From NCBI RefSeq assembly GCF_037975245.1, contig NC_092582.1:23150577-23214576 (forward strand): a DNA stretch of 64,000 nucleotides, written 5' to 3'. The position numbers and the translations under genes are program-made. Shown piece by piece: positions 1 to 64,000 of the stretch. This DNA is from Apostichopus japonicus (Eukaryota > Echinodermata > Holothuroidea > Aspidochirotida > Stichopodidae). The notes under the pieces are model-generated. The model made no database searches. It saw only the letters and a list, made by a program, of their open reading frames with translations, and was not told where the DNA came from. Each line of letters opens with the position of its first letter. Within the stretch, counting starts at the first letter, position 1.

Positions 1-512
1 ACAAGATACCAATGACCAGGGTTATGTTGTAAAGTCGTGTGAGAGAGCCTTGGCTCTGAACAAGATTGTAAACCTAAATAAAAATAATAATAATAAAAGT
101 AAGAAATGTTAGCAGTGATCTGTAGTCTCTTTAAATTACTGAAGCTTTAACGACAAAAAATTCACACTTACGGTACTGTAGCTACCATAGATCTACAAAT
201 GTGATTTGTTGCAGCTCACTCAAAGCAGGGAGTTGTTATGCTCAAAGTCATGCTGTCCGTCCTCTCTAGCATATTTTGTGGTCGGAGAAATGACCATCAA
301 TGAAAGTGACTGGATCACTGAGTCTAGCTAACAAGACCTTTAGGATAGTTCCTAAGCTGCCAACTTAAAGCTCGATAGGAAAACAACTCTTTATGGATTC
401 TTTGTTATGAATAACTGCGAATTGGATCTACGGCTGCTCCCAGGTAGTAAACATCTGCCATGTACAACTGCAAATGACTTTGGAATGTCGCTGCAGTGTT
501 TCTCTGCTGTTA
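1..512. other. Intergenic, no gene seen
   Basis: No convincing coding exon. Bases 45-100 read like the 3' end of a retroposed repeat, finishing in an (AAT)n run. The short open frames here lack any recognisable domain or splice-consistent partner. Confidence 0.5.
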
Positions 513-832
513 ATAACATAGAAACGATGATAATAGTCAGCAGTTATTTTTACGAAGCTGAAGCGACCACAAATGTGGGAGGAATCCCCCACAGGCTTAT
601 GGATTACAACTTACATCTCAGGTGGCTTTCCAATTTACCATTTTAACTCAGATTTGGAATCTTTTCAAGTTAGAAAGTCATTTCAGATGTGAAATCCGTA
701 GATTGCTGTTGGATGAAAAACCCCTTAGTATGACCTGACCGGGTATCGAACCCGGAACCTCCCAATTGCTAAGCCTTAATATAGCTTCAGATGCCAACAC
801 CTGTATCCATTAGGCCACAGCACCAGTATACC
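513..832 (-). mobile_element. tRNA-derived SINE, copy 1
   Basis: On the minus strand the element opens with a tRNA-like head (about 826-724) with an A-box-like TGGCCTAATGG and a B-box GGTTCGATACC, then a tRNA-unrelated body running down to about 513. The same body and head recur at 57890-58206, also on the minus strand. The head has an oversized middle and no clean cloverleaf or acceptor stem, so it is a SINE promoter rather than a functional tRNA. Boundaries are approximate and come from comparing the two copies. Confidence 0.8.
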
Positions 833-1880
833 ATGACATAAGTTAGTAACATAGCTTCTCTGGTGTCAAAACAATGTGTAACCTACTGTATATTACGGGC
901 AAAAAATATTCCACACTGCTCGTTGTAAACTTGATCACAATATTATCTTGCCCCTAACTCAAGATATGGTTGATTGAGTATGACCTCATTTGACTGGCTA
1001 AACCTTCAACTACTCCAGGGAACTTGTATCACAGTAGTAAGGAGTATGTGAATGTCATATGGGCAAATGCTCATCAATTTGTTTAGTTTTGGCCAAGTTG
1101 TTTGTTATACTCTTTTTCTGGCATGCAAACTGTACATGCCTCAGAGTCCATTTCTGCCTATCACCAATGTGTTTGCCCACTGTATTTTACATGACTGTAT
1201 TTATCTGCATTTATTTTGGATGCATACAATTCCCACCTCTGACACCATGCGTAGGCCTAATGTTTGTGTCAGCTATGAGAATTTAGAAATGATATGGAGT
1301 GTCTATATTGAACTCTATTTATCTGTAAGTGTCTTATATGTATACTGGACTGGTCAGATATGAATGCCTAAAAATTCCTACTTCTGACACCATGTGTAAT
1401 GTTTTTCAGTAATGAGAATTCAGACATAACATGTGGTATTCATATATGTGTATTTTACTTGTGAATTTCTCAAAGTATACGTGAAAGGTCGAGGTGGCAC
1501 TTATACTGTATGTACATTAAGATGTAGCCTACAATAGTTCCAAGTTTATGTGGAGAGCTGCATGGTCACTTATTAATAACCAATTTGCATACAACCCAAG
1601 AGCGCATCTGACTCACTGGTACTTTTGAGTCGGTACACAAGATTATTCTTATAGACTAGCGTTATCAGTCAGCTTCCCTGTTCTTGTAAATACCACACTT
1701 TTTCAACTGTGCAATGTGGACACACTCAATGCGAAATCAATGGATCTGACTTTTCATACAATTTGATAGAAAATTCTCAAAATCAGGACATTCTTATTAC
1801 CCTTTCCCATTGAGATCTCCAATTCTATTTGGGATGCTTGAATTTTGCATTCAGGAACAAAAGATCATTGTATACATATC
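833..1880. other. Intergenic, nothing recognised
   Basis: AT-rich sequence. Overlapping open frames near 1052-1363 look random: low complexity, no domain, no splice context. Confidence 0.5.
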
Positions 1881-2018
1881 TTTACTGGGATTGTCTCTGG
1901 GACAGGTTGTCATCGACCAGAGGTGAATATAACTTCTGTAAAGTGCTTTGAGACCATTCGCTGATATTAAGTGCTATATAATATTGAACATTTTTATTAG
2001 TATTATTATTATTATTAT
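1881..2018 (+). repeat. LINE/SINE-type 3' tail with (ATT)n end
   Basis: The stretch contains 'GTAAAGTGCTTTGAGACC' followed by a 'GTGCTATATAA' motif and an ATT-rich simple tail. This combination is typical of 3' ends of L2/CR1-related retroposons and SINEs that use their tails. A related tail in the opposite orientation lies at about 46918-47000. Confidence 0.6.
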
Positions 2019-2159
2019 GACTTGATATTGTTTTGTGAGGTCTCAAAACGGTTTGTCACATTTTAGTAGGATTGCAGATTACTTCTGTCCACTACCACAC
2101 ATTTACCAATATCTAGATATTTTTTATATGTCTTGCAAATTGGTTGTCTCCACCTGTCT

Positions 2160-2161
<2 letters not shown>

Positions 2162-2191
<30 letters not shown>
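2162..2191. repeat. (TA)n microsatellite
   Basis: About fifteen TA dinucleotides. Confidence 0.95.
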
Positions 2192-2193
<2 letters not shown>

Positions 2194-2420
2194 TCAGGTT
2201 TTTTTATTACAATATTATGTAATTGCTTGACAGATGATTGGAAAATTAAATCGAAAGATAGCAAACTCCATTCCCCTGCTTTTTTCTGTCAACAGTCTAA
2301 AATACTGAAAAGGTGCTTTACAAAAACCAGCCCAAAGGGGCTCTATTGGTTCCTCGCTTAGTGGAATATTTAAGTATTGTATGGCATCCCCTAATATCAT
2401 AATATTTATGCCCACATCTA

Positions 2421-3171
2421 TGTGTGTTGGTGTCAATAGCCCTGAAGGTGTATCGCCCGTAACCTTAAATTGATATTTGATGCCAGTTGAACTCTGTCTA
2501 AGCATGGAGCTATTTTCGTTCAACCAACAACTGTATTCCAAGTTTGGATGTAATCTGATTAAACATTTTTGGAGTTATTGCAATTTTAAAAATGTTGGGC
2601 CCTCCCAATTAAAATTGGGCCTGACAATATTTTGCACATATATCGCCCCCCAAAAATATTTGGCCGAGGCAAATCAAAAATATATTTGCCCCAAGATAAT
2701 TGATCCTCAAAAAATGTGGGCTTAAATGGTACCAAAAACTATTGGGCCCATCAAATTTGGGCTCAGAGAATGTGTCCCAAAATGCATTTGAGGTGGAAAC
2801 TAGAGCAGCAATGGGAGCAGTGGCACAACCTGTTATGTGTGGAAGGAAAACAAATTCAGTGGTGGGCTGCCATGAGTATGTACTGCTAAAAGGGTACTTG
2901 GCATACAGCTCATTGGGCAAATGTGGTAAAGCACGGGTACCTCAACAACACTAGGGAAATCAGGTTCCACTGACTAGCAAATTCTACCCTGAAAGTAGTT
3001 CTAGCAAATTACTTGTGGTCACAAAATTTACTTAGACCACTTCCTTGGTTATAGACCAAGGAGCTACTGTATGAATGAAAATAGCTCCATGCTTAGACCG
3101 AGTTCAACTGGCATCAAATATCAATTGAAGGTTAGGGGTGATACACCTTCAGGGCTACGGACACACACACA
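2421..3171. repeat. Long inverted repeat (fold-back element)
   Basis: Arms of about 100 bp at 2421-2522 and 3072-3171 are near-identical in inverted orientation: 'GATATTTGATGCCAGTTGA' in the left arm matches 'TCAACTGGCATCAAATATC' in the right. A spacer of about 550 bp carries several repeats of 'TTGGGCC' or 'AAATTTGGGC' type. It looks like a non-autonomous fold-back transposon, but no target duplication could be fixed. Confidence 0.65.
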
Positions 3172-3924
3172 CATACTTGACTTCATGCGTAAGTCTTTGA
3201 CTGGTGCATTCTCTTGGCCAAGTACGTAGACCTGATGTTTTCTTGGGTCGCCATACCAACATGTATTTTGCCTTGCTGGTGTTCCTAGTTTACACGGGAA
3301 CACAAGAAGGCGATACAAGCTGTTGAGTTAAGTTCTTGTTCAAATGAAAACTCTAAAACAAGGATCTTTGAGATGCTTTAAATCTATTCAGACTCGTGGA
3401 TTACAACATGAACATTGTTTATATCCCCAACCAGTGGTGGCGCTATAAACATATAGGTATCAGAGCCGAATGTCGTTACCAGAAATTTTCTGCAAAAGAC
3501 CTACAACAAGTGATGATAAAATTCATAGAAATGCAGCATTTTAAAAGAAATCAGAGCATCGGCACTCAATATTTATATTGCCAATGCTTCAGCATTAGGA
3601 ACGATGTTTCAAATCCGATAATTGCACATACATGCCAAAGGTGATGATGGTTAAGGCACGTGTCAGGAGGGAATGATAAAACAGTACATACGATTATGAA
3701 AGAGTGTTATAGCTAGAATGGAATTTGGCAAGGTTGTACATCCCAGTCTGCCTATCTGACTACTATAAAACACAAGCATGAAAGACTGAATGTAGTAAAA
3801 AGAATTGTCCCTCAAGGTCAGGGTTTTTATTTGCACTTATGGTCAGGGGGAAGGTAATTTTTTGGCTTAATACAGTTCCAAGTTTCTTCCACTTTTCATA
3901 CAAAATATCTCCCAAAGTGAGTGG
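3172..3924. other. Intergenic, nothing recognised
   Basis: No exon, repeat or RNA gene identified. The right edge leads into the duplicated block. Confidence 0.5.
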
Positions 3925-3933
3925 TACATGGCT

Positions 3934-3936
<3 letters not shown>

Positions 3937-3978
<42 letters not shown>
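3937..3978. repeat. (TA)n microsatellite
   Basis: TA run at the left edge of duplicated unit B. Unit A has only a short 'CTATATAA' at the matching place. Confidence 0.95.
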
Positions 3979-4396
3979 TATAACACATTTCAACCCCTAT
4001 GTGCCGATTCAGCCTGGTTGTAACCTGAACGTTTGGCCTCTCCAGCAATTTTTGTTAACTAGTAAGAATGCGACCATCTTAAGATGGCCCAGCAAAATGG
4101 AGGTGTGATATTTTCCATTTTTGAGGCAAAACATCTTTGTAACAGTTACTCCATTCACCTTTTAGGCTTCTTTTTTGAAATCTATGGCCAAAATTTGGCC
4201 TTTTCAGTTATTTTCTAGCATTTTCAAGAATTTATGAGGACTCAAATTGTACTTTGTAGTGGAGGCATGCTCAGTCGAGCAGCAGTGAGGCTGGGCACCT
4301 CGACAGCTGTATTAACTCAAACAGTGTAAGTCCCAGAATATTCAGAATTTTTTCATAACTTTTAAACTCACAAATGATGAAAAAATTAGGAAAAAG

Positions 4397-4416
4397 GGGG
4401 GGGGGGGGGGGGGGAG
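4397..4416. repeat. Poly-G tract
   Basis: Uninterrupted G run inside duplicated sequence. At the matching point of unit A (19505 onward) there is a G-rich stretch and a 925-bp insertion. Confidence 0.9.
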
Positions 4417-5637
4417 AGAAGACCTACCAGGCCTTTTGTTGATTTGGTATGGAATGACCATTATCATAATATCATAAAAGATGACAAACATTAATTCTTG
4501 AGGAACAATATTTCAGATAAACGTATTTACATATTTAAAAAGTGAAAAGTATAAATTCAAATATGTTTTGGCACATTTCAAACAAAAGTGTAGTAGCTAG
4601 ATAGCGAGAAGACAACAGACTGTATATGTCCATCAGGAGTAGATATAATGGTGTGTAATAAAAGTGTATAATAAACAAATCTTTGGAAGTTTGATGAAGA
4701 CCAAATGTCAGTGTTCGAAATTTGTTTTATACCTGAGAAACCTTGCAAAAAATAGTATGATGTCAACTTGGCAACTCATGAGTTAATTTAAAACTGTATA
4801 GTTGTATTAGTTGGTAATGCAAGATTCTTAAATCTATCCAACACAATTCAGCCATATTAGCTTTAGCTATATTATTACATACAATGTGAATATTGAGAAT
4901 GTTCAAGTATTGATGATAGGCACACAGCCCTTCCCCCATCCTCTCCCAATTCATTATAAAAAAAAACAAGGCATTTAAAGGAGACATGATTAAACTAAAC
5001 AATAAAAAGCAATGGTTTCATACCATGATAAAGGTGGGAGATATCACTATTCCTAAAGAACCCTTGAAAGGTGAGAAAACACAACCTTCATTGATTTACA
5101 TGATTGAAGTGGTTATGATGATGGATGTTTTCCTCAAACAACACTTAAAGTGGACTCCAATCACAAACTATCATTGAATATCTTAATAAACTGGACAATG
5201 TCATTTAATTTAATCTTACCAGTTTTACTTTGACCAAGGAAAGAGATGAGTTTTGTCCGAGAACATATCAAGTAAAACCAAAACAAACTAAAATATGTCC
5301 AGACTACTTGTGGCTCTGTGTTATCTTTTACTTGATCTTGTTAAAGTTATTCATCTTCCTCAGTGTAATAAACTTTTATTGAACAGACTGTTCATCATTC
5401 CCATGCCTTTCATACACAGCTAATGACAACCGATAGTTTGAGCTGATCCATATGATATGTCTGGTCAGTTCTAAGATTTGTTTCCAACTTCGTGTCTCAC
5501 TGTTAATTGGTAAATTATTTGGTGTAAAAAAGGCGTACTTGCATGGTGATAACCCCCCCCCCCCCCCACAAACTAAATGGATCATGTATGACAAAATATA
5601 TCAAATACAATTTTACTTCTGTTAAACATATATGGGA

Positions 5638-5643
5638 TTTATT
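5638..5643 (-). promoter_or_regulatory. Candidate poly(A) signal of DED-TIR gene B
   Basis: AATAAA on the minus strand about 200 nt after the gene B stop codon. The same hexamer lies at the matching position, about 200 nt after the stop, in gene A (22204-22209). Conservation in both copies supports it. Confidence 0.5.
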
Positions 5644-5843
5644 TCATGCAGTAAGTACTGTAAGTGTCTTTGATCACACTGCTTTTAACTTTCATATGAA
5701 AGGAACATTTCAAAAGAGGAAATGAGAAGTTAATTGCTAACTTAAGGGTGTGCTCTTTATACACCAGTGTATAAAAATGTGACTAGTTTGTACCAGTGGT
5801 TGCCCATGGTCTAGGTAAGAAATATAAAGAAATATGACAAGAA

Positions 5844-5878
5844 TCACTCCTTTCTGGTCACTTTGACTTCACTGTCAT
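5844..5878 (-). CDS. Gene B last coding exon
   Basis: Acceptor TTTTCAG precedes the exon, which reads in phase 1 as DDSEVKVTRKE then TGA. The gene A counterpart reads DASEVKVTKKE, with only conservative changes, which supports purifying selection on the tail. Confidence 0.7.
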
Positions 5879-8527
5879 CTGAAAAGAAAGAAAATTTACA
5901 ATTACCAGGTTTAATACTGAATTCATGACTTCCATTGCTTGCTGTTGATTGTCAATGCAGATGTGAAACACTGCAGATATCACCTGTAAGGTTCAAGTTC
6001 TGTAACCTCCCCTCCACTGTCTCCAAAAAATATAATCAATATAGATGGTTTCATGGCAAACATTCTTGAAAATTATTATGTTGTATTAAATTACTATCCA
6101 TTATTTATTTGTTGCTTTTAGCCAGTAACTAGATGCATACAAAACATAGTAATACTCAGCAATTAATGTACCAATAATGCTAATAGGTCCATCTATGCTT
6201 TACACATGAAGGTGACTGGAAGTCCCTATATCCCCAATAGTCCCTGGATTTCATGTGTCCTGGGATTTTATGTACAGCCCGCAAGGGGGGACTTCAAATT
6301 TAAAAAAAAAGCCCTGAATAATTTCAATTTTATCTCTTTTAACAGCCTCATGTTCGTAGAGAAAGCTTAGACCTAATTATGGGTCATTGTTTACAACCAC
6401 AAATGTAAAGCTCATTCATGGCTCCCAGAAAGAGGCAACCCAGACCAATGAATAGTTTCATAACCTGAAATTTCATGTGAAGCATAATCTTCCACTAAAT
6501 GCTGTATATTGACGCTCCCAGTTATTTCACGATTTTCCACTTCTGGTATTGTATTTTTATCTTGAAGAAATACTTGTTTCTGGATGAAGTATTTAAACCA
6601 GCAAGCACAGGATTTTCAAAGTGGGGGGGATGGGGGATGGGGGAGGGCCAAATTCCAAATCTAGGTAGGGCCAGAAGGGAATGAAGGATTTTATAGATGA
6701 CGGGGACTGGTCATTGAAACCTAAAAAGATTGGGGGAGTCTGAGGGTTCCTTGTCCAGATAAAAAACAAAACACATTTAGCTATTAAATATCAAATCAGG
6801 CATTGTGAGGTATACTTAGATCATAATTTAGGTCTTTATAATGAGTTGAAATAAAACAGTAACCCAAAAATTCCCCCAGGCTCATTAAGGCAGGCAACTA
6901 AATCTTTATTTAATAATGGAGGGGTTGCTGCTGCCCTGGGAGGCAATAAGGTTATATCCTATATAGGGGTCCTCCCACAGAAAACAAATTAACACTGCAC
7001 ATGCTAAATGATACCTTTTGGACTTGCATTGTGGACTATATAAATCAGGTTGACATAATAGCTACAAATGCAAAGTTTTGCCAAGAAGTATTTTGTGTGA
7101 GGTTTAACAAAAAGTATCGGAGGTGGGGGGGGGGGGGGTGGTGGATAGGGAGGGAAGGATACACCCAAAGATATGGTTCCCCTTTAATATGATTTCAATA
7201 CCCCATTAATAATTAATTACCCAGCAAATATTTTTGACAGGAATTTAACTGAGGATGGGGGCGGGGGGGGGGGGGGGTGCAGGTGGGCTAGGGTGACACA
7301 TCTTGTATGGGTCCTAAAAGTTCTTATAGGGCATCAACTTTTTAATTGTTCATCAACTTAACCAATTAAAGAAGATGAGATAACTCTATAAGCTAGAACT
7401 GCAAAGCAAAATGTTTCTTACCCCCATCTTGGCTAGATTTACGCTTCTGACTTCCAGATGTAGATGGACTCCCTGGAGCCACAAGTGTTTCGCCTAAGAA
7501 AGTAAGAGAGAAATAAAGAAAGTATCTGTACAACTGACAGAAAATTGTGGAAAGCCGTTATTTTATTTCAGTATATCTTGAAACAATTCCCGGAATCTAC
7601 AATTTTGTGACTAAATGTTTAAACAGGTTTCTACAAGCCCGAAGCTACTGGACAGTTCACTAGTGAGAGGCAAGGTGAAGCTAGCTGGAACATGTGAAGG
7701 TATGTGAAGGTTTGTGAAGGTATTTGAGGTTAAGTAAGTATCTATGACATGGTGCAAAATTTAGACTGGCGATATTCCTCAGCTATTCAGACCACCTTCT
7801 GTTTTGTGTATTAATGGATAATGTTGACTTCATTCCACAACACATTCAAGTTGCTATATACGTTAAACATTGCAAGGCAGATATACTGTAACTTAGCAGG
7901 GGATATTGTAAGTGGCACTTACCAGAATCATTTGCATCCCTTCCAAAGAGACACTCTTTGATCTTGTCAATAACATTTTGGAATTCTGGTTCGGGGTTAT
8001 CGATATACATCCGTGCATACACCAATTTAGTAGCCTCTAGTTGTATGCCTGGGTCGCCACCGTTCCTCGTCTGGTATGGCACCTTGACCTTCTCCAAGTG
8101 CAAGGGAATAATGAGTTTCTTGTGTGCTTTAGCAAGATTAAACTGAAACAAATAGAAAGCATATTGTTATGAAAAGTGATATCAATTCCAGGATTAATGA
8201 AACATCCAATTCTCCAGTGTCTGACTTTGGAGACGAACATTTGGCTTAGCCACCTCCCAACACTCTTAAAGGCTGACTACGCACCAGCATTGAGAAACAC
8301 ATAATTAGTAATAGATTAACTGGAAAAGTGCCATATCAAGGAACCTGTCTGCACCTCCAAGATAAGCAATAGATATGCGCAATCACTAGCTTCAATCACT
8401 AATAAGACAAGTGCTTTTTTTTTGTGTGCTTAATAACTAGTATAAATGCTTTTTTTATGCATTAGACTTGCTTTCATATAAACACATTATGAGCCAAATA
8501 ATTATCATAACAAGTATATATAAATAT

Positions 8528-8573
<46 letters not shown>

Positions 8574-11500
8574 ATACATATATATATATATGTATATATA
8601 TATATGGATAAGAATTATTATTATAAATATATATATATTTATATATATGCCAGGTTTCAAAACTTTGAATGTTTGTGCTCTTCATTAATCCAAGACAAAT
8701 TCAAATACTGAACTTATAAACTACTAGATACACTACAATCAAGTTAAAAGGTTTTTGAATACTTTGATCAACTGCCACATTGTCATCCCTTGATAATGTT
8801 TCTGTGTTCTCTGTGAGTCATGGAATAAATATGATATTGTGACAAACCTCATCCCTACATATTTCGGAGTCTATGTAATCCTTGGTGATCATGCAAAGCA
8901 TTATATCAGCTTTCTTGATGGCAGCAGTAATACTATCGAGAGTATAATCTCCTGGCAAGTTTCTTCTTGTATACATCCAGCAACTATCAACTCCAAAAAC
9001 TGACTCAATCTTTGATACCAACTTTGTTACCTCTTCTCTATTTTTTGAACTAAAACTGACGAAAAGAAAATCTGGAGAGAGAAAGTTAAGGTAAATAGGT
9101 ATTAAAGTGATGTCCAACCAATATTGTACAAGCCTAAATATAAAATGGAGGAATTCTTTAAAACTGAAGACTGTGATACTCAGTAGGGGTCAATAAGGAA
9201 GGGTTGCAAACACTACTTTAACATTAACAAAAGCTATCGATATTAACCTTCTAAGTAGAAAAGCACAATGTGTCAAAGAATTGCTAAACATGTCTTAAAA
9301 ACTCTTAAAGGATAATTTTTAAGCACAAATTTAATCTTGATATGTTCTCGAACATTACAAAGCACATGCTGCTATTTAGTCAAGCTTGTATTTTCTAAAT
9401 GAACACTTAATTTTTATGGTGCGTTTCCTTTTTGCCTTTTATTTGGACTACAAACCAAATAAGACTAAAATTCTGCCGCAAGTCAACATTTAATTGTTTG
9501 GTTACAAGTATCTGTGGTCACTCCAGAAGGCCCTTCTCAAAACAAAATCAATCAAAGCTTACCAGTATGATCACCTTTTTGTGATGGGGGAGACTTTACA
9601 GGTGAAGAGGAGGCAGAGCTTGCTACTAACTGTTTCTCTGTTAGGATGAAATGAAAAGGAAGAAAATAAAAAAGGTAAATTGGATCCAGAGTTTGTACAA
9701 TTAACAACTTGGAAGCCAGGGTAACTTTATTGTTCAAGACGATATGAGACATGACAAACATGGAGAACTATGAATAGATAATCACAATGTGTCAAAGAAT
9801 TGCTAAACATGTCTTAAAAACTCTTAAAGGATAATTTTTAGGCACAAAATTAATTTTGATATGTTCTTGAACATTACAAAGCACTGCTGCTTTTAATTCA
9901 AGCTTGGAATTGCTAAATGAACACTTAATTTTTAAGGAAGGGGCCCTTTGTACTTTTTACTTGGACTACAAACCTATCAAGACTAAAATTCTGCCGCAAG
10001 TCAACAAATTACAAGTATATGTGGTCACTCCAGAAGGCCCTTTTCAAAACAAAATCATTCAAAGCTTACCAGTATCATCACCTTTTTGTGATGGGGGAGA
10101 CTTTGCAGTTGAAGAGGAGGCAGAGCTTGCAACTGTCTGTCCCTCTGTTAGGATGAAATGAAAAGGAAGAAGAAGGGAAAAAGAGAAGGGTAAATTGGAT
10201 CCAGAATTTGTACAATTAACAATTTGGAAGCCTGGGTAACTTTATTGTTCAAGACGATCTTAGACATGACAAACATGGAGAACTATGAATAGATAATCAC
10301 AATGTGTCAAAGAATTGCTAAACATGTCTTAAAAACTCTTAAAGGATAATTTTAAGCACAAAATTAATTTTGATATGTTCTCGAACATTACAATGCACTG
10401 CTGTTATTTTGTTATTTTTGTCTAGCTCGTATTTTCTAAATGAACACTTAATTTTTAAGGAAGGGGCCCTTATGACCTTTCCTTGGACTACAAACATATT
10501 AAGACTAAAATTCTGCTGCAAGTCAATATTTAATTGTTTGGTTACAAAAATCTGTGGTCACTCCAGAAGGGGCCCTTTCAAAATGAAATCAAGCAAAGCT
10601 TACCAGTACGATCACCTTTTTGTGATGGGGGAGACTTTGCAGTTGAAGAGGAGGCAGAGCTTGCAACTGTCTGTTCCTCTGTTAGGATGAAATGAAAAGA
10701 GAGAAGAAAAAATAGGGTCAATTGGATCCAGAATTTATTTGTACAATTAACAACTTGTACTGTAAGCTAGGGTAACTTTATTGTTCAAGACGATATGAGA
10801 CATGACAAACATGGAGAACTATGAATAGATAATCACAATGTGTCAAAGAATTGCTAAACATGTCTTAAAAACTCTTAAAGGATAATTTTTAGGCACAAAA
10901 TTAATTTTGATATGTTCTTGAACATTACAAAGCACTGCTGCTTTTAATTCAAGCTTGGAATTGCTAAATGAACACTTAATTTTTAAGGAAGGGGCCCTTT
11001 GTACTTTTTACTTGGACTACAAACCTATCAAGACTAAAATTCTGCCGCAAGTCAACAAATTACAAGTATATGTGGTCACTCCAGAAGGCCCTTTTCAAAA
11101 CAAAATCATTCAAAGCTTACCAGTATCATCACCTTTTTGTGATGGGGGAGACTTTGCAGTTGAAGAGGAGGCAGAGCTTGCAACTGTCTGTCCCTCTGTT
11201 AGGATGAAATGAAAAGGAAGAAGAAGGGAAAAAGAGAAGGGTAAATTGGATCCAGAATTTGTACAATTAACAACTTGGAAGCCTGGGTAACTTTATTGTT
11301 CAAGACGATCTTAGACATTACAAACATGGAGAACTATGAATAGATAATCACAATGTGTCAAAGAATTGCTAAACATGTCTTAAAAACTCTTAAAGGATAA
11401 TTTTAAGCACAAAATTAATTTTGATATGTTCTCGAACATTACAATGCACTGCTGTTATTTTGTTATTTTTGTCTAGCTCGTATTTTCTAAATGAACACTT

Positions 11501-14500
11501 AATTTTTAAGGAAGGGGCCCTTTGTACTTTTTACTTGGACTACAAACATATTAAGACTAAAATTCTGCTGCAAGTCAATATTTAATTGTTTGGTTACAAA
11601 TATCTGTGGTCACTCCAGAAGGGGCCCTTTCAAAATGAAATCAATCAAAGCTTACCAGTATGATCACCTTTTTGTGATGGGGGAGACTTTGCAGTTGAAG
11701 AGGAGGCAGAGCTTGCAACTGTCTGTTCCTCTGTTAGGATGAAATGAAAAGAGAGAAGAAAAAATAGGGTCAATTGGATCCAGAATTTATTTGTACAATT
11801 AACAACTTGTACTGTAAGCCAGGGTAACTTTATTGTTCAAGACGATATGAGACATGACAAACATGGAGAACTATGAATAGATAATCACAATGTGTCAAAG
11901 AATTGCTAAACATGTCTTAAAAACTCTTAAAGGATAATTTTTTAGGCACAAAATTAATTTTGATATGTTCTTGAACATTACAAAGCACTGCTGCTTTTAA
12001 TTCAAGCTTGGAATTGCTAAATGAACACTTAATTTTTAAGGAAGGGGCCCTTTGCACTTTTTACTTGGACTACAAACCTATCAAGACTAAAATTCTGCCG
12101 CAAGTCAACAAATTACAAGTATATGTGGTCACTCCAGAAGGCCCTTTTCAAAACAAAATCATTCAAAGCTTACCAGTATCATCACCTTTTTGTGATGGGG
12201 GAGACTTTGCAGTTGAAGAGGAGGCAGAGCTTGCAACTGTCTGTCCCTCTGTTAGGATGAAATGAAAAGGAAGAAGAAGGGAAAAAGAGAAGGGTAAATT
12301 GGATCCAGAATTTGTACAATTAACAACTTGGAAGCCTGGGTAACTTTATTGTTCAAGACGATCTTAGACATGACAAACATGGAGAACTATGAATAGATAA
12401 TCACAATGTGTCAAAGAATTGCTAAACATGTCTTAAAAACTCTTAAAGGATAATTTTAAGCACAAAATTAATTTTGATATGTTCTCGAACATTACAATGC
12501 ACTGCTGTTATTTTGTTATTTTTGTCTAGCTCGTATTTTCTAAATGAACACTTAATTTTTAAGGAAGGGGCCCTTTGTACTTTTTACTTGGACTACAAAC
12601 ATATTAAGACTAAAATTCTGCTGCAAGTCAATATTTAATTGTTTGGTTACAAATATCTGTGGTCACTCCAGAAGGGGCCCTTTCAAAATGAAATCAATCA
12701 AAGCTTACCAGTACGATCACCTTTTTGTGATGGGGGAGACTTTGCAGTTGAAGAGGAGGCAGAGCTTGCAACTGTCTGTTCCTCTGTTAGGATGAAATGA
12801 AAAGAGAGAAGAAAAAATAGGGTCAATTGGATCCAGAATTTATTTGTACAATTAACAACTTGTACTGTAAGCCAGGGTAACTTTATTGTTCAAGACGATA
12901 TGAGACATGACAAACATGGAGAACTATGAATAGATAATCACAATGTGTCAAAGAATTGCTAAACATGTCTTAAAAACTCTTAAAGGATAATTTTTAGGCA
13001 CAAAATTAATTTTGATATGTTCTTGAGCATTACAAAGCACTGCTGCTTTTAATTCAAGCTTGGAATTTCTCAATGAACCCTTAATTTTTAAGGAAGGGGC
13101 CCTTTGCACTTTATACTTGGACTACAAACCTATCAAGACTAAAATTCTGCTGCAAGTCAACATTTAGTTGTTTGGTTACAAGTATATGTGGTCACTCCAT
13201 GAAAATCATGGAGAACCATAAAGGTGGTTATGTACATGGCCATGGGCGGTGTTCATGGGGGGGGGACATGTCCCCCCAATATTTTAGGTTGGGGGATATA
13301 GTATATAATATCCCCCCCCCAATATTTGGTGGCATAGTTTTTTGTGTGGCGATAAATAGAAATAATGTGTGAGATTATTTATCCAAATCCTATTTGGCGG
13401 TGGCTGAAACTTCATCCAACACGTGCTGCATGAGGTAGATGACACTTCGTGGTCGTTTCTGTAACCTGTGACCGTATAGCATGTTGTCACTCAAGATTAT
13501 TATCATGTCTGTACATCTCTTGTGTATGAGCGTAAGTACGTACAATCAAATGATCCAGAACGATATGGGTTCACTGGAGGGGGGGGGGGGGAAGACTGGC
13601 CAACCCCCTCGAGCATAAATTTTTTTTTTTTTATTATATCGAAGTTTTATAGTAGCCGTTATGAGAGGTTTGATATTTGTACACCAATAAATTAACTGTG
13701 TCTGAATTTTCAAAAATTCCATGACCAATATTCTTTATCATACTTCCCTCTACTGGTGCAATTTTAATTAACTGGTCTGTTAGGGGTTGAAGGGGGTTTT
13801 CTATATTAGTTGTCCATTGATGAAATTTTGTGCAACATTATGGGTATGTTTTGAAGTGAATTTATTCAATATCTGAACAAATAATGGGCTTAAAACCTTG
13901 AAAAGTGGGGCTGACGGGTATTGTGGGGCGTTACGTAGAATTACCTACAAAAGCAATGATCCACAGGAGATGTGATGAGGTCGCACATGATGTGTGACTG
14001 GTGACAATCTTGAAAATGGTTATGAATGAAAAAAAATATTGGGAAAAACTTGGTTCTCAGGCAAAAGTGTATATCTGGTTGGTCATTTTCAAGCCCGAGA
14101 AGTGCCATTTCCGGTGATCTGGGGGGCTATCAAAACCAGAAATTTTCTTGTACGCTGCGCGCCAACCAATGGTGGCGCTCCCCTTTGATAGTAATTCGCC
14201 TGCAACCAAGCAAATGTCCCCCCCCCCAATATTTGAAACAAATCGCCCCTCCTGTACATGGCATAGCCTAGATATCAGTCTGTCTCGAGTGTTTATGATG
14301 GAGAACAGACAGAATCAGGAGAACATCTTTTGTGATAAGTTATGAAACAAAATCTGGTTTTCCTAGCTGTGGCTGGCATGTTAAAATCCACAAATGGAAG
14401 CAACATGGTGCAAAAATTGGTTCATTTGATGCCATTTTTTGACCATTTAAAGGCATTGAAGACTCCCCCAAAACCGCGTGTGGCCATCTGAAAAAGTTAA

Positions 14501-16180
14501 CTTTCTGTTGCTTGCAAGTGACGTTATGTTCGTGTCGCTACAAAATGCAGACAGTAATGAAACGTAATACCTTAAATTGTTATCTTTAGCTGGACCTGAC
14601 ATGTCCATGGCTGTATCATCTATACACTGTGCTGTGGGTATTGACCCCAGCTGTACGTACTGACTGTACACTAGTATCTAATTACTGACGGTAGCAAGCT
14701 GTGTGTGTATTTTCTGGGATCGATGATGGTGTTTAACACTTCTGTTACACCTCATTCAAAACTAGGTCAAATTACCGGCATCAGACGTTTCTTTTTGCGC
14801 GAGTCTTCACACCCTTTAAAGTAAGGTGGCCATATTTTCGTGACTGAAATCGGGGACATTTATTGCATGACTGATATGGGGGAGGGGTTTAAGGGAAGGG
14901 GCTGTCCCCCTCCCCCCTTTGGAAATTTTTAAGTGCCTAAGGTGCTTAGATGTAAAATGGTGATACTTTGAAGCACTTTTAAATCAATTCTATTTTCAAA
15001 TATGTAGCTTTTTCTTAAATGAAATCTACTTACTTTACGTGGATCTTTGAGAGCTTATGATTTTCTCATGCTCACACTATGTGTCGTTGTGTCGCCGTAG
15101 TTGCCATTTATACGGTCGAAAGAGTGCTAGGCTAGATCGATCTAGCATATTTTTAACAGTGTTTACACTGGCCCACTGAAATACTGGTTATAAGTTCCGT
15201 TCTGCGACTGCACACATGACTAAATTTTGTTTTTACAGTTATTTTACTAATAATGTGGGATATTTTCTAAATTCCTGAACATTTTGACGAATCGGGGACA
15301 TTTTCGGGGACACTTGTTCATCAGGGACAGCACACTGTAATCGGGGACTGTCCCAGAAAATCGGGGACGTCTGGTCACCTAACTTTAAAGACCACGTTGC
15401 TTGTGTGATTTAGTGTGTAAGTCAATGGGGCAATTATATGGAGCATGCTTTATGACACATGGCTCATTGCCACAGTATGTGACACTGCATGGTAGTAAAT
15501 ATCTTCAGATTGAAACACAACGTACTGTACAATTTCATCTAATGACATAATCATCATAAATGGAAAGGTAAATCAATCCCCGTCATTTTTAACATTTATT
15601 TAGCGAAAAACAGTTCAGAAACTTCGAGAATTTTACACTCGAACTCTGCTCTCTGTGTACAGCATTCGCGGGTTGGATTTGAAAATCGTGACGTCACAAT
15701 TCTTTGAACATAATGAGGGTCGCGAGGTCAGCTTTCCCGTTTGATGTGAATAGGCCTAGCCTAGGCCTTTATAGAATTTGGGTAACTGGCTGTACTGTAC
15801 ACCAAAATTCGGCTAGCCTAACTGCATGTGGCTCATTATTATACTACATTACCTTGCTCCTGTCTTTCGATTTCCTTGTTGATAAGGTTCGCATTCCGAC
15901 TTTTATAAAGTTTCAGAATGCCCGCAGCTTTCTTTAATTTTATTTCTTCAAGTTTTCTGATAAGGCCATCCACATTCGTTGAATGAAGTTCTTCCGGGTC
16001 CTCTAGTAGCTTGCGTAAAAAGCATTGTGCGGGATCGTCATCTTTTTTGATTTTGTCAGTTTCATTATTATTAATTTTTGGGTAAAGGAAGGTAAGACTC
16101 ATGATTTTACTTGAAGTCAGTTCCCCGGACAACTTTGTGAGTGCGCTGGCAAAGTTATTTGCTAAGTCGTGTTCCGCCAT
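5844..16180 (-). CDS. DED-linker-TIR gene B (seven linker exons)
   Basis: Proposed exons on the minus strand: 16180-15853, seven 75-nt linker exons (12783-12709, 12248-12174, 11730-11656, 11195-11121, 10678-10604, 10144-10070, 9637-9563), 9071-8848, 8142-7923, 7493-7422 and 5878-5844. Each internal exon has AG/GT borders. Phases chain 1-1-...-1-0-1-1 and give 1,404 nt, 467 aa plus TGA. Residues 1-109 form a death-effector-like helical domain, 110-284 a Ser/Pro/Lys-rich repetitive linker, about 285-425 a TIR domain, and the rest a basic Ser-rich tail. TIR family members act as signalling adaptors or NAD-cleaving enzymes. The candidate catalytic Glu is kept (E359, in SEICRDE). The model is inferred from splice signals and comparison with gene A. 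No transcript was available, and use of all seven linker exons is not proven. Confidence 0.75.
7422..7493 (-). CDS. Gene B Ser-rich tail exon
   Basis: 72 nt, phase 1-1, acceptor TTAG, donor GTAAGA. Encodes a Ser/Pro/Gly-rich basic segment (LVAPGSPSTSGS core) ending SSQDGG. Matches the gene A exon at 23286-23357. Confidence 0.7.
7923..8142 (-). CDS. Gene B TIR exon 2 (C-terminal half)
   Basis: 220 nt, phase 0-1, acceptor TTTCAG, donor GTAAGT. Encodes the C-terminal half of the TIR fold: a strand of 'KKLIIPLHLE' type (beta-D position), a loop, then a long helix 'NVIDKIKECL'. Aligned over its full length with the gene A exon at 23815-24034. Confidence 0.8.
8515..8650. repeat. (TA)n-rich microsatellite in gene B intron
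   Basis: Interrupted TA/TATACA repeats within the intron separating the two TIR exons. Confidence 0.9.
8848..9071 (-). CDS. Gene B TIR exon 1 (N-terminal half)
   Basis: 224 nt, phase 1-0, acceptor CTCCAG, donor GTTTGT. Encodes DFLFVSFSSKN (box 1-like strand), a helix, 'WMYTRRNLPGD' (BB-loop region), a helix, then 'ADIMLCMITKDYIDSE' and CRDE. The order of strands and the terminal C-x-x-E motif are those of TIR domains. The Glu is the last codon before the intron. Confidence 0.85.
9563..9637 (-). CDS. Gene B linker exon copy 1 (most 3')
   Basis: 75 nt, phase 1-1, acceptor CTAACAG, donor GTAAGC. Reads EKQLVASSASSSPVKSPPSQ then KGDHTG. Of all copies it is most like the single linker exon of gene A (EKQLVAS start), so it probably represents the ancestral exon. 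Confidence 0.75.
10070..10144 (-). CDS. Gene B linker exon copy 2
   Basis: 75 nt, phase 1-1, acceptor CTAACAG, donor GTAAGC. Type-1 monomer exon, reading EGQTVASS...KGDDTG. Confidence 0.7.
10604..10678 (-). CDS. Gene B linker exon copy 3
   Basis: 75 nt, phase 1-1. Type-2 monomer exon, reading EEQTVASS...KGDRTG. Splice signals intact. Confidence 0.7.
11121..11195 (-). CDS. Gene B linker exon copy 4
   Basis: 75 nt, phase 1-1. Type-1 exon, the same peptide as copies 2 and 6 (EGQTV...GDDTG). Confidence 0.7.
11656..11730 (-). CDS. Gene B linker exon copy 5
   Basis: 75 nt, phase 1-1. Type-2 exon, differing from copies 3 and 7 at one residue (GDHTG in place of GDRTG). Confidence 0.7.
12174..12248 (-). 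CDS. Gene B linker exon copy 6
   Basis: 75 nt, phase 1-1. Type-1 exon (EGQTV...GDDTG). Intact acceptor and donor. Confidence 0.7.
12709..12783 (-). CDS. Gene B linker exon copy 7 (most 5')
   Basis: 75 nt, phase 1-1. Type-2 exon (EEQTV...GDRTG). First exon joined after the DED-like exon in the full model. Intact acceptor and donor. Confidence 0.7.
13241..14252. mobile_element. 1.0-kb insertion with 10-bp target duplication
   Basis: Flanked by direct TGTACATGGC (13231-13240 and 14253-14262). The matching site in unit A (about 28047) is uninterrupted, giving an empty-site control. The element has C/G-rich 'TGTCCCCCC' stretches near both ends and carries the dispersed core (GCGCCAACCAATGGTGGCGC, about 14158-14177, in inverse orientation). 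No transposase frame was seen; non-autonomous. Confidence 0.75.
14447..14819 (+). mobile_element. TTAA-type MITE, copy 1
   Basis: Element of about 370 bp bounded by TTAA, with left end AGGCATTGAAGACTC and right end GAGTCTTCACACCCT (imperfect terminal inverted repeats of about 20 bp). TTAA target sites are the rule of the piggyBac superfamily, so a non-autonomous piggyBac-like element is the best guess. It occupies the same place in gene B intron 1 as the copy at 28245 in gene A, so it predates the duplication. Confidence 0.8.
14814..15390. mobile_element. MITE with AGGTG(G/A)CCA ends, gene B only
   Basis: Ends read TAAGGTGGCCA and, in inverse, TTAGGTGACCA, both flanked by CTTTAAAG, a palindrome that may be an 8-bp target duplication. 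It abuts the right end of MITE copy 1. The interior has repeated 'ATCGGGGACA' motifs near both ends. Absent from unit A, so inserted after duplication. Confidence 0.65.
15853..16180 (-). CDS. Gene B first exon: death-effector-like domain
   Basis: 328 nt from ATG, ending in phase 1 at donor GTAATG. Encodes an all-helical domain with 'LSGELTSSKIMSLTFLYPKI', 'DDPAQCFLRKL' and 'VDGLIRKLEEIKLKKAAGIL', which match the helix order and spacing of DED-family death folds. The ATG is preceded by in-frame stops and aligns with the gene A start. DED identification rests on pattern only; another death-fold class (CARD or PYD) is possible. Confidence 0.7.
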
Positions 16181-17554
16181 AACGTCTGAATTTAATGTTA
16201 TAATAACTTAAATTTATTAGGCCTCCTGTAAGTTAGTCTACGCTCCTTGCAATGAATGCAATATAGCCGCAACGGCGCTAAACCCCGCATTTTAACCTGA
16301 CAATGTGACAAATGCAGACATTGCACAACATGGGATTTTCCGATTGCGCAAGAATATGGACGGAAAACAATATGTCGTTTGGTCGAAAAACAAGGCTCAA
16401 CGAATATGAGACACATATTCATTCATATAAGATCTGAACTGGTCAATGACCATGCTGGGTCTTTGATGATAATTAAGATATCAGAACAATATGTCTTATC
16501 TCAAATAGTGAGTGGTACGTGGCTTCCAAGGGCGTAGGAACCGGGGGGAGGGCTGGGGGCGCCAGCCCCCCCCCCAGTGAAAAATATGGAGGGGCGGAAG
16601 TATCATTCCGCCCCCCCCCCCCCGCTTCGCAAGTCAGAAAACCCCTTTTTCATTTCTCAATAAATGATAACAACATTCGTCATTTTAGCAGAAAACATTT
16701 TGGCAGAAAAAAATCTCATTTGGAGCACCAAATTGCATCTTAGGCCAGGTGAAAATGCAAAACCATTTATAATATGGAGTTGAAGACCCCTTAGACCCCT
16801 CCCCCAGGCCGGCCATCAGTCTTCAGCAACCCCACTCAACTGTACCTTCCTAAGTACCTTCATACGCAGGCGCGTATCCAGGATTTTCAAACCCGGGGGG
16901 CGTGAATTACTATCTAAGCGGAGCGCCACCATCGGTTGGCGCGCAGCGTACAAGAAAATTTCTTATTTTGATACCCCCAGATCACCGGAAACGGCACTTC
17001 TCGGGCTTGAAATGACCAACCAGATGTACACTTTTTGCCTGAGAACCAAGTATTTCCTAATAGTTTTTTTTTTTCCATCCATAACCTTTTTGAAGATTGT
17101 CAACCCGGCACACATCATGTTCGACCTGATCGCATCTCCTGTGGGTCTTTGCTTTTGTAGGTGATTCTACGTCACGGCCCACAATACCCGTCAGCCCCAC
17201 TTTTCAAGGTTTTAAGCCCCATATTTGTTCCGAATTTGAAAATTCACATTTCTCGTGAATAAACTCACTTCAAAACATACCCATAATGTTGTACAAAATT
17301 TCATCTATGGACAACCAATATAGAAAAACTTCCTTGAACCCCTAACAGACTGGTCAAAATTGCACGAGTAGAGGGAAGTGTGATGCAGAATGTTGGTCAG
17401 AAATTTTCGAAAATTCAGACACAGTTAATTTATTGGTGTAGAAATATTAAAACCTGTTATAACGGCTATTATAAAACTTGGTTGAAGGAAATGAAAAAAT
17501 AGCAGATATTTCCGAAACCGAACACTATACACATAGGCGTAGGAGGCGCGGCGG

Positions 17555-17941
17555 AAGTGGCGGAGCTAGGGGTATTGGTCAGGAGGAGCGAGAATGGTCT
17601 GTAGGGGCGCTCTCAACACTATCTAAGCGGAGCGCCACCACTGGTTGGCGCGTAGCGTACAGAAAATTTTTGAGTAAATATACTCCCTAGATCGCCGGAA
17701 ATGACCTTTTCCGGGCCTGGCTAATTTGCAGATAAACGAAGAATAAATAGGTGTCATCTCCAAATTACACCAACAAAATGTGACAAATGTCAATAAGTAG
17801 ATGAGAGCGCAATAAAAAAGTCAATAATCTAGAATAAGTAAAAAGTGGTAAAGAGCTGAAAAACGCGCCAGCAGTCCATTTGAGTCCGTCAGGGGGGGGG
17901 GGGGCATGCGCCCCCCTGACCGTATGGACGCTCCGCCACTG
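17555..17941. mobile_element. hAT-like MITE with perfect 8-bp target duplication
   Basis: Ends AAGTGGCGGAGC and GCTCCGCCACTG, flanked by identical CGCGGCGG (17547-17554 and 17942-17949). An 8-bp target duplication with CAGTGG-type ends is the hallmark of hAT elements. Closely related to 27253-27597. Confidence 0.8.
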
Positions 17942-18849
17942 CGCGGCGGGGGTGCAGCCCCTACTTCGCCATTACTAATGTAAAAGAGAGTTTTGACATA
18001 ATTGGACCTCCATGCTTTTTATACATCTACATGAGACATGTCGATGTTTACATTAGCATCCCGCGGTATACTGCGCAATTTGAACGGACCGTACGGTACA
18101 TGATGGCATGCGATGTATTAACCGATGCTTGGTTATATGATATTGACATTAACACGTTGAACGCGAAAATTTTGGGTTATTTTTTCAGGCAAGTCGGACA
18201 GTTTTGAGGCTTTTCATCCTGGAACGCCATTTTCATGCTCACTGATACGATGTGATATCTGCTGTTTGCGTCACAAATTCGAACAGGCGCGTAGCGAGGA
18301 ATTTGCCAAGGGAGGGCGAAGCCTGTAGGCAAATTATCTCAGCGTAGCGCCACCATAGGTTGGCGCGAAGCGTACAAGAAAATTTTGGCCGAAGATGCCT
18401 CCCAGATCGCTGGAAATGGCACTGCACAGGACCATTTGTTAGCGCGAAGCGTACAAGCAAATTTTGGCCGAAAATGTCTCCCAGATCGCTGGAAATGACA
18501 CTTCCCAGGCCTTGTAAGTTGCATCTAAGCACTTTCTATTTTGAAATTACTTAACGATATCATTTAAAACAATGCTGAATGGGGGGGGGGCGGGCGGTCG
18601 CCCCCATCCCAAAAATCGTCATGTTCCCCAACGACACGATCGAGTTCGAGACCAGCCACAATTGGTTTGATAGCACAATTCTACACACGCGTTATGATAG
18701 ACCATATATAGTATATATATAGATCATTAGTGAGAGAGGAAAATGGAAACGTCAAAAAAATGGAGTTGTCGGTGTAAGGGGTAGGGTGAGTCAAACTTTT
18801 ACGAAATCATTGATCCGTCACTGGCCACCCTTCAGCGCTGTAATGATGT

Positions 18850-19020
18850 CACTGTTCCTCTTTCTCTTCCCGGTGTCTTCGCGTTTTTCTTTTACTCCAT
18901 CTTTTTCTCCTTTTTCTCTCTTTCTTCTTTTTCTTTTCTCTTCCTTCCTCTCCTCCTCTTCTTTTTTCCCCTCTTTTTTCCTTTTTTCTTCTTTTTTTTT
19001 TCTCTCCTCTTTTTCTTACT
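18850..19020. repeat. Polypyrimidine (CT-rich) tract
   Basis: About 170 bp almost purely C and T on the plus strand. The open frames on both strands here are low-complexity artefacts. Confidence 0.9.
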
Positions 19021-19528
19021 CGGGGGGCGCGCGCCCCCAACGCCCCCCTGGATACGCACCTGATACGCCACTGATGGCTCCTATATAAGTAACACCTTTT
19101 AACCCCTACGTGCTTATTCAGCCTGTCACCTGAACGTTTGGCCTCCCCAGCATTTGTTTGGGTAACTGTTTAGAATGCGACCAAAGATGGCCCAGCAAAA
19201 ATGGAGGTGTGATATTTTCCGTTTTTGAGGCAATATATCTCTGTAACAGTTACTCAAATCACATTTTAGGCTTCTTTTTAAAAAGCTATGACCAAAACTT
19301 GGCCTATTCAACTATTTTCTAGCATTTTTATTCAAGAATTTATGTGGGCTCAAATTGTTGTACTTTGTAGTGGAGTCATGCTCAGTCGAGCAGCAGTGCA
19401 TGGGGCTGGGCACCTCAACAGCTGTATTAACTCAAACAGTGTAAGTCCCAGAATGTTAAGACTTTTTTCATAACTTCCTAACTCACAAATGATGAAAAAA
19501 AAGTGGGTGGGGTGGGGGAGGGTGCGGG

Positions 19529-20453
19529 CATAGGCTTGGAGGGCAGACTGCCCCCCCCCCCAAATTTCCAGAGGACAAGAAATTCGGGCAAAAGTCCTGA
19601 AAAATTCGGGCAGCCTAAGAGGAGAAAAAAAAAATATATATATATATATATAATATGCAGTAGCTTGCCCAAATCTATAATTTTTGCCCGACAATTCTGT
19701 GGAGAGTGTTTCATGTTATTTGTTTTGTGACATTAATATTAACATAGGCCTAATGATTTTCTTTATTTAGCATCATGTTGCCCGAATATTTCCGTGTAAC
19801 ACCACCGTAAGCGCAGCTATACCACGCTTTTTGCACTATCCAAAAAAATGTATAACTAGTCAACTCTATACCTGGACATCCCCGACATGAGTGTATATAA
19901 GAAACGCTTTCTTGTTCATGAATGGTGGGGGGGGGGGGGGCGAGTGCCTACAAGCCTAGAAGTACAGGTTTATCATATTCTTTGTTATTTTTTATACTTT
20001 TATGTGAGACAAATTGCAGTCTCACCCGACACAGCGACATCATCCCGCCTACGTGTTGTTGAACAATGTATGTTTTTCTGGAGGTAGCTGAGCAGTGAGT
20101 ACTGTGTTAAAATAATAAATACGGTAACTAAATAGGAGCTTAAAAAATATACTGTCCAATTTTCACCTTCAAAGTGATGTTAACATTTTTTCTTCTTCTA
20201 ATTTACCAAATTTTTGGGGAAGTGTAAATTTCTAAAACGTGAGATTATAAAATAAAGAATGTTTAGATGCAACTTGCAAGGCCTCAGAAGTGCCATTTCC
20301 GACAATCTGAGAGGCAGTTTTTGCCAAAAAATTTCTTGTACGCTACGCGGCGCCAATTAACCGATGGTGGCGCTCCGCTTAGATAGTGTCACAGGAACTT
20401 TCGGGCATAAAAGTTTCTGCCCCCCCCCAACAGAAATGGTCCTGCACGCCTAT
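19529..20453. mobile_element. 925-bp insertion flanked by GGGTGCGGG
   Basis: Direct GGGTGCGGG at 19520-19528 and 20454-20462. Short inverted ends ATAGGC/GCCTAT. It interrupts a G-rich site that is uninterrupted in unit B (about 4400). It contains the dispersed core in inverse orientation near 20330-20385 and a TA microsatellite. Boundaries are tentative because the flank is low complexity. Confidence 0.5.
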
Positions 20454-20462
20454 GGGTGCGGG

Positions 20463-22203
20463 GGTATGCAAGAGGAGACCTACCAAGCCAAATTTGGTTG
20501 ATTTTGTATGGAATGACCTTTATCATAATATCATAAAAGATGACAAACATTATTCTTGAGGAACAATATTTCAGATAAACACATTTGCATATTTAAAAGA
20601 GAAAACTATAAATTCAAATATGTTTTGGCACATTTCACACAAAAGCGTAGTACTAGCTAGATAGCGAGAAGACAACAGACTGTATGTGTCCTTCAAGATT
20701 GGATTCACTGTGTATAATAAAACTTGTCTGCCAAAGCTCTTCAATGGTGGTAAAATCAAAGAAACTTTTTGGTCTCGATCATAAAAGGAATCTTTGGAAG
20801 TTTGACGAGTTTGACCAAATGTCAGTGTCTGAAATTTGTTTGATACCTGAGAAACCTTGCAAAAAATAGTATGATGTCAACTTGGCAACTCAGGAATTAA
20901 TTTAAAACTGTATAGTTGTATAAGTTCGTAATGCTCTTCTTAAATATCCAACACAATTCAGCCGTATTAGCTTTAGCTATATTATTACATACAATGTGAA
21001 TATTGAGAATGTACAAGTATTGATGATAGGCACACAGCCCCCCACCCTCTCCCAATTCATGATAAAAAACAAGGCATTTAAAGGAGAAATCATTAAACTA
21101 AACAATAAAAAGCAATGGTTTCATACCATGATAAAGGTGAGAAATATCACTCTTCTAAACAACCCTTGAAAGGTGACAAAACACACCCTTCATTGATATA
21201 CATGATTGAGGTAGTTATGACGATGGATGTTTTCCTCAAACAACACTTAAAGTGGACACAAATCACAAACTATCATTGAATATCTCTATAAAGGTGCTAC
21301 CAATTGGACTTCTCCCCTCAACAAAATTGCTGTTTAAGGCATTGAAGATACGCCCCAAACCGCCATCTGAAAATGTTAACTTTACGTTGCTTGTAAGTGA
21401 AGTTTTTTTCTTGTTGCTACAAAATGCAGACAGTAATGAAACTTGATACCTTGTTATCTTTTATCTGGACCTGAGATGTCCATCACTCCTATGTACACTG
21501 TGTTGTGGGTATTGACCATAGCTGTATGTATTGACTGTACATTAGTGTCTAATTACCGACGGTAGCAAGCTGTGTGTGTATTTTTTAGGATCAATGGTGG
21601 TGTCCAACACTTCTGTTACACCTCATTCGAAACTAGGTCAGATTACCGGCATGAGACGTTTCTTTGTTTGCGAATCTTCGGTGCCTTAAAGTGTCATAGC
21701 AGACATGCCATGGACAGACAGTGTACTCCAGTGACCTCTTCCTTCAATCTTACCAGTCTTACTTTGACCAAGGAAAGAGATGAGTTTTGTCCGAGAAAAT
21801 ATCAAGTAAAACTTAAATATGTCCAGACTTTAGTGGCTCTGTGTTATCTTTTACTTGATCTTGTTAAGTTATTCATCTTCCTCAGTGAAACACATTTTTT
21901 TTTCACAACAAACTGTTCATCATTCCCATTCAATAAATGCCTTTCATACATAGCTAATGACAACCGATAGTTTGAGCTGATCCATATGACATGTCTGGTC
22001 AGTTCTAAGATTTGTTTCCCAACTTCGTGTCTCACTGTTAATTGGTAAATTAATTGGTGTAAAAAGGTGTAACCTGCATGATGATAACCCCCCCCCCAAA
22101 AAAAAAAAAAAATCGAAAATGCCAGTGATATGAGCATTGTTAATGGATCGTGTATGACACAATTAATCAAATACAATTTTACTTGTGTTAAACATGTATG
22201 GGA
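20463..22203. other. Intergenic 3' flank of gene A
   Basis: Duplicated non-coding sequence matching 4420-5637. Apart from MITE copy 2 nothing is recognised. Confidence 0.5.
21334..21689 (+). mobile_element. TTAA-type MITE, copy 2
   Basis: Same family as copy 1, bounded by TTAA. The matching site in unit B (about 5190-5215) lacks it, so it arrived after the duplication or was lost from unit B. Confidence 0.75.
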
Positions 22204-22209
22204 TTTATT
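22204..22209 (-). promoter_or_regulatory. Candidate poly(A) signal of DED-TIR gene A
   Basis: AATAAA on the minus strand about 200 nt after the stop codon at 22409-22411, in the same place as in gene B. Confidence 0.5.
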
Positions 22210-22408
22210 TCATGCAGTAAGTACTGTAAGTGTCTTTGATCACACTGATTTTAACTTTCATATGAAAGGAACTTTTAAAAAGAGAAAATGAGAAGTTAAT
22301 TGCTTTTTTAAGGTGTGCTCTTTATACACCAGTATATAAAAATGTGACTAGTTTGTACCAGTGGTTGCCCATGGTCTAGGTAAGAAATATAAAGAAATAT
22401 GACAAGAA

Positions 22409-22443
22409 TCACTCCTTTTTGGTCACTTTGACTTCACTGGCAT
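22409..22443 (-). CDS. Gene A last coding exon
   Basis: 35 nt after acceptor TTTTCAG. Reads DASEVKVTKKE and TGA. Confidence 0.7.
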
Positions 22444-25400
22444 CTGAAAAGAAAGAAAATTTACAATTCCTAGTTAACTGAATTCATGGAAATGGGCTTC
22501 CATTTAACTTGCTGTTGATTGTCAATGCAGATGTGAAACACTGCATATATCACCTGTAAGGTTTAGGTCATTGACACCTAAAAATATAGGGGGAGTCTGG
22601 GGGTTCCTTGTCGATATAAAAAACAGAAAAAAACATTTAGCTCTTAAATATCAAATGAAGCATGGTGAGGTATACTTAGGTTATAATTAAGGTCTTTATA
22701 ATTTAGCTGAAATAAAACAGTAACCCCAAAATTTCCCTAGGCTCATAAGGTAGGGGCCTAAATCTTTATTTAATAATGGGGGGGTTGCTGCTGCCCTGGG
22801 AGGCAATAAGGTTATCTCCTATATTGGGGTCCTCCCAAAGAAAACAAATTAACACTGCACATGCCAAATGATACCTTTTGGACTTGCATTGTGGACTATA
22901 TATAAAATCAGGTTGAAATATTAGCTATAAATGCAAGGTTTTGCTAAGAAGTATTTTGTGTGAGGTTGAACAAAAGTAAGGGAGGTGGGGGGGGGATGGG
23001 GGATAGGGCGGGAAGGATACTCCCAAAGATATGGTCAAATTCTTCCCCTTTAATATGATTTCAATACCCCATTAATAATTAATTACCCAGCAAATGTTTT
23101 TGACAGGAATTTAACTGGAGGATGGGGGCAGGGGGGGGGGCTGCAGGTGGGCTAGGGTGACATATCTTGTATGGGTCCCCAAAGTTCTTATAGGGCATCA
23201 ACTTAATTGCTCATGAACTTAACCTATCAAAGAAGATCAGATAACTCTATAAGCTATGTAGAACTGCAAGCAAACCGTTTCTTACCCCCATCTTGGCTAC
23301 ATTTATGCTTCCGACTTCCAGATGTAGATGGACTCCCTGGAGCTACAAGTGTTTTGCCTAAGAAAGAAAGAAAGTAAGAAAGAAAGAAAGTATCTGTACA
23401 ACTGACAGAAAATTGTGAAAAGCCGTTATTTTATTTCAGTATATCTTGAAACAATTCCTGGAATCTATAATTTTGTGACTAAATGTTTAAACAGGTTTCT
23501 ACAAGCCGGAAGCTACTGGAGGGTTCACTGTGAGAGGCAAGGTGAACCTAGCTGGAACATGTGAAGGTATGTGAAGGTTTGTGAAGGTATGTGAGGGAAT
23601 GTGAAGGTATGTGAGGTTAGGTCAGTATCTATGACATGGTACAAAATTTAGGCTGGTGATATTCCTCAGCTATCAAGACCACCTTTTGAGACACAATGTT
23701 TTGTGTATTAATGGATGATGTTGACTTCATTGCACAACACATACAAGTTGCTATATATGTTAAATATTGCATGGCAGATATAACTTAGCAGGGGAGAGTG
23801 TAAGAGGCACTTACCAGAAGCATTTGCGTCCTTTCCAGGGAGACACTCCTTGATCTTGGCGATAACTTTTTTGAATTCCTCTTCGTGTTTCTCGATATAC
23901 ATCCTTGCATACAACTGGTCAGTAGCTGCTAGTTGCATGGAAGAGTTGCGCCCATCCTTCTTCTTGTATGGCTGCGGGACCTCCTCCAAGTGCAAGAGAA
24001 TAATTTGTTTCTTCAATTTTTTGGCAAGAAGAAACTGAAACAAATAGAAAGAATATTGTGATTAAAAGTTATATCAATTCCATGATGAATGAAACCATTA
24101 TTTCTCCAGTGCCGGTACTTTGGGGACGAACATTTGGCTTAGCCACCTCACAACACTAAGGCTGACTACCCACCAGCATTGAGAAATAAATTAGTAAGAT
24201 TAACTGTAAAAGTGCCATATCATGGAACCTGTCTGCACCTCCAAGATAAGCAATATATATAAGCAACCACTAGTCTCTACTCTAAAATAATAAGACAAGG
24301 ACGTTACACTACATACAGTCAGTATATACAGCACAGCATACAAACAAAACAGCGATGGACATCACATGTCCAGCTTAAAGAGGTTATGAAATGAAATATT
24401 TTCATGTCTTGGAATGGTTTATCTACATTACTACAACACCATCCATGCACTATTTTCCATAAATACGGCTTCAAACGCCAGAAATTCGCTGTCAAAGTAT
24501 TCCCTAGAGACCTCTCGAGCTGCCACTCGTAAAAAAAAGCAAAGCTGCCACCGCAGTTCATCTGACGTCATCAAAGGAACCATTTCAGCTAAAGCCGACT
24601 CCCCGCTGTTTACCGATACGGCGTTATACAGTTTACAACATGTAACCAAAACATTCTTCTCATCAATTGTCTTCTCCCGAATCTTCCGATTCCGAGGAAA
24701 TAGGACTTCACCTCTCAGGACATTCGTAAGCTTTGACAAAAATTATTTTCTTGAGGAAGAGGAGGAGTAAATAGTTTTGAGGGTGATGAAGATAATATCG
24801 GTGTTTTTCCCTATCAATTGAGCCCCTTGCAGAAGAATTGTAAAACGGCGATCCCGATGGCCAAGACGCGTCGCTGCCGTGCGAAGTCCCCGAGCAGAAG
24901 GGTTGGACGACCCTGAATCGAAACTGGTCGGTTGAGCATAAACAAAACCACCGTTATTAAGACCTTCATATGATTTAAATTATCTTGAATGTCGATGATC
25001 CTGCTACATAACTTCGTAGCGTAGCTTCTAGAATTTTGTGTCTTACAGTGCAAGGAAAATGTGACATTCTGTTACAGTGCAACCCTATAGTAGTACTGGT
25101 AACATGGCCCTAGATCTAACTAATAGACGTTGTATAACAGGCTAGCCCGTGTAATTGTATCATCCAACTGTTACGTAAAATCACAACACAGAGCCAGTTT
25201 TACCACAAAAGAAAACTTGCAGATCTAGAATTGATTGTTCTAAACCAACTGGCTTTAAATTTTGTGTAAAATATTAGGTAACCAACAAAAAATCGTCAAT
25301 TGCTGTATCAAGGAGGCCTAGGCTATGGTCATAACAAGTAATTTGGCAACAGTATAGGCTTACAGGCACTCATAACGTTGTGTATGTGTAGTGTTTTGAG

Positions 25401-28400
25401 CGAGTCTTGTTCAAATTCTTCGATTTCTGTCATCTTTTGGAAAAGCTTGCAGTAGAAATCCGTCTCTACTTGTGGTGGAGCAACCTGATACCACATATCG
25501 GCTCAGCATATTTAACAGTAACGAGATAAATTTACGTAAAAACAAAACTCCAAATCTCAATTACTACGGAGCGCTGCAACAGTGTAATGTTGTGTGTTCT
25601 CAGACGTTTAAGAATGTAAACATAGCTTGGAAGTGAGCTGAGTTCCTCGACTGACGTCACGCCGCATTTACCGTAAATACAAAAATTTTTCGAAAGTTTT
25701 TATTACCCTCGAATTTTTGATCGTTTATTCCTCGATGATGCAAGCTTCGATTGACACAAATTGGGTATCATTGGAAAGTTACGAGTATACAGAATACGAT
25801 GAGAAAGAATTTTTTTTCCATTTCATAACCTCTTTAAGATAACTATTAAGGTATCACGTTTCATTACTGTCTGCATTTTGTAGCAACACGAACAAAACGT
25901 CACTTGCAAGCAACAGAAAGTTAACTTTTTCAGATGGCCTCACACGGTTTGGGGTGAGTCTTCAATGCCTTTAATGTGCATTAAAGAGTGAATTTCTAAA
26001 GGCTTCAAACAATTATTATAACAAGAAACAATTGTTAATAAATAATTCTCATTAATATGTACATGATATTTGTGTTATGTTTTATGTTATGGTGTCCTAA
26101 ATGATCAGCCTCATTAACTTACAATGGAATGTGATAAGTACTTCAAATTTTTTTTTTGTGTCATAAGATATCATTTGACATTGCTCATATATTCCCCTTC
26201 ACTTTAATGGAGAAGGGGCTATGTTTATAGACAACTGTAGGACACCGAGTAACATACATTAACATCATCACTTGTCTTTTTTATTTGCCTCAAATCCACC
26301 TTTCTTGATAATGTATTATCTTTTAACATTACTAATTGTGTTCCACATTCACCGGAGAACCAGAATCAGCACTCAAATAGATACCTTTGTGTAATTCATT
26401 TTTGAACATGCATGTCACATTTTAGTAACCCAGTATCATATTATGACATATAAATATATATATATATATACACATAGATAGATATATATACAGTATAAGC
26501 ATTACTAATAAATACATAAATGATACAACCATTTGTTTTGTTAACATCAGCTGACATCACAATGCCATGAAAAATTCTCATCCAGGTTTCAAAACTTTTA
26601 ATAACAAAGCTCTTCATTAATCCAAGACAAATTCAAATACTGAACTTACAAACTACTAGTTACACTCGAGTCCAAAAGTGTTTGAATACTTTGATCAACT
26701 GCCACTTTGTCAACCCTTGATTACGTTTCTGTGTTCTCTGTGAGTCATGCAAATATGATATTGTGACAAACCTCTTCTTCACATGGTTCTGAGTCAATGT
26801 AATCCTGGTTGATCATGCAAAGCATTATATCAGCTTTGTTGATGGCATCAACAATCTCCTGGGGCAGACTTTCTCCGGGCTTGTTCCTAGTCGTATACAT
26901 CCAGCAACTCCCATCTCCAACAAGTGACTCAATCCTTTCTACCAGCTCTGTTACCCGTTCTTTAATCTTTGAACTGAAACTGATAAACAGTTTATCCTTT
27001 ACATCTGGAGAGCGAAAGTTAATGTAATTAGGTAAGTGATGTACGACCAATATTGTACAAGCCTGAATATAAAATGGAGGACTGTCTTACTGAGTTGGGG
27101 TCACTTCGAAAACATTGCAGACACTACGCAAAAGCTATCGATATTACCCTTTAAGTACATAATCACAATGTGTCAAAGAATTGCTAAACATGTCTTAAAA
27201 AGTCTTAAACGATTAATTTTAAGAACATAATTAATTTTGATATGTTCTCGAACAGTGGCGGAGCTAGGGGTATTGGTCAGGAGGGCGAGAATGGTCTGTA
27301 GGGGCGCTTTCGACACAATCTAAGCAGAGCGCCACCACAGGTTGGCGTGGAGCGTACAGACATTTTGAGTACAGATACTGTACTCCCTAGATCGCCGGAA
27401 ATGACCCTTTCCGGGCCTTGCTAATTTGCAGATAATGTGACAAATGTCAATAGGTAGATGAGAGCGCAATCAAAAAGTCAATAATCGCAAATAAGTAAAA
27501 AGCTGAAAAGGGTGCCAGCAGTCCATTTGAGTCCGTCACGGGGGGGGGGGGGGGGGAGACAATAGCCACCCCTGACTGTATGGACGCTCCACCACTGTTC
27601 TTGAACATTACAAAACACTGCTGCTATTAAGTCAAGCTTGTATTTGATATGAACACTTAATTTTTAAGGAACAACCCTTTTTGCCTTTTTTCTTGGACTA
27701 CAAACCTATCAAGATTAAAATTCTGCTGCAAGTCAACATTTAATTGTTTGGTTACAAGTATCTGTGGTCACTCCAGAAGGCCCCATTCAAAACAAAATCA
27801 ATCAAAGCTTACCAGTACGATCACCATTTTGTGATGTGGGAGACTTTGCAGGCACAGAGGAGGCAGTGCTTGCAACTAACTGTTTCTCTGTTAGGATGAA
27901 ATGAAAAGGAAGAAGAAGGGAAAAAGAGAAGGGTAAATTGGATCCAGAATTTGTACAATTAACAACTTGGAAGCCAGGGTAACTTTCATGGTCAAGATGA
28001 TCTGAGACATGATAAACATAATTCTCCATAATTAAAGGTGGTTTACAGTATGTACATTGCATAGCCTAGATATCAATCTGTTCGAGTGTTCTCCATCATA
28101 AAATTTGACAAACAGAATCAGGAGAACATCTTTTGTGATACGTTATGAAACAAAATCTGGTATTTCTGTGGCTGGCATGTCAAAGTCCACAAATGGAAGT
28201 AAACATGGTGCAAAATTGGGTCATTTGATGCAAATTTTGACCACTTAAAGGCATTGAAGACTCGCCCCAAACCGCTTGCCACCATCTGAAAAAGTTAACT
28301 TTCCGTTGCTTGCAAGTGAAGTTTCTTCTTGTCGCTACAAAATGCAGACAGTAATGAAACATGATACAGTACCTTGTTATCTTTGATCTAGACCTGAGAT

Positions 28401-31400
28401 GTCCATTGCTGCTATGTACACTGTGTTGTGGGTATTGACGGTAGCTGCATGTATTGACTGTACAGTACACTAGTGTCTAGTGTCACACACTAGCAAGCTG
28501 TGTGTGTATTTTCTAGGATCAATGGTGGTGTCCAACACTTCTGTGTACACCTCATTCGAAACTAGGTCAGATTACCAGCATGAGACGTTTCTTTTTGTGC
28601 GCGAATCTTCACACCCTTTAATTAGGCCTCCCAGGAGCAGCATCAAAAATTGTTTACTACTGAGTAGAGAGGTTTGTTTAGAAGTGACCAAAACTTCAGT
28701 CACTCGTAACAAAAATATCTGCACGGTCATGATACAGAAAACTGATGGTGCCATGAGCTATCCAGTAATGGGTAGCGTTTAGCTATTGAGAACTTCTATC
28801 TAGACTTAGAGACCCCGATACTTTTGTGATTATGGAGCATGCTATATGACACATGGCTCATATTGAGTTGTGACAGTATGTGACACTGCATGGTAGTAAA
28901 TATCTTCAGATTGAAACACAACCTACTGTAAGTACTGTACAGTTTCATCTAATGACATTTAAACATGATCATCATTATGTCTTGACAAACTTCATAACGC
29001 AACTGAATCAACATAGAATTCAACTTTCTGTGTATCTTTCGATGTCACCCAAGGCTACATATTGCTTTGCATTCATGATATATCTTTGGTTTGCTTTGGT
29101 ACTGAAGTTTACTAAATGATGACAATATAGAATTGATATACTGTATATTCAATGACCGACCACTTCAATATGTTTTGAATAAATAATTATTAATTGGGCT
29201 TGTTGAGACATACAGCATAGTCCACAGGCACTCAACATTTGCAATAACTTAACAGACCTGCCAACTTGTCTTTTACAAAAACCAAGGGAGAATTCCAATT
29301 TTCATCCCCAATATATTAGGGGGCAAGGGGACAAAAATACTTGTAGGACAAAATCCAAATAAACCACAATAGTGACATGAAAAGTACAGTACGTACTGTA
29401 TGTATCACCGGATAGTTAATATTGCAACAAATATTCAGTGTGTTTTGTTCTGTAATTACATTTGATTATCGGGCAGGATATCGTTTGATATGTTCATCAG
29501 CTTAATGTGCAATATTATTTACTTTAATCAAAAACTTAATTTGCTATCTCTTCCTATGTCAGTGCATGATTGTATGCAGAGTGTATAGGCCCGGTTACCA
29601 TATATGTTCACAATAAGTCATATGGAAATGTGGAGTTTTTTGCAATGAAAATATATTGTTCGGCCAGAAAACTAAATTGCATTGGTTTTCTAATGGGTTT
29701 CGTGAGGTTCACAAAATCTCTTTTTTTAGGACACGCAAACTAAAATCCATGTGTCACTTTATGCAACTGTTACAGAAGCTTCATGATATAGGTGTAATTG
29801 TTTTCAACACACGAACATGAATGGTGACTGCATAATGCATATAGTAACCCCACAAGCCTGGGTATGAAAAGCTGTAGCATAGTTGGAACAAGCACTAACA
29901 TTAAAGGCATTGAAGACTCGCCCCAAACCCCGTGCAGCCATCTGAAAAAGTTAACTTTCCGTTGCTTGCCAGTGACGTTTTGTTCGTGTCGCTACAAAAT
30001 GCAGACAGTACAGTAATGAAATGTGATACCTTGTTATCTTTAGCTGGACCTGAGATTTCCTTCGCTGCATTGTTTGTACACTGTGCTGTGGGTACTGGCT
30101 GCAGCTGTATGTACTGACTGTGCACTAGTGTCTAAATTAATTACCGATGGTAGCAAGCTGTGTGTGTATTTTCTGGGATCGATGGTGGTGTCTAACACTT
30201 TTGTTACACCTCATTCAAAACTAGGTCAGATTACCGGCATTAGACGTTTCTTTGTGCGCGAGTCTTCACACCCTTTAATTTATCTTGCTATTTCATGATA
30301 TGGGGAGTGGACACCACCCACCCCCTGCCCCTCTGCCTGGAAGGCAATGTCCCACTATTCACACAAAGAATTTGGTAACCCTACGGGGTGTAACTGTAAG
30401 TGTAACTGTGTTGTACCATTGTGCAGTGAGAAACATTGTTATGCTGAGTTTATGCCATCTCTCTACCAAAGTGGTCAATCTATTGCCACACACGCAGTTA
30501 TTGTTGGGTGTTACTAAAACGAATGACAATTGCATTTACACATAACGAATGACAATATGTTGTAGTGTTGTACACACTAAAAAAATGCGTTGACTAAAAC
30601 GAATGACAGCGTATGACAGCACAGACATTTGCTTCAACCGGATACCACAGTTCAGACTTCGTGGGTATATTAAAGCCACGCAAACCGAGTGGACGCGAAG
30701 TGCGTGGCTTACAGATCTAGTAAAGTACGGACAAGATACAAACGCACCTTATAGTAAGCGAAATTGTAAGTCAGATTTTAAAAGGTAAATTTAACGTCAT
30801 TTTTCCAATATTAATTGTTAGAAACTAACAATACTATAATCGTGAAACGGCTAAAAATTTCAGGAAGAGTTCTTATATTGGACATTTCTATGAAAAAAAA
30901 AATGATTAACTCCACTCCGTTAATAATTCTATCTCTTCTCACCACCGTCCTTCGTTGTCATTCGTTGTCATTTGCTGTCATTCGCGAATGATAATTAACC
31001 CTGTACAAAGTCAATTGTCATTCGCAGTCATTCGTTTTGGTTTGTCCTTTATTGTTTGTATCATGTAGAGATCTAATTTGTTAAGTGTGTGTTTTGTTGT
31101 TACTTCATCGTACTGCCCGTAGACCTACACGGTTTTTGTATCCCCGTTGGAAGTTGGATGTGAATAGGCCTAGGCCCTAGGCCTATATAGAATTTGGGTA
31201 ACCTGTACTGTACACCAAAATTCGGCTAGCCTAGCTTATCTGTGGCTGATTATTATAGACATTACCATGCTCCAGTCTTTCGATTTCCTTGTTGATCAGG
31301 TTCGTATTCCGACTTCTATAGCGTTTCAGAATGCCTGCAGCTTTTATTAAATGTATGTATTCTAGGGTTTTAATAAGGCCATCCACGTTCGTTTCACTTA

Positions 31401-31593
31401 GTTCCCAACCCTTTATTTTGCGGAGAAAGCAATCTGCGGGATCATCATCTTTTCGGATTTTGTCAGCCTCCTTATTACTAATTTTTGGGTAAAGGTTGGT
31501 AAGTTTCCTGATATCACTTGAAGTGAGTTCCTCGGACAAATCTTGGAGTGTTTTGGCAAAGTCCTCTTCTAATCTGGCTCTGTCGTCCTCCAT
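22409..31593 (-). CDS. DED-linker-TIR gene A (one linker exon)
   Basis: Proposed exons on the minus strand: 31593-31266, 27887-27813, 27004-26772, 24034-23815, 23357-23286 and 22443-22409. Every border has AG/GT. Lengths sum to 963 nt, 320 aa plus TGA, with phases 1-1-0-1-1. Residues 1-109 hold a death-effector-like domain, 110-134 a Ser/Pro/Lys linker, about 135-275 a TIR domain and 286-320 a basic Ser-rich tail. No signal peptide or membrane segment, so cytosolic. Candidate TIR catalytic Glu is E212 (SEPCEEE). The gene is the tandem partner of gene B and lies head-to-head with DARS2. Known for the families: DEDs assemble on like domains such as those of caspase-8-type proteins, and TIRs signal by self-association or NAD cleavage. 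Their joint role here is inference. No transcript evidence. Confidence 0.77.
23286..23357 (-). CDS. Gene A Ser-rich tail exon
   Basis: 72 nt, phase 1-1. Reads GKTLVAPGSPSTSGSRKHKC then SQDGG. Acceptor TTAG, donor GTAAGA. Confidence 0.7.
23565..23620. repeat. Short tandem repeat (GTATGTGAAG type)
   Basis: Ten-base units repeated about six times in the intron before the tail exon. Unit B has about four (7690-7735). Confidence 0.8.
23815..24034 (-). CDS. Gene A TIR exon 2 (C-terminal half)
   Basis: 220 nt, phase 0-1. Starts FLLAKKLKKQIILLHLEE and ends KIKECLPGKDANAS. Same length and phases as the gene B exon, with residue differences spread over the loop, consistent with an expressed diverging paralogue. 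Confidence 0.8.
24309..25974 (-). mobile_element. TTAA-type MITE, copy 3, split by a second transposon
   Basis: Inverse-orientation copy of the family. Its right end (GAGTCTTCAATGCCT then TTAA) is at 25971-25974; its far end is truncated near 24309. It is interrupted at an internal AGCTTAAG by the 1,455-bp element 24379-25833. Located in the intron between the two TIR exons of gene A, absent from gene B. Confidence 0.75.
24379..25833. mobile_element. 1.45-kb TTAA element nested in a MITE
   Basis: Perfect 15-bp inverted ends AGAGGTTATGAAATG and CATTTCATAACCTCT, flanked by TTAA at 24375-24378 and 25834-25837. The TTAA rule again points to a piggyBac-like or similar transposase. Not a recognisable transposase. 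On the minus strand it has open stretches of about 44 codons (25496-25364, followed by a GTAAGC donor), 79 codons (25053-24814) and 102 codons (24739-24431), which I could not join into one consistent reading frame, and two palindromic TGACGTCA sites (24563 and 25652). Function unknown. Confidence 0.8.
26454..26492. repeat. (TA)n-rich microsatellite
   Basis: Interrupted TA/TAGA repeats in a gene A intron. Confidence 0.85.
26772..27004 (-). CDS. Gene A TIR exon 1 (N-terminal half)
   Basis: 233 nt, phase 1-0, acceptor CTCCAG, donor GTTTGT. Encodes DVKDKLFISFSSKI (box 1-like), helix alpha-A, 'CWMYTTRNKPGES' (BB-loop region), 'AINKADIMLCMINQDYIDSE', then PCEEE at the exon end. Three codons longer than the gene B exon at its N-terminus. 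Confidence 0.87.
27253..27597. mobile_element. hAT-like MITE in gene A linker intron
   Basis: Ends CAGTGGCGGAGC and GCTCCACCACTG. Target duplication TTCTCGAA (27245-27252) versus TTCTTGAA (27598-27605), one mismatch, so it is somewhat older. It interrupts the single gene A copy of the monomer that is amplified in gene B. Contains the dispersed core at about 27320-27362. Confidence 0.82.
27813..27887 (-). CDS. Gene A linker exon
   Basis: 75 nt, phase 1-1, acceptor CTAACAG, donor GTAAGC. Reads EKQLVASTASSVPAKSPTSQ then NGDRTG. Single copy, against seven in gene B. Confidence 0.75.
28245..28621 (+). mobile_element. TTAA-type MITE, copy 4
   Basis: Same family, TTAA on both sides, at the position in gene A intron 1 that corresponds to copy 1 in gene B. 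Confidence 0.8.
29901..30278 (+). mobile_element. TTAA-type MITE, copy 5
   Basis: Full-length copy flanked by TTAA. Second copy within gene A intron 1, without a counterpart in gene B. Confidence 0.8.
30513..31040. mobile_element. Fold-back element rich in CGAATGACA repeats
   Basis: Left end CTAAAACGAATGACAATTG and right end with GCAGTCATTCGTTTTGG are inverted. Many further CGAATGACA or inverse TGTCATTCG units lie inside, mostly near the ends. Located in gene A intron 1 only. Confidence 0.65.
31266..31593 (-). CDS. Gene A first exon: death-effector-like domain
   Basis: 328 nt from ATG to donor GTAATG, phase 1 at the end. Reads MEDDRARLEEDFAKTLQDL and on through 'SEELTSSDIRKLTNLYPKI', 'DDDPADCFLRKI', 'NVDGLIKTLEYIHLIKAAGI'. 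The helix pattern and the 'ELTSSDIRKL' and 'DPADCFLRK' blocks resemble DED. Amphipathic and charged, no transmembrane segment. Confidence 0.72.
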
Positions 31594-32012
31594 AACTTCT
31601 GAAGTTTTATAAATGATTGGTAAATAACTTAAATTTATTAGGCTTCCTTATTCAGTCAGCGCTCTTGAAATGAATGATAGCCCCAACGGCGCTAAACCCC
31701 GCTTTTTTTTTTTACTCGTAATGTGTAGTCATTGCGCAACATGGGATTTCCCCTTTTCGTTCGCGGGCAACGCGATTGACGGAGGCCATTTGCGAAAGAA
31801 TATGGACGGAAAATAATAGGTCGATTAGTCGAATATGAGACACACGAACTTGTACTTGATTACATCAATCCGTGTTATTGGAAAACCTGCCTATTTTCCA
31901 TATTTCTCGTTTATTTGATATTTGTATTTATTTTATCCCATATTCAATTACTGGTCGATGACCATGCAGGGACTTTGATGATAATCAAGATACCAGAACA
32001 ATATGACCCGAC

Positions 32013-33179
32013 AAGTAACAACGAGGTACTACATCAATGTCAGAACACCTGGAATATTGTCAAATGAAAGAAAAAGAACTGGTTCTTCACTTTGGTAATT
32101 CAGACGGAAATCAGTCTATACTTTCATGTTACAATCGATGCATACTGTAATAATGTCGTAATTAACGCTACTGAAAGACCAACCTTATGTTTACAGCTTT
32201 AAATTTAAATGAAGGCAACATTGCATGCTGTTGACATTTTAAATATATCAGTGTAAGTAGTGGGTCGTATTTTAGTATTTTGGTTATCGTAGAATACAAG
32301 TTCAGAGAAAAGCTAACTTATCAATGTGGCTGGAAAACAACTGCATGATCCACCACTTAAATTGTCATATAGATCATCAACTGACAAATCGCCCTTCATT
32401 TGAAAAATACAAACTCTAAAATAAACACTACGGTATCCTTGAAGTTACGTCAATTCAGAGATTCCTGCATCACAAGAATGTGATATTTAATTGCAAAGAG
32501 CATGTACGCGCACGAGAGAATAAAAATTTCCCAAACTTGATACAAATATGCAAAGAGAAATCATGCCTGCCACTAGCAAATTTCATTTCCATGTGTTGTG
32601 ATGACAATGTCACAACGTATCCTAACGTTATGAATTACCCACACAAAATAATATGAAAGGCTGAACACTTGTTTACACGGTGAAGATAACAAAGCAGTCA
32701 TCGAATTTCCAGCAAAAAAAAAAAGGCCTCACTTCAATTCCCATGGTGTATACAAAAGGGTACGGAGATGCTAACATATTTGCATACAGTTTGTTGCGGA
32801 TAACACTCAGACAATCAACTCATTGGAAAATACGTACTACTTATTTGGGAAAAAAGTTCTGTAACACGTTAGTTACATGAGCGTAGAACCAATGGGGGCC
32901 GGGTTGGGCGGGGTGACATAAACCCCAATTTTTGAGCTGTCGGGGGGACGTTACACAAAACATCCCCACTACCCCCTCCCCCCAAATCCCACTTTTTATG
33001 TCTCTAATGAAAACACTAACCATCATAAAAATCACCCTACGTGCAAGAAGAAAATGTAAGTCGGAATATTCGACTCGATGGATCCGACTGGCTTCCGACA
33101 ACATGATGACAGACATTTTGTACTAAGTGGTAACTTTCGTAAGTTTGTAACCTACATCTACCCACGTATGCAGTTGTCT
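32013..33179. other. Intergenic between gene A and DARS2
   Basis: Divergent-promoter interval. No exon found. A G/C-homopolymer stretch near 32890-32990 resembles the ends of local MITEs but could not be delimited. Confidence 0.5.
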
Positions 33180-33622
33180 ATGGTGCGCCTAGTGTGCCAT
33201 GAGTCCTGAAATCGACATATTTATAATACAATTGACATGTTAGTTTTTTTCGTACTTTTCTAGTGCTCTGAGTGAAGGAAATCGGCATACGTCGATTATC
33301 GTGCTGTCATAGGACGATTATTGTGCATGTCGTCTTCTTGTGCTCTGATTGGAAGAAATCGACATATGTGAATGAGAGCGACATATTTCGAATGAAATCG
33401 ATGGCGATTCTTCCAATCAGAGCGAACTATAGGAAACAACATAAATGACACTGGTCGTCCAATGAAAACACGATAAACCCACATTTGTTTAATTTAATTC
33501 AACATATGTCGATATTTTCTGTATATGTCAATTTCATCCAATCAGAGCACGAGAAACCGACATATGTCAATTTAATTTGACATATGTCGATCTCAGAACT
33601 TACGGCACACTAGGCGCACCAT
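33180..33622. mobile_element. Fold-back MITE just upstream of DARS2
   Basis: Inverted ends of about 40 bp: ATGGTGCGCCTAGTGTGCC at 33180 and its exact inverse ending at 33622, continuing with imperfect pairing to 'ATCGACATAT'. The interior is full of 'GACATATGTC' palindromes and 'TTCCAATCAGAGC' or inverse units, so a single strand could fold extensively. It ends only about 100 bp before the DARS2 start codon. No clear target duplication. Confidence 0.85.
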
Positions 33623-33630
33623 CGACGTCA

Positions 33631-33664
33631 GTGTAACAGATCCATCGGGTGGTGTCTGTTACAC
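33631..33664 (+). promoter_or_regulatory. Hairpin in presumed DARS2 promoter or 5' UTR
   Basis: Perfect 10-bp arms GTGTAACAGA and TCTGTTACAC separated by 14 nt, about 60 bp before the first in-frame ATG. Whether it is transcribed is unknown. Confidence 0.4.
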
Positions 33665-33723
33665 ACTTCCGTACTGCCTAATGCTCTAGCGCGTAAGCGA
33701 TGAGCTAGAGTCTTAGAGATGTG

Positions 33724-33841
33724 ATGAGATTAATCAAAAGTATCAAGATGCTGCGGAACTATGGATTCAGAGGCGTTTGCTCTCTTTGTAGAATGTACTA
33801 TTTGGTACCAATTAGGAGCATGTCAACGACTGAACGAAGAG
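33724..33841 (+). CDS. DARS2: DARS2 exon 1, mitochondrial targeting peptide
   Basis: Two in-frame starts, 33724 and 33748. An in-frame TAG at 33706 bounds the frame. The product ([20 protein letters not shown] and on to RSMSTTERR) is rich in Arg, Lys and Ser with no acidic residue until the end, as expected for import. Donor GTAAAG in phase 1 joins exactly to exon 2. Chosen by signal composition and phase, as this exon is poorly conserved. Confidence 0.75.
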
Positions 33842-36800
33842 GTAAAGCTAGGTTTGTATAACTGAGAGTGCTAACCGAGTTTTTCTTACACCTGTATGGA
33901 TTATGTGCAAGTTAATAGTGTGACCCAAATACGCGAAACATTAATAACGGGATCGGCAAGACAGGCTAGGCCTATGTTAGGTCGCGTCAAAAACCGTGAT
34001 GCTACTCAAATAAGCAATAGCACTGGTACCATTCCCGGTTATTATTCCCCGTGAAAACAGGTGGGGTAAAATAAGGTTATTAATAATAAATGTTATGTGA
34101 TACTGCCAAATCAACCTGGTTCTGTTCGAGTGTTTCACAGTCATTGCACAGAAGTGTCATTGTCACCCCTCTCGCACAAGTACTCAGGACAGTAAATACA
34201 CAGAGGCTTCTCAAAAGTTTCAGATACATAGACAAGAAATCATGTATCTTTAAAAAAAAAAACAATTAAAATAGCCCTGATAAGTACAGTGACTGAATGT
34301 AACAAGAAGGAGATGTGTCTGGTTAAGAAACACACCTTCACACATTTTGCCCACCTTAGTTATAATACTGTACTACACTAACAGAGAGCTGACAACTGAG
34401 ATGTTATGATACAAAGGTAAATCTGCAGTGTCTGGTGAACATGAATAGAACGTATAAACAGTGTGGGATTCATAAAAGGATTGCAAGGCAAAGATGAGGA
34501 TGAAAGGTTAGTGACGTGCCCTGTAAAACGAAATGGAACATAGGCCTAGGTACAGTATAGAAATGGGCTTAGCAACAGAAACAACCATTTAGTATTAGAT
34601 GACCACAGGAACAGTATTTTATTGATAATATCTTCCAGGTCAGGTAAGGAAGTGCTCTATGTTCAAGGGTAAAAGATGATGAGGTCTGAGGAACTGGCTA
34701 ATTCAGCATAGAATTTCCTACAGGTTGTATGTGTTAGGGTTGTGTAGGCCCAAGGTACACCCTGCCCATGCATCAGATGTTAATAGTAGCATGGTACTTG
34801 GTGGGTGAGGTATGGAGCACTTCTAAATTAAGACTGTTGGGGCAATTTTTTCTAGACTTTGTGAAATAGATTCGTCGAATTGCTTTACTGTACATCTGAC
34901 TTCTGCCACGAACTTGTCCCATTACTTTAGCAGATGATTTTGTCACCATTTTAGTAGATTTAGGGAAAGAACGAACATTGGATGCAGGGGGAGATTGCTA
35001 TATTAGCAAAGCAATGTAAAAGTGTGAGATATGGTCAAAATATTCTTGGCATTGGGATTCTTCTGTAATACTTTGAATTACAGCATAATGTTTGGCAACA
35101 TAAAAGTCCACAAAAGAAAGTTAGAAGGGACTAATGTGGTCTAGAGCTTGCCTCAGTCAGAGAGAAGGAGATCTGTAGCAGTTTGTGAACATTGTGGAAA
35201 GTCTATGTCATATATATACCTCATAAACCTACATACATGTGTCATTTAGAACTTTAGAACTGAGTTAGTTCTTGTGTAGCCTGGTTACATTGTGTACTGT
35301 AGGTTAGTATATTTAGCAATAGCTTTCTAAAACACATTATTGCAAAGCTTATATTACAGTTGTTAACATACCTATTACAGTTATGTATGCTTTTTTTTAG
35401 CTGGTTATGGGTTGTACCTGATGGTTATAGAGCTGTATAATATATATCATTGCAATAGGCTGTATTACACAGGTTAGTGCATAGGTTAGACATTGGTTGA
35501 AGGCGTAGGCTCATTGAAGCTGGTTTTTTGTTAGTTTTACCAGCTGGTTTAAGAGCAATTGTATTATACAGCAGTAGGTTGCAAAGTTTCTTAATGAGTT
35601 AATGGTATGCGGTTACAACAATAGATCAGTTTTTCTGTTCTCTCCATACAGTTTTAGGTTCGTTATCATGGAGAACTCACACATGTGGAGAACTGAGGGC
35701 TGCAGATGAGGGCAAAGCTGTCACTCTCTGTGGCTGGCTGCAACATAAACGTTTTGATTTCTTGGTGACGTTGAGGGACTCGCATGGAGTGACACAAGCT
35801 GTACTACCAGAAGACAAGGTATGTTGCTTGAAGTTTGGAAAACAAAGGAAAATGATTTGTCTTAAGAGGGGGGGAGGGGGGGGGCTTTACATTTTTTGAA
35901 GTGCCATCTGATACTCACTGACGTTGAGTATGAATATATGGTAACTTGATGTTCAGCCTTTCATTTGGAGAAACATAACCTGTGATATCTTGGAATGAGA
36001 TTTTTGCTCAGCTGTTTGGTGAACTTGTCCCGGACAGGTATCGCTATCTCATTGATCAACAATGCAGGTCTTGGTAAATGATGTCTTCCTCAAGCACTTT
36101 ATAGCTGTGACACAGTATACTATATAGGAACTCTGCTTGAATAGAATGACAAAAAAAAGAAGAATTTTGCTATATATCTGTATATATCTGATTCTGTATA
36201 CATCAATTTCCGACAAATTTATCGTAACGTGGGGGTAAAATTGTCCGTCACATCGATTGGTGATACAATTGAGGTCATTTGAAAGGCACAATTCCAAGAA
36301 AACTTAATCCTATGCCCCTTTAACAACGTTGTTTCAAATAAACAGATCCATGCCCGGTTTTCAGCTTGTTGAATGCAATCTCGCAGCTCAACCACTACTG
36401 CAGTACTTAGCAATTTACTCTGTCAATACTGTGGCTTGTATATATGTGTTTGCCTAATGACATGGTACAGTTTGATCTTGGCTATGTTTCATAATGATTT
36501 ATCACCAACCATGATGAATAATGCAGCTCTCTTTTAATTGTTTCATCTCTCATTTTCTATATTGCTTGGCAGGTTACCAGAGGGAAGCTGTCACACAGGT
36601 TGAGCAGCGCTCACTTGGAATCTGTTGTTAAGGTCAAAGGTCATGTGCAAAAGAGACCAGATAAAATGAACAACACAGTGAGTGTGCTTCAATCAACAGT
36701 ATAGCTTACCTTCACACTGAAATATGCATTTAATTTCCACAGTATTGTGGATTTCTCTTTCAGGTTTGGCTATTTCTCATGCGAGACTTCCTTTGTCTTT

Positions 36801-39551
36801 GGTGAGGTCAAAGGGTCAGCACATGTGTAATCTTTCTTCCACAAATCTCTGCACCTCAATAATTGTAATAGCATAATAAGTGGCCCTACGAGGGTGCAAT
36901 AAGTATGTATACAGTCTTTGAAGGATGGAACAGGTCGTTTATGGTCAAAACTTGAAATACTTGTGAATATATTATCTCAAGGGAAGGAAATTTTCGTAAA
37001 AATGCCACATGGCTTGCCCATTTTAAGTGCAAGCTGGCAGTGTTGAAATTTGAAAAGCTCTTTATCTTGATAATTTAGTAAACTTACAAAATGTCTGCTC
37101 ATGCATCATACAATAGTCTTGATGACTTACAACAAGTGAAGCCATTGGTGGAGGGCAAAGGTCATTCTTAAATCACAGCCAGTCAAAACTTCCAAAGCTT
37201 GCAAACATGATCTCAAGAAGGGTAATGCTCACAAATGTTCAAGTTATCTTTTGTAGTTTGTTTGTAACGATCACTGGAACCTTATTGTCTGACTAACACG
37301 ATGAGTAACTATGAGGGAACGGTTACTCAGGTTGTTGATTGCACCCTTGATTTGTTCTTCGTGCATATGGGGAATGTGTTGGTAAAAGTAGAAGTGACCT
37401 AGCTTCAAACGTAGTGACACGATGAATTCTTAGTTTGGACCAGGAAAGTTTCTTGTGTTGTTTAAAGATTGTACAAAGTTTATGACAATTCACTTGTATT
37501 GTTTTTTAAACTCTTACATGTTGACTTTCCCTTGATGAAGAATACAAACTACAAATATAGCTTTTGATGAAACGTATTTGGGGAGACGTATTTGTCATTG
37601 ATATGTAGCTTAAAATGTCCATTATCCCATAAGTCAATGCCATGTTACTGATAACCATACTGGTATGTTGAGTCTGTATTCCTGCCTCTTCTGTTCCTCA
37701 TTGATAGAAAATGCCGACTGGTGATGTGGAAGTGGTAGTCGAGGACTTTGAAATTCTTAACAACTGTATGGAGACGTTACCTATTCAACCACATGATCAT
37801 ATGAGTGTAAGTCTGAGCTGGTATTCTTATATGAAAATGAGGGGTCAAAGGTCACTCAGTTGTTAGTATGGTAATGTGGAAGTGGTAGTCGAGGACTTTG
37901 AAATTCTTAACAATTGTATAGAGAAGTAAATGACCATATGAGTGAATAGCAAACAATCTGATATTAACATAATGGGTCAAAGGTGAAATTTTTTGTATGG
38001 GGAGTTTGTTCCAACAAGATGGTTTAAGTATAACATTTAACAGAAAAACCGATACCAGAGTAATAGGTCTAAGGACAAGGCCATATTGGAATAATTTAGT
38101 AGTCATATTTTGTGTAGCAGTATTGAGGGCTCTGCACTTGGTATGGGGAATATTATGGTTCCAGTGAACAAAAATTGCTATTTGTCTTTGCACTTGTACA
38201 GCAAGGAACCCATTTTGGCATAGATTTTTGCTGTGCTACAACAGATAAATTATTCCCCACACACGTGTGCAAGTGTTATCATAAACTTAATGTTTAAACT
38301 GAGTTCAAAGCTATATTTTTGGTGTGACCACTTGTATTAGTAGACACCCTGATATACTTAAATCCTATGATATGATATTATGATTAAATGCCCCTAAATG
38401 GAGCTACATACAGTACCCACTGTGGAATCGAGTTATCGATACATCTAGTAGCGATATTAACAGCAGCATGCGGTTGATTCATTGAGATCGTAAGCCGAGT
38501 GAGTCCAGCTGATAAATGCTGTTGATCCCTTTAAGAAACGTTTATATGGAGGATGGCTTTTAGATCCAAGTTTTTGAAACACCTTCCTGGCAGATGACCT
38601 AGCTACTTAGCGTAGCCAAGGGGGGGGGGGGGCAAAGGGGGCAACCCCTTGAGCATATTTTTTATCTCAATACATTACATGTATAGAGATATTGTAACAG
38701 TAAGTGGGACTTTCTCTTCTCTTAAAAATTTTTCAGCGTCTTCAAACAAAGTTCTTTTTCTCTGGAATTTCCAGAGCAAGAATATATCATATAGACCAAC
38801 AAAAGTTACTATTTTTTATTCCAGAATTGTATCTCATTCTGTGACTTTTTCACCGATTTATGTCCAAATCGGGCCAATTTGGACTGAAAACACACTTTGG
38901 CAGACCTGTTTTGCACACGCTCCAAAACTTATGTTTTATGAAAGAGAATAGAATAGAACTGTCTTTCAACAGTGGTATCGTCTAAGATAGGGTCCTATGT
39001 ATTATATATTTTATTAAAACTTTAAACTTTCACTTGTTGTTTACAGGTAGGTATTAATAAGAATTTTACTACATGTATATGACATTTAATGGCTTTTATT
39101 TGCTTTATTTGATGTTTAAATGATTTTTCTTTCTTAAAACAACACTGAGCTGCCGCCCCTACTTTTAGTAAAAAGTTCCGTTTTTGATGATTAAGCCCCG
39201 CCCCCAAGTCTGTTTTGTAGCAGATTGGCTATGACTCATAACAGCTACATGTTAGATATACGAAAATGGCTACCCTCGCGAACAATTTTCTGTTCTGTAG
39301 TTAGGTACGCGAGGTGTTAGTGTATTGCATGCTAATTACATTCTGTACTGCTGAATCCTACGTAGTGCATTTAATTTATATTAGGCCTTCGTTTTTGTAA
39401 CATCCATTTAAGGATAGTACTGGTGTTCAGGTAGCTTTTCAGAGCAAGGGCCATGATAAGTTTGTTTGATTGCCCTTCATGTATTTTGTATAATTACGTA
39501 TACACATTCTTGTATTTCTGAAGGCTACTTACTGTAGGCCTAGTGCATTTA

Positions 39552-39591
<40 letters not shown>

Positions 39592-42500
39592 CCTAGGCCC
39601 CTAGGCCTATTAGGCTTTCAGTGATAGCCACATTAGCATTGTACTGGTGTTCAGACAGCTTTTCCTAGGAAGGACCAGGGTAAGTTTGTTTGATGGGTAC
39701 GTATAAAAGAGGAGCCGGCCATAGCATCACAACTTTGATCAGACTATAAAAATTGTATAAGTTTATGTTTTATTTATAAGAATATAAGATGTATAAGGTT
39801 ATAAGAAGTATGTTTAGCTTTCTTTTGAACCTGTAATGTTTGACATCAAATGTACAAAGAATTAAAATACAATAACAAAATGGAGAGGAACTGAGGTGGC
39901 TATTAGGGGAAGAGGAGGCCACCCATCACTTGCATATAAAAACTTGTAATCTTCTTTTACATTATTTTTTCCAAGTCATAAATCCATGAAATCTTCATGT
40001 AAGAAAAATTGAGATGGAAAAACGTGGGTTGTTTTGATATCTAGAAGTGGACACAGTTTTGATGGTAGTCACCACTACAGTCTACAGTAACATACAGTAG
40101 GTCAATAGGCCTAGCTCTCAAGGCAGGCATCAAGAATATGGTCGAGTTGTTCGCCTCTTCTAATTTGGCTGTTGTCATTGACGTCAAACTATAGGACCAA
40201 AAAGTCCAACAGAGACTGACCTAAGATGAAGGATACCACATAAAAAACAAGTTCTTAAATATTCTATGACATTACTAAACCTTGCAACGTCGTTCTTTCG
40301 ACTAACAGGCAATGAGCGCTAAAGGCAAGACTAGCAGGATAAAGTGTAACCTGCAGAGACTATTCGTGGCAAAATAGCAAAAATGCAAGTTATATATTTG
40401 TTGTACCATGATTGATATTGATAATTGTAGAGACAGAGCAAAGATTTGAAATTAGGAATCAAAATTAAAACTTCCATTATTGAGATACTGCATCATTGAT
40501 GCTCTTGTTTGTATTTTTTTATATGATATCGCTAGTAATTTCAAAATAAAAAAATGCTCAGATGCAACTTACAAGGCCTGGGAAGTGCCATTTCCAGCGA
40601 TCTGGGAGGCATTTTCGGCCAAAATTTTCTTGTACGTTTCGCGCCAACACATGGTGGCGCTACACTTAGATAGTTTGCTACAGTTTTGCCCCTCCCTTGG
40701 CAAAATCCTCTTTACGCCCCTGCCTAGCTAGCAGCTGGTTAAGCATTTGTCAGACATGTATACAATCATAAGCAGCGATCTATGTGTCTGATTTTGACAA
40801 TCTCTGTCCTTAATATTCACGATTGTCCTACTTACTACAAATGGTTAATTGAAACCAGCAGCAGCTTATAGACAGTGGATAATACACGTCTTCACATTGA
40901 CTTTGCTGATAGGTGTCTGAGGCTACCAGGATGTTATTCCGATACTTGGACTTGAGGTCGTCTAGAATGCAGCGTAACCTTAGACTCAGATCTGAAGTGG
41001 CTTTGAAGGCCAGAGAATATCTGTGGAAGGAACACAGTGAGTCCGTGTGAACACTTTCAGCTCATTTTTGATCCAGTATGGTTTATATCTATTTAACAAT
41101 TGGACAGATTAAATTTGGACAATTTTGACTGTCAAATTTGATGATTTGGTTTGACAGTTAAATATGACAGAGTATTTGCTGTTTGACAGAGTAATTTACA
41201 AATCAATTTTGACAATATAACAATCAAATTTGACAATTAGATTTTATAATCAAATTTGACAGTTAAATTTGACCGAGTAAAGTTATTTCCTAGTCTACTT
41301 TGTATACATGATTTACTACATAACATTGCTACTTTACAACAGTGTGAATATCTAATGTAACCCAGGCCTTACAGTTTGGTCGTAAGAACAGCAAATTTGG
41401 TCGTCGGAAGAAGTGTAGCAAAAAGAAGCAGTGACCAGCATGTACACTGTAGGATGTAATGTACACTGTAGGAGAGATGTGTACAGTAGGGTTAGTGAAC
41501 ACAACACCAGCTTTGATCACAGTAGCAATTTATCATTTAACCTATTGGAGGTTTTTTAGTTACAATGTAATTTGAATTTCATGTAAACAACCAGTCGTCT
41601 GCTGTACAAACCTCACAGTCTGGTTGACAGAACTGAAATTTGTTTTTTTGTTGTATCGAACTAAAGGACGACCATTACAAATTTTTCCTGGCATACCAGC
41701 CCCTTGTTCTTCCTGTTTGACAAAATCATATGTGACAGCAAAGTTATAAATTTTCAGTGAAAATTTGTAATTGGGATAATTGGAAATATCAATTGAAAAC
41801 TGCAGATTGGGTTAATGAGGGTGTGTTGTAAATATTGAAAGGGCAAAGTATTCCAAAGTTATGGTGCTGGGATGTTAAGGCACTGTCGCCGTAAAACGAT
41901 GTCTTAGATAGAGTTCCTGATTTGAGAAGAAGTTTATCCGATGAGCGATGTTTGTAATCATGTTTATCATAACTGCATTTGCATCCCTCTTTGCCTGTTA
42001 CTCTGTCATATCTCTTATGATTATGATTAATAATCTGATTAAATGATATGATTACTATAATCTCTAATGGTTGTTTTAGATTTCGTAGAAGTGGAGACAC
42101 CAACTCTGTTCAGAAGAACTCCCGGAGGAGCCAAGGAGTTTATAGTTCCGACTCATCAAGCCGGTCATTTTTACTCCCTTCCTCAAAGCCCTCAACAGGT
42201 GGGTTGACTTTCAGGGGGGGGGGAGAGAAAGCGGAACCAGGGTGCACGGGAGGCATGTGCTCCCAAATTCTGCGGGGAAAAGCCCCTGTTAATAGTGGCC
42301 TCTTTCATAAATGAAAATGCCCATTATTTCTACCATTCTTCACCCTGAATTTTCAAAGTTTGCGCCCACCGGATTCAGTCCTCTTCCACCTCCCTAGTTG
42401 GGTATTAAATAAAAGTTGGTCCATTATAGGGTTCCACTTGCAACCCCTCCATTGGTGACCTTTCTCCAGTGGGTGTTTGGAGGAAATTATTGAGTAATTA

Positions 42501-45500
42501 AAAATTTATGGTTTTGAAATGCAATAAGGCAAGATGAACTAACCCTTATGACACTGTTGAAGAGATTCAAACCAAAACAAAGGCTGTGATTGGTTCGTTG
42601 TGTGTAACATTGTTTCAATGTTTAGGCAGTTTGGTAATTCCGATGTATTTTAAGTTCATGTGCTTTTCTGTATGATACGATATTAAGATATGATAAAAAT
42701 TGTTCAATATATTTCCCAAAGTACAAGTTTAGAATAGATATGATCTTTTAAAGCATTGCAAGAATATTACCTATTATTTTCTAATTTTAATTGAATGCCA
42801 GATTGAAAACAAACACCTCTTTCACTGAGATTCAAGACAGCTTTTACGAACTCATTTCTGGAATTTTATTCCCCATGCTGATAGTAACATCCTATCGCAA
42901 TGTAACTCATTGTTGTGAATATTCAAATTGATTTCAAATCATGATCCAATCAAATTTGCTTAAAAGTTAATCATCATTAGCATTCACTTTTTTAAACAGG
43001 CTAGGAGAGAGAGCCTTTGCTTTAACAATCACAAATATATCGTTATTAATACTCTTTTGGTTGCATAATTTTACGACCAAATGCCAAAACCCAGTTTAAT
43101 GGGATGATCAAGAGTCCTAAGGGGTGAGGGGGAGGGGTATACATTTCAAGGAACAGGGGAAATATTTCCCTGATTGAAACAGTTTCTTCTATACAGAGAG
43201 TTGACACAACAAATAGATGTGAAAGTGGTTAACCAGGGCTACCTTGAGGGTAGGGAGATGTGTGTGTTAGTGGGGAGGGTTGGGGGAAGGGGGTTGTTGG
43301 TAGAGGGTGGTAGAGTTCAAATGAATTTGGGTTAATCTAAGAACGATCACCACAAAATCACTGTAGATTAATCAGAATGGATTCCTATTGGGCTCAATAA
43401 TCACACACGGGTCAATGCAAAGAACAAACATTTCCAGAATTCTAGCAAGGTGTTCATATTATTGTATGGTATTATTGTATAGGAGTACTTGGTATGTATT
43501 GTTAGCAGAAGTCTGTGCTGTAACATTTAAGTATATAGTCAGTAGTTTTAGAATATAAAGGTGATACTCATAAGATCTGCAATTGCCTATATTATTGATC
43601 TCAAGATATTAACGAGGTTGTGACTTTATGTTCCCTTTTCTTTCATTCTTTCTTTTAAAGTTTAAACAATTATTGATGGTTGGAGCCATCGATCGATACT
43701 TTCAGATCGCAAGATGTTTTCGGGATGAAGGGAGCAGACCGGACCGACAACCAGAATTCACACAGGTAGGGTAATCATATCTGTGCTTCGTGCGTCCGTT
43801 TCTCAGAAAGACAAAAATTGCAGCACCGATGTTTGACCCAAGAGAAACTTTATTCGGCTTATGCAGAAATTCAGTATTTAATATATATTTTTTTTTTCAA
43901 GAAAGATTTATGCTTGAAGGAATCTACATTTAAGCCAGACAAATAATTTGGCGGTAAAAAACACTGTTGCACGGCAACCATGTCAAAGGTTAAGGTGCTC
44001 ATTTTGTCTTACAAATTGATAAAGAGGTATCCTTCATTAATGTTACTTCGCAACAATTATAAAAATGACTGGCAAAATGAAGCTTCCAAAATGCGAGAGG
44101 GGAAGAAAGCTGACAAGGTTTCAAGCCCCTTTCTGCAGAAGACAATTTTTGGGGGGTTAATTTCCATCAGACAATTTATGTTGGCAGTTTTAGCAATCTT
44201 GTAATGTTTTTAGTAAGGCTATTTGGTGTGTATTGTACAAAAAAAGTTTCTGTAAATTTTCCAAGACACTTCAGCAGTTTGAGGTGTATGCAACTGGAAA
44301 CTGAGCAGTTGAATGGATGTCCCTCTTTTAACAAATTGTAAGGATTCAGCTGATTTATCCAGCAAGAGTGTAGAGTTCATCTGCTAGTTTTAAAGTGGGG
44401 GAGGGTGCGTCAACTTATGCTAAGTCCTATGGACATGAAAGGTCATTCTTTTCATTTTACAGATTGATATAGAAATGTCTTTCGTCGATAAGGAGTCCAT
44501 CTACCAGCTGATAGAGGGCTTAATGAGGTATGTCTGGCCTAGAGAACTACCCAGCATCAGTGACTCATTCCCCAGAATTACCTACTCAGATGCTATGAAT
44601 CAAGTAAGTGTGCATAGAATGAGCTGATTATTACATGAAGTACCAGCAGAGTGAGGACAAATACAAAGTCCTTAGTACAATGAAAATAAGTTAACAGTCT
44701 GTGAATATGAGTGCAAGACTACTAACACCAGTAAGAATACATGGTCTGGAATACAAGTATGAATTAACAAAGTATAAGGGAGTATGGAGCTACTACTATG
44801 AGTTTGAGTATGTATGTAGTATCAGCATGAGCTTTAGAGAGTATGTAGTGTTAGTATGAATTTGAGTATGTAGTTTCAGCATGAGCCTGAGTGAATATGT
44901 GATGTTGGTATTAATTTGAGTATGGGTGACTTTGTAGTGTCAGCACAAGCTTTGGTGAGTATTTAGTGTTAGTATGAATTCAAGTATGAGTGAGTATGTA
45001 GTGTCAGCATGAGCTTTGGAGGGTATGTAGTGTTAGTATGAATTTAAGTATGAGTGACTTGGTAATGTCAACTTGAGCTTTAGTGGGTATGTAGTGTTAG
45101 TATGAATTCATGTATGAGTGAGTATGTAGTGTCAGCATGAGCTTTAGTGGGTATGTAGTGTTAGTATGAATTTGAGTATGAGTGACTTTGTGTGTCAGCA
45201 TGAGCTTTAGTGAATATGTAGTGTACGTATGAATTTAAGTATGAGAGTATGAAGTGTCAGCATGAGCTTTAGTGAGTATGTAGCATTAGTATGAATTCAA
45301 GTATGAGTGAGTATGTAGTGTCAGCATGAGCTTTAGTGGGTATGTAGTGTTAGTATGAATTTGAGTATGAGTGACTTTGTAGTGTCAGCATGAGCGTTAG
45401 TGAATATGTAGTGTAAGTATGAATTTAAGTATGAGAGTATGAAGTGTCAGCATGAGCTTTAGTGAGTATGTAGCATTAGTATGAATTCAAGTATGAGTGA

Positions 45501-46281
45501 GTATGTAGTGTCAGCATGAGCTTTGGTGAGTATGCAGTGTTAGTATGAATTTAAGAATGAGAGTATGTAGTGTCAGCATGAGCTTTAGTGAGTATGTAGT
45601 GATAGTTTGTGTTGGATTGAGTGTGTAGTATCAGCATGAGCTTTTAAAATTACGTCTTGTTAGTATGAATTTGAGTATGTAGCATGAGCTTAATTGGATA
45701 TGTGGTGTTAGTATGGTGAGTGTGTAGTATTATTATGAATTTGTCTAAGTAGTATGAGTTTGAGTATGTAGTATCAGTATACATATGGATGAGTATTTAG
45801 TATGGTTATGAGTTTGAGTGAGTATCTAATATCATTTTGAGTATAAAGATGGTGAATATTAGTATATAGTTGGACAATTGTACTAACATACGCATGGGTA
45901 CTAACCCAAACGCTATAAGTCTTCTTTGAATTTATAAGGACATTTTGTAGACTGATGTATTTGCGAAAGAGAGTAAACATTCTTTTTTTACCTTCTTGAC
46001 TCTTCAGTATGGCACAGATAAACCAGATACTAGATTTGACATGAAGGTAAGGATATCCTGGTTTTATCTTTTGTTCCTATTACAAAATCTGAAATGTTTC
46101 CATATTAATTTGAAAATGGATCAGTTTTCCAAAAGATGACATATTGAAATTTTAAGAATCTATATGTCAAAGTCAAACAAATTAGAAAAAGAAAAGTTGC
46201 TTATTTATTAAGTTAATATTTACTTGTTTTTAAGTTCTGATACAAATTCTACCAATTTGCTACCAATTTATATATATATAA

Positions 46282-46368
<87 letters not shown>

Positions 46369-46568
46369 GGGTTATATAACAGAAAAAGGTGACGTTATTA
46401 TCATGTTTTACGGCAAGGGAAAGATAAATTTGTTACTTTTGTTGTATTTCACAAGCATTTTACTATTTTTTTGTGCCGGCCAGTGGACTGTTTATTCACT
46501 TCCAATGCCGGCCGGCAGGCGTGAGTGGCGGTTACCACCGGCCGCCGCCGGCCGGCGTGGCTATAACC

Positions 46569-46617
<49 letters not shown>

Positions 46618-49600
46618 ATATCGGATTTACCAAAATATTCTTCGGTGGTGCCATTGATCAAAACAATTGGCATCTTTGATGAGCATTTGTTTGAATATTT
46701 ATGCTATGTATCCCAGAACCTTTTTCCTATCTTTATCTCATTCTTGCTTTTAGCTTGTTGATGTAACTTCTATCCTCAAAGACTGTGGATTGGCCAGTTT
46801 CAGTTCATCCTCTCCAGATTTCTGTATCAAAGCTATCAGGTGCCCTTTAGGTGCTGTAAGTGATCAATTGATAATTTATTGATGCCCTTTATGTGATTTG
46901 AGTGCTCAACCTATCATTTATTATTATTATTATTATCATGGTTCCTTATCTAGCGCAAATACTATAAAATATATATATTCATATGCGCTTTACATGATGA
47001 AGAATAAAACAATGATAAGAAAGAATTAAAAAAAGACAAAAATCAAGTTAAATTAAGTTAATAAAAATAGTGGATAAAAGAATATAATAATTACATGATA
47101 AACAGTAAAACAAATATATAGCAAGAAAACAATTTACGAATCAGAAATCAAGTGAATGTAAAATATAGCAAATAAGAAAATATGATATTGAGTAGAAAAA
47201 TAAAATAAAAATGTTATATAAAAACCTGGGAAATAAAAATCTGAAAATGTAAATAATCGCAAGAGCCGGGAAAAATATATAAAACCATGGGCAAACCACA
47301 GAAATAATAATACATAAAATGATTTCAGATATTATAAGATTTGAAGTATAAATGAGTCTTAAGTTTGGATTTGAAAAGGGTAAAACTTTCAATTTTTCTT
47401 AAAACCTCAGGAATTTTTCTTAAAACCTGCTGGTTGATTGATGCCCAGCATCCTCCTAACCACTAACATACACATACATAACTTAATAGTGTGAAGCATC
47501 GTACAACTATTATTTAACAACTAGATATGAATATACATGAATTACATGACTTGATCTTGTCAAAACATGCTACGTAAAAGTGAGATATGAATGAACATTA
47601 ATTACATAATTTGTTAAAACATCCTAACTGTGAGCATGCTAATGATAGGATATATCAGTTCATGTTTTTATGGATGTTACTTGCATTATTTCTTGTATTG
47701 GGTAGAGACTTACACTTTGTGATATTCTATACGGGAGTCAGATATTTGTTTAATTTTTTTCCAGTTCTTGAAAGCTCTCACCTACAGTACTGTTTTATAA
47801 TATCACTTGATGTTAATATCTCTAACTCTATTTTAACTTCTTAGCAGCTGATTTTTCTAATATGTCATTTAGTTAAATCTGTTTTTATTTTTTTTATTGT
47901 CAGAACAATTATTTTATTTAGTTTATGTTACGTAATCTGTCAGTCTCTTAATTTAGAATCTAATCATGTTATTTTCAGAGACATTTTTCACGGCCTCGAT
48001 TAGACGCTCTTCAGACCAAATGTCGGAATCTTCACGGTTACAACTTCTTGCCCGTTCATATCAAAGAGGACTCTTGGAAATCACCACTTGTTAAACATCT
48101 CACAGAAACTGTAAAGTCATCTTTAACAGAGCATCTTGAGGCTGGCCCTGGAGATATGCTGTTAATCTGTGCTGGTAAAAGACATAAAGTGGTTAGTACC
48201 AGCAGAGTATTACATAGGGGCTTGTGTCTTCTAGACATGCCTCTACACTCTCACTTACCCTTTTCTTTCTTTGGTGAAGTGCATCAACAGAGTTTTCTTT
48301 TGCACAGTAATTTTAAATATCTTCATTGACAACTTTGCACATTTTTAAATGTAAGGAAGTTTCATAACTTTTGTGGGTACATTGGTTACTTAAACAAGTC
48401 TATTTGTGAATTAGGTAAGTCCATTAATGACTTGAGCAAGTCCATTGGTGACTTGAGTAAGTCCTTTGTGACTTGAACAAATTCATTGATAACCTGAGAA
48501 AGTCTATCTGCATGAGTTCAATTCAAGATTCAAGCAATCAGTCATTTGAAAGATCTGCTAAGGATTGTAACTTTTCTCACTGAGGCTTATTGTACCATAC
48601 TTAAAGTACTAGGGACACCTAGCCAATTTGCCCATATTCAGTATAGTCAGTAATGCGAAGTTTGGAATACTGCTAAGTTAGGACACCCCTAAGAAATACA
48701 CGATTTAACCATGACAACCTACTAGCAAGTGCCTATTTACGAAAAACTAAGAAGCTACAGTTATTTTCTCTCCAAAATGACCTGTGTGCAAGTATGCACT
48801 TACATATTTGTCAATAAAAGGAAGTTATAGTTGTGGGGTGTTTTAAGGCTTAGGTGTCCGAACTTCTCAGTGTCCATGCTACATTTGTTGTGTGTGATAA
48901 TCTGATTAAATATCTGTTGAAATGTTTCGAAAAGATCTTATCGTTTCCATCATATACACATTTGAAGTTTTGATAAAATCTGGGAAACTCATTAAATATG
49001 CGCAAACTATGACGTGAAGTGTTGTGCTCATCAAAAATGTCTTATTTTAACCCTTAATAGGTTAACCCCTAATTACAAGCCCACAGATATCATTTGAGTC
49101 AGACAATAATTTTAAGTCTATAAACCTGTGTTCAGTGTTCTTGAAACAAAGTCTGTGAAAACAAAGGGATAATATAGCAGAAATTAGGTAGTCACTTCCT
49201 TTTACATCATCAATATGCATAATTAGCATGTAAAGTGATAAATCTTTGATGGATTGATGGTAGTTGTAGCTATTTTCATTTTTAACAGGCAATGTTGTTC
49301 ATAGGTGTCCATAGAACTCTTATTAATAAATATTGAAAAACAAAAAATTAAAAATAATAATATTGAATTGTCCTTGACACATAGTTATTTGTGTTGTATT
49401 TTTCCCCGGAGTCCTGTCAATTTCAACGTCATCCATGGTAAAATTTGATTATATCTTTTACCTTCTATCCTCTTCCCCCCTCCCCCCAATTTTCTTATAA
49501 ATCATAAATGTACAATTGCAATCATTCAGATACTCTTTAGTTATAAAATACCAAATTTTCTACTTCAATTTTTTTTTTACACTTTTATTGTCCATATTTT

Positions 49601-52600
49601 ATTCCTATATGGATTCCTTGCTATTGTTCCCTCTTTCACAGAATTCATCTCTAGGCTTTCTAAGGTTACAATGTGCTGATATATTAGAAGACCAAGGTAG
49701 GTGTCACCTACAAGAGCGGGGTACAATTTAGCGCGTTCGAATGGAGGCTATCCGACCGATATAAAGACACAGTACAATTAAGTAATTCACAAAGACATCC
49801 AAGTATAATCTTAATAATACAAATTTAATTCATCAAAGTCTCTTCTTTCTTAAATAAATAAATGAATATAATTCTAAGTCAATAATACCATGGATTCTAA
49901 TATTCTCCTGCTGCAAGCATGGAGTTGAGATACTTCACAAAGTTGAAACATTTACAAGAGTTTTACATGTTTTAGGTGCTCAGACAAAATTTGGTTGTTT
50001 TCCAAAACGTATGATTTACTCAATACCCAAGTAGTTTGTTTGCCCCAGAAAAACTAAGTAATTACTCATACCTCGATAGTGTTGATTTTACAATATGATA
50101 TTACCAGTAGTTGAGAACAAGTTTACTTGTGAACACAATATTTAAGTTCAAAATTCGACGACGTTCCAGTGTCCAATGCTTCTCAGTAAGAGACAGTTCT
50201 CGTAACTATAGATGTTACAGTCATAAAGTTCTACCACTCTTCAGTAGTATAAGATGTTACACCAGTCCTGGTGGATTGATTATCCCAGTAACATGAAAGT
50301 CACTCGTTATTCTCGTTGAATCCCAAGCGGATATAAAAGTGGCACTGTATTAAATAAGCAAGAACCCAAAACTTTTATAATATTTTGAATTCCAATTCAC
50401 AATGCAATATATATTTATATGCTTTCATTTCAACCAATTTTGAGATGATTTTCATATTTCCAAAATAATAACTTCAAGCCGCCAGTAGATGGAATAATTT
50501 ACTAAAAATTATACATCATTTTAGTCATTCCAAAAGTTGACCTAAATAATTTTACAATTACATTAAACTCATTTCTAACGTAAAAATAACTTTACTTTTA
50601 TACGCTTGTAGCATAATGTTATTGCCACATGTCGTACAACTTCAAAACTAGGCGCGGCACATTAAAATAATATCTTTAATTATGGTAAATTCACTAATTT
50701 AACACAATTTATCTCTTTTCATGCATGCTATACTTTCATTACCTAAATGCCATAAATAATGCATACATGGACATGAATTTCATAGAACAATTACAAACCC
50801 TTTTACATTGTTTCTCCCTTACAGCAAATCTCAATATTTAACCAAATAATGTTTACTGTAAATACCTGTTTTATGTCAAAGTTTTACTTACAATGATATC
50901 ACATTTGACGTCCCTTGGCAAGCCCCGTAATACAGCTGTAGCGATACATGTCAGCATCCTATACTGCCATCAAACAGCTGCCCTCCTCAGACTCTATCAA
51001 GATTCTGGTACCCAGGCGACTTTTCCCAACACAATCCTTGCCAATGATGAAATCCAAATTCACAACATTATGGCCTCCCGGCTTATATACTGTAGGTTTT
51101 CATAAGTGAAATAAATCCCATGCCATGTGTTGAAAAACGGAAAATTAAATCGGGCGCCTTACCAAGAGATATACATATAGAAATCATATGACTCTCACAG
51201 CATGGTGTTTCAGCTAAGAGTGATGTGTTTGTTCAGCACTAGCCTATACATGCATTAGCTAGTCCATTGTAAAGAAAATATGTCGCATCTATTAGCGCAG
51301 ATAATAGGATCACCTGGACATTGTGAGCAATTCTATAGCATTCTCAATCTACCCAAGCCTTCCCTATTCATACCTGCCACTATAATGCTGACACATTCCT
51401 ACTACCTAGTCAGCATCATTACTAGATCTGACTGGTTCCCTGGATTTAAAGTTTTAATACACAACAGCTTGTTCACTCATGCAAAAGATGACCAAGCTTA
51501 TCATTACCAATAGTAAAATACACTGTCCTATCTACTCTAATGTGACAGTAGGTCTCTTGTAATCCTATTAAGTCAGGAAAATTCCTTTTTTATTCTTTTG
51601 TTCCAATTTCTTATGTTTAATAAAACAATATTAGTTATTGTTTTGGCCATTTAATCCTAAACCTACTCATTAATCCAGATGAAAAGATTTCCATCCATGC
51701 ATCAGGTTTGCATTCATTGAAAGATTAGTCATCTAAAATTAATTGAATTTTGTGCTGGTCCGTCCTTGTAAGCACTGCCGTCCCTTTTCATCCTACAGGA
51801 GTACCGTTACGGGATTCAGATTCCTTCCAGTTTCTGTGGGTCGAGGACTTTCCTCTCTTCCTTCCAAACGAGGAGACTTTACCAGAGGGAACGGTTTTAG
51901 AAAGTGCCCACCATCCATTCACAGCCCCTGTAAGCGGTGAAGAAGAACTTATCTATACCGACCCATTAAAGGTAAGGTTAGAACTTAACCAAAGGGAATG
52001 GTTTATAGAAAGTGTCCACCATCCATTCACATCCTCTGAAAGCGGTGAAGATAAACTTATCTATACCGACCCATTGAAGGGAAAGGTTTTAGAAAGTGCC
52101 CACCATCCATTAACATCCCCTGTAAGCAGTGAAGAAGAACTTATCTATACCGACCCATTAAAGGTAAAGGTTTTAGAAAGTGCCCACCATCCATTCACAT
52201 CCCAGGTAAGCTGTGAAGAAGAACTTATCTATACCGACCCATTAAAGGTAAGGCTAGAATTTAACCGGAGGGAGAGGTTTTAGAAAGTTCCTACCATCCA
52301 TTCACATCTCCTGTAAGCGGTGAAGAAGAACTTATCTATACCGATTCATTAAAGGTAAACTAGAACTTAAGCACTAAAGGAAATCTACTCACCCCTAACT
52401 TACTCGACAATTGATTTTATTCTACCCTAAATGTCAGTTCATTTACAATTCATATTTCAATGACAAGTGCTTGAGTTAATTACCCACCATGCACCATTTC
52501 AGCTGCTGTAACATTCTAACTGTTCATGTAAAATACATTTGAATGTTAAATCCTCCAATGTCTGCATATTAAGTATGCACTTTCCCTTCACTCTTACATG

Positions 52601-55600
52601 TGATGCATGGTGGGTAATGACAGAGCACAGGGTGGGGGGGGTGGGCAGGAAGGGGTTATAGAGAAAGTGTGGTAATCAGAACTTGTTGAGGGTAGAAGTG
52701 TCAAAACCTCCAATCTTTTGTGGCACTTTTGTTCTTTTCTGCTATTTTACAGGTCAGAGGTCAGCACTACGATCTAGTCTTGAATGGTGTTGAAGTTGCT
52801 GGCGGCTCAATAAGAATCCATGATGCCAATCTGCAGAGGCACATTATAGAAAATATCTTAAAGGTAAGAATGTCATGTTTTAATTTATGGCTGATTTTCA
52901 GACTTCCTCCAGAGTCTGTGGAATATTATGACAAACTGTAATGGAACATGTCCTTATATATGATTATTATGTAACACTTAAAATTAATCTAACATGATTT
53001 TTATAACTTTGAAATTTCCTCGGGAGTCTTTATCTCATGGTATATTGTCCCGTCTCATAAATCATTGTGAGTCCTGTATAGCTGGACCTCAGTACAGTTG
53101 GTCCATTCCCATCATGGGGATCATGTGTTTAGCTGGACCTCGGTACAGTCGATCCATGTCCACCATGGCAATCAGGTGTATAGCTGGACCTCAGTACAAT
53201 TGGTCCATTCCCATCATAGGGATCATGTTTATAGCTGGACCTCAGTTCAGTTGGTCCATTCCCACTATGGTGATCATATGTAAAGCTGGACCTCAGTTCA
53301 GTAGGTCCATGTCCACCATGGCGATCATGTGTATAGCTGGATCTCAGTACAGTTGGTCCATTCCCGCCATGGCCATCATGTGTATAGCTGGACCTCGGTA
53401 CAGTCTATCCATGTCCACCATGGTGATCCGGTATATAGCTGGACCTCAGTACAATTGGTCCATGTCCACCATGGAGATCATGTGTATAGCTGGACCTCAG
53501 TTCAGTAGGTCCATGTCCACCATGGAGATCATGTGTATAGCTGGCCCACAAGTACAGTTGGTCCATTCCCACCATGGCAATCATGCGTATAGCTGGACCT
53601 CAGTACAGTTGGTCCATTCCCATCATGGCCATCAGGTGTATAGCTGGACCTCAGTTCAGTTGATCTATGTCCACCATGGCGATCATGCGTATAGCTGGAC
53701 CTCAGTACAGTCGATCCATATCCACCATGGTGATCAGGTGTATAGCTGGACCTCAGTACAATTGGTCCATGTCCACCATGGCAATCATGTGTATAGCTGG
53801 ACCTCAGTACAGTTAGTTCATTCCCACCATGGCAATCATGTGTATAACTGGACCTCAGTACAGTAATCATGTGTATAGCTGGACCTCAGTTCAGTTAGTC
53901 CATTCCCATCATGGGGATCATTTATATAGCTGGACCTCAGTACAGTTGGTCCATTCCCACCATGGCAATCATGTGTATAGCCAGACTTCTGTACAGTTGG
54001 TTCATTTCCACCATGGCAATCATGTGTATAGCTGGACCTCAAGTACAGTTGGTCCATGTCCACCATGGCAATCATGTTTATAGCTGGACCTCAGTTCAGT
54101 TGGTCCATTCCCACTATGGTGATCATATGTATAGCTGGACCTCAGTACAGTTGGTCCATTCCCACCATGGCGATTATTAGTATAGCTGGACCTCAGTTCA
54201 GTGGGTCCTTTCCCACCTTAGCGATCATGTGTATAGCTGGACCTCAGTACAGTTGGTCCATTCCCACCATGGCGATTATTAGTATAGCTGGACCTCAGTT
54301 CAGTGGGTCCTTTCCCACCTTAGCGATCATGTGTATAGCTGGACCTCAGTACAGTTAGTCCATTCCCACCATGTCAATCATGTACTTTATTTTGAGTACT
54401 TTATCGTGGTATCTGATATCTGATGGGACGTTGGGATCCCTTCCATTCACTTTGATACCTGAGGCTCTTCATAACACATACCTCATTTGTTCATGTTTCT
54501 AGGAGGATAGCTCAGAGTTGACTCATCTCCTACAAGCTCTTGATTCTGGTTGCCCTCCTCATGGAGGAATAGCTATAGGTGAGTCCTCTGCCTCACATTT
54601 TCATGGTATTTTTAAGTATCTTAGCTTTTTTTCTCCTCTTTCCTATCAAGATTAAAACACAGGTCAGTGTTTTGACTTTCAACCTCCAAAGACTATGCAG
54701 CTTTTCTGCAGTATTCCATTAGATCTAAAGAGTTCTGTGAGTTAAATTCACAGGAACTGCATTGGCAGATTTCCACAAGCAATTCTTCGCTGTAAAATAA
54801 CTGAGCAATCCTTATCAAAGATCCAAACTACTTCACTTCAGTTCAACTTGATTCAAATCATTTTAATGTATTCAAATGGAAAAATACTACACCTCAATTC
54901 AACTTACTTAAATATCGGAATGGTTCTTAAACTGACTTCCATACATCAATTCAAGTCATTGTAATATATTCAAATGGGATAATACTGCGCCTCAATTCAA
55001 CTTACTTAATATTCGAATGGTTCTTAAACCGACTTATGTAATTTCAATTCAAATCATTTAATGAATTCGAATGGAACAATACTGCTCCTCAATTCAACTT
55101 ACTATAATATTGGAATGGTTCTTAAAGCGACCTCCGTACATCAATTCAAATCATTGTAATGTATTCAAATTGGAAAATACTGCCTCTCAATTCAACTTAC
55201 TAAATATTGGAATGGTGCTTAAACCTCTTTCCGTAAATCATTTCTAATCATTTTAATGTATTTGAATGGAACAAACCTGCACCCACCTCAATTCAACTTA
55301 CTTCATTGGAATTATTTTTGGAATTGTTTTTTTACAAAAGCTTCCGTTGAATGCCTCATTCGAACTGTAATTGACTTGTTCAAGCATTGAGAAATGTGCA
55401 TTAAATTAACTAATTTCCTTGCAATTTATAAATTTTGATACATATTGTTGACTGTAACACTCAACATAGCCCAAGAACAACTTTCAATTCTAATTGGTTG
55501 CTATGATGCTGGCTTCCGTCAATTCTAAGTGTCGTGCTATGCTGTCTTCCTTCAATTCTAATTGGTTGCTATGCTGTCTTCCTTCAATTCTAAGTGTCTT

Positions 55601-56284
55601 GCTATGCTGTCTTCCTTTAATTCTAATTGGACGCTATGCTGTCTTCCTTCAATTCTAATTGGTTGCTATGCTGTCTTTCTTCAATTCTAATTTGTTGCTA
55701 TGCTGTCTTACTTCAATTCTAATTGGTTGCTATGCTGTCTTCCTTCAATTCTAAGTGTCTTGCTATGCTGTCTTCCTTTAATTCTAATTGGACGCTATGC
55801 TGTCTTCTTTCAATTCTAATTGGTTGCTATGCTGTCTTCCTTCAATTCTAATTGGTTGCTATGCTGTCTTCCTTCAATTCTAATTGGTTGCTATGCTGTC
55901 TTCCTTCAATTCTAAGTGTCGTGCTATGCTGGCTTCCTTCAATTCTAATTGGTTGCTATGCTGGCTTCCTTCGAATCTAATTGGTTGCTATGCTGGCTTC
56001 CTTCAAATCTAATTGGTTACTATGCTGTCTTCCTTTCGTCTGTCTCATGTATGTATGTTGCATGTATGTTTCCTTTCCGGTTTGCATTTCATTTGGAATT
56101 ACAATCGATTCTTTCAGGCTTTGATCGTTTTATCGCTCTACTCTGTGGAGAGAGTACAATTCGAGAGGTGATCGCGTTTCCAAAGACAACAGAGGGTAAC
56201 GATCTGATGAGTGGTTCACCCTCCCCCGTGCCTTCTGAAGACCTCGCAAGGTACCACGTCAAAGTCCAAGGCGCTGAAAAGTGA
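33724..56284 (+). CDS. DARS2: Mitochondrial aspartyl-tRNA synthetase
   Basis: Charges mitochondrial tRNA-Asp with aspartate in the matrix. Sixteen exons: 33724-33841, 35652-35818, 36573-36677, 37708-37806, 40913-41036, 42080-42198, 43661-43765, 44463-44603, 46008-46046, 46755-46855, 47979-48191, 49642-49696, 51799-51971, 52753-52863, 54503-54578, 56118-56284. All have GT/AG borders. About 637 aa if exon 10 were in frame, near the family length. Domains in order: basic targeting peptide, OB-fold anticodon-binding domain ([17 protein letters not shown]), class II motif 1 ([13 protein letters not shown]), motif 2 ([16 protein letters not shown]), bacterial-type insert, [10 protein letters not shown], and motif 3 (GGIAIGFDRF). 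Bacterial-type organisation marks the mitochondrial, not cytosolic, enzyme. Oddities: exon 10 is one base short, exon 4 has a decayed partial duplicate, exon 13 is followed by four further partial copies. Expressed from its own promoter, divergent from gene A. Confidence 0.96.
35652..35818 (+). CDS. DARS2: DARS2 exon 2, OB-fold start
   Basis: Phase 1-0. Begins [20 protein letters not shown] and contains the CGWLQHKR anticodon-binding strand. Confidence 0.95.
36573..36677 (+). CDS. DARS2: DARS2 exon 3, OB-fold
   Basis: Phase 0-0, [19 protein letters not shown] then [16 protein letters not shown]. Donor GTGAGT. Confidence 0.95.
37708..37806 (+). CDS. DARS2: DARS2 exon 4
   Basis: Phase 0-0, starts [20 protein letters not shown]. 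Links the anticodon domain to the catalytic domain. A decayed duplicate lies at 37870-37946. Confidence 0.95.
37870..37946 (+). pseudogene. Partial duplicate of DARS2 exon 4
   Basis: About 60 bases nearly identical to exon 4 (from GTGGAAGTGGTAGTCGAGGA), followed by a deletion and an in-frame TAA. It lacks an acceptor and a usable donor. The flanking 'GGGTCAAAGGT' is also repeated, so a tandem duplication of about 145 bp produced it. Confidence 0.85.
40480..40735. repeat. Dispersed MITE fragment in DARS2 intron 4
   Basis: Contains the inverse core (about 40632-40672) and an end 'TTTACGCCCCTG', whose inverse CAGGGGCGTAAAG resembles other local element ends. The other end was not located. Confidence 0.65.
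40913..41036 (+). CDS. DARS2: DARS2 exon 5
   Basis: Phase 0-1, [20 protein letters not shown], then the helix leading into class II motif 1. The RYLDLR block is diagnostic for AspRS. Confidence 0.96.
41090..41285. repeat. Degenerate (AAATTTGACAG) tandem repeat
   Basis: Short units of 'AAATTTGACA' or similar repeated irregularly through about 190 bp of intron 5. Confidence 0.75.
42080..42198 (+). CDS. DARS2: DARS2 exon 6, motif 1
   Basis: Phase 1-0, [20 protein letters not shown] and on to YSLPQSPQQ. Holds class II motif 1 with its conserved Pro. Confidence 0.97.
43661..43765 (+). CDS. DARS2: DARS2 exon 7, motif 2
   Basis: Phase 0-0, [20 protein letters not shown] then [15 protein letters not shown]. 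The F-R-D-E signature binds ATP and aspartate. Confidence 0.98.
44463..44603 (+). CDS. DARS2: DARS2 exon 8
   Basis: Phase 0-0, [20 protein letters not shown] through ITYSDAMNQ. An internal GTATGT after LM is read through; reading on matches the family, so it is not the donor. Confidence 0.95.
44700..45860. repeat. Intron 8 minisatellite, about 62-66 bp unit
   Basis: Degenerate repeats of 'GTATGTAGTGTTAGTATGAA' followed by 'GTCAGCATGAGCTTTAGTGA', most regular between 44820 and 45640. Confidence 0.95.
46008..46046 (+). CDS. DARS2: DARS2 exon 9 (13 codons)
   Basis: Microexon-sized, phase 0-0, [13 protein letters not shown]. The YGTDKPD motif is invariant in bacterial-type AspRS. Confidence 0.97.
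46270..46362. repeat. (TA)n microsatellite
   Basis: Long TA run, continued at 46574-46616 on the other side of the inserted MITE. Confidence 0.97.
46367..46571. mobile_element. 205-bp MITE inside a TA microsatellite
   Basis: Ends CAGGGTTATA and TATAACCCTG, each bordered by TA, with TA repeats continuing on both sides. TA target and short inverted ends suggest a Tc1/mariner-type element. The right half is an island of CCGGCCGGC-type palindromes, strikingly GC-rich for this DNA. Confidence 0.75.
46755..46855 (+). CDS. DARS2: DARS2 exon 10, one base short
   Basis: Acceptor CTTTTAG, donor GTAAGT. The 5' part reads [12 protein letters not shown] in phase 0 from exon 9. The 3' part reads [19 protein letters not shown] only in a different frame, the one that joins exon 11. 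Length 101 nt where 102 is needed. The break lies in about 46788-46805. Read straight through, the frame ends at a TAG near 46849. An assembly or sequencing error, a real lesion, or a rare allele are all possible. Confidence 0.85.
46918..47000 (-). repeat. LINE/SINE-type 3' tail, inverse
   Basis: On the minus strand reads ATGTAAAGCGCATATGAATA, then TTTGCGCTAGATAAGGAACC and an (ATA)n end. Same class as 1881-2018. A-rich sequence of about 350 bp follows with nothing else recognised. Confidence 0.55.
47979..48191 (+). CDS. DARS2: DARS2 exon 11, insert domain
   Basis: Phase 0-0, [20 protein letters not shown] through [12 protein letters not shown]. Covers the bacterial-type insertion (GAD-like) domain. 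Donor GTTAGT. Confidence 0.95.
48410..48515. repeat. Short tandem repeat of about 21 bp
   Basis: Units like 'AAGTCCATTGGTGACTTGAG' repeated about five times in intron 11. Confidence 0.8.
49642..49696 (+). CDS. DARS2: DARS2 exon 12
   Basis: Phase 0-1, [18 protein letters not shown]. Donor GTAGGT. Confidence 0.95.
51799..51971 (+). CDS. DARS2: DARS2 exon 13, catalytic core
   Basis: Phase 1-0, contains [15 protein letters not shown] and [10 protein letters not shown], then [11 protein letters not shown], where donor GTAAGG follows. The next exon ([10 protein letters not shown]) joins in frame here. The last about 75 bases are copied four more times downstream. Confidence 0.93.
51900..52360 (+). 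repeat. Five-fold tandem copies of the DARS2 exon 13 end
   Basis: Copies start (GAAAGT) at 51900, 52008, 52092, 52176 and 52283, spaced 108, 84, 84 and 107 bp. The first three spacings are multiples of three, so the exon stays open through four copies (to 52283). Most copies keep an AAAGGTAA donor-like site after 'CCATTAAAG'. Each copy encodes a version of ESAHHPFTS...[10 protein letters not shown]. Confidence 0.92.
52753..52863 (+). CDS. DARS2: DARS2 exon 14
   Basis: Phase 0-0, [20 protein letters not shown] then [17 protein letters not shown]. The QHYDLVLNG and GGGSIRIH-type block binds substrate; here it reads AGGSIRIH. Confidence 0.97.
53083..54380. repeat. Intron 14 minisatellite, about 54 bp unit
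   Basis: About two dozen copies of a unit containing AGCTGGACCTCAGTACAGTT and GGTCCATTCCCACCATGG. Because the usual unit length is a multiple of three, long meaningless open frames occur on both strands. Confidence 0.97.
54503..54578 (+). CDS. DARS2: DARS2 exon 15, motif 3 start
   Basis: Phase 0-1, [20 protein letters not shown] then GGIAIG. The GGIA(I)G glycines begin class II motif 3. Confidence 0.97.
54830..55310. repeat. Intron 15 tandem repeat, about 92-110 bp unit
   Basis: Around five copies containing CTCAATTCAACTTACT and TTCAAATCATT. Confidence 0.9.
55480..56030. repeat. Intron 15 minisatellite, 32-bp unit
   Basis: About seventeen copies of a unit reading TTCAATTCTAATTGGTTGCT then ATGCTGTCTTCC. 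Confidence 0.97.
56118..56284 (+). CDS. DARS2: DARS2 exon 16, motif 3 and stop
   Basis: Phase 1 start, [20 protein letters not shown] then [15 protein letters not shown]. The motif 3 Arg is R of GFDRF. Ends [10 protein letters not shown] and TGA. Confidence 0.97.
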
Positions 56285-57209
56285 ATAATATGTAGATACG
56301 GAGATCGGAAAGGTCCGAGACTAAGATGCTGGACTGGGACGCTATGAACCTGGTATTCAGATATATCCGTATAAGCGTTGCAATAATTTAACAAACTCTG
56401 GTAATGAGTGACCATATTTTATTGGTAGCCTGTGTTTGACATGTTGGAATGGAATTTTGAAAAGTTAGATATTCTTCAGAAAGTTGAGTGAACTGCTTCA
56501 TATCATTAAAGATTTGCCCTGTTGGCAAAGTGGAAAGCCTTGGAACCCTACAGTTAAACATCAAATGCATGGCTCTTGACATGTAGAACTATTAAAAGGT
56601 AGTACACATTTGCTGTTTTGATATGCACCTGAGATACTGTCGTGCATATAATCATCTTGAACGATGAGATAGACGTCGTCAAGGATACATGCTTGTTGCA
56701 ATCATGGACTCAAACTTTATAATGAAACTCATTGATGTAAGGATTTCTGATTGGGGAAACAAAAATAATTCTATGCTTGGGACATTAGGTTTGCCAGGTT
56801 GGACTGCACAGCATTATGAATGAAATACTCGTGGCCGTTACCATGGGTACCACACGCTCCCTTTCACTTGAAGCTGCATATGATGTTTGTAGCAGAGCTG
56901 ATAAGGAAGTCTCTTTGAACGGTACTGGCCTCTCTCCAACAAGACACAGCTTCTCTCCTGTGTTATAACGAGAGGAATGTATCGTTGTTGACAAGAGAAG
57001 AAATAGAAGGGTTAGGGTTAGGTTAAGCAAAAGTGGAGTATGGAGCTCATTCAAGCTTTATACCATTGGAACTATCATGCTAACGAAATTTTCATACATT
57101 TGACTTCTGGGGACTTCAGATGACCTTTGACCTCTGCAACTACATTAGGATTCTTATACCTCATGAAACGAATTGAATATAAGTGAATGTACTATTCCTT
57201 ACAATGTCA

Positions 57210-57219
57210 AATAAATAAA
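57210..57219 (+). promoter_or_regulatory. Candidate DARS2 poly(A) signal
   Basis: Overlapping AATAAATAAA about 930 nt after the stop. An ATTAAA at about 56503 is a nearer alternative. Confidence 0.35.
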
Positions 57220-57357
57220 AAGTCATGAGAGTTATGAAATCTTGTCAGTATTGTTATCGAGTTCCTCAAAAGAATCAAGTCCAGTGGAGTCTTTCAAAGT
57301 CAAGACATGGGGCAGGAGGGGGGGGACCAAACTGGGTCCTTATATATTAATCGGATC

Positions 57358-57716
57358 CAGTGGCATCGCCAGACATTTCAATCTTGGGGGGCACAGCACT
57401 TAATTAAGGGTGCACACTGTTTATTGGTGAATGCCGTCCTGGGGCAGGGGTCTAAGGGGAGGGGGTTTCCCCCTGATAAATTTTTGATTAATTAAGGGTC
57501 CTTAGATGCAATCTGGTGCTATATTTTGCAACTTGAAGTAACTTTATATTCAAGAATTTCGGGATTAGTCTGTCCGATATTTCCATTTTTAATTTAGGCA
57601 GAATGAAGTTTTGTTATAGTATTTTTTTTAAACACTACAAATCGTATCTGGGGGGCACGATTTTTTTGGAGGGCACATACCACCCCCCCCCAGGCTACCC
57701 CTTGGCGATGCCACTG
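57358..57716. mobile_element. hAT-like MITE, perfect 8-bp target duplication
   Basis: Ends CAGTGGCATCGCCA and TTGGCGATGCCACTG. Flanked by identical ATCGGATC (57350-57357 and 57717-57724). 359 bp, no coding capacity. A different subfamily from the CAGTGGCGGAGC elements. Confidence 0.88.
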
Positions 57717-57889
57717 ATCGGATCCAAGAACCCTTCAACCCAGGAAATTTCAGACAGTCAGATATTTCAATAACACAAAAGGCATGTGGTTCTGCTTGTT
57801 TAGTCCAAAGTATATATTTGCAGTAAGTTGATGAAAGCGGTGCCAGAATACACCTGCCTGCTGGCTAACAGAACCACTTTGAATATCAC

Positions 57890-58206
57890 AAAATATAATT
57901 ATAATATTATAATAATAATAATCATCAGCAGTTATTTTACGACGCTTAAGCGAACACAAATGTGGGAGAAACCTGCAAGGGCTTATGGATTACAACTTAC
58001 ACGTCGGGTGGCTTCCAATTTAACATTTGAACTCAAATTTGGAATCTTTTCAATTTAGAAAGTCATTTCAGATGGGAAATCCGTAGATTGCTCTTGGATG
58101 AAAAACCCACCTTACTATGACCGGGCCGGGAATCGAACCCCGAACCCCCACTTGCTTAGCCTCATTGCTTCAAATGCCACCGCCTTTATCCACTTGGCCA
58201 CAGCAA
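57890..58206 (-). mobile_element. tRNA-derived SINE, copy 2
   Basis: Minus strand. tRNA-like head (about 58206-58114) with TGGCCAAGTGG and GGTTCGATTCC boxes, a body matching copy 1 at 513-832, and an (ATT)n tail at the 57890 side. Confidence 0.82.
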
Positions 58207-59739
58207 CGGTAAAAATTAAATGACAAAAATCACCTCCCTTAGATTTGTTTATGATGGTCTTTTATGGGACAACATTTTAAACAGGGTCAAATAAAGCAAT
58301 ATTGCTTTATTTGACCCTAATATTAGTCATTTTTTGTGATTTCTTTGTTTAGTGTACTACTTTTGCATTGAATCATTGTTCGAAGGCGATACGGCCAGAA
58401 CACGCCTGCCTACTGGCATCTTGAACCACTTGTAAGTCTTGGATTATCACGAAATGTAATAAAAACGAAATAATGATGTCTGTTACAAAAAAAAATAGCA
58501 AAATATATTGCTTAACTTAGGATATTTCTTTTCCAATCATCTTCGAGAAAACAAAATAAGAATATATAACAGTGATAAAAACTGATTAGGGGATAGTATG
58601 ATTGCGTGAACTTTGCGCCATGATTTAATTCCCCAATATTAACATAACATGCAGCCCAAAAACTTCGCCATTTCTGTCCATTTCCTCCTGTTCTTTTCGG
58701 TACCAGAAACATATATATCGCTTCACATGGTCAAGTTTGTGCTGCTAACAACATTTCCAGCATTTCACGTAAGTTACGGTCAGCCTTTGACCAATAGTGT
58801 CGAACCCTAGCAACGAATGTTCTTGTACTGTTCCCCCTTTTTTTGGCTTCATTGCCTGTGCAACTGCTTGACCTTTCATACCCTATTCAGGGTACAAGGT
58901 GTTTATTTTCCAACGCTCAGTTTGCCAGCTTCAACACTGTCAGTGAAAATTGGGTTTGGAACGATCAGAGCCGTCTGCTGGGAAGGATCGATGTTACCGG
59001 ACTGAACCTGGAAGGCAGAGCTAGCAAACAGCACTGAAAATTATTTCTGTGGCAAACAGCCAATTTTTACTCAAAAAGTAGTTGGATGTATTATGTTACC
59101 TGGTGACAGTATCACTTTGTTGTACACGTACTGACACTTGTTAGGCAGAAATCGTTGGGTCAGTGTGTCATGCACTTAACTTCATGACAGTGAAATATAT
59201 CCGAACAAAAAACTGGACTTCGTTTTTCGTCAGTGCTATATGCTTATCTATTATAACCTAACCTAAAGCCTAAAAGGTTAGGCTAACCATTCGCCGTCTA
59301 TCTCGTTCAGTAGTATCAAACAGCCTCTTGCAGGAGATGATCACAAGAAGCGGGTAGCACATCAAGGTGAATTCACCTTCCCCTAATGACAGCTCAAGGT
59401 ACTATTAGGAATTGTTGTATCGCTTTGCTTCAACTCGTACTAAAGTTGTTATCTGTGGTCTAAATATTGCCTAGATTTGGCAAGAAGGTTCTGTCACATA
59501 AAGTTGGTAAGTTTCTTGACTAGACTGTTCTGACCTATCCTTCACATTTGTTGACATGTGGTCATGTTTCCAGTCATGTTTCCAGGGTAGGCTAGGCTAG
59601 AAGGGATTTGTTTGCCAGGGATGGGTTGCACTTAGCAAATGCTGGGGCCTCGCGATGTTAAGTAGGGATGGTGAATTTTACTGTTGAACAGCAATGTTTT
59701 AACTAAATGGGAGGGGGGGGGGGGGTTAATATAGGCAGG
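58207..59739. other. Intergenic, nothing recognised
   Basis: Several open frames of about 60 codons without domains or splice partners. No gene supported. Confidence 0.5.
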
Positions 59740-62640
59740 CAAAATTTTTGATAAGGACTAAATGTTTGTAGTGGAGGTAAAGTTATGGGTGTTTTAATCG
59801 CAGGGAATGTGATAGTAATGGTTCTAACACTACAGTATGGTGAAATTGTTTTAATCACGGACTAGAATATTCCTGACATTGATTGGATCGATGGTTCCAG
59901 TGGTAGGAACCCTTAAAGGCATTGAAGACTCGCCCCAAACCGCGTGCGGCCATCTGAAAAAGTTAACTTTCCGTTGCTTGCAAGTGACGTTTTGTTCGTG
60001 TCGCTACAACAGACAGAACAGTAATGAAACGTGATACCTTGTTATCTTTAGCTGGACCTGAGATGTCCATCGCTGCATTGTTTGTACACAGATGTGGGTA
60101 TTGACCGCAGCTGTATGTACTGACTATACACTAGTGTCTAATTACCGATGGCTGCAAGCTGTGCGTGTGTATTTTCTGCGATCGATGGTGGTGTCTATCA
60201 CTTCTGTTACACCTCATTCGAAACTAGGTCAGATTACCGGCATTAGACGTTTCTTTTTGGGCGAGTCTTCACACCCTTTAAGGGTAATAACTTTCTAGAT
60301 GTTGTGCAAGATTGCTTTGTACATGAGCATGTTACATTCTGTACTGGGGGGGGGGGGTGTATGGTTGTTACATCCTGGATCTTGTCTTGATTTCTGATCC
60401 AAGGATTGTTGTTGAATAAACAGGTCTAGGAAAACTAGGAACTAGTGATCATGATATACTGGCTTTTGATGTTGCTTGCAAGGTCGTAAATTCTGTTAGG
60501 AAGGAAAAGGTCTCTGAATTCTCGAGATAAAGAGACAGTGGCAGTTGAAACTTTACTTAAGGATACAGATTGGATTAATTTGTTAAGAGACAAGAGTGCT
60601 TCTCAGTCTTGGATCTGTTTAGCTGATAAGTTTAAGGTCATGATGGAAAATCATGTTCCTTGGAAGAATTATCGTCGTAAAAGCAGTATGCCTTCCTGGA
60701 TGACTAAGGAAGTTAGATGTGCAATAAGACAAAAAAAGTAGAATGTGGAAGGTGTTTAGGAGGACTAATTCTGAATCTCTTTGGCAAGTTCAAAAGTCAT
60801 CAACTGAAGGTAGAACCCTTAAATATAGTCTCTGAAGCAAAATTGAATTCGAAAATAACATTGCCGTAAATATTAAGGATGACCCAAAGGCCTTCTTTTC
60901 ATATGTCAGCTAGGTCAAAGTAGAAAGTTAAAGATGCGGTTGTTTCTCTTAGGGTGCCACAAGCTTATAATATAATTACTGATTGTCAACTATTTTGTGT
61001 TGGTTTTTCAAGGGAAGATATGAGTATTATTTCAGATTTTCAGGGTGGAAGTGATGGTCCTAAACTTGATTCAGTCTTATTTTCGGATGAGGTTGTCCTA
61101 AAGGAGTTGCTTTGTCCAAATGTTTCTAAAGCTCCTGGTCCTGATGCAATCCATCCGTATTTGTTGAAGACTTTTGCACACCATTTCTGCATTCCACTCT
61201 CATTGGTTTTTAGTTAATTTATGAATGAAGGTTATGTTCCTCAGGACTGGAGATGTACTAATATTAGCCCAATTTTCAAGAAGCTGTGTGATAAGTCTAA
61301 GCTCTGTAATTATAGGCCTATTAGTCTCACTAGTGTTGTTTGTAAGGTCATGGAGTCAGCTTTTGTTAACAAGTATATGGTCAGTCACTTCAGTAGTCAG
61401 TCTTTGGTCAGAGAGTCTTTACCTAGCTGGCTTTTGCTAAAAGGTCTTGTCTCAATAATATTCTTGAGTTTATGGAAGATCAAGTTCACTGAATAGGCAG
61501 AAGTCTGTAGATGTTGTGTTCCTGGATTTCCAGAAGGCCTTTGATAAAATTCCCCACCAGCATCTTTTACTTCTAAGGCTGAGGAGTATGGGTGTCAATG
61601 GTAATTTACTGTCTTGGATCGCGAATTGGCTTGGTAATAGGAAACAGGTGGTAGTTAAATTTGGCTGTGCTTCTTCTTGGCAGGACATTTCTAATGGGGT
61701 TCCACAAGGATCTGTTTTGGGTCCCTTGTTGTTTGTTGCCTATATAAATGACATTGATGCCTGATCTATTTTGTGTACAGCCAACAAGTTTGCTGATGAC
61801 ACCAAACTGTATTCTGAGGTCTCTTCCAAAAGTGATTCTGAAAAATTTCAAATGGATTGGATAAGGTTTATTCATGGTCTCAGGTATGCCAAGTTTTTTT
61901 TATATTGAGAAATGCAAGGTGATGCATATGTTGGTAGTAGTAACCGAAAGTATACTTATACTCTTTATGGTGAGGAGTTGCAGGAGGTCTTTGTTGAAAG
62001 AGACCTAGGTATCTACATTGACTTCTCTGCAACCTTCTAACTGGCAATGTTTCAAAGCTGCCAAAAGAGGTAATAGGATTTTAGTTATGATCAAGAGGAA
62101 CTTCAGTTTTCTGAAAGAGGACATTGTTAGGCTTTATAAGCAGTTGGTAAGGTCTCATCTGGAGTATATGCTGTGCAGGCTTGGAACCCATTTTTTGCTA
62201 AGGATAAGGAAGTATATACTCGAGAAGGTCCAGAGGAGGGCTACTGGGATGATTTATTCCTTATTATAGGAGGTTAGAGCTGTTGAAACTCACCACACTG
62301 GAGCTTAGGAGGTTATCTGGTGACTTGATTCTAGGGTTCAAGATTGTGTATGGTTTTGAAAAATTAATCCTACACTGAGTTTTTCATGTTTCCTAATAGA
62401 AGTTGTACCAGAGGTCATTGTCTTAAAACTCCAGAAGTTACAAAGTAAGATTAATATTCGGTATAACTTTTTTTCTAATAGGGTTGTGAATGAGTGGAAC
62501 TGTTTGCCTGAGAGAGTTGTACTTGCAAGTACTTTAAGCATTGTAATCGGGTCTGATTTTTTGTGTCTTCGGTTTTTTTGGTACCATAGGGGTTCTTTAT
62601 AGGGACTTGAATGTCCCTCCTGTTCCTTTATGTACTCAAC
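59740..62640 (+). pseudogene. Decayed non-LTR retrotransposon (CR1/jockey-like LINE)
   Basis: Remnants of the endonuclease domain (about 59830-60480, with a 'PDIDWIDGSSG' stretch and 'NFLDVVQD') are followed by reverse-transcriptase blocks: 'SKAPGPDAIHP' (about 61122), 'NYRPISLTSV' (about 61306), 'FLDFQKAFDKIPH' (61519), 'NGVPQGSVLGPLL' (61694), 'FADDTKLY' (about 61791) and 'RSHLEY' (about 62152). Frames change several times and stops interrupt it, so it cannot encode an active protein. MITE copy 6 is inserted in the endonuclease part. Confidence 0.9.
59913..60281 (+). mobile_element. TTAA-type MITE, copy 6, inside the LINE
   Basis: Full-length copy. LINE sequence continues on both sides (…GGAACCC before, GGGTAATAAC after) with only the TTAA duplicated, confirming the target rule for this family. 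Confidence 0.85.
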
Positions 62641-64000
62641 TAAAACTAAGTTAGGCTAGGCTGTTGCTGCACCCTCTCCAAAATTTCCCACATTTTTTGT
62701 ATGATTGGAACACCATGGCATAAGCATATTCTGAAAATTTCAGTTGCATTGCTTTACAATTGGCCGATTTATCACACTTTGAAATTCTGTAATTTGTCGC
62801 CACCGTGGCATTCTGGCATTTTATACGTTTCAGGCCTCGTTTCTCAGCAATTAAACATTCTACTACCTTTCTATTACAGATGCCTGTAGAGTCTATCCCA
62901 TAAAACAGGAATAACAAAAATTAGGCTACAAAAATATTGTCTTGTGGAAGTTGTGGAGTTAGGTCAACTTAAAAGTGCCAAAATATTCAATTTTTGTACT
63001 TTTCACTAAAAAATGTGCTATTTTTAGTGATGAATTGCTCCTAAACCATTGCTTAAGGGTACTTGATTCTTTCAGATGTTATTATGTCTAGTACAAACAA
63101 TACAAAATAATGATTACAATGCTTTCCTATAATTAAATTTGCAAGTTGTGCAACTCTTAAGTTGCTATTTCATGCTGCGATTCAACATGAGGTAGGGGTT
63201 TTGATGCCAATCTTTTACCAAAGTAACCATGTTAGGGCATGTTATACTTTAATTATAAGTATAAAGTTCTCACACCTAAACAAATTTCAGGGTTCTAGCT
63301 TTTCTCAATATTAATTTATGAAGTTGTTAAGTTGCTCTGATGTACAAAAGAGGTCGTCTTTGACAGCCAATAACTCAAAACGCGTCATGTTGAAAAAAAT
63401 CTGATAAATTTTTTCTGGAAGAGATATAGTACCACCCTGTTTGTACAAAAAATTTCAGGAGGGTGTTTTGCCTTATTTTGAAATGAAAAATCCTCAAAGT
63501 TTGGGATTTTTACAAAAAAATGTTTTGCCTGTTTTGTTGTTCCATGTGTTTTGAGCCTGGGTATTGTACTTCAAGGTCATTCAATTCAATACTGTGCAGT
63601 TTTTAATTTCATATAAACAAATACAATTTGCACTGTACTTGTCTGCTTCTGGTTGAATTCATTTAATTAAAGGTGGGGGCGCTCGTATACTTTTAGAAAG
63701 AGGGGGCTTTGATTTCAGTGGTTTTGCATGTCACCCATTACTCACATGACTTTTCTGAGTGGTCACCTGATCGTAGCTGTACTGGGCTGTAAACGGTATT
63801 GTGTTGCAAGCTATTTCTTATTCCCTTTTTGCCAATCCTTTCTGAAGAGGGTGGAGCCGCCCCTTATGGCAACGTCTTTTACTTCCCTTTTACCGTTCAA
63901 GTTCCGTTATTTTTAATTCGGTGCACCGGTTACGAGGATGGGCTGCAGCTAGGGCAAGTGCTTTGTGATCGCCTAAAGGGCCCGTGGCCAGGAGCCCAAA
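62641..64000. other. Intergenic, nothing recognised
   Basis: AT-rich sequence without recognisable gene or repeat. A G-rich short stretch near 63670-63710. Confidence 0.5.

Follow-up and report, generated by a model that had tools for sequence, protein, structure and literature searches.

A predicted gene pair of Apostichopus japonicus joins a DED-like death-fold exon to a split TIR domain through a Ser-rich linker exon that is repeated in one of the two genes

The window analysed here is a stretch of 64,000 nucleotides from contig NC_092582.1 of Apostichopus japonicus. Two genes, A and B, lie on its minus strand and are built from the same six types of exon, which agree in phase and have intact splice sites. 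The start phases of the exons are 0, 1, 1, 0, 1 and 1 in both genes, and the internal exon boundaries of both follow the order AG, exon, GT. This exon anatomy, as read from the sequence, is confirmed and comprises the following features.

31266..31593, minus strand: gene B exon 1 (328 nt), with the ATG and a DED-like death-fold domain
27813..27887, minus strand: gene B exon 2, the only copy of its 75-nt Ser-rich linker
26772..27004, minus strand: gene B exon 3, first half of the TIR domain, ending at the conserved Glu of SxxCxxE
23815..24034, minus strand: gene B exon 4, second half of the TIR domain
23286..23357, minus strand: gene B exon 5 (72 nt), a Ser-rich tail
22409..22443, minus strand: gene B exon 6, a short tail closed by the TGA stop
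22209-22204: AATAAA for gene B, read from the sequence
15853..16180, minus strand: gene A exon 1 (328 nt), with the ATG and a DED-like death-fold domain
12709..12783, minus strand: gene A linker exon, copy 1 of 7, 75 nt
12174..12248, minus strand: copy 2 of 7, 75 nt
11656..11730, minus strand: copy 3 of 7, 75 nt
11121..11195, minus strand: copy 4 of 7, 75 nt
10604..10678, minus strand: copy 5 of 7, 75 nt
10070..10144, minus strand: copy 6 of 7, 75 nt
9563..9637, minus strand: copy 7 of 7, 75 nt, its first residues nearest to the linker of gene B
9762..12917, minus strand: array of three 1,052-bp units with two linker exons per unit, 98.9-99.6% identity
8848..9071, minus strand: gene A exon 3, first half of the TIR domain
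7923..8142, minus strand: gene A exon 4, second half of the TIR domain
7422..7493, minus strand: gene A exon 5 (72 nt), a Ser-rich tail
5844..5878, minus strand: gene A exon 6, a short tail closed by the TGA stop
5643-5638: AATAAA for gene A, read from the sequence

Spliced gene B is 963 nt long. Spliced gene A measures 1,404 nt because its Ser-rich linker exon is present seven times in tandem; with one linker it measures 954 nt, and the one-linker proteins of the two genes are 67% identical. The linker unit of 25 residues thus occurs once in gene B and up to seven times in gene A, where all seven exons are flanked by CTAACAG and GTAAGC. Tandem Repeats Finder reported no array between 9000 and 16000, since its longest period is 500. 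An Rfam search of the whole window gave no match at the gathering threshold. The original prediction of two paralogues on a single six-part exon plan with matching phases was borne out exon by exon; of its two lengths, 963 nt holds as given and 1,404 nt holds only with all seven linkers of gene A counted. The amplification of the linker was not mentioned in its text.

The gene models were predicted from DNA alone, and exon 1 stands apart from the last linker exon by introns of 3.4 and 6.2 kb. Exon 1 might therefore belong to another transcript, only some linkers might be used, or the genes might be unexpressed or decaying, the latter also in view of an overall dN/dS of 0.87. We regard this as highly unlikely, as every indel in the exons keeps the frame, splice sites and phases agree between the two genes, and a DED-like exon lies upstream of the same split TIR domain in four genes on another chromosome, contig C16. 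None of the three gaps between the exons of A and B is out of frame, compared with 38 of the 45 gaps in aligned introns. When neutral evolution was simulated with each lineage changing by 10%, no more than 3.6% of 2,000 runs remained free of stops. A chance juxtaposition of the exons was rejected on the in-frame gaps and the recurrence of the plan on C16.

The overall dN/dS between the two genes is 0.87, with 0.68-0.90 for the exons that encode the domains, so that purifying selection at the protein level appears weak. These values give no support to classical positive selection. Both dN (0.234) and dS (0.268) exceed the divergence of the aligned introns (0.104). When the exons were compared with 150 flanking bases per side, exons 3 and 4, which encode the TIR domain, diverged more than their flanks (Fisher p 8e-5 and 1.5e-5). 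For exon 1 the excess was borderline (p 0.043), its 5' flank being no less diverged than the exon itself; exons 2, 5 and 6 showed no excess over these flanks. The excess in the TIR exons could result from gene conversion of the introns or from selection for difference between the domains.

The AlphaFold2 model of exon 1, computed from a two-sequence alignment, consists of six helices with a mean pLDDT of 78.3. In a Foldseek search with this model, 44 of the 50 PDB matches listed were death-fold entries; all structure matches are weak, with none of the 152 PDB matches reaching E 0.001 and a best E of 0.29. The model thus supports a death fold for the product of exon 1. The fold alone leaves a death domain or a CARD possible, because the best Foldseek matches are a mixture of DD, DED, CARD and PYD entries. 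No PDB sequence matched the two-sequence profile of exon 1 at E values up to 10.

In both spliced proteins DED (PF01335) was the top-scoring death-fold family of Pfam, with sub-threshold scores of 20.7 bits in B and 13.5 bits in A against a curated cut-off of 35.9; the exons alone gave 22.3 and 15.6 bits, respectively. Pfam Death reached 13.9 bits in B, below its cut-off of 22.6, and was absent among the families listed for A. By hhalign, exon 1 of the window matched nine Pfam-accepted DED exons of the same genome at 92.6%, a comparison biased toward the DED side as those loci had been retrieved by similarity to the window DED. The corresponding values were 1.2% for five death domains of the genome and 0.2% for one CARD. 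The DED of a neighbouring caspase was dissimilar (0.8%). Many DEDs carry an RxDL charge motif, which was not found by eye in either exon-1 protein. Taken together, the sequence profiles favour, without proving, a DED-type domain over a death domain or a CARD. The latter two identities were disfavoured by both the Pfam scores and the hhalign profiles.

Pfam TIR_2 (PF13676) scored 47.7 bits in B and 55.0 bits in A, above the curated cut-off of 28. The TIR domain of the original prediction is therefore supported in both genes, and the structure prediction that it called for, made here on exon 1, came out in favour of a death fold. Its DED-like assignment stands in part: the fold is backed by the model and DED is the nearest family by profile, but in the profile search of the spliced proteins only TIR_2 passed its cut-off while DED fell short.

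The best PDB matches of the TIR profile were the CRISPR-associated Cat1 (E 1.7e-6) and SpbK (E 1e-4), and the PADLOC models of ThsB matched weakly (21.8 and 22.7 bits). Moreover, the Glu of SxxCxxE is kept in six of six TIR domains of the family and aligns with a Glu of Cat1. These observations would fit an effector in which the DED assembles first, for instance with DED-bearing sensors, and gathers TIR domains that cleave NAD+ in the manner of SARM1 or bacterial TIR effectors. However, the same Glu aligns in TLR10, whose TIR domain is a scaffold, and is therefore not diagnostic of a TIR NADase. TLR2 (E 1.4e-4) and TLR10 (E 2.8e-4) followed close behind the best matches, no SARM1 chain was among the 48 PDB matches, and the TIR domains of the window carry RNxPG at what we take to be the place of the TLR BB loop. 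An effector of this kind is thus unlikely. The TIR chains of MyD88 were weak matches (E about 0.07-0.1).

Low DED scores, the RxDL motif not being found and the fast divergence of the TIR exons would also suit a dominant-negative regulator, a kind of decoy with a divergent DED that holds death signalling back by capping or diverting assemblies of TIR domains or DEDs. Such a decoy would not need both domains, yet both look complete in length and fold, and we consider this distinctly improbable.

The four genes on C16 carry a DED-like exon upstream of a TIR domain that is split at the same residue and phase as in A and B. Their first domain is only weakly DED-like: Pfam DED was found in one of the four first exons, with 13.0 bits, and hhalign against the window DED gave 28.9%. 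A DED-caspase gene lies about 58 kb from the gene pair on the same strand, and C16:1.86-1.91 Mb holds a cluster of DED, Death and caspase exons; DED partners therefore exist. Besides, a CARD exon lies near the pair, and the genome has four places with Death+TIR genes at C13:25.58-25.68 Mb. The genome profile lists hold at least 52 TIR_2 and at least 84 DED places. Among these listed places, gene B alone was seen by eye to have a Pfam DED within 20 kb on the same strand. The DED of gene A is absent among the listed DED places.

In our main reading, to which we give a probability of roughly one half, the pair arose by tandem duplication, and its products act in the cytosol as adaptors that couple the assembly of TIR domains to that of DEDs. 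The order of the protein would be an N-terminal DED-type domain, a Ser-rich linker and a C-terminal TIR domain. The TIR domain would enter assemblies formed by the TIR domains of receptors or adaptors, and the DED, once clustered, would then seed a DED assembly that recruits FADD-like adaptors and DED-caspases. In this way TIR signalling could reach the caspase machinery within one protein, as the original prediction had proposed, and the number of linker repeats may set the reach between the two assemblies. This adaptor reading draws on the intact splice sites and phases, the in-frame gaps, the TIR_2 score, the death-fold model and the DED profile match, as well as on the recurrence of the plan on C16, the existence of DED partners and the filament-like assembly by which both death-fold and TIR domains signal (PMC12133306). 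Counted against it were the sub-threshold DED, the RxDL motif that was not found, the dissimilar DED of the neighbouring caspase, the weak DEDs on C16, the dN/dS of 0.87 and the pre-selection of the compared DED loci. More tentatively, a family of six genes (two on C22 and four on C16) may wire TIR sensing to DED/caspase assembly in one molecule that is tuned by the copy number of the linker exon. Gene A would have gone recently from one to as many as seven linkers by tandem amplification, which would have lengthened the tether between the TIR and DED assemblies, while the TIR exons of the pair outpaced the surrounding introns in divergence.

To our knowledge, DED-TIR is not a standard vertebrate architecture, and exact phrases for the pairing occurred in no paper of the literature collection searched. 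Like MyD88, A and B would be small cytosolic proteins in which a linker connects an N-terminal death-fold domain to a C-terminal TIR domain. In contrast to MyD88, their death fold is probably DED-type rather than a death domain, Pfam Death stays below its cut-off, and the Ser-rich linker, repeated in A, is accompanied by a Ser-rich tail. FADD combines a DED with a death domain and caspase-8 a DED with a protease. A and B share with FADD and the caspase-8-type DED-caspases a probable DED-type assembly domain at the N-terminus, whose partner is a TIR domain instead, with no Death domain over the cut-off. With SARM1 and the bacterial TIR effectors Cat1 and ThsB they share a TIR_2-type domain and the Glu position, whereas a Pfam scan (E up to 1) found no ARM, SAM or CRISPR/Thoeris ligand-binding part.

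Hybrid TIR genes of amphioxus similarly join TIR to other domains by domain shuffling, with 28 TIR combinations of which 20 are specific to amphioxus; the main-text passages name DED-NACHT, TIR-SAM and TIR-NACHT but no DED-TIR (PMC2575513). Fusions of bDLD3 to TIR also link a death-like domain to TIR, although passages of that study place them in bacteria and in a separate death-like family (PMC8195603).

Death-fold plus TIR adaptors are already known, MyD88 among them, and the version here would be of the DED type. Vertebrate TIR receptors reach DED-caspases via the relays MyD88, TRIF, RIPK1 and FADD. A DED-TIR protein, if true, would be a direct shortcut from microbe sensing to the cell-death machinery and a compact test of coupling between two different assembly domains, and the seven-fold linker array would be a natural experiment on the tether length of a signalosome. 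The pair adds to the evidence that marine deuterostomes rebuild innate signalling by domain shuffling (PMC2575513, PMC8195603).

When spliced from the genomic sequence, the tandem minus-strand paralogues gene A (16180-5844) and gene B (31593-22409) each comprise six exon types with AG/GT borders, an ATG start, a TGA stop and identical exon phases (0,1,1,0,1,1), in agreement with the original prediction. The predicted coding length of gene B (963 nt, 320 residues) was also recovered. For gene A the predicted 1,404 nt holds if seven tandem linker exons are counted, an amplification that had not been mentioned; with one linker exon the coding sequence is 954 nt. Moreover, AATAAA follows about 200 nt 3' of the stop codon in both genes. 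Gene anatomy and domain families are the directly observed part of this analysis. Each of the seven linker exons of gene A is 75 nt long, has its own acceptor and donor and is open in phase. The underlying repeat is:

9762-12917, array of three 1,052-bp units, 98.9-99.6% identical, with two intact gene A linker exons per unit

Given this identity, the array is recent or was recently homogenised, and an assembly artefact is possible. We consider the linker amplification to be among the more interesting features of the pair.

That the gene model is wrong or the genes are silent appears quite improbable. Between A and B none of the three gaps in aligned exons is out of frame, compared with 38 of 45 in aligned introns, and in a neutral simulation with 10% change per lineage 3.6% of 2,000 runs left the coding sequence of gene B without a stop. 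The overall dN/dS was 0.87 and protein-level constraint is therefore weak. Jukes-Cantor (JC) divergence was higher in the exons as a whole (0.240) than in aligned introns (0.104). Compared exon by exon with 150-base flanks, the excess was clear in exons 3 and 4, which encode the TIR halves, and borderline in the DED-like exon 1, and none was found in exons 2, 5 and 6. The TIR exons within 5844-31593 are hence more diverged than the adjoining introns despite a dN/dS below 1.

The proposed TIR domain was confirmed by Pfam TIR_2 on both spliced proteins (47.7 and 55.0 bits, cut-off 28). A profile of five family TIRs gave 48 matches up to E 1 against PDB sequences, led by Cat1 (1.7e-6) and including SpbK (1e-4), TLR2 (1.4e-4), TLR10 (2.8e-4), MyD88 (near 0.07) and TIR-STING (0.28); no SARM1 chain was among these 48. 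The Glu of SxxCxxE is present in six of six family TIRs. Scaffold and NADase cannot be told apart from the sequence of these TIRs, and a DED-nucleated NADase is a possible, though rather doubtful, reading of the two proteins. A role as decoys is an unlikely one.

For the first domain the predicted death fold was supported and a DED type favoured. Pfam DED scored 20.7 bits in the gene B protein and 13.5 bits in that of gene A, both below the cut-off of 35.9, and Death reached 13.9 bits in gene B (cut-off 22.6). Exon 1 alone scored 22.3 bits against DED in gene B (E 1.6e-4) and 15.6 bits in gene A (E 0.019). CARD was absent among its matches up to E 10, where HMMER filters discard most weak matches. 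The AlphaFold2 model of exon 1, built on a two-sequence alignment, has six helices and a mean pLDDT of 78.3 (range over five models 41.8-78.3). With Foldseek, 152 matches in the PDB lay within E 10 and none of them reached E 0.001 (best E 0.29), but 44 of the best 50 were death-fold entries. Among those listed were the Fas and FADD death domains, the PEA-15 DED, MAVS, the ASC and Apaf-1 CARDs and pyrin domains, the others being two designed proteins, three phycocyanins and one BIRC6. In hhalign the exon 1 pair matched nine DED exons from C16:10.2-10.9 Mb, each of them above the Pfam cut-off, at 92.6%. The value was 1.2% for five death domains, 0.2% for a single CARD and 0.8% for the DED that belongs to the neighbouring caspase. 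This comparison leans to the DED side, since the DED loci were fetched for likeness to the window DED.

Four relatives at C16:1.09-1.27 Mb, on another chromosome, carry a TIR whose split falls on the same residue, and in the same phase, as in A and B, with first halves 35-48% and second halves 30-36% identical to gene B. Upstream on the same strand, each has an exon that encodes about 80-90 residues; its acceptor and its phase-1 donor were seen in all four. The donor of the TIR first half was likewise seen in four of four and that of the second half in three, the fourth match having fallen on a different nearby copy. One gene, followed exon by exon, contains a linker as well as two repeated tail exons. 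Their first domain is only weakly DED-like: Pfam DED matched one of the four first exons (13.0 bits), and hhalign against the window DED gave 28.9%. In at least one gene the DED exon lacks its own start codon, so a further upstream exon is expected. Besides, DED, Death and caspase exon matches cluster on one strand at C16:1.86-1.91 Mb, about 0.6 Mb from these genes. Four Death+TIR places at C13:25.58-25.68 Mb resemble the arrangement of MyD88.

Further death-fold exons, and caspase exons, lie near A and B on the same contig (C22):

C22:23098535-23098170, minus strand, DED exon of an apparent DED-caspase gene (29.3 bits, under the cut-off)
C22:23091887-23091714 and 23089082-23088846, minus strand, caspase exons of that gene (30.7 and 44.8 bits)
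C22:23149729-23149980, plus strand, CARD match in a 155-aa open frame (60 bits; 58.8 in a second scan)

The DED and caspase exons (C22:23098535-23088846) apparently form one gene on the strand of gene A, about 58 kb from its end. The CARD match is the genome's highest-scoring one, first of 25 listed. It precedes the window by 597 bases and is separated from the end of gene A by about 6.4 kb; other exons of its gene were not found. Together they are suggestive of a death-fold neighbourhood, but such genes are numerous in this genome (at least 84 DED places and at least 150 Death places). Within the window, class II aminoacyl-tRNA synthetase exons (tRNA-synt_2 31.9 bits, GAD 34.7 bits) lie at 47964-52938 on the plus strand, opposite to gene B; the enzyme is probably the mitochondrial aspartyl-tRNA synthetase. 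Adjoining them at 52988-54358, a minisatellite-like short repeat gives long open frames on both strands, and broken reverse transcriptase frames occur at 60924-62269 on the plus strand (RVT_1 50.3 bits at 61468-61761).

An exact-phrase search over largely open-access literature found no paper that names a DED-TIR pairing. The accessible parts of PMC8195603, PMC11797021, PMC5094078, PMC6321704 and PMC4346834 name no such protein. In amphioxus 28 TIR combinations were described, 20 of them amphioxus-specific, and DED-TIR is possibly among them (PMC2575513). Cooperative assembly is a known signalling mode of both death-fold and TIR domains (PMC12133306). We give a probability of about 0.5 to the reading that the A and B proteins are adaptors, which would be recruited through TIR-TIR contacts, assemble through their DED and in this way may recruit FADD-like or caspase partners.
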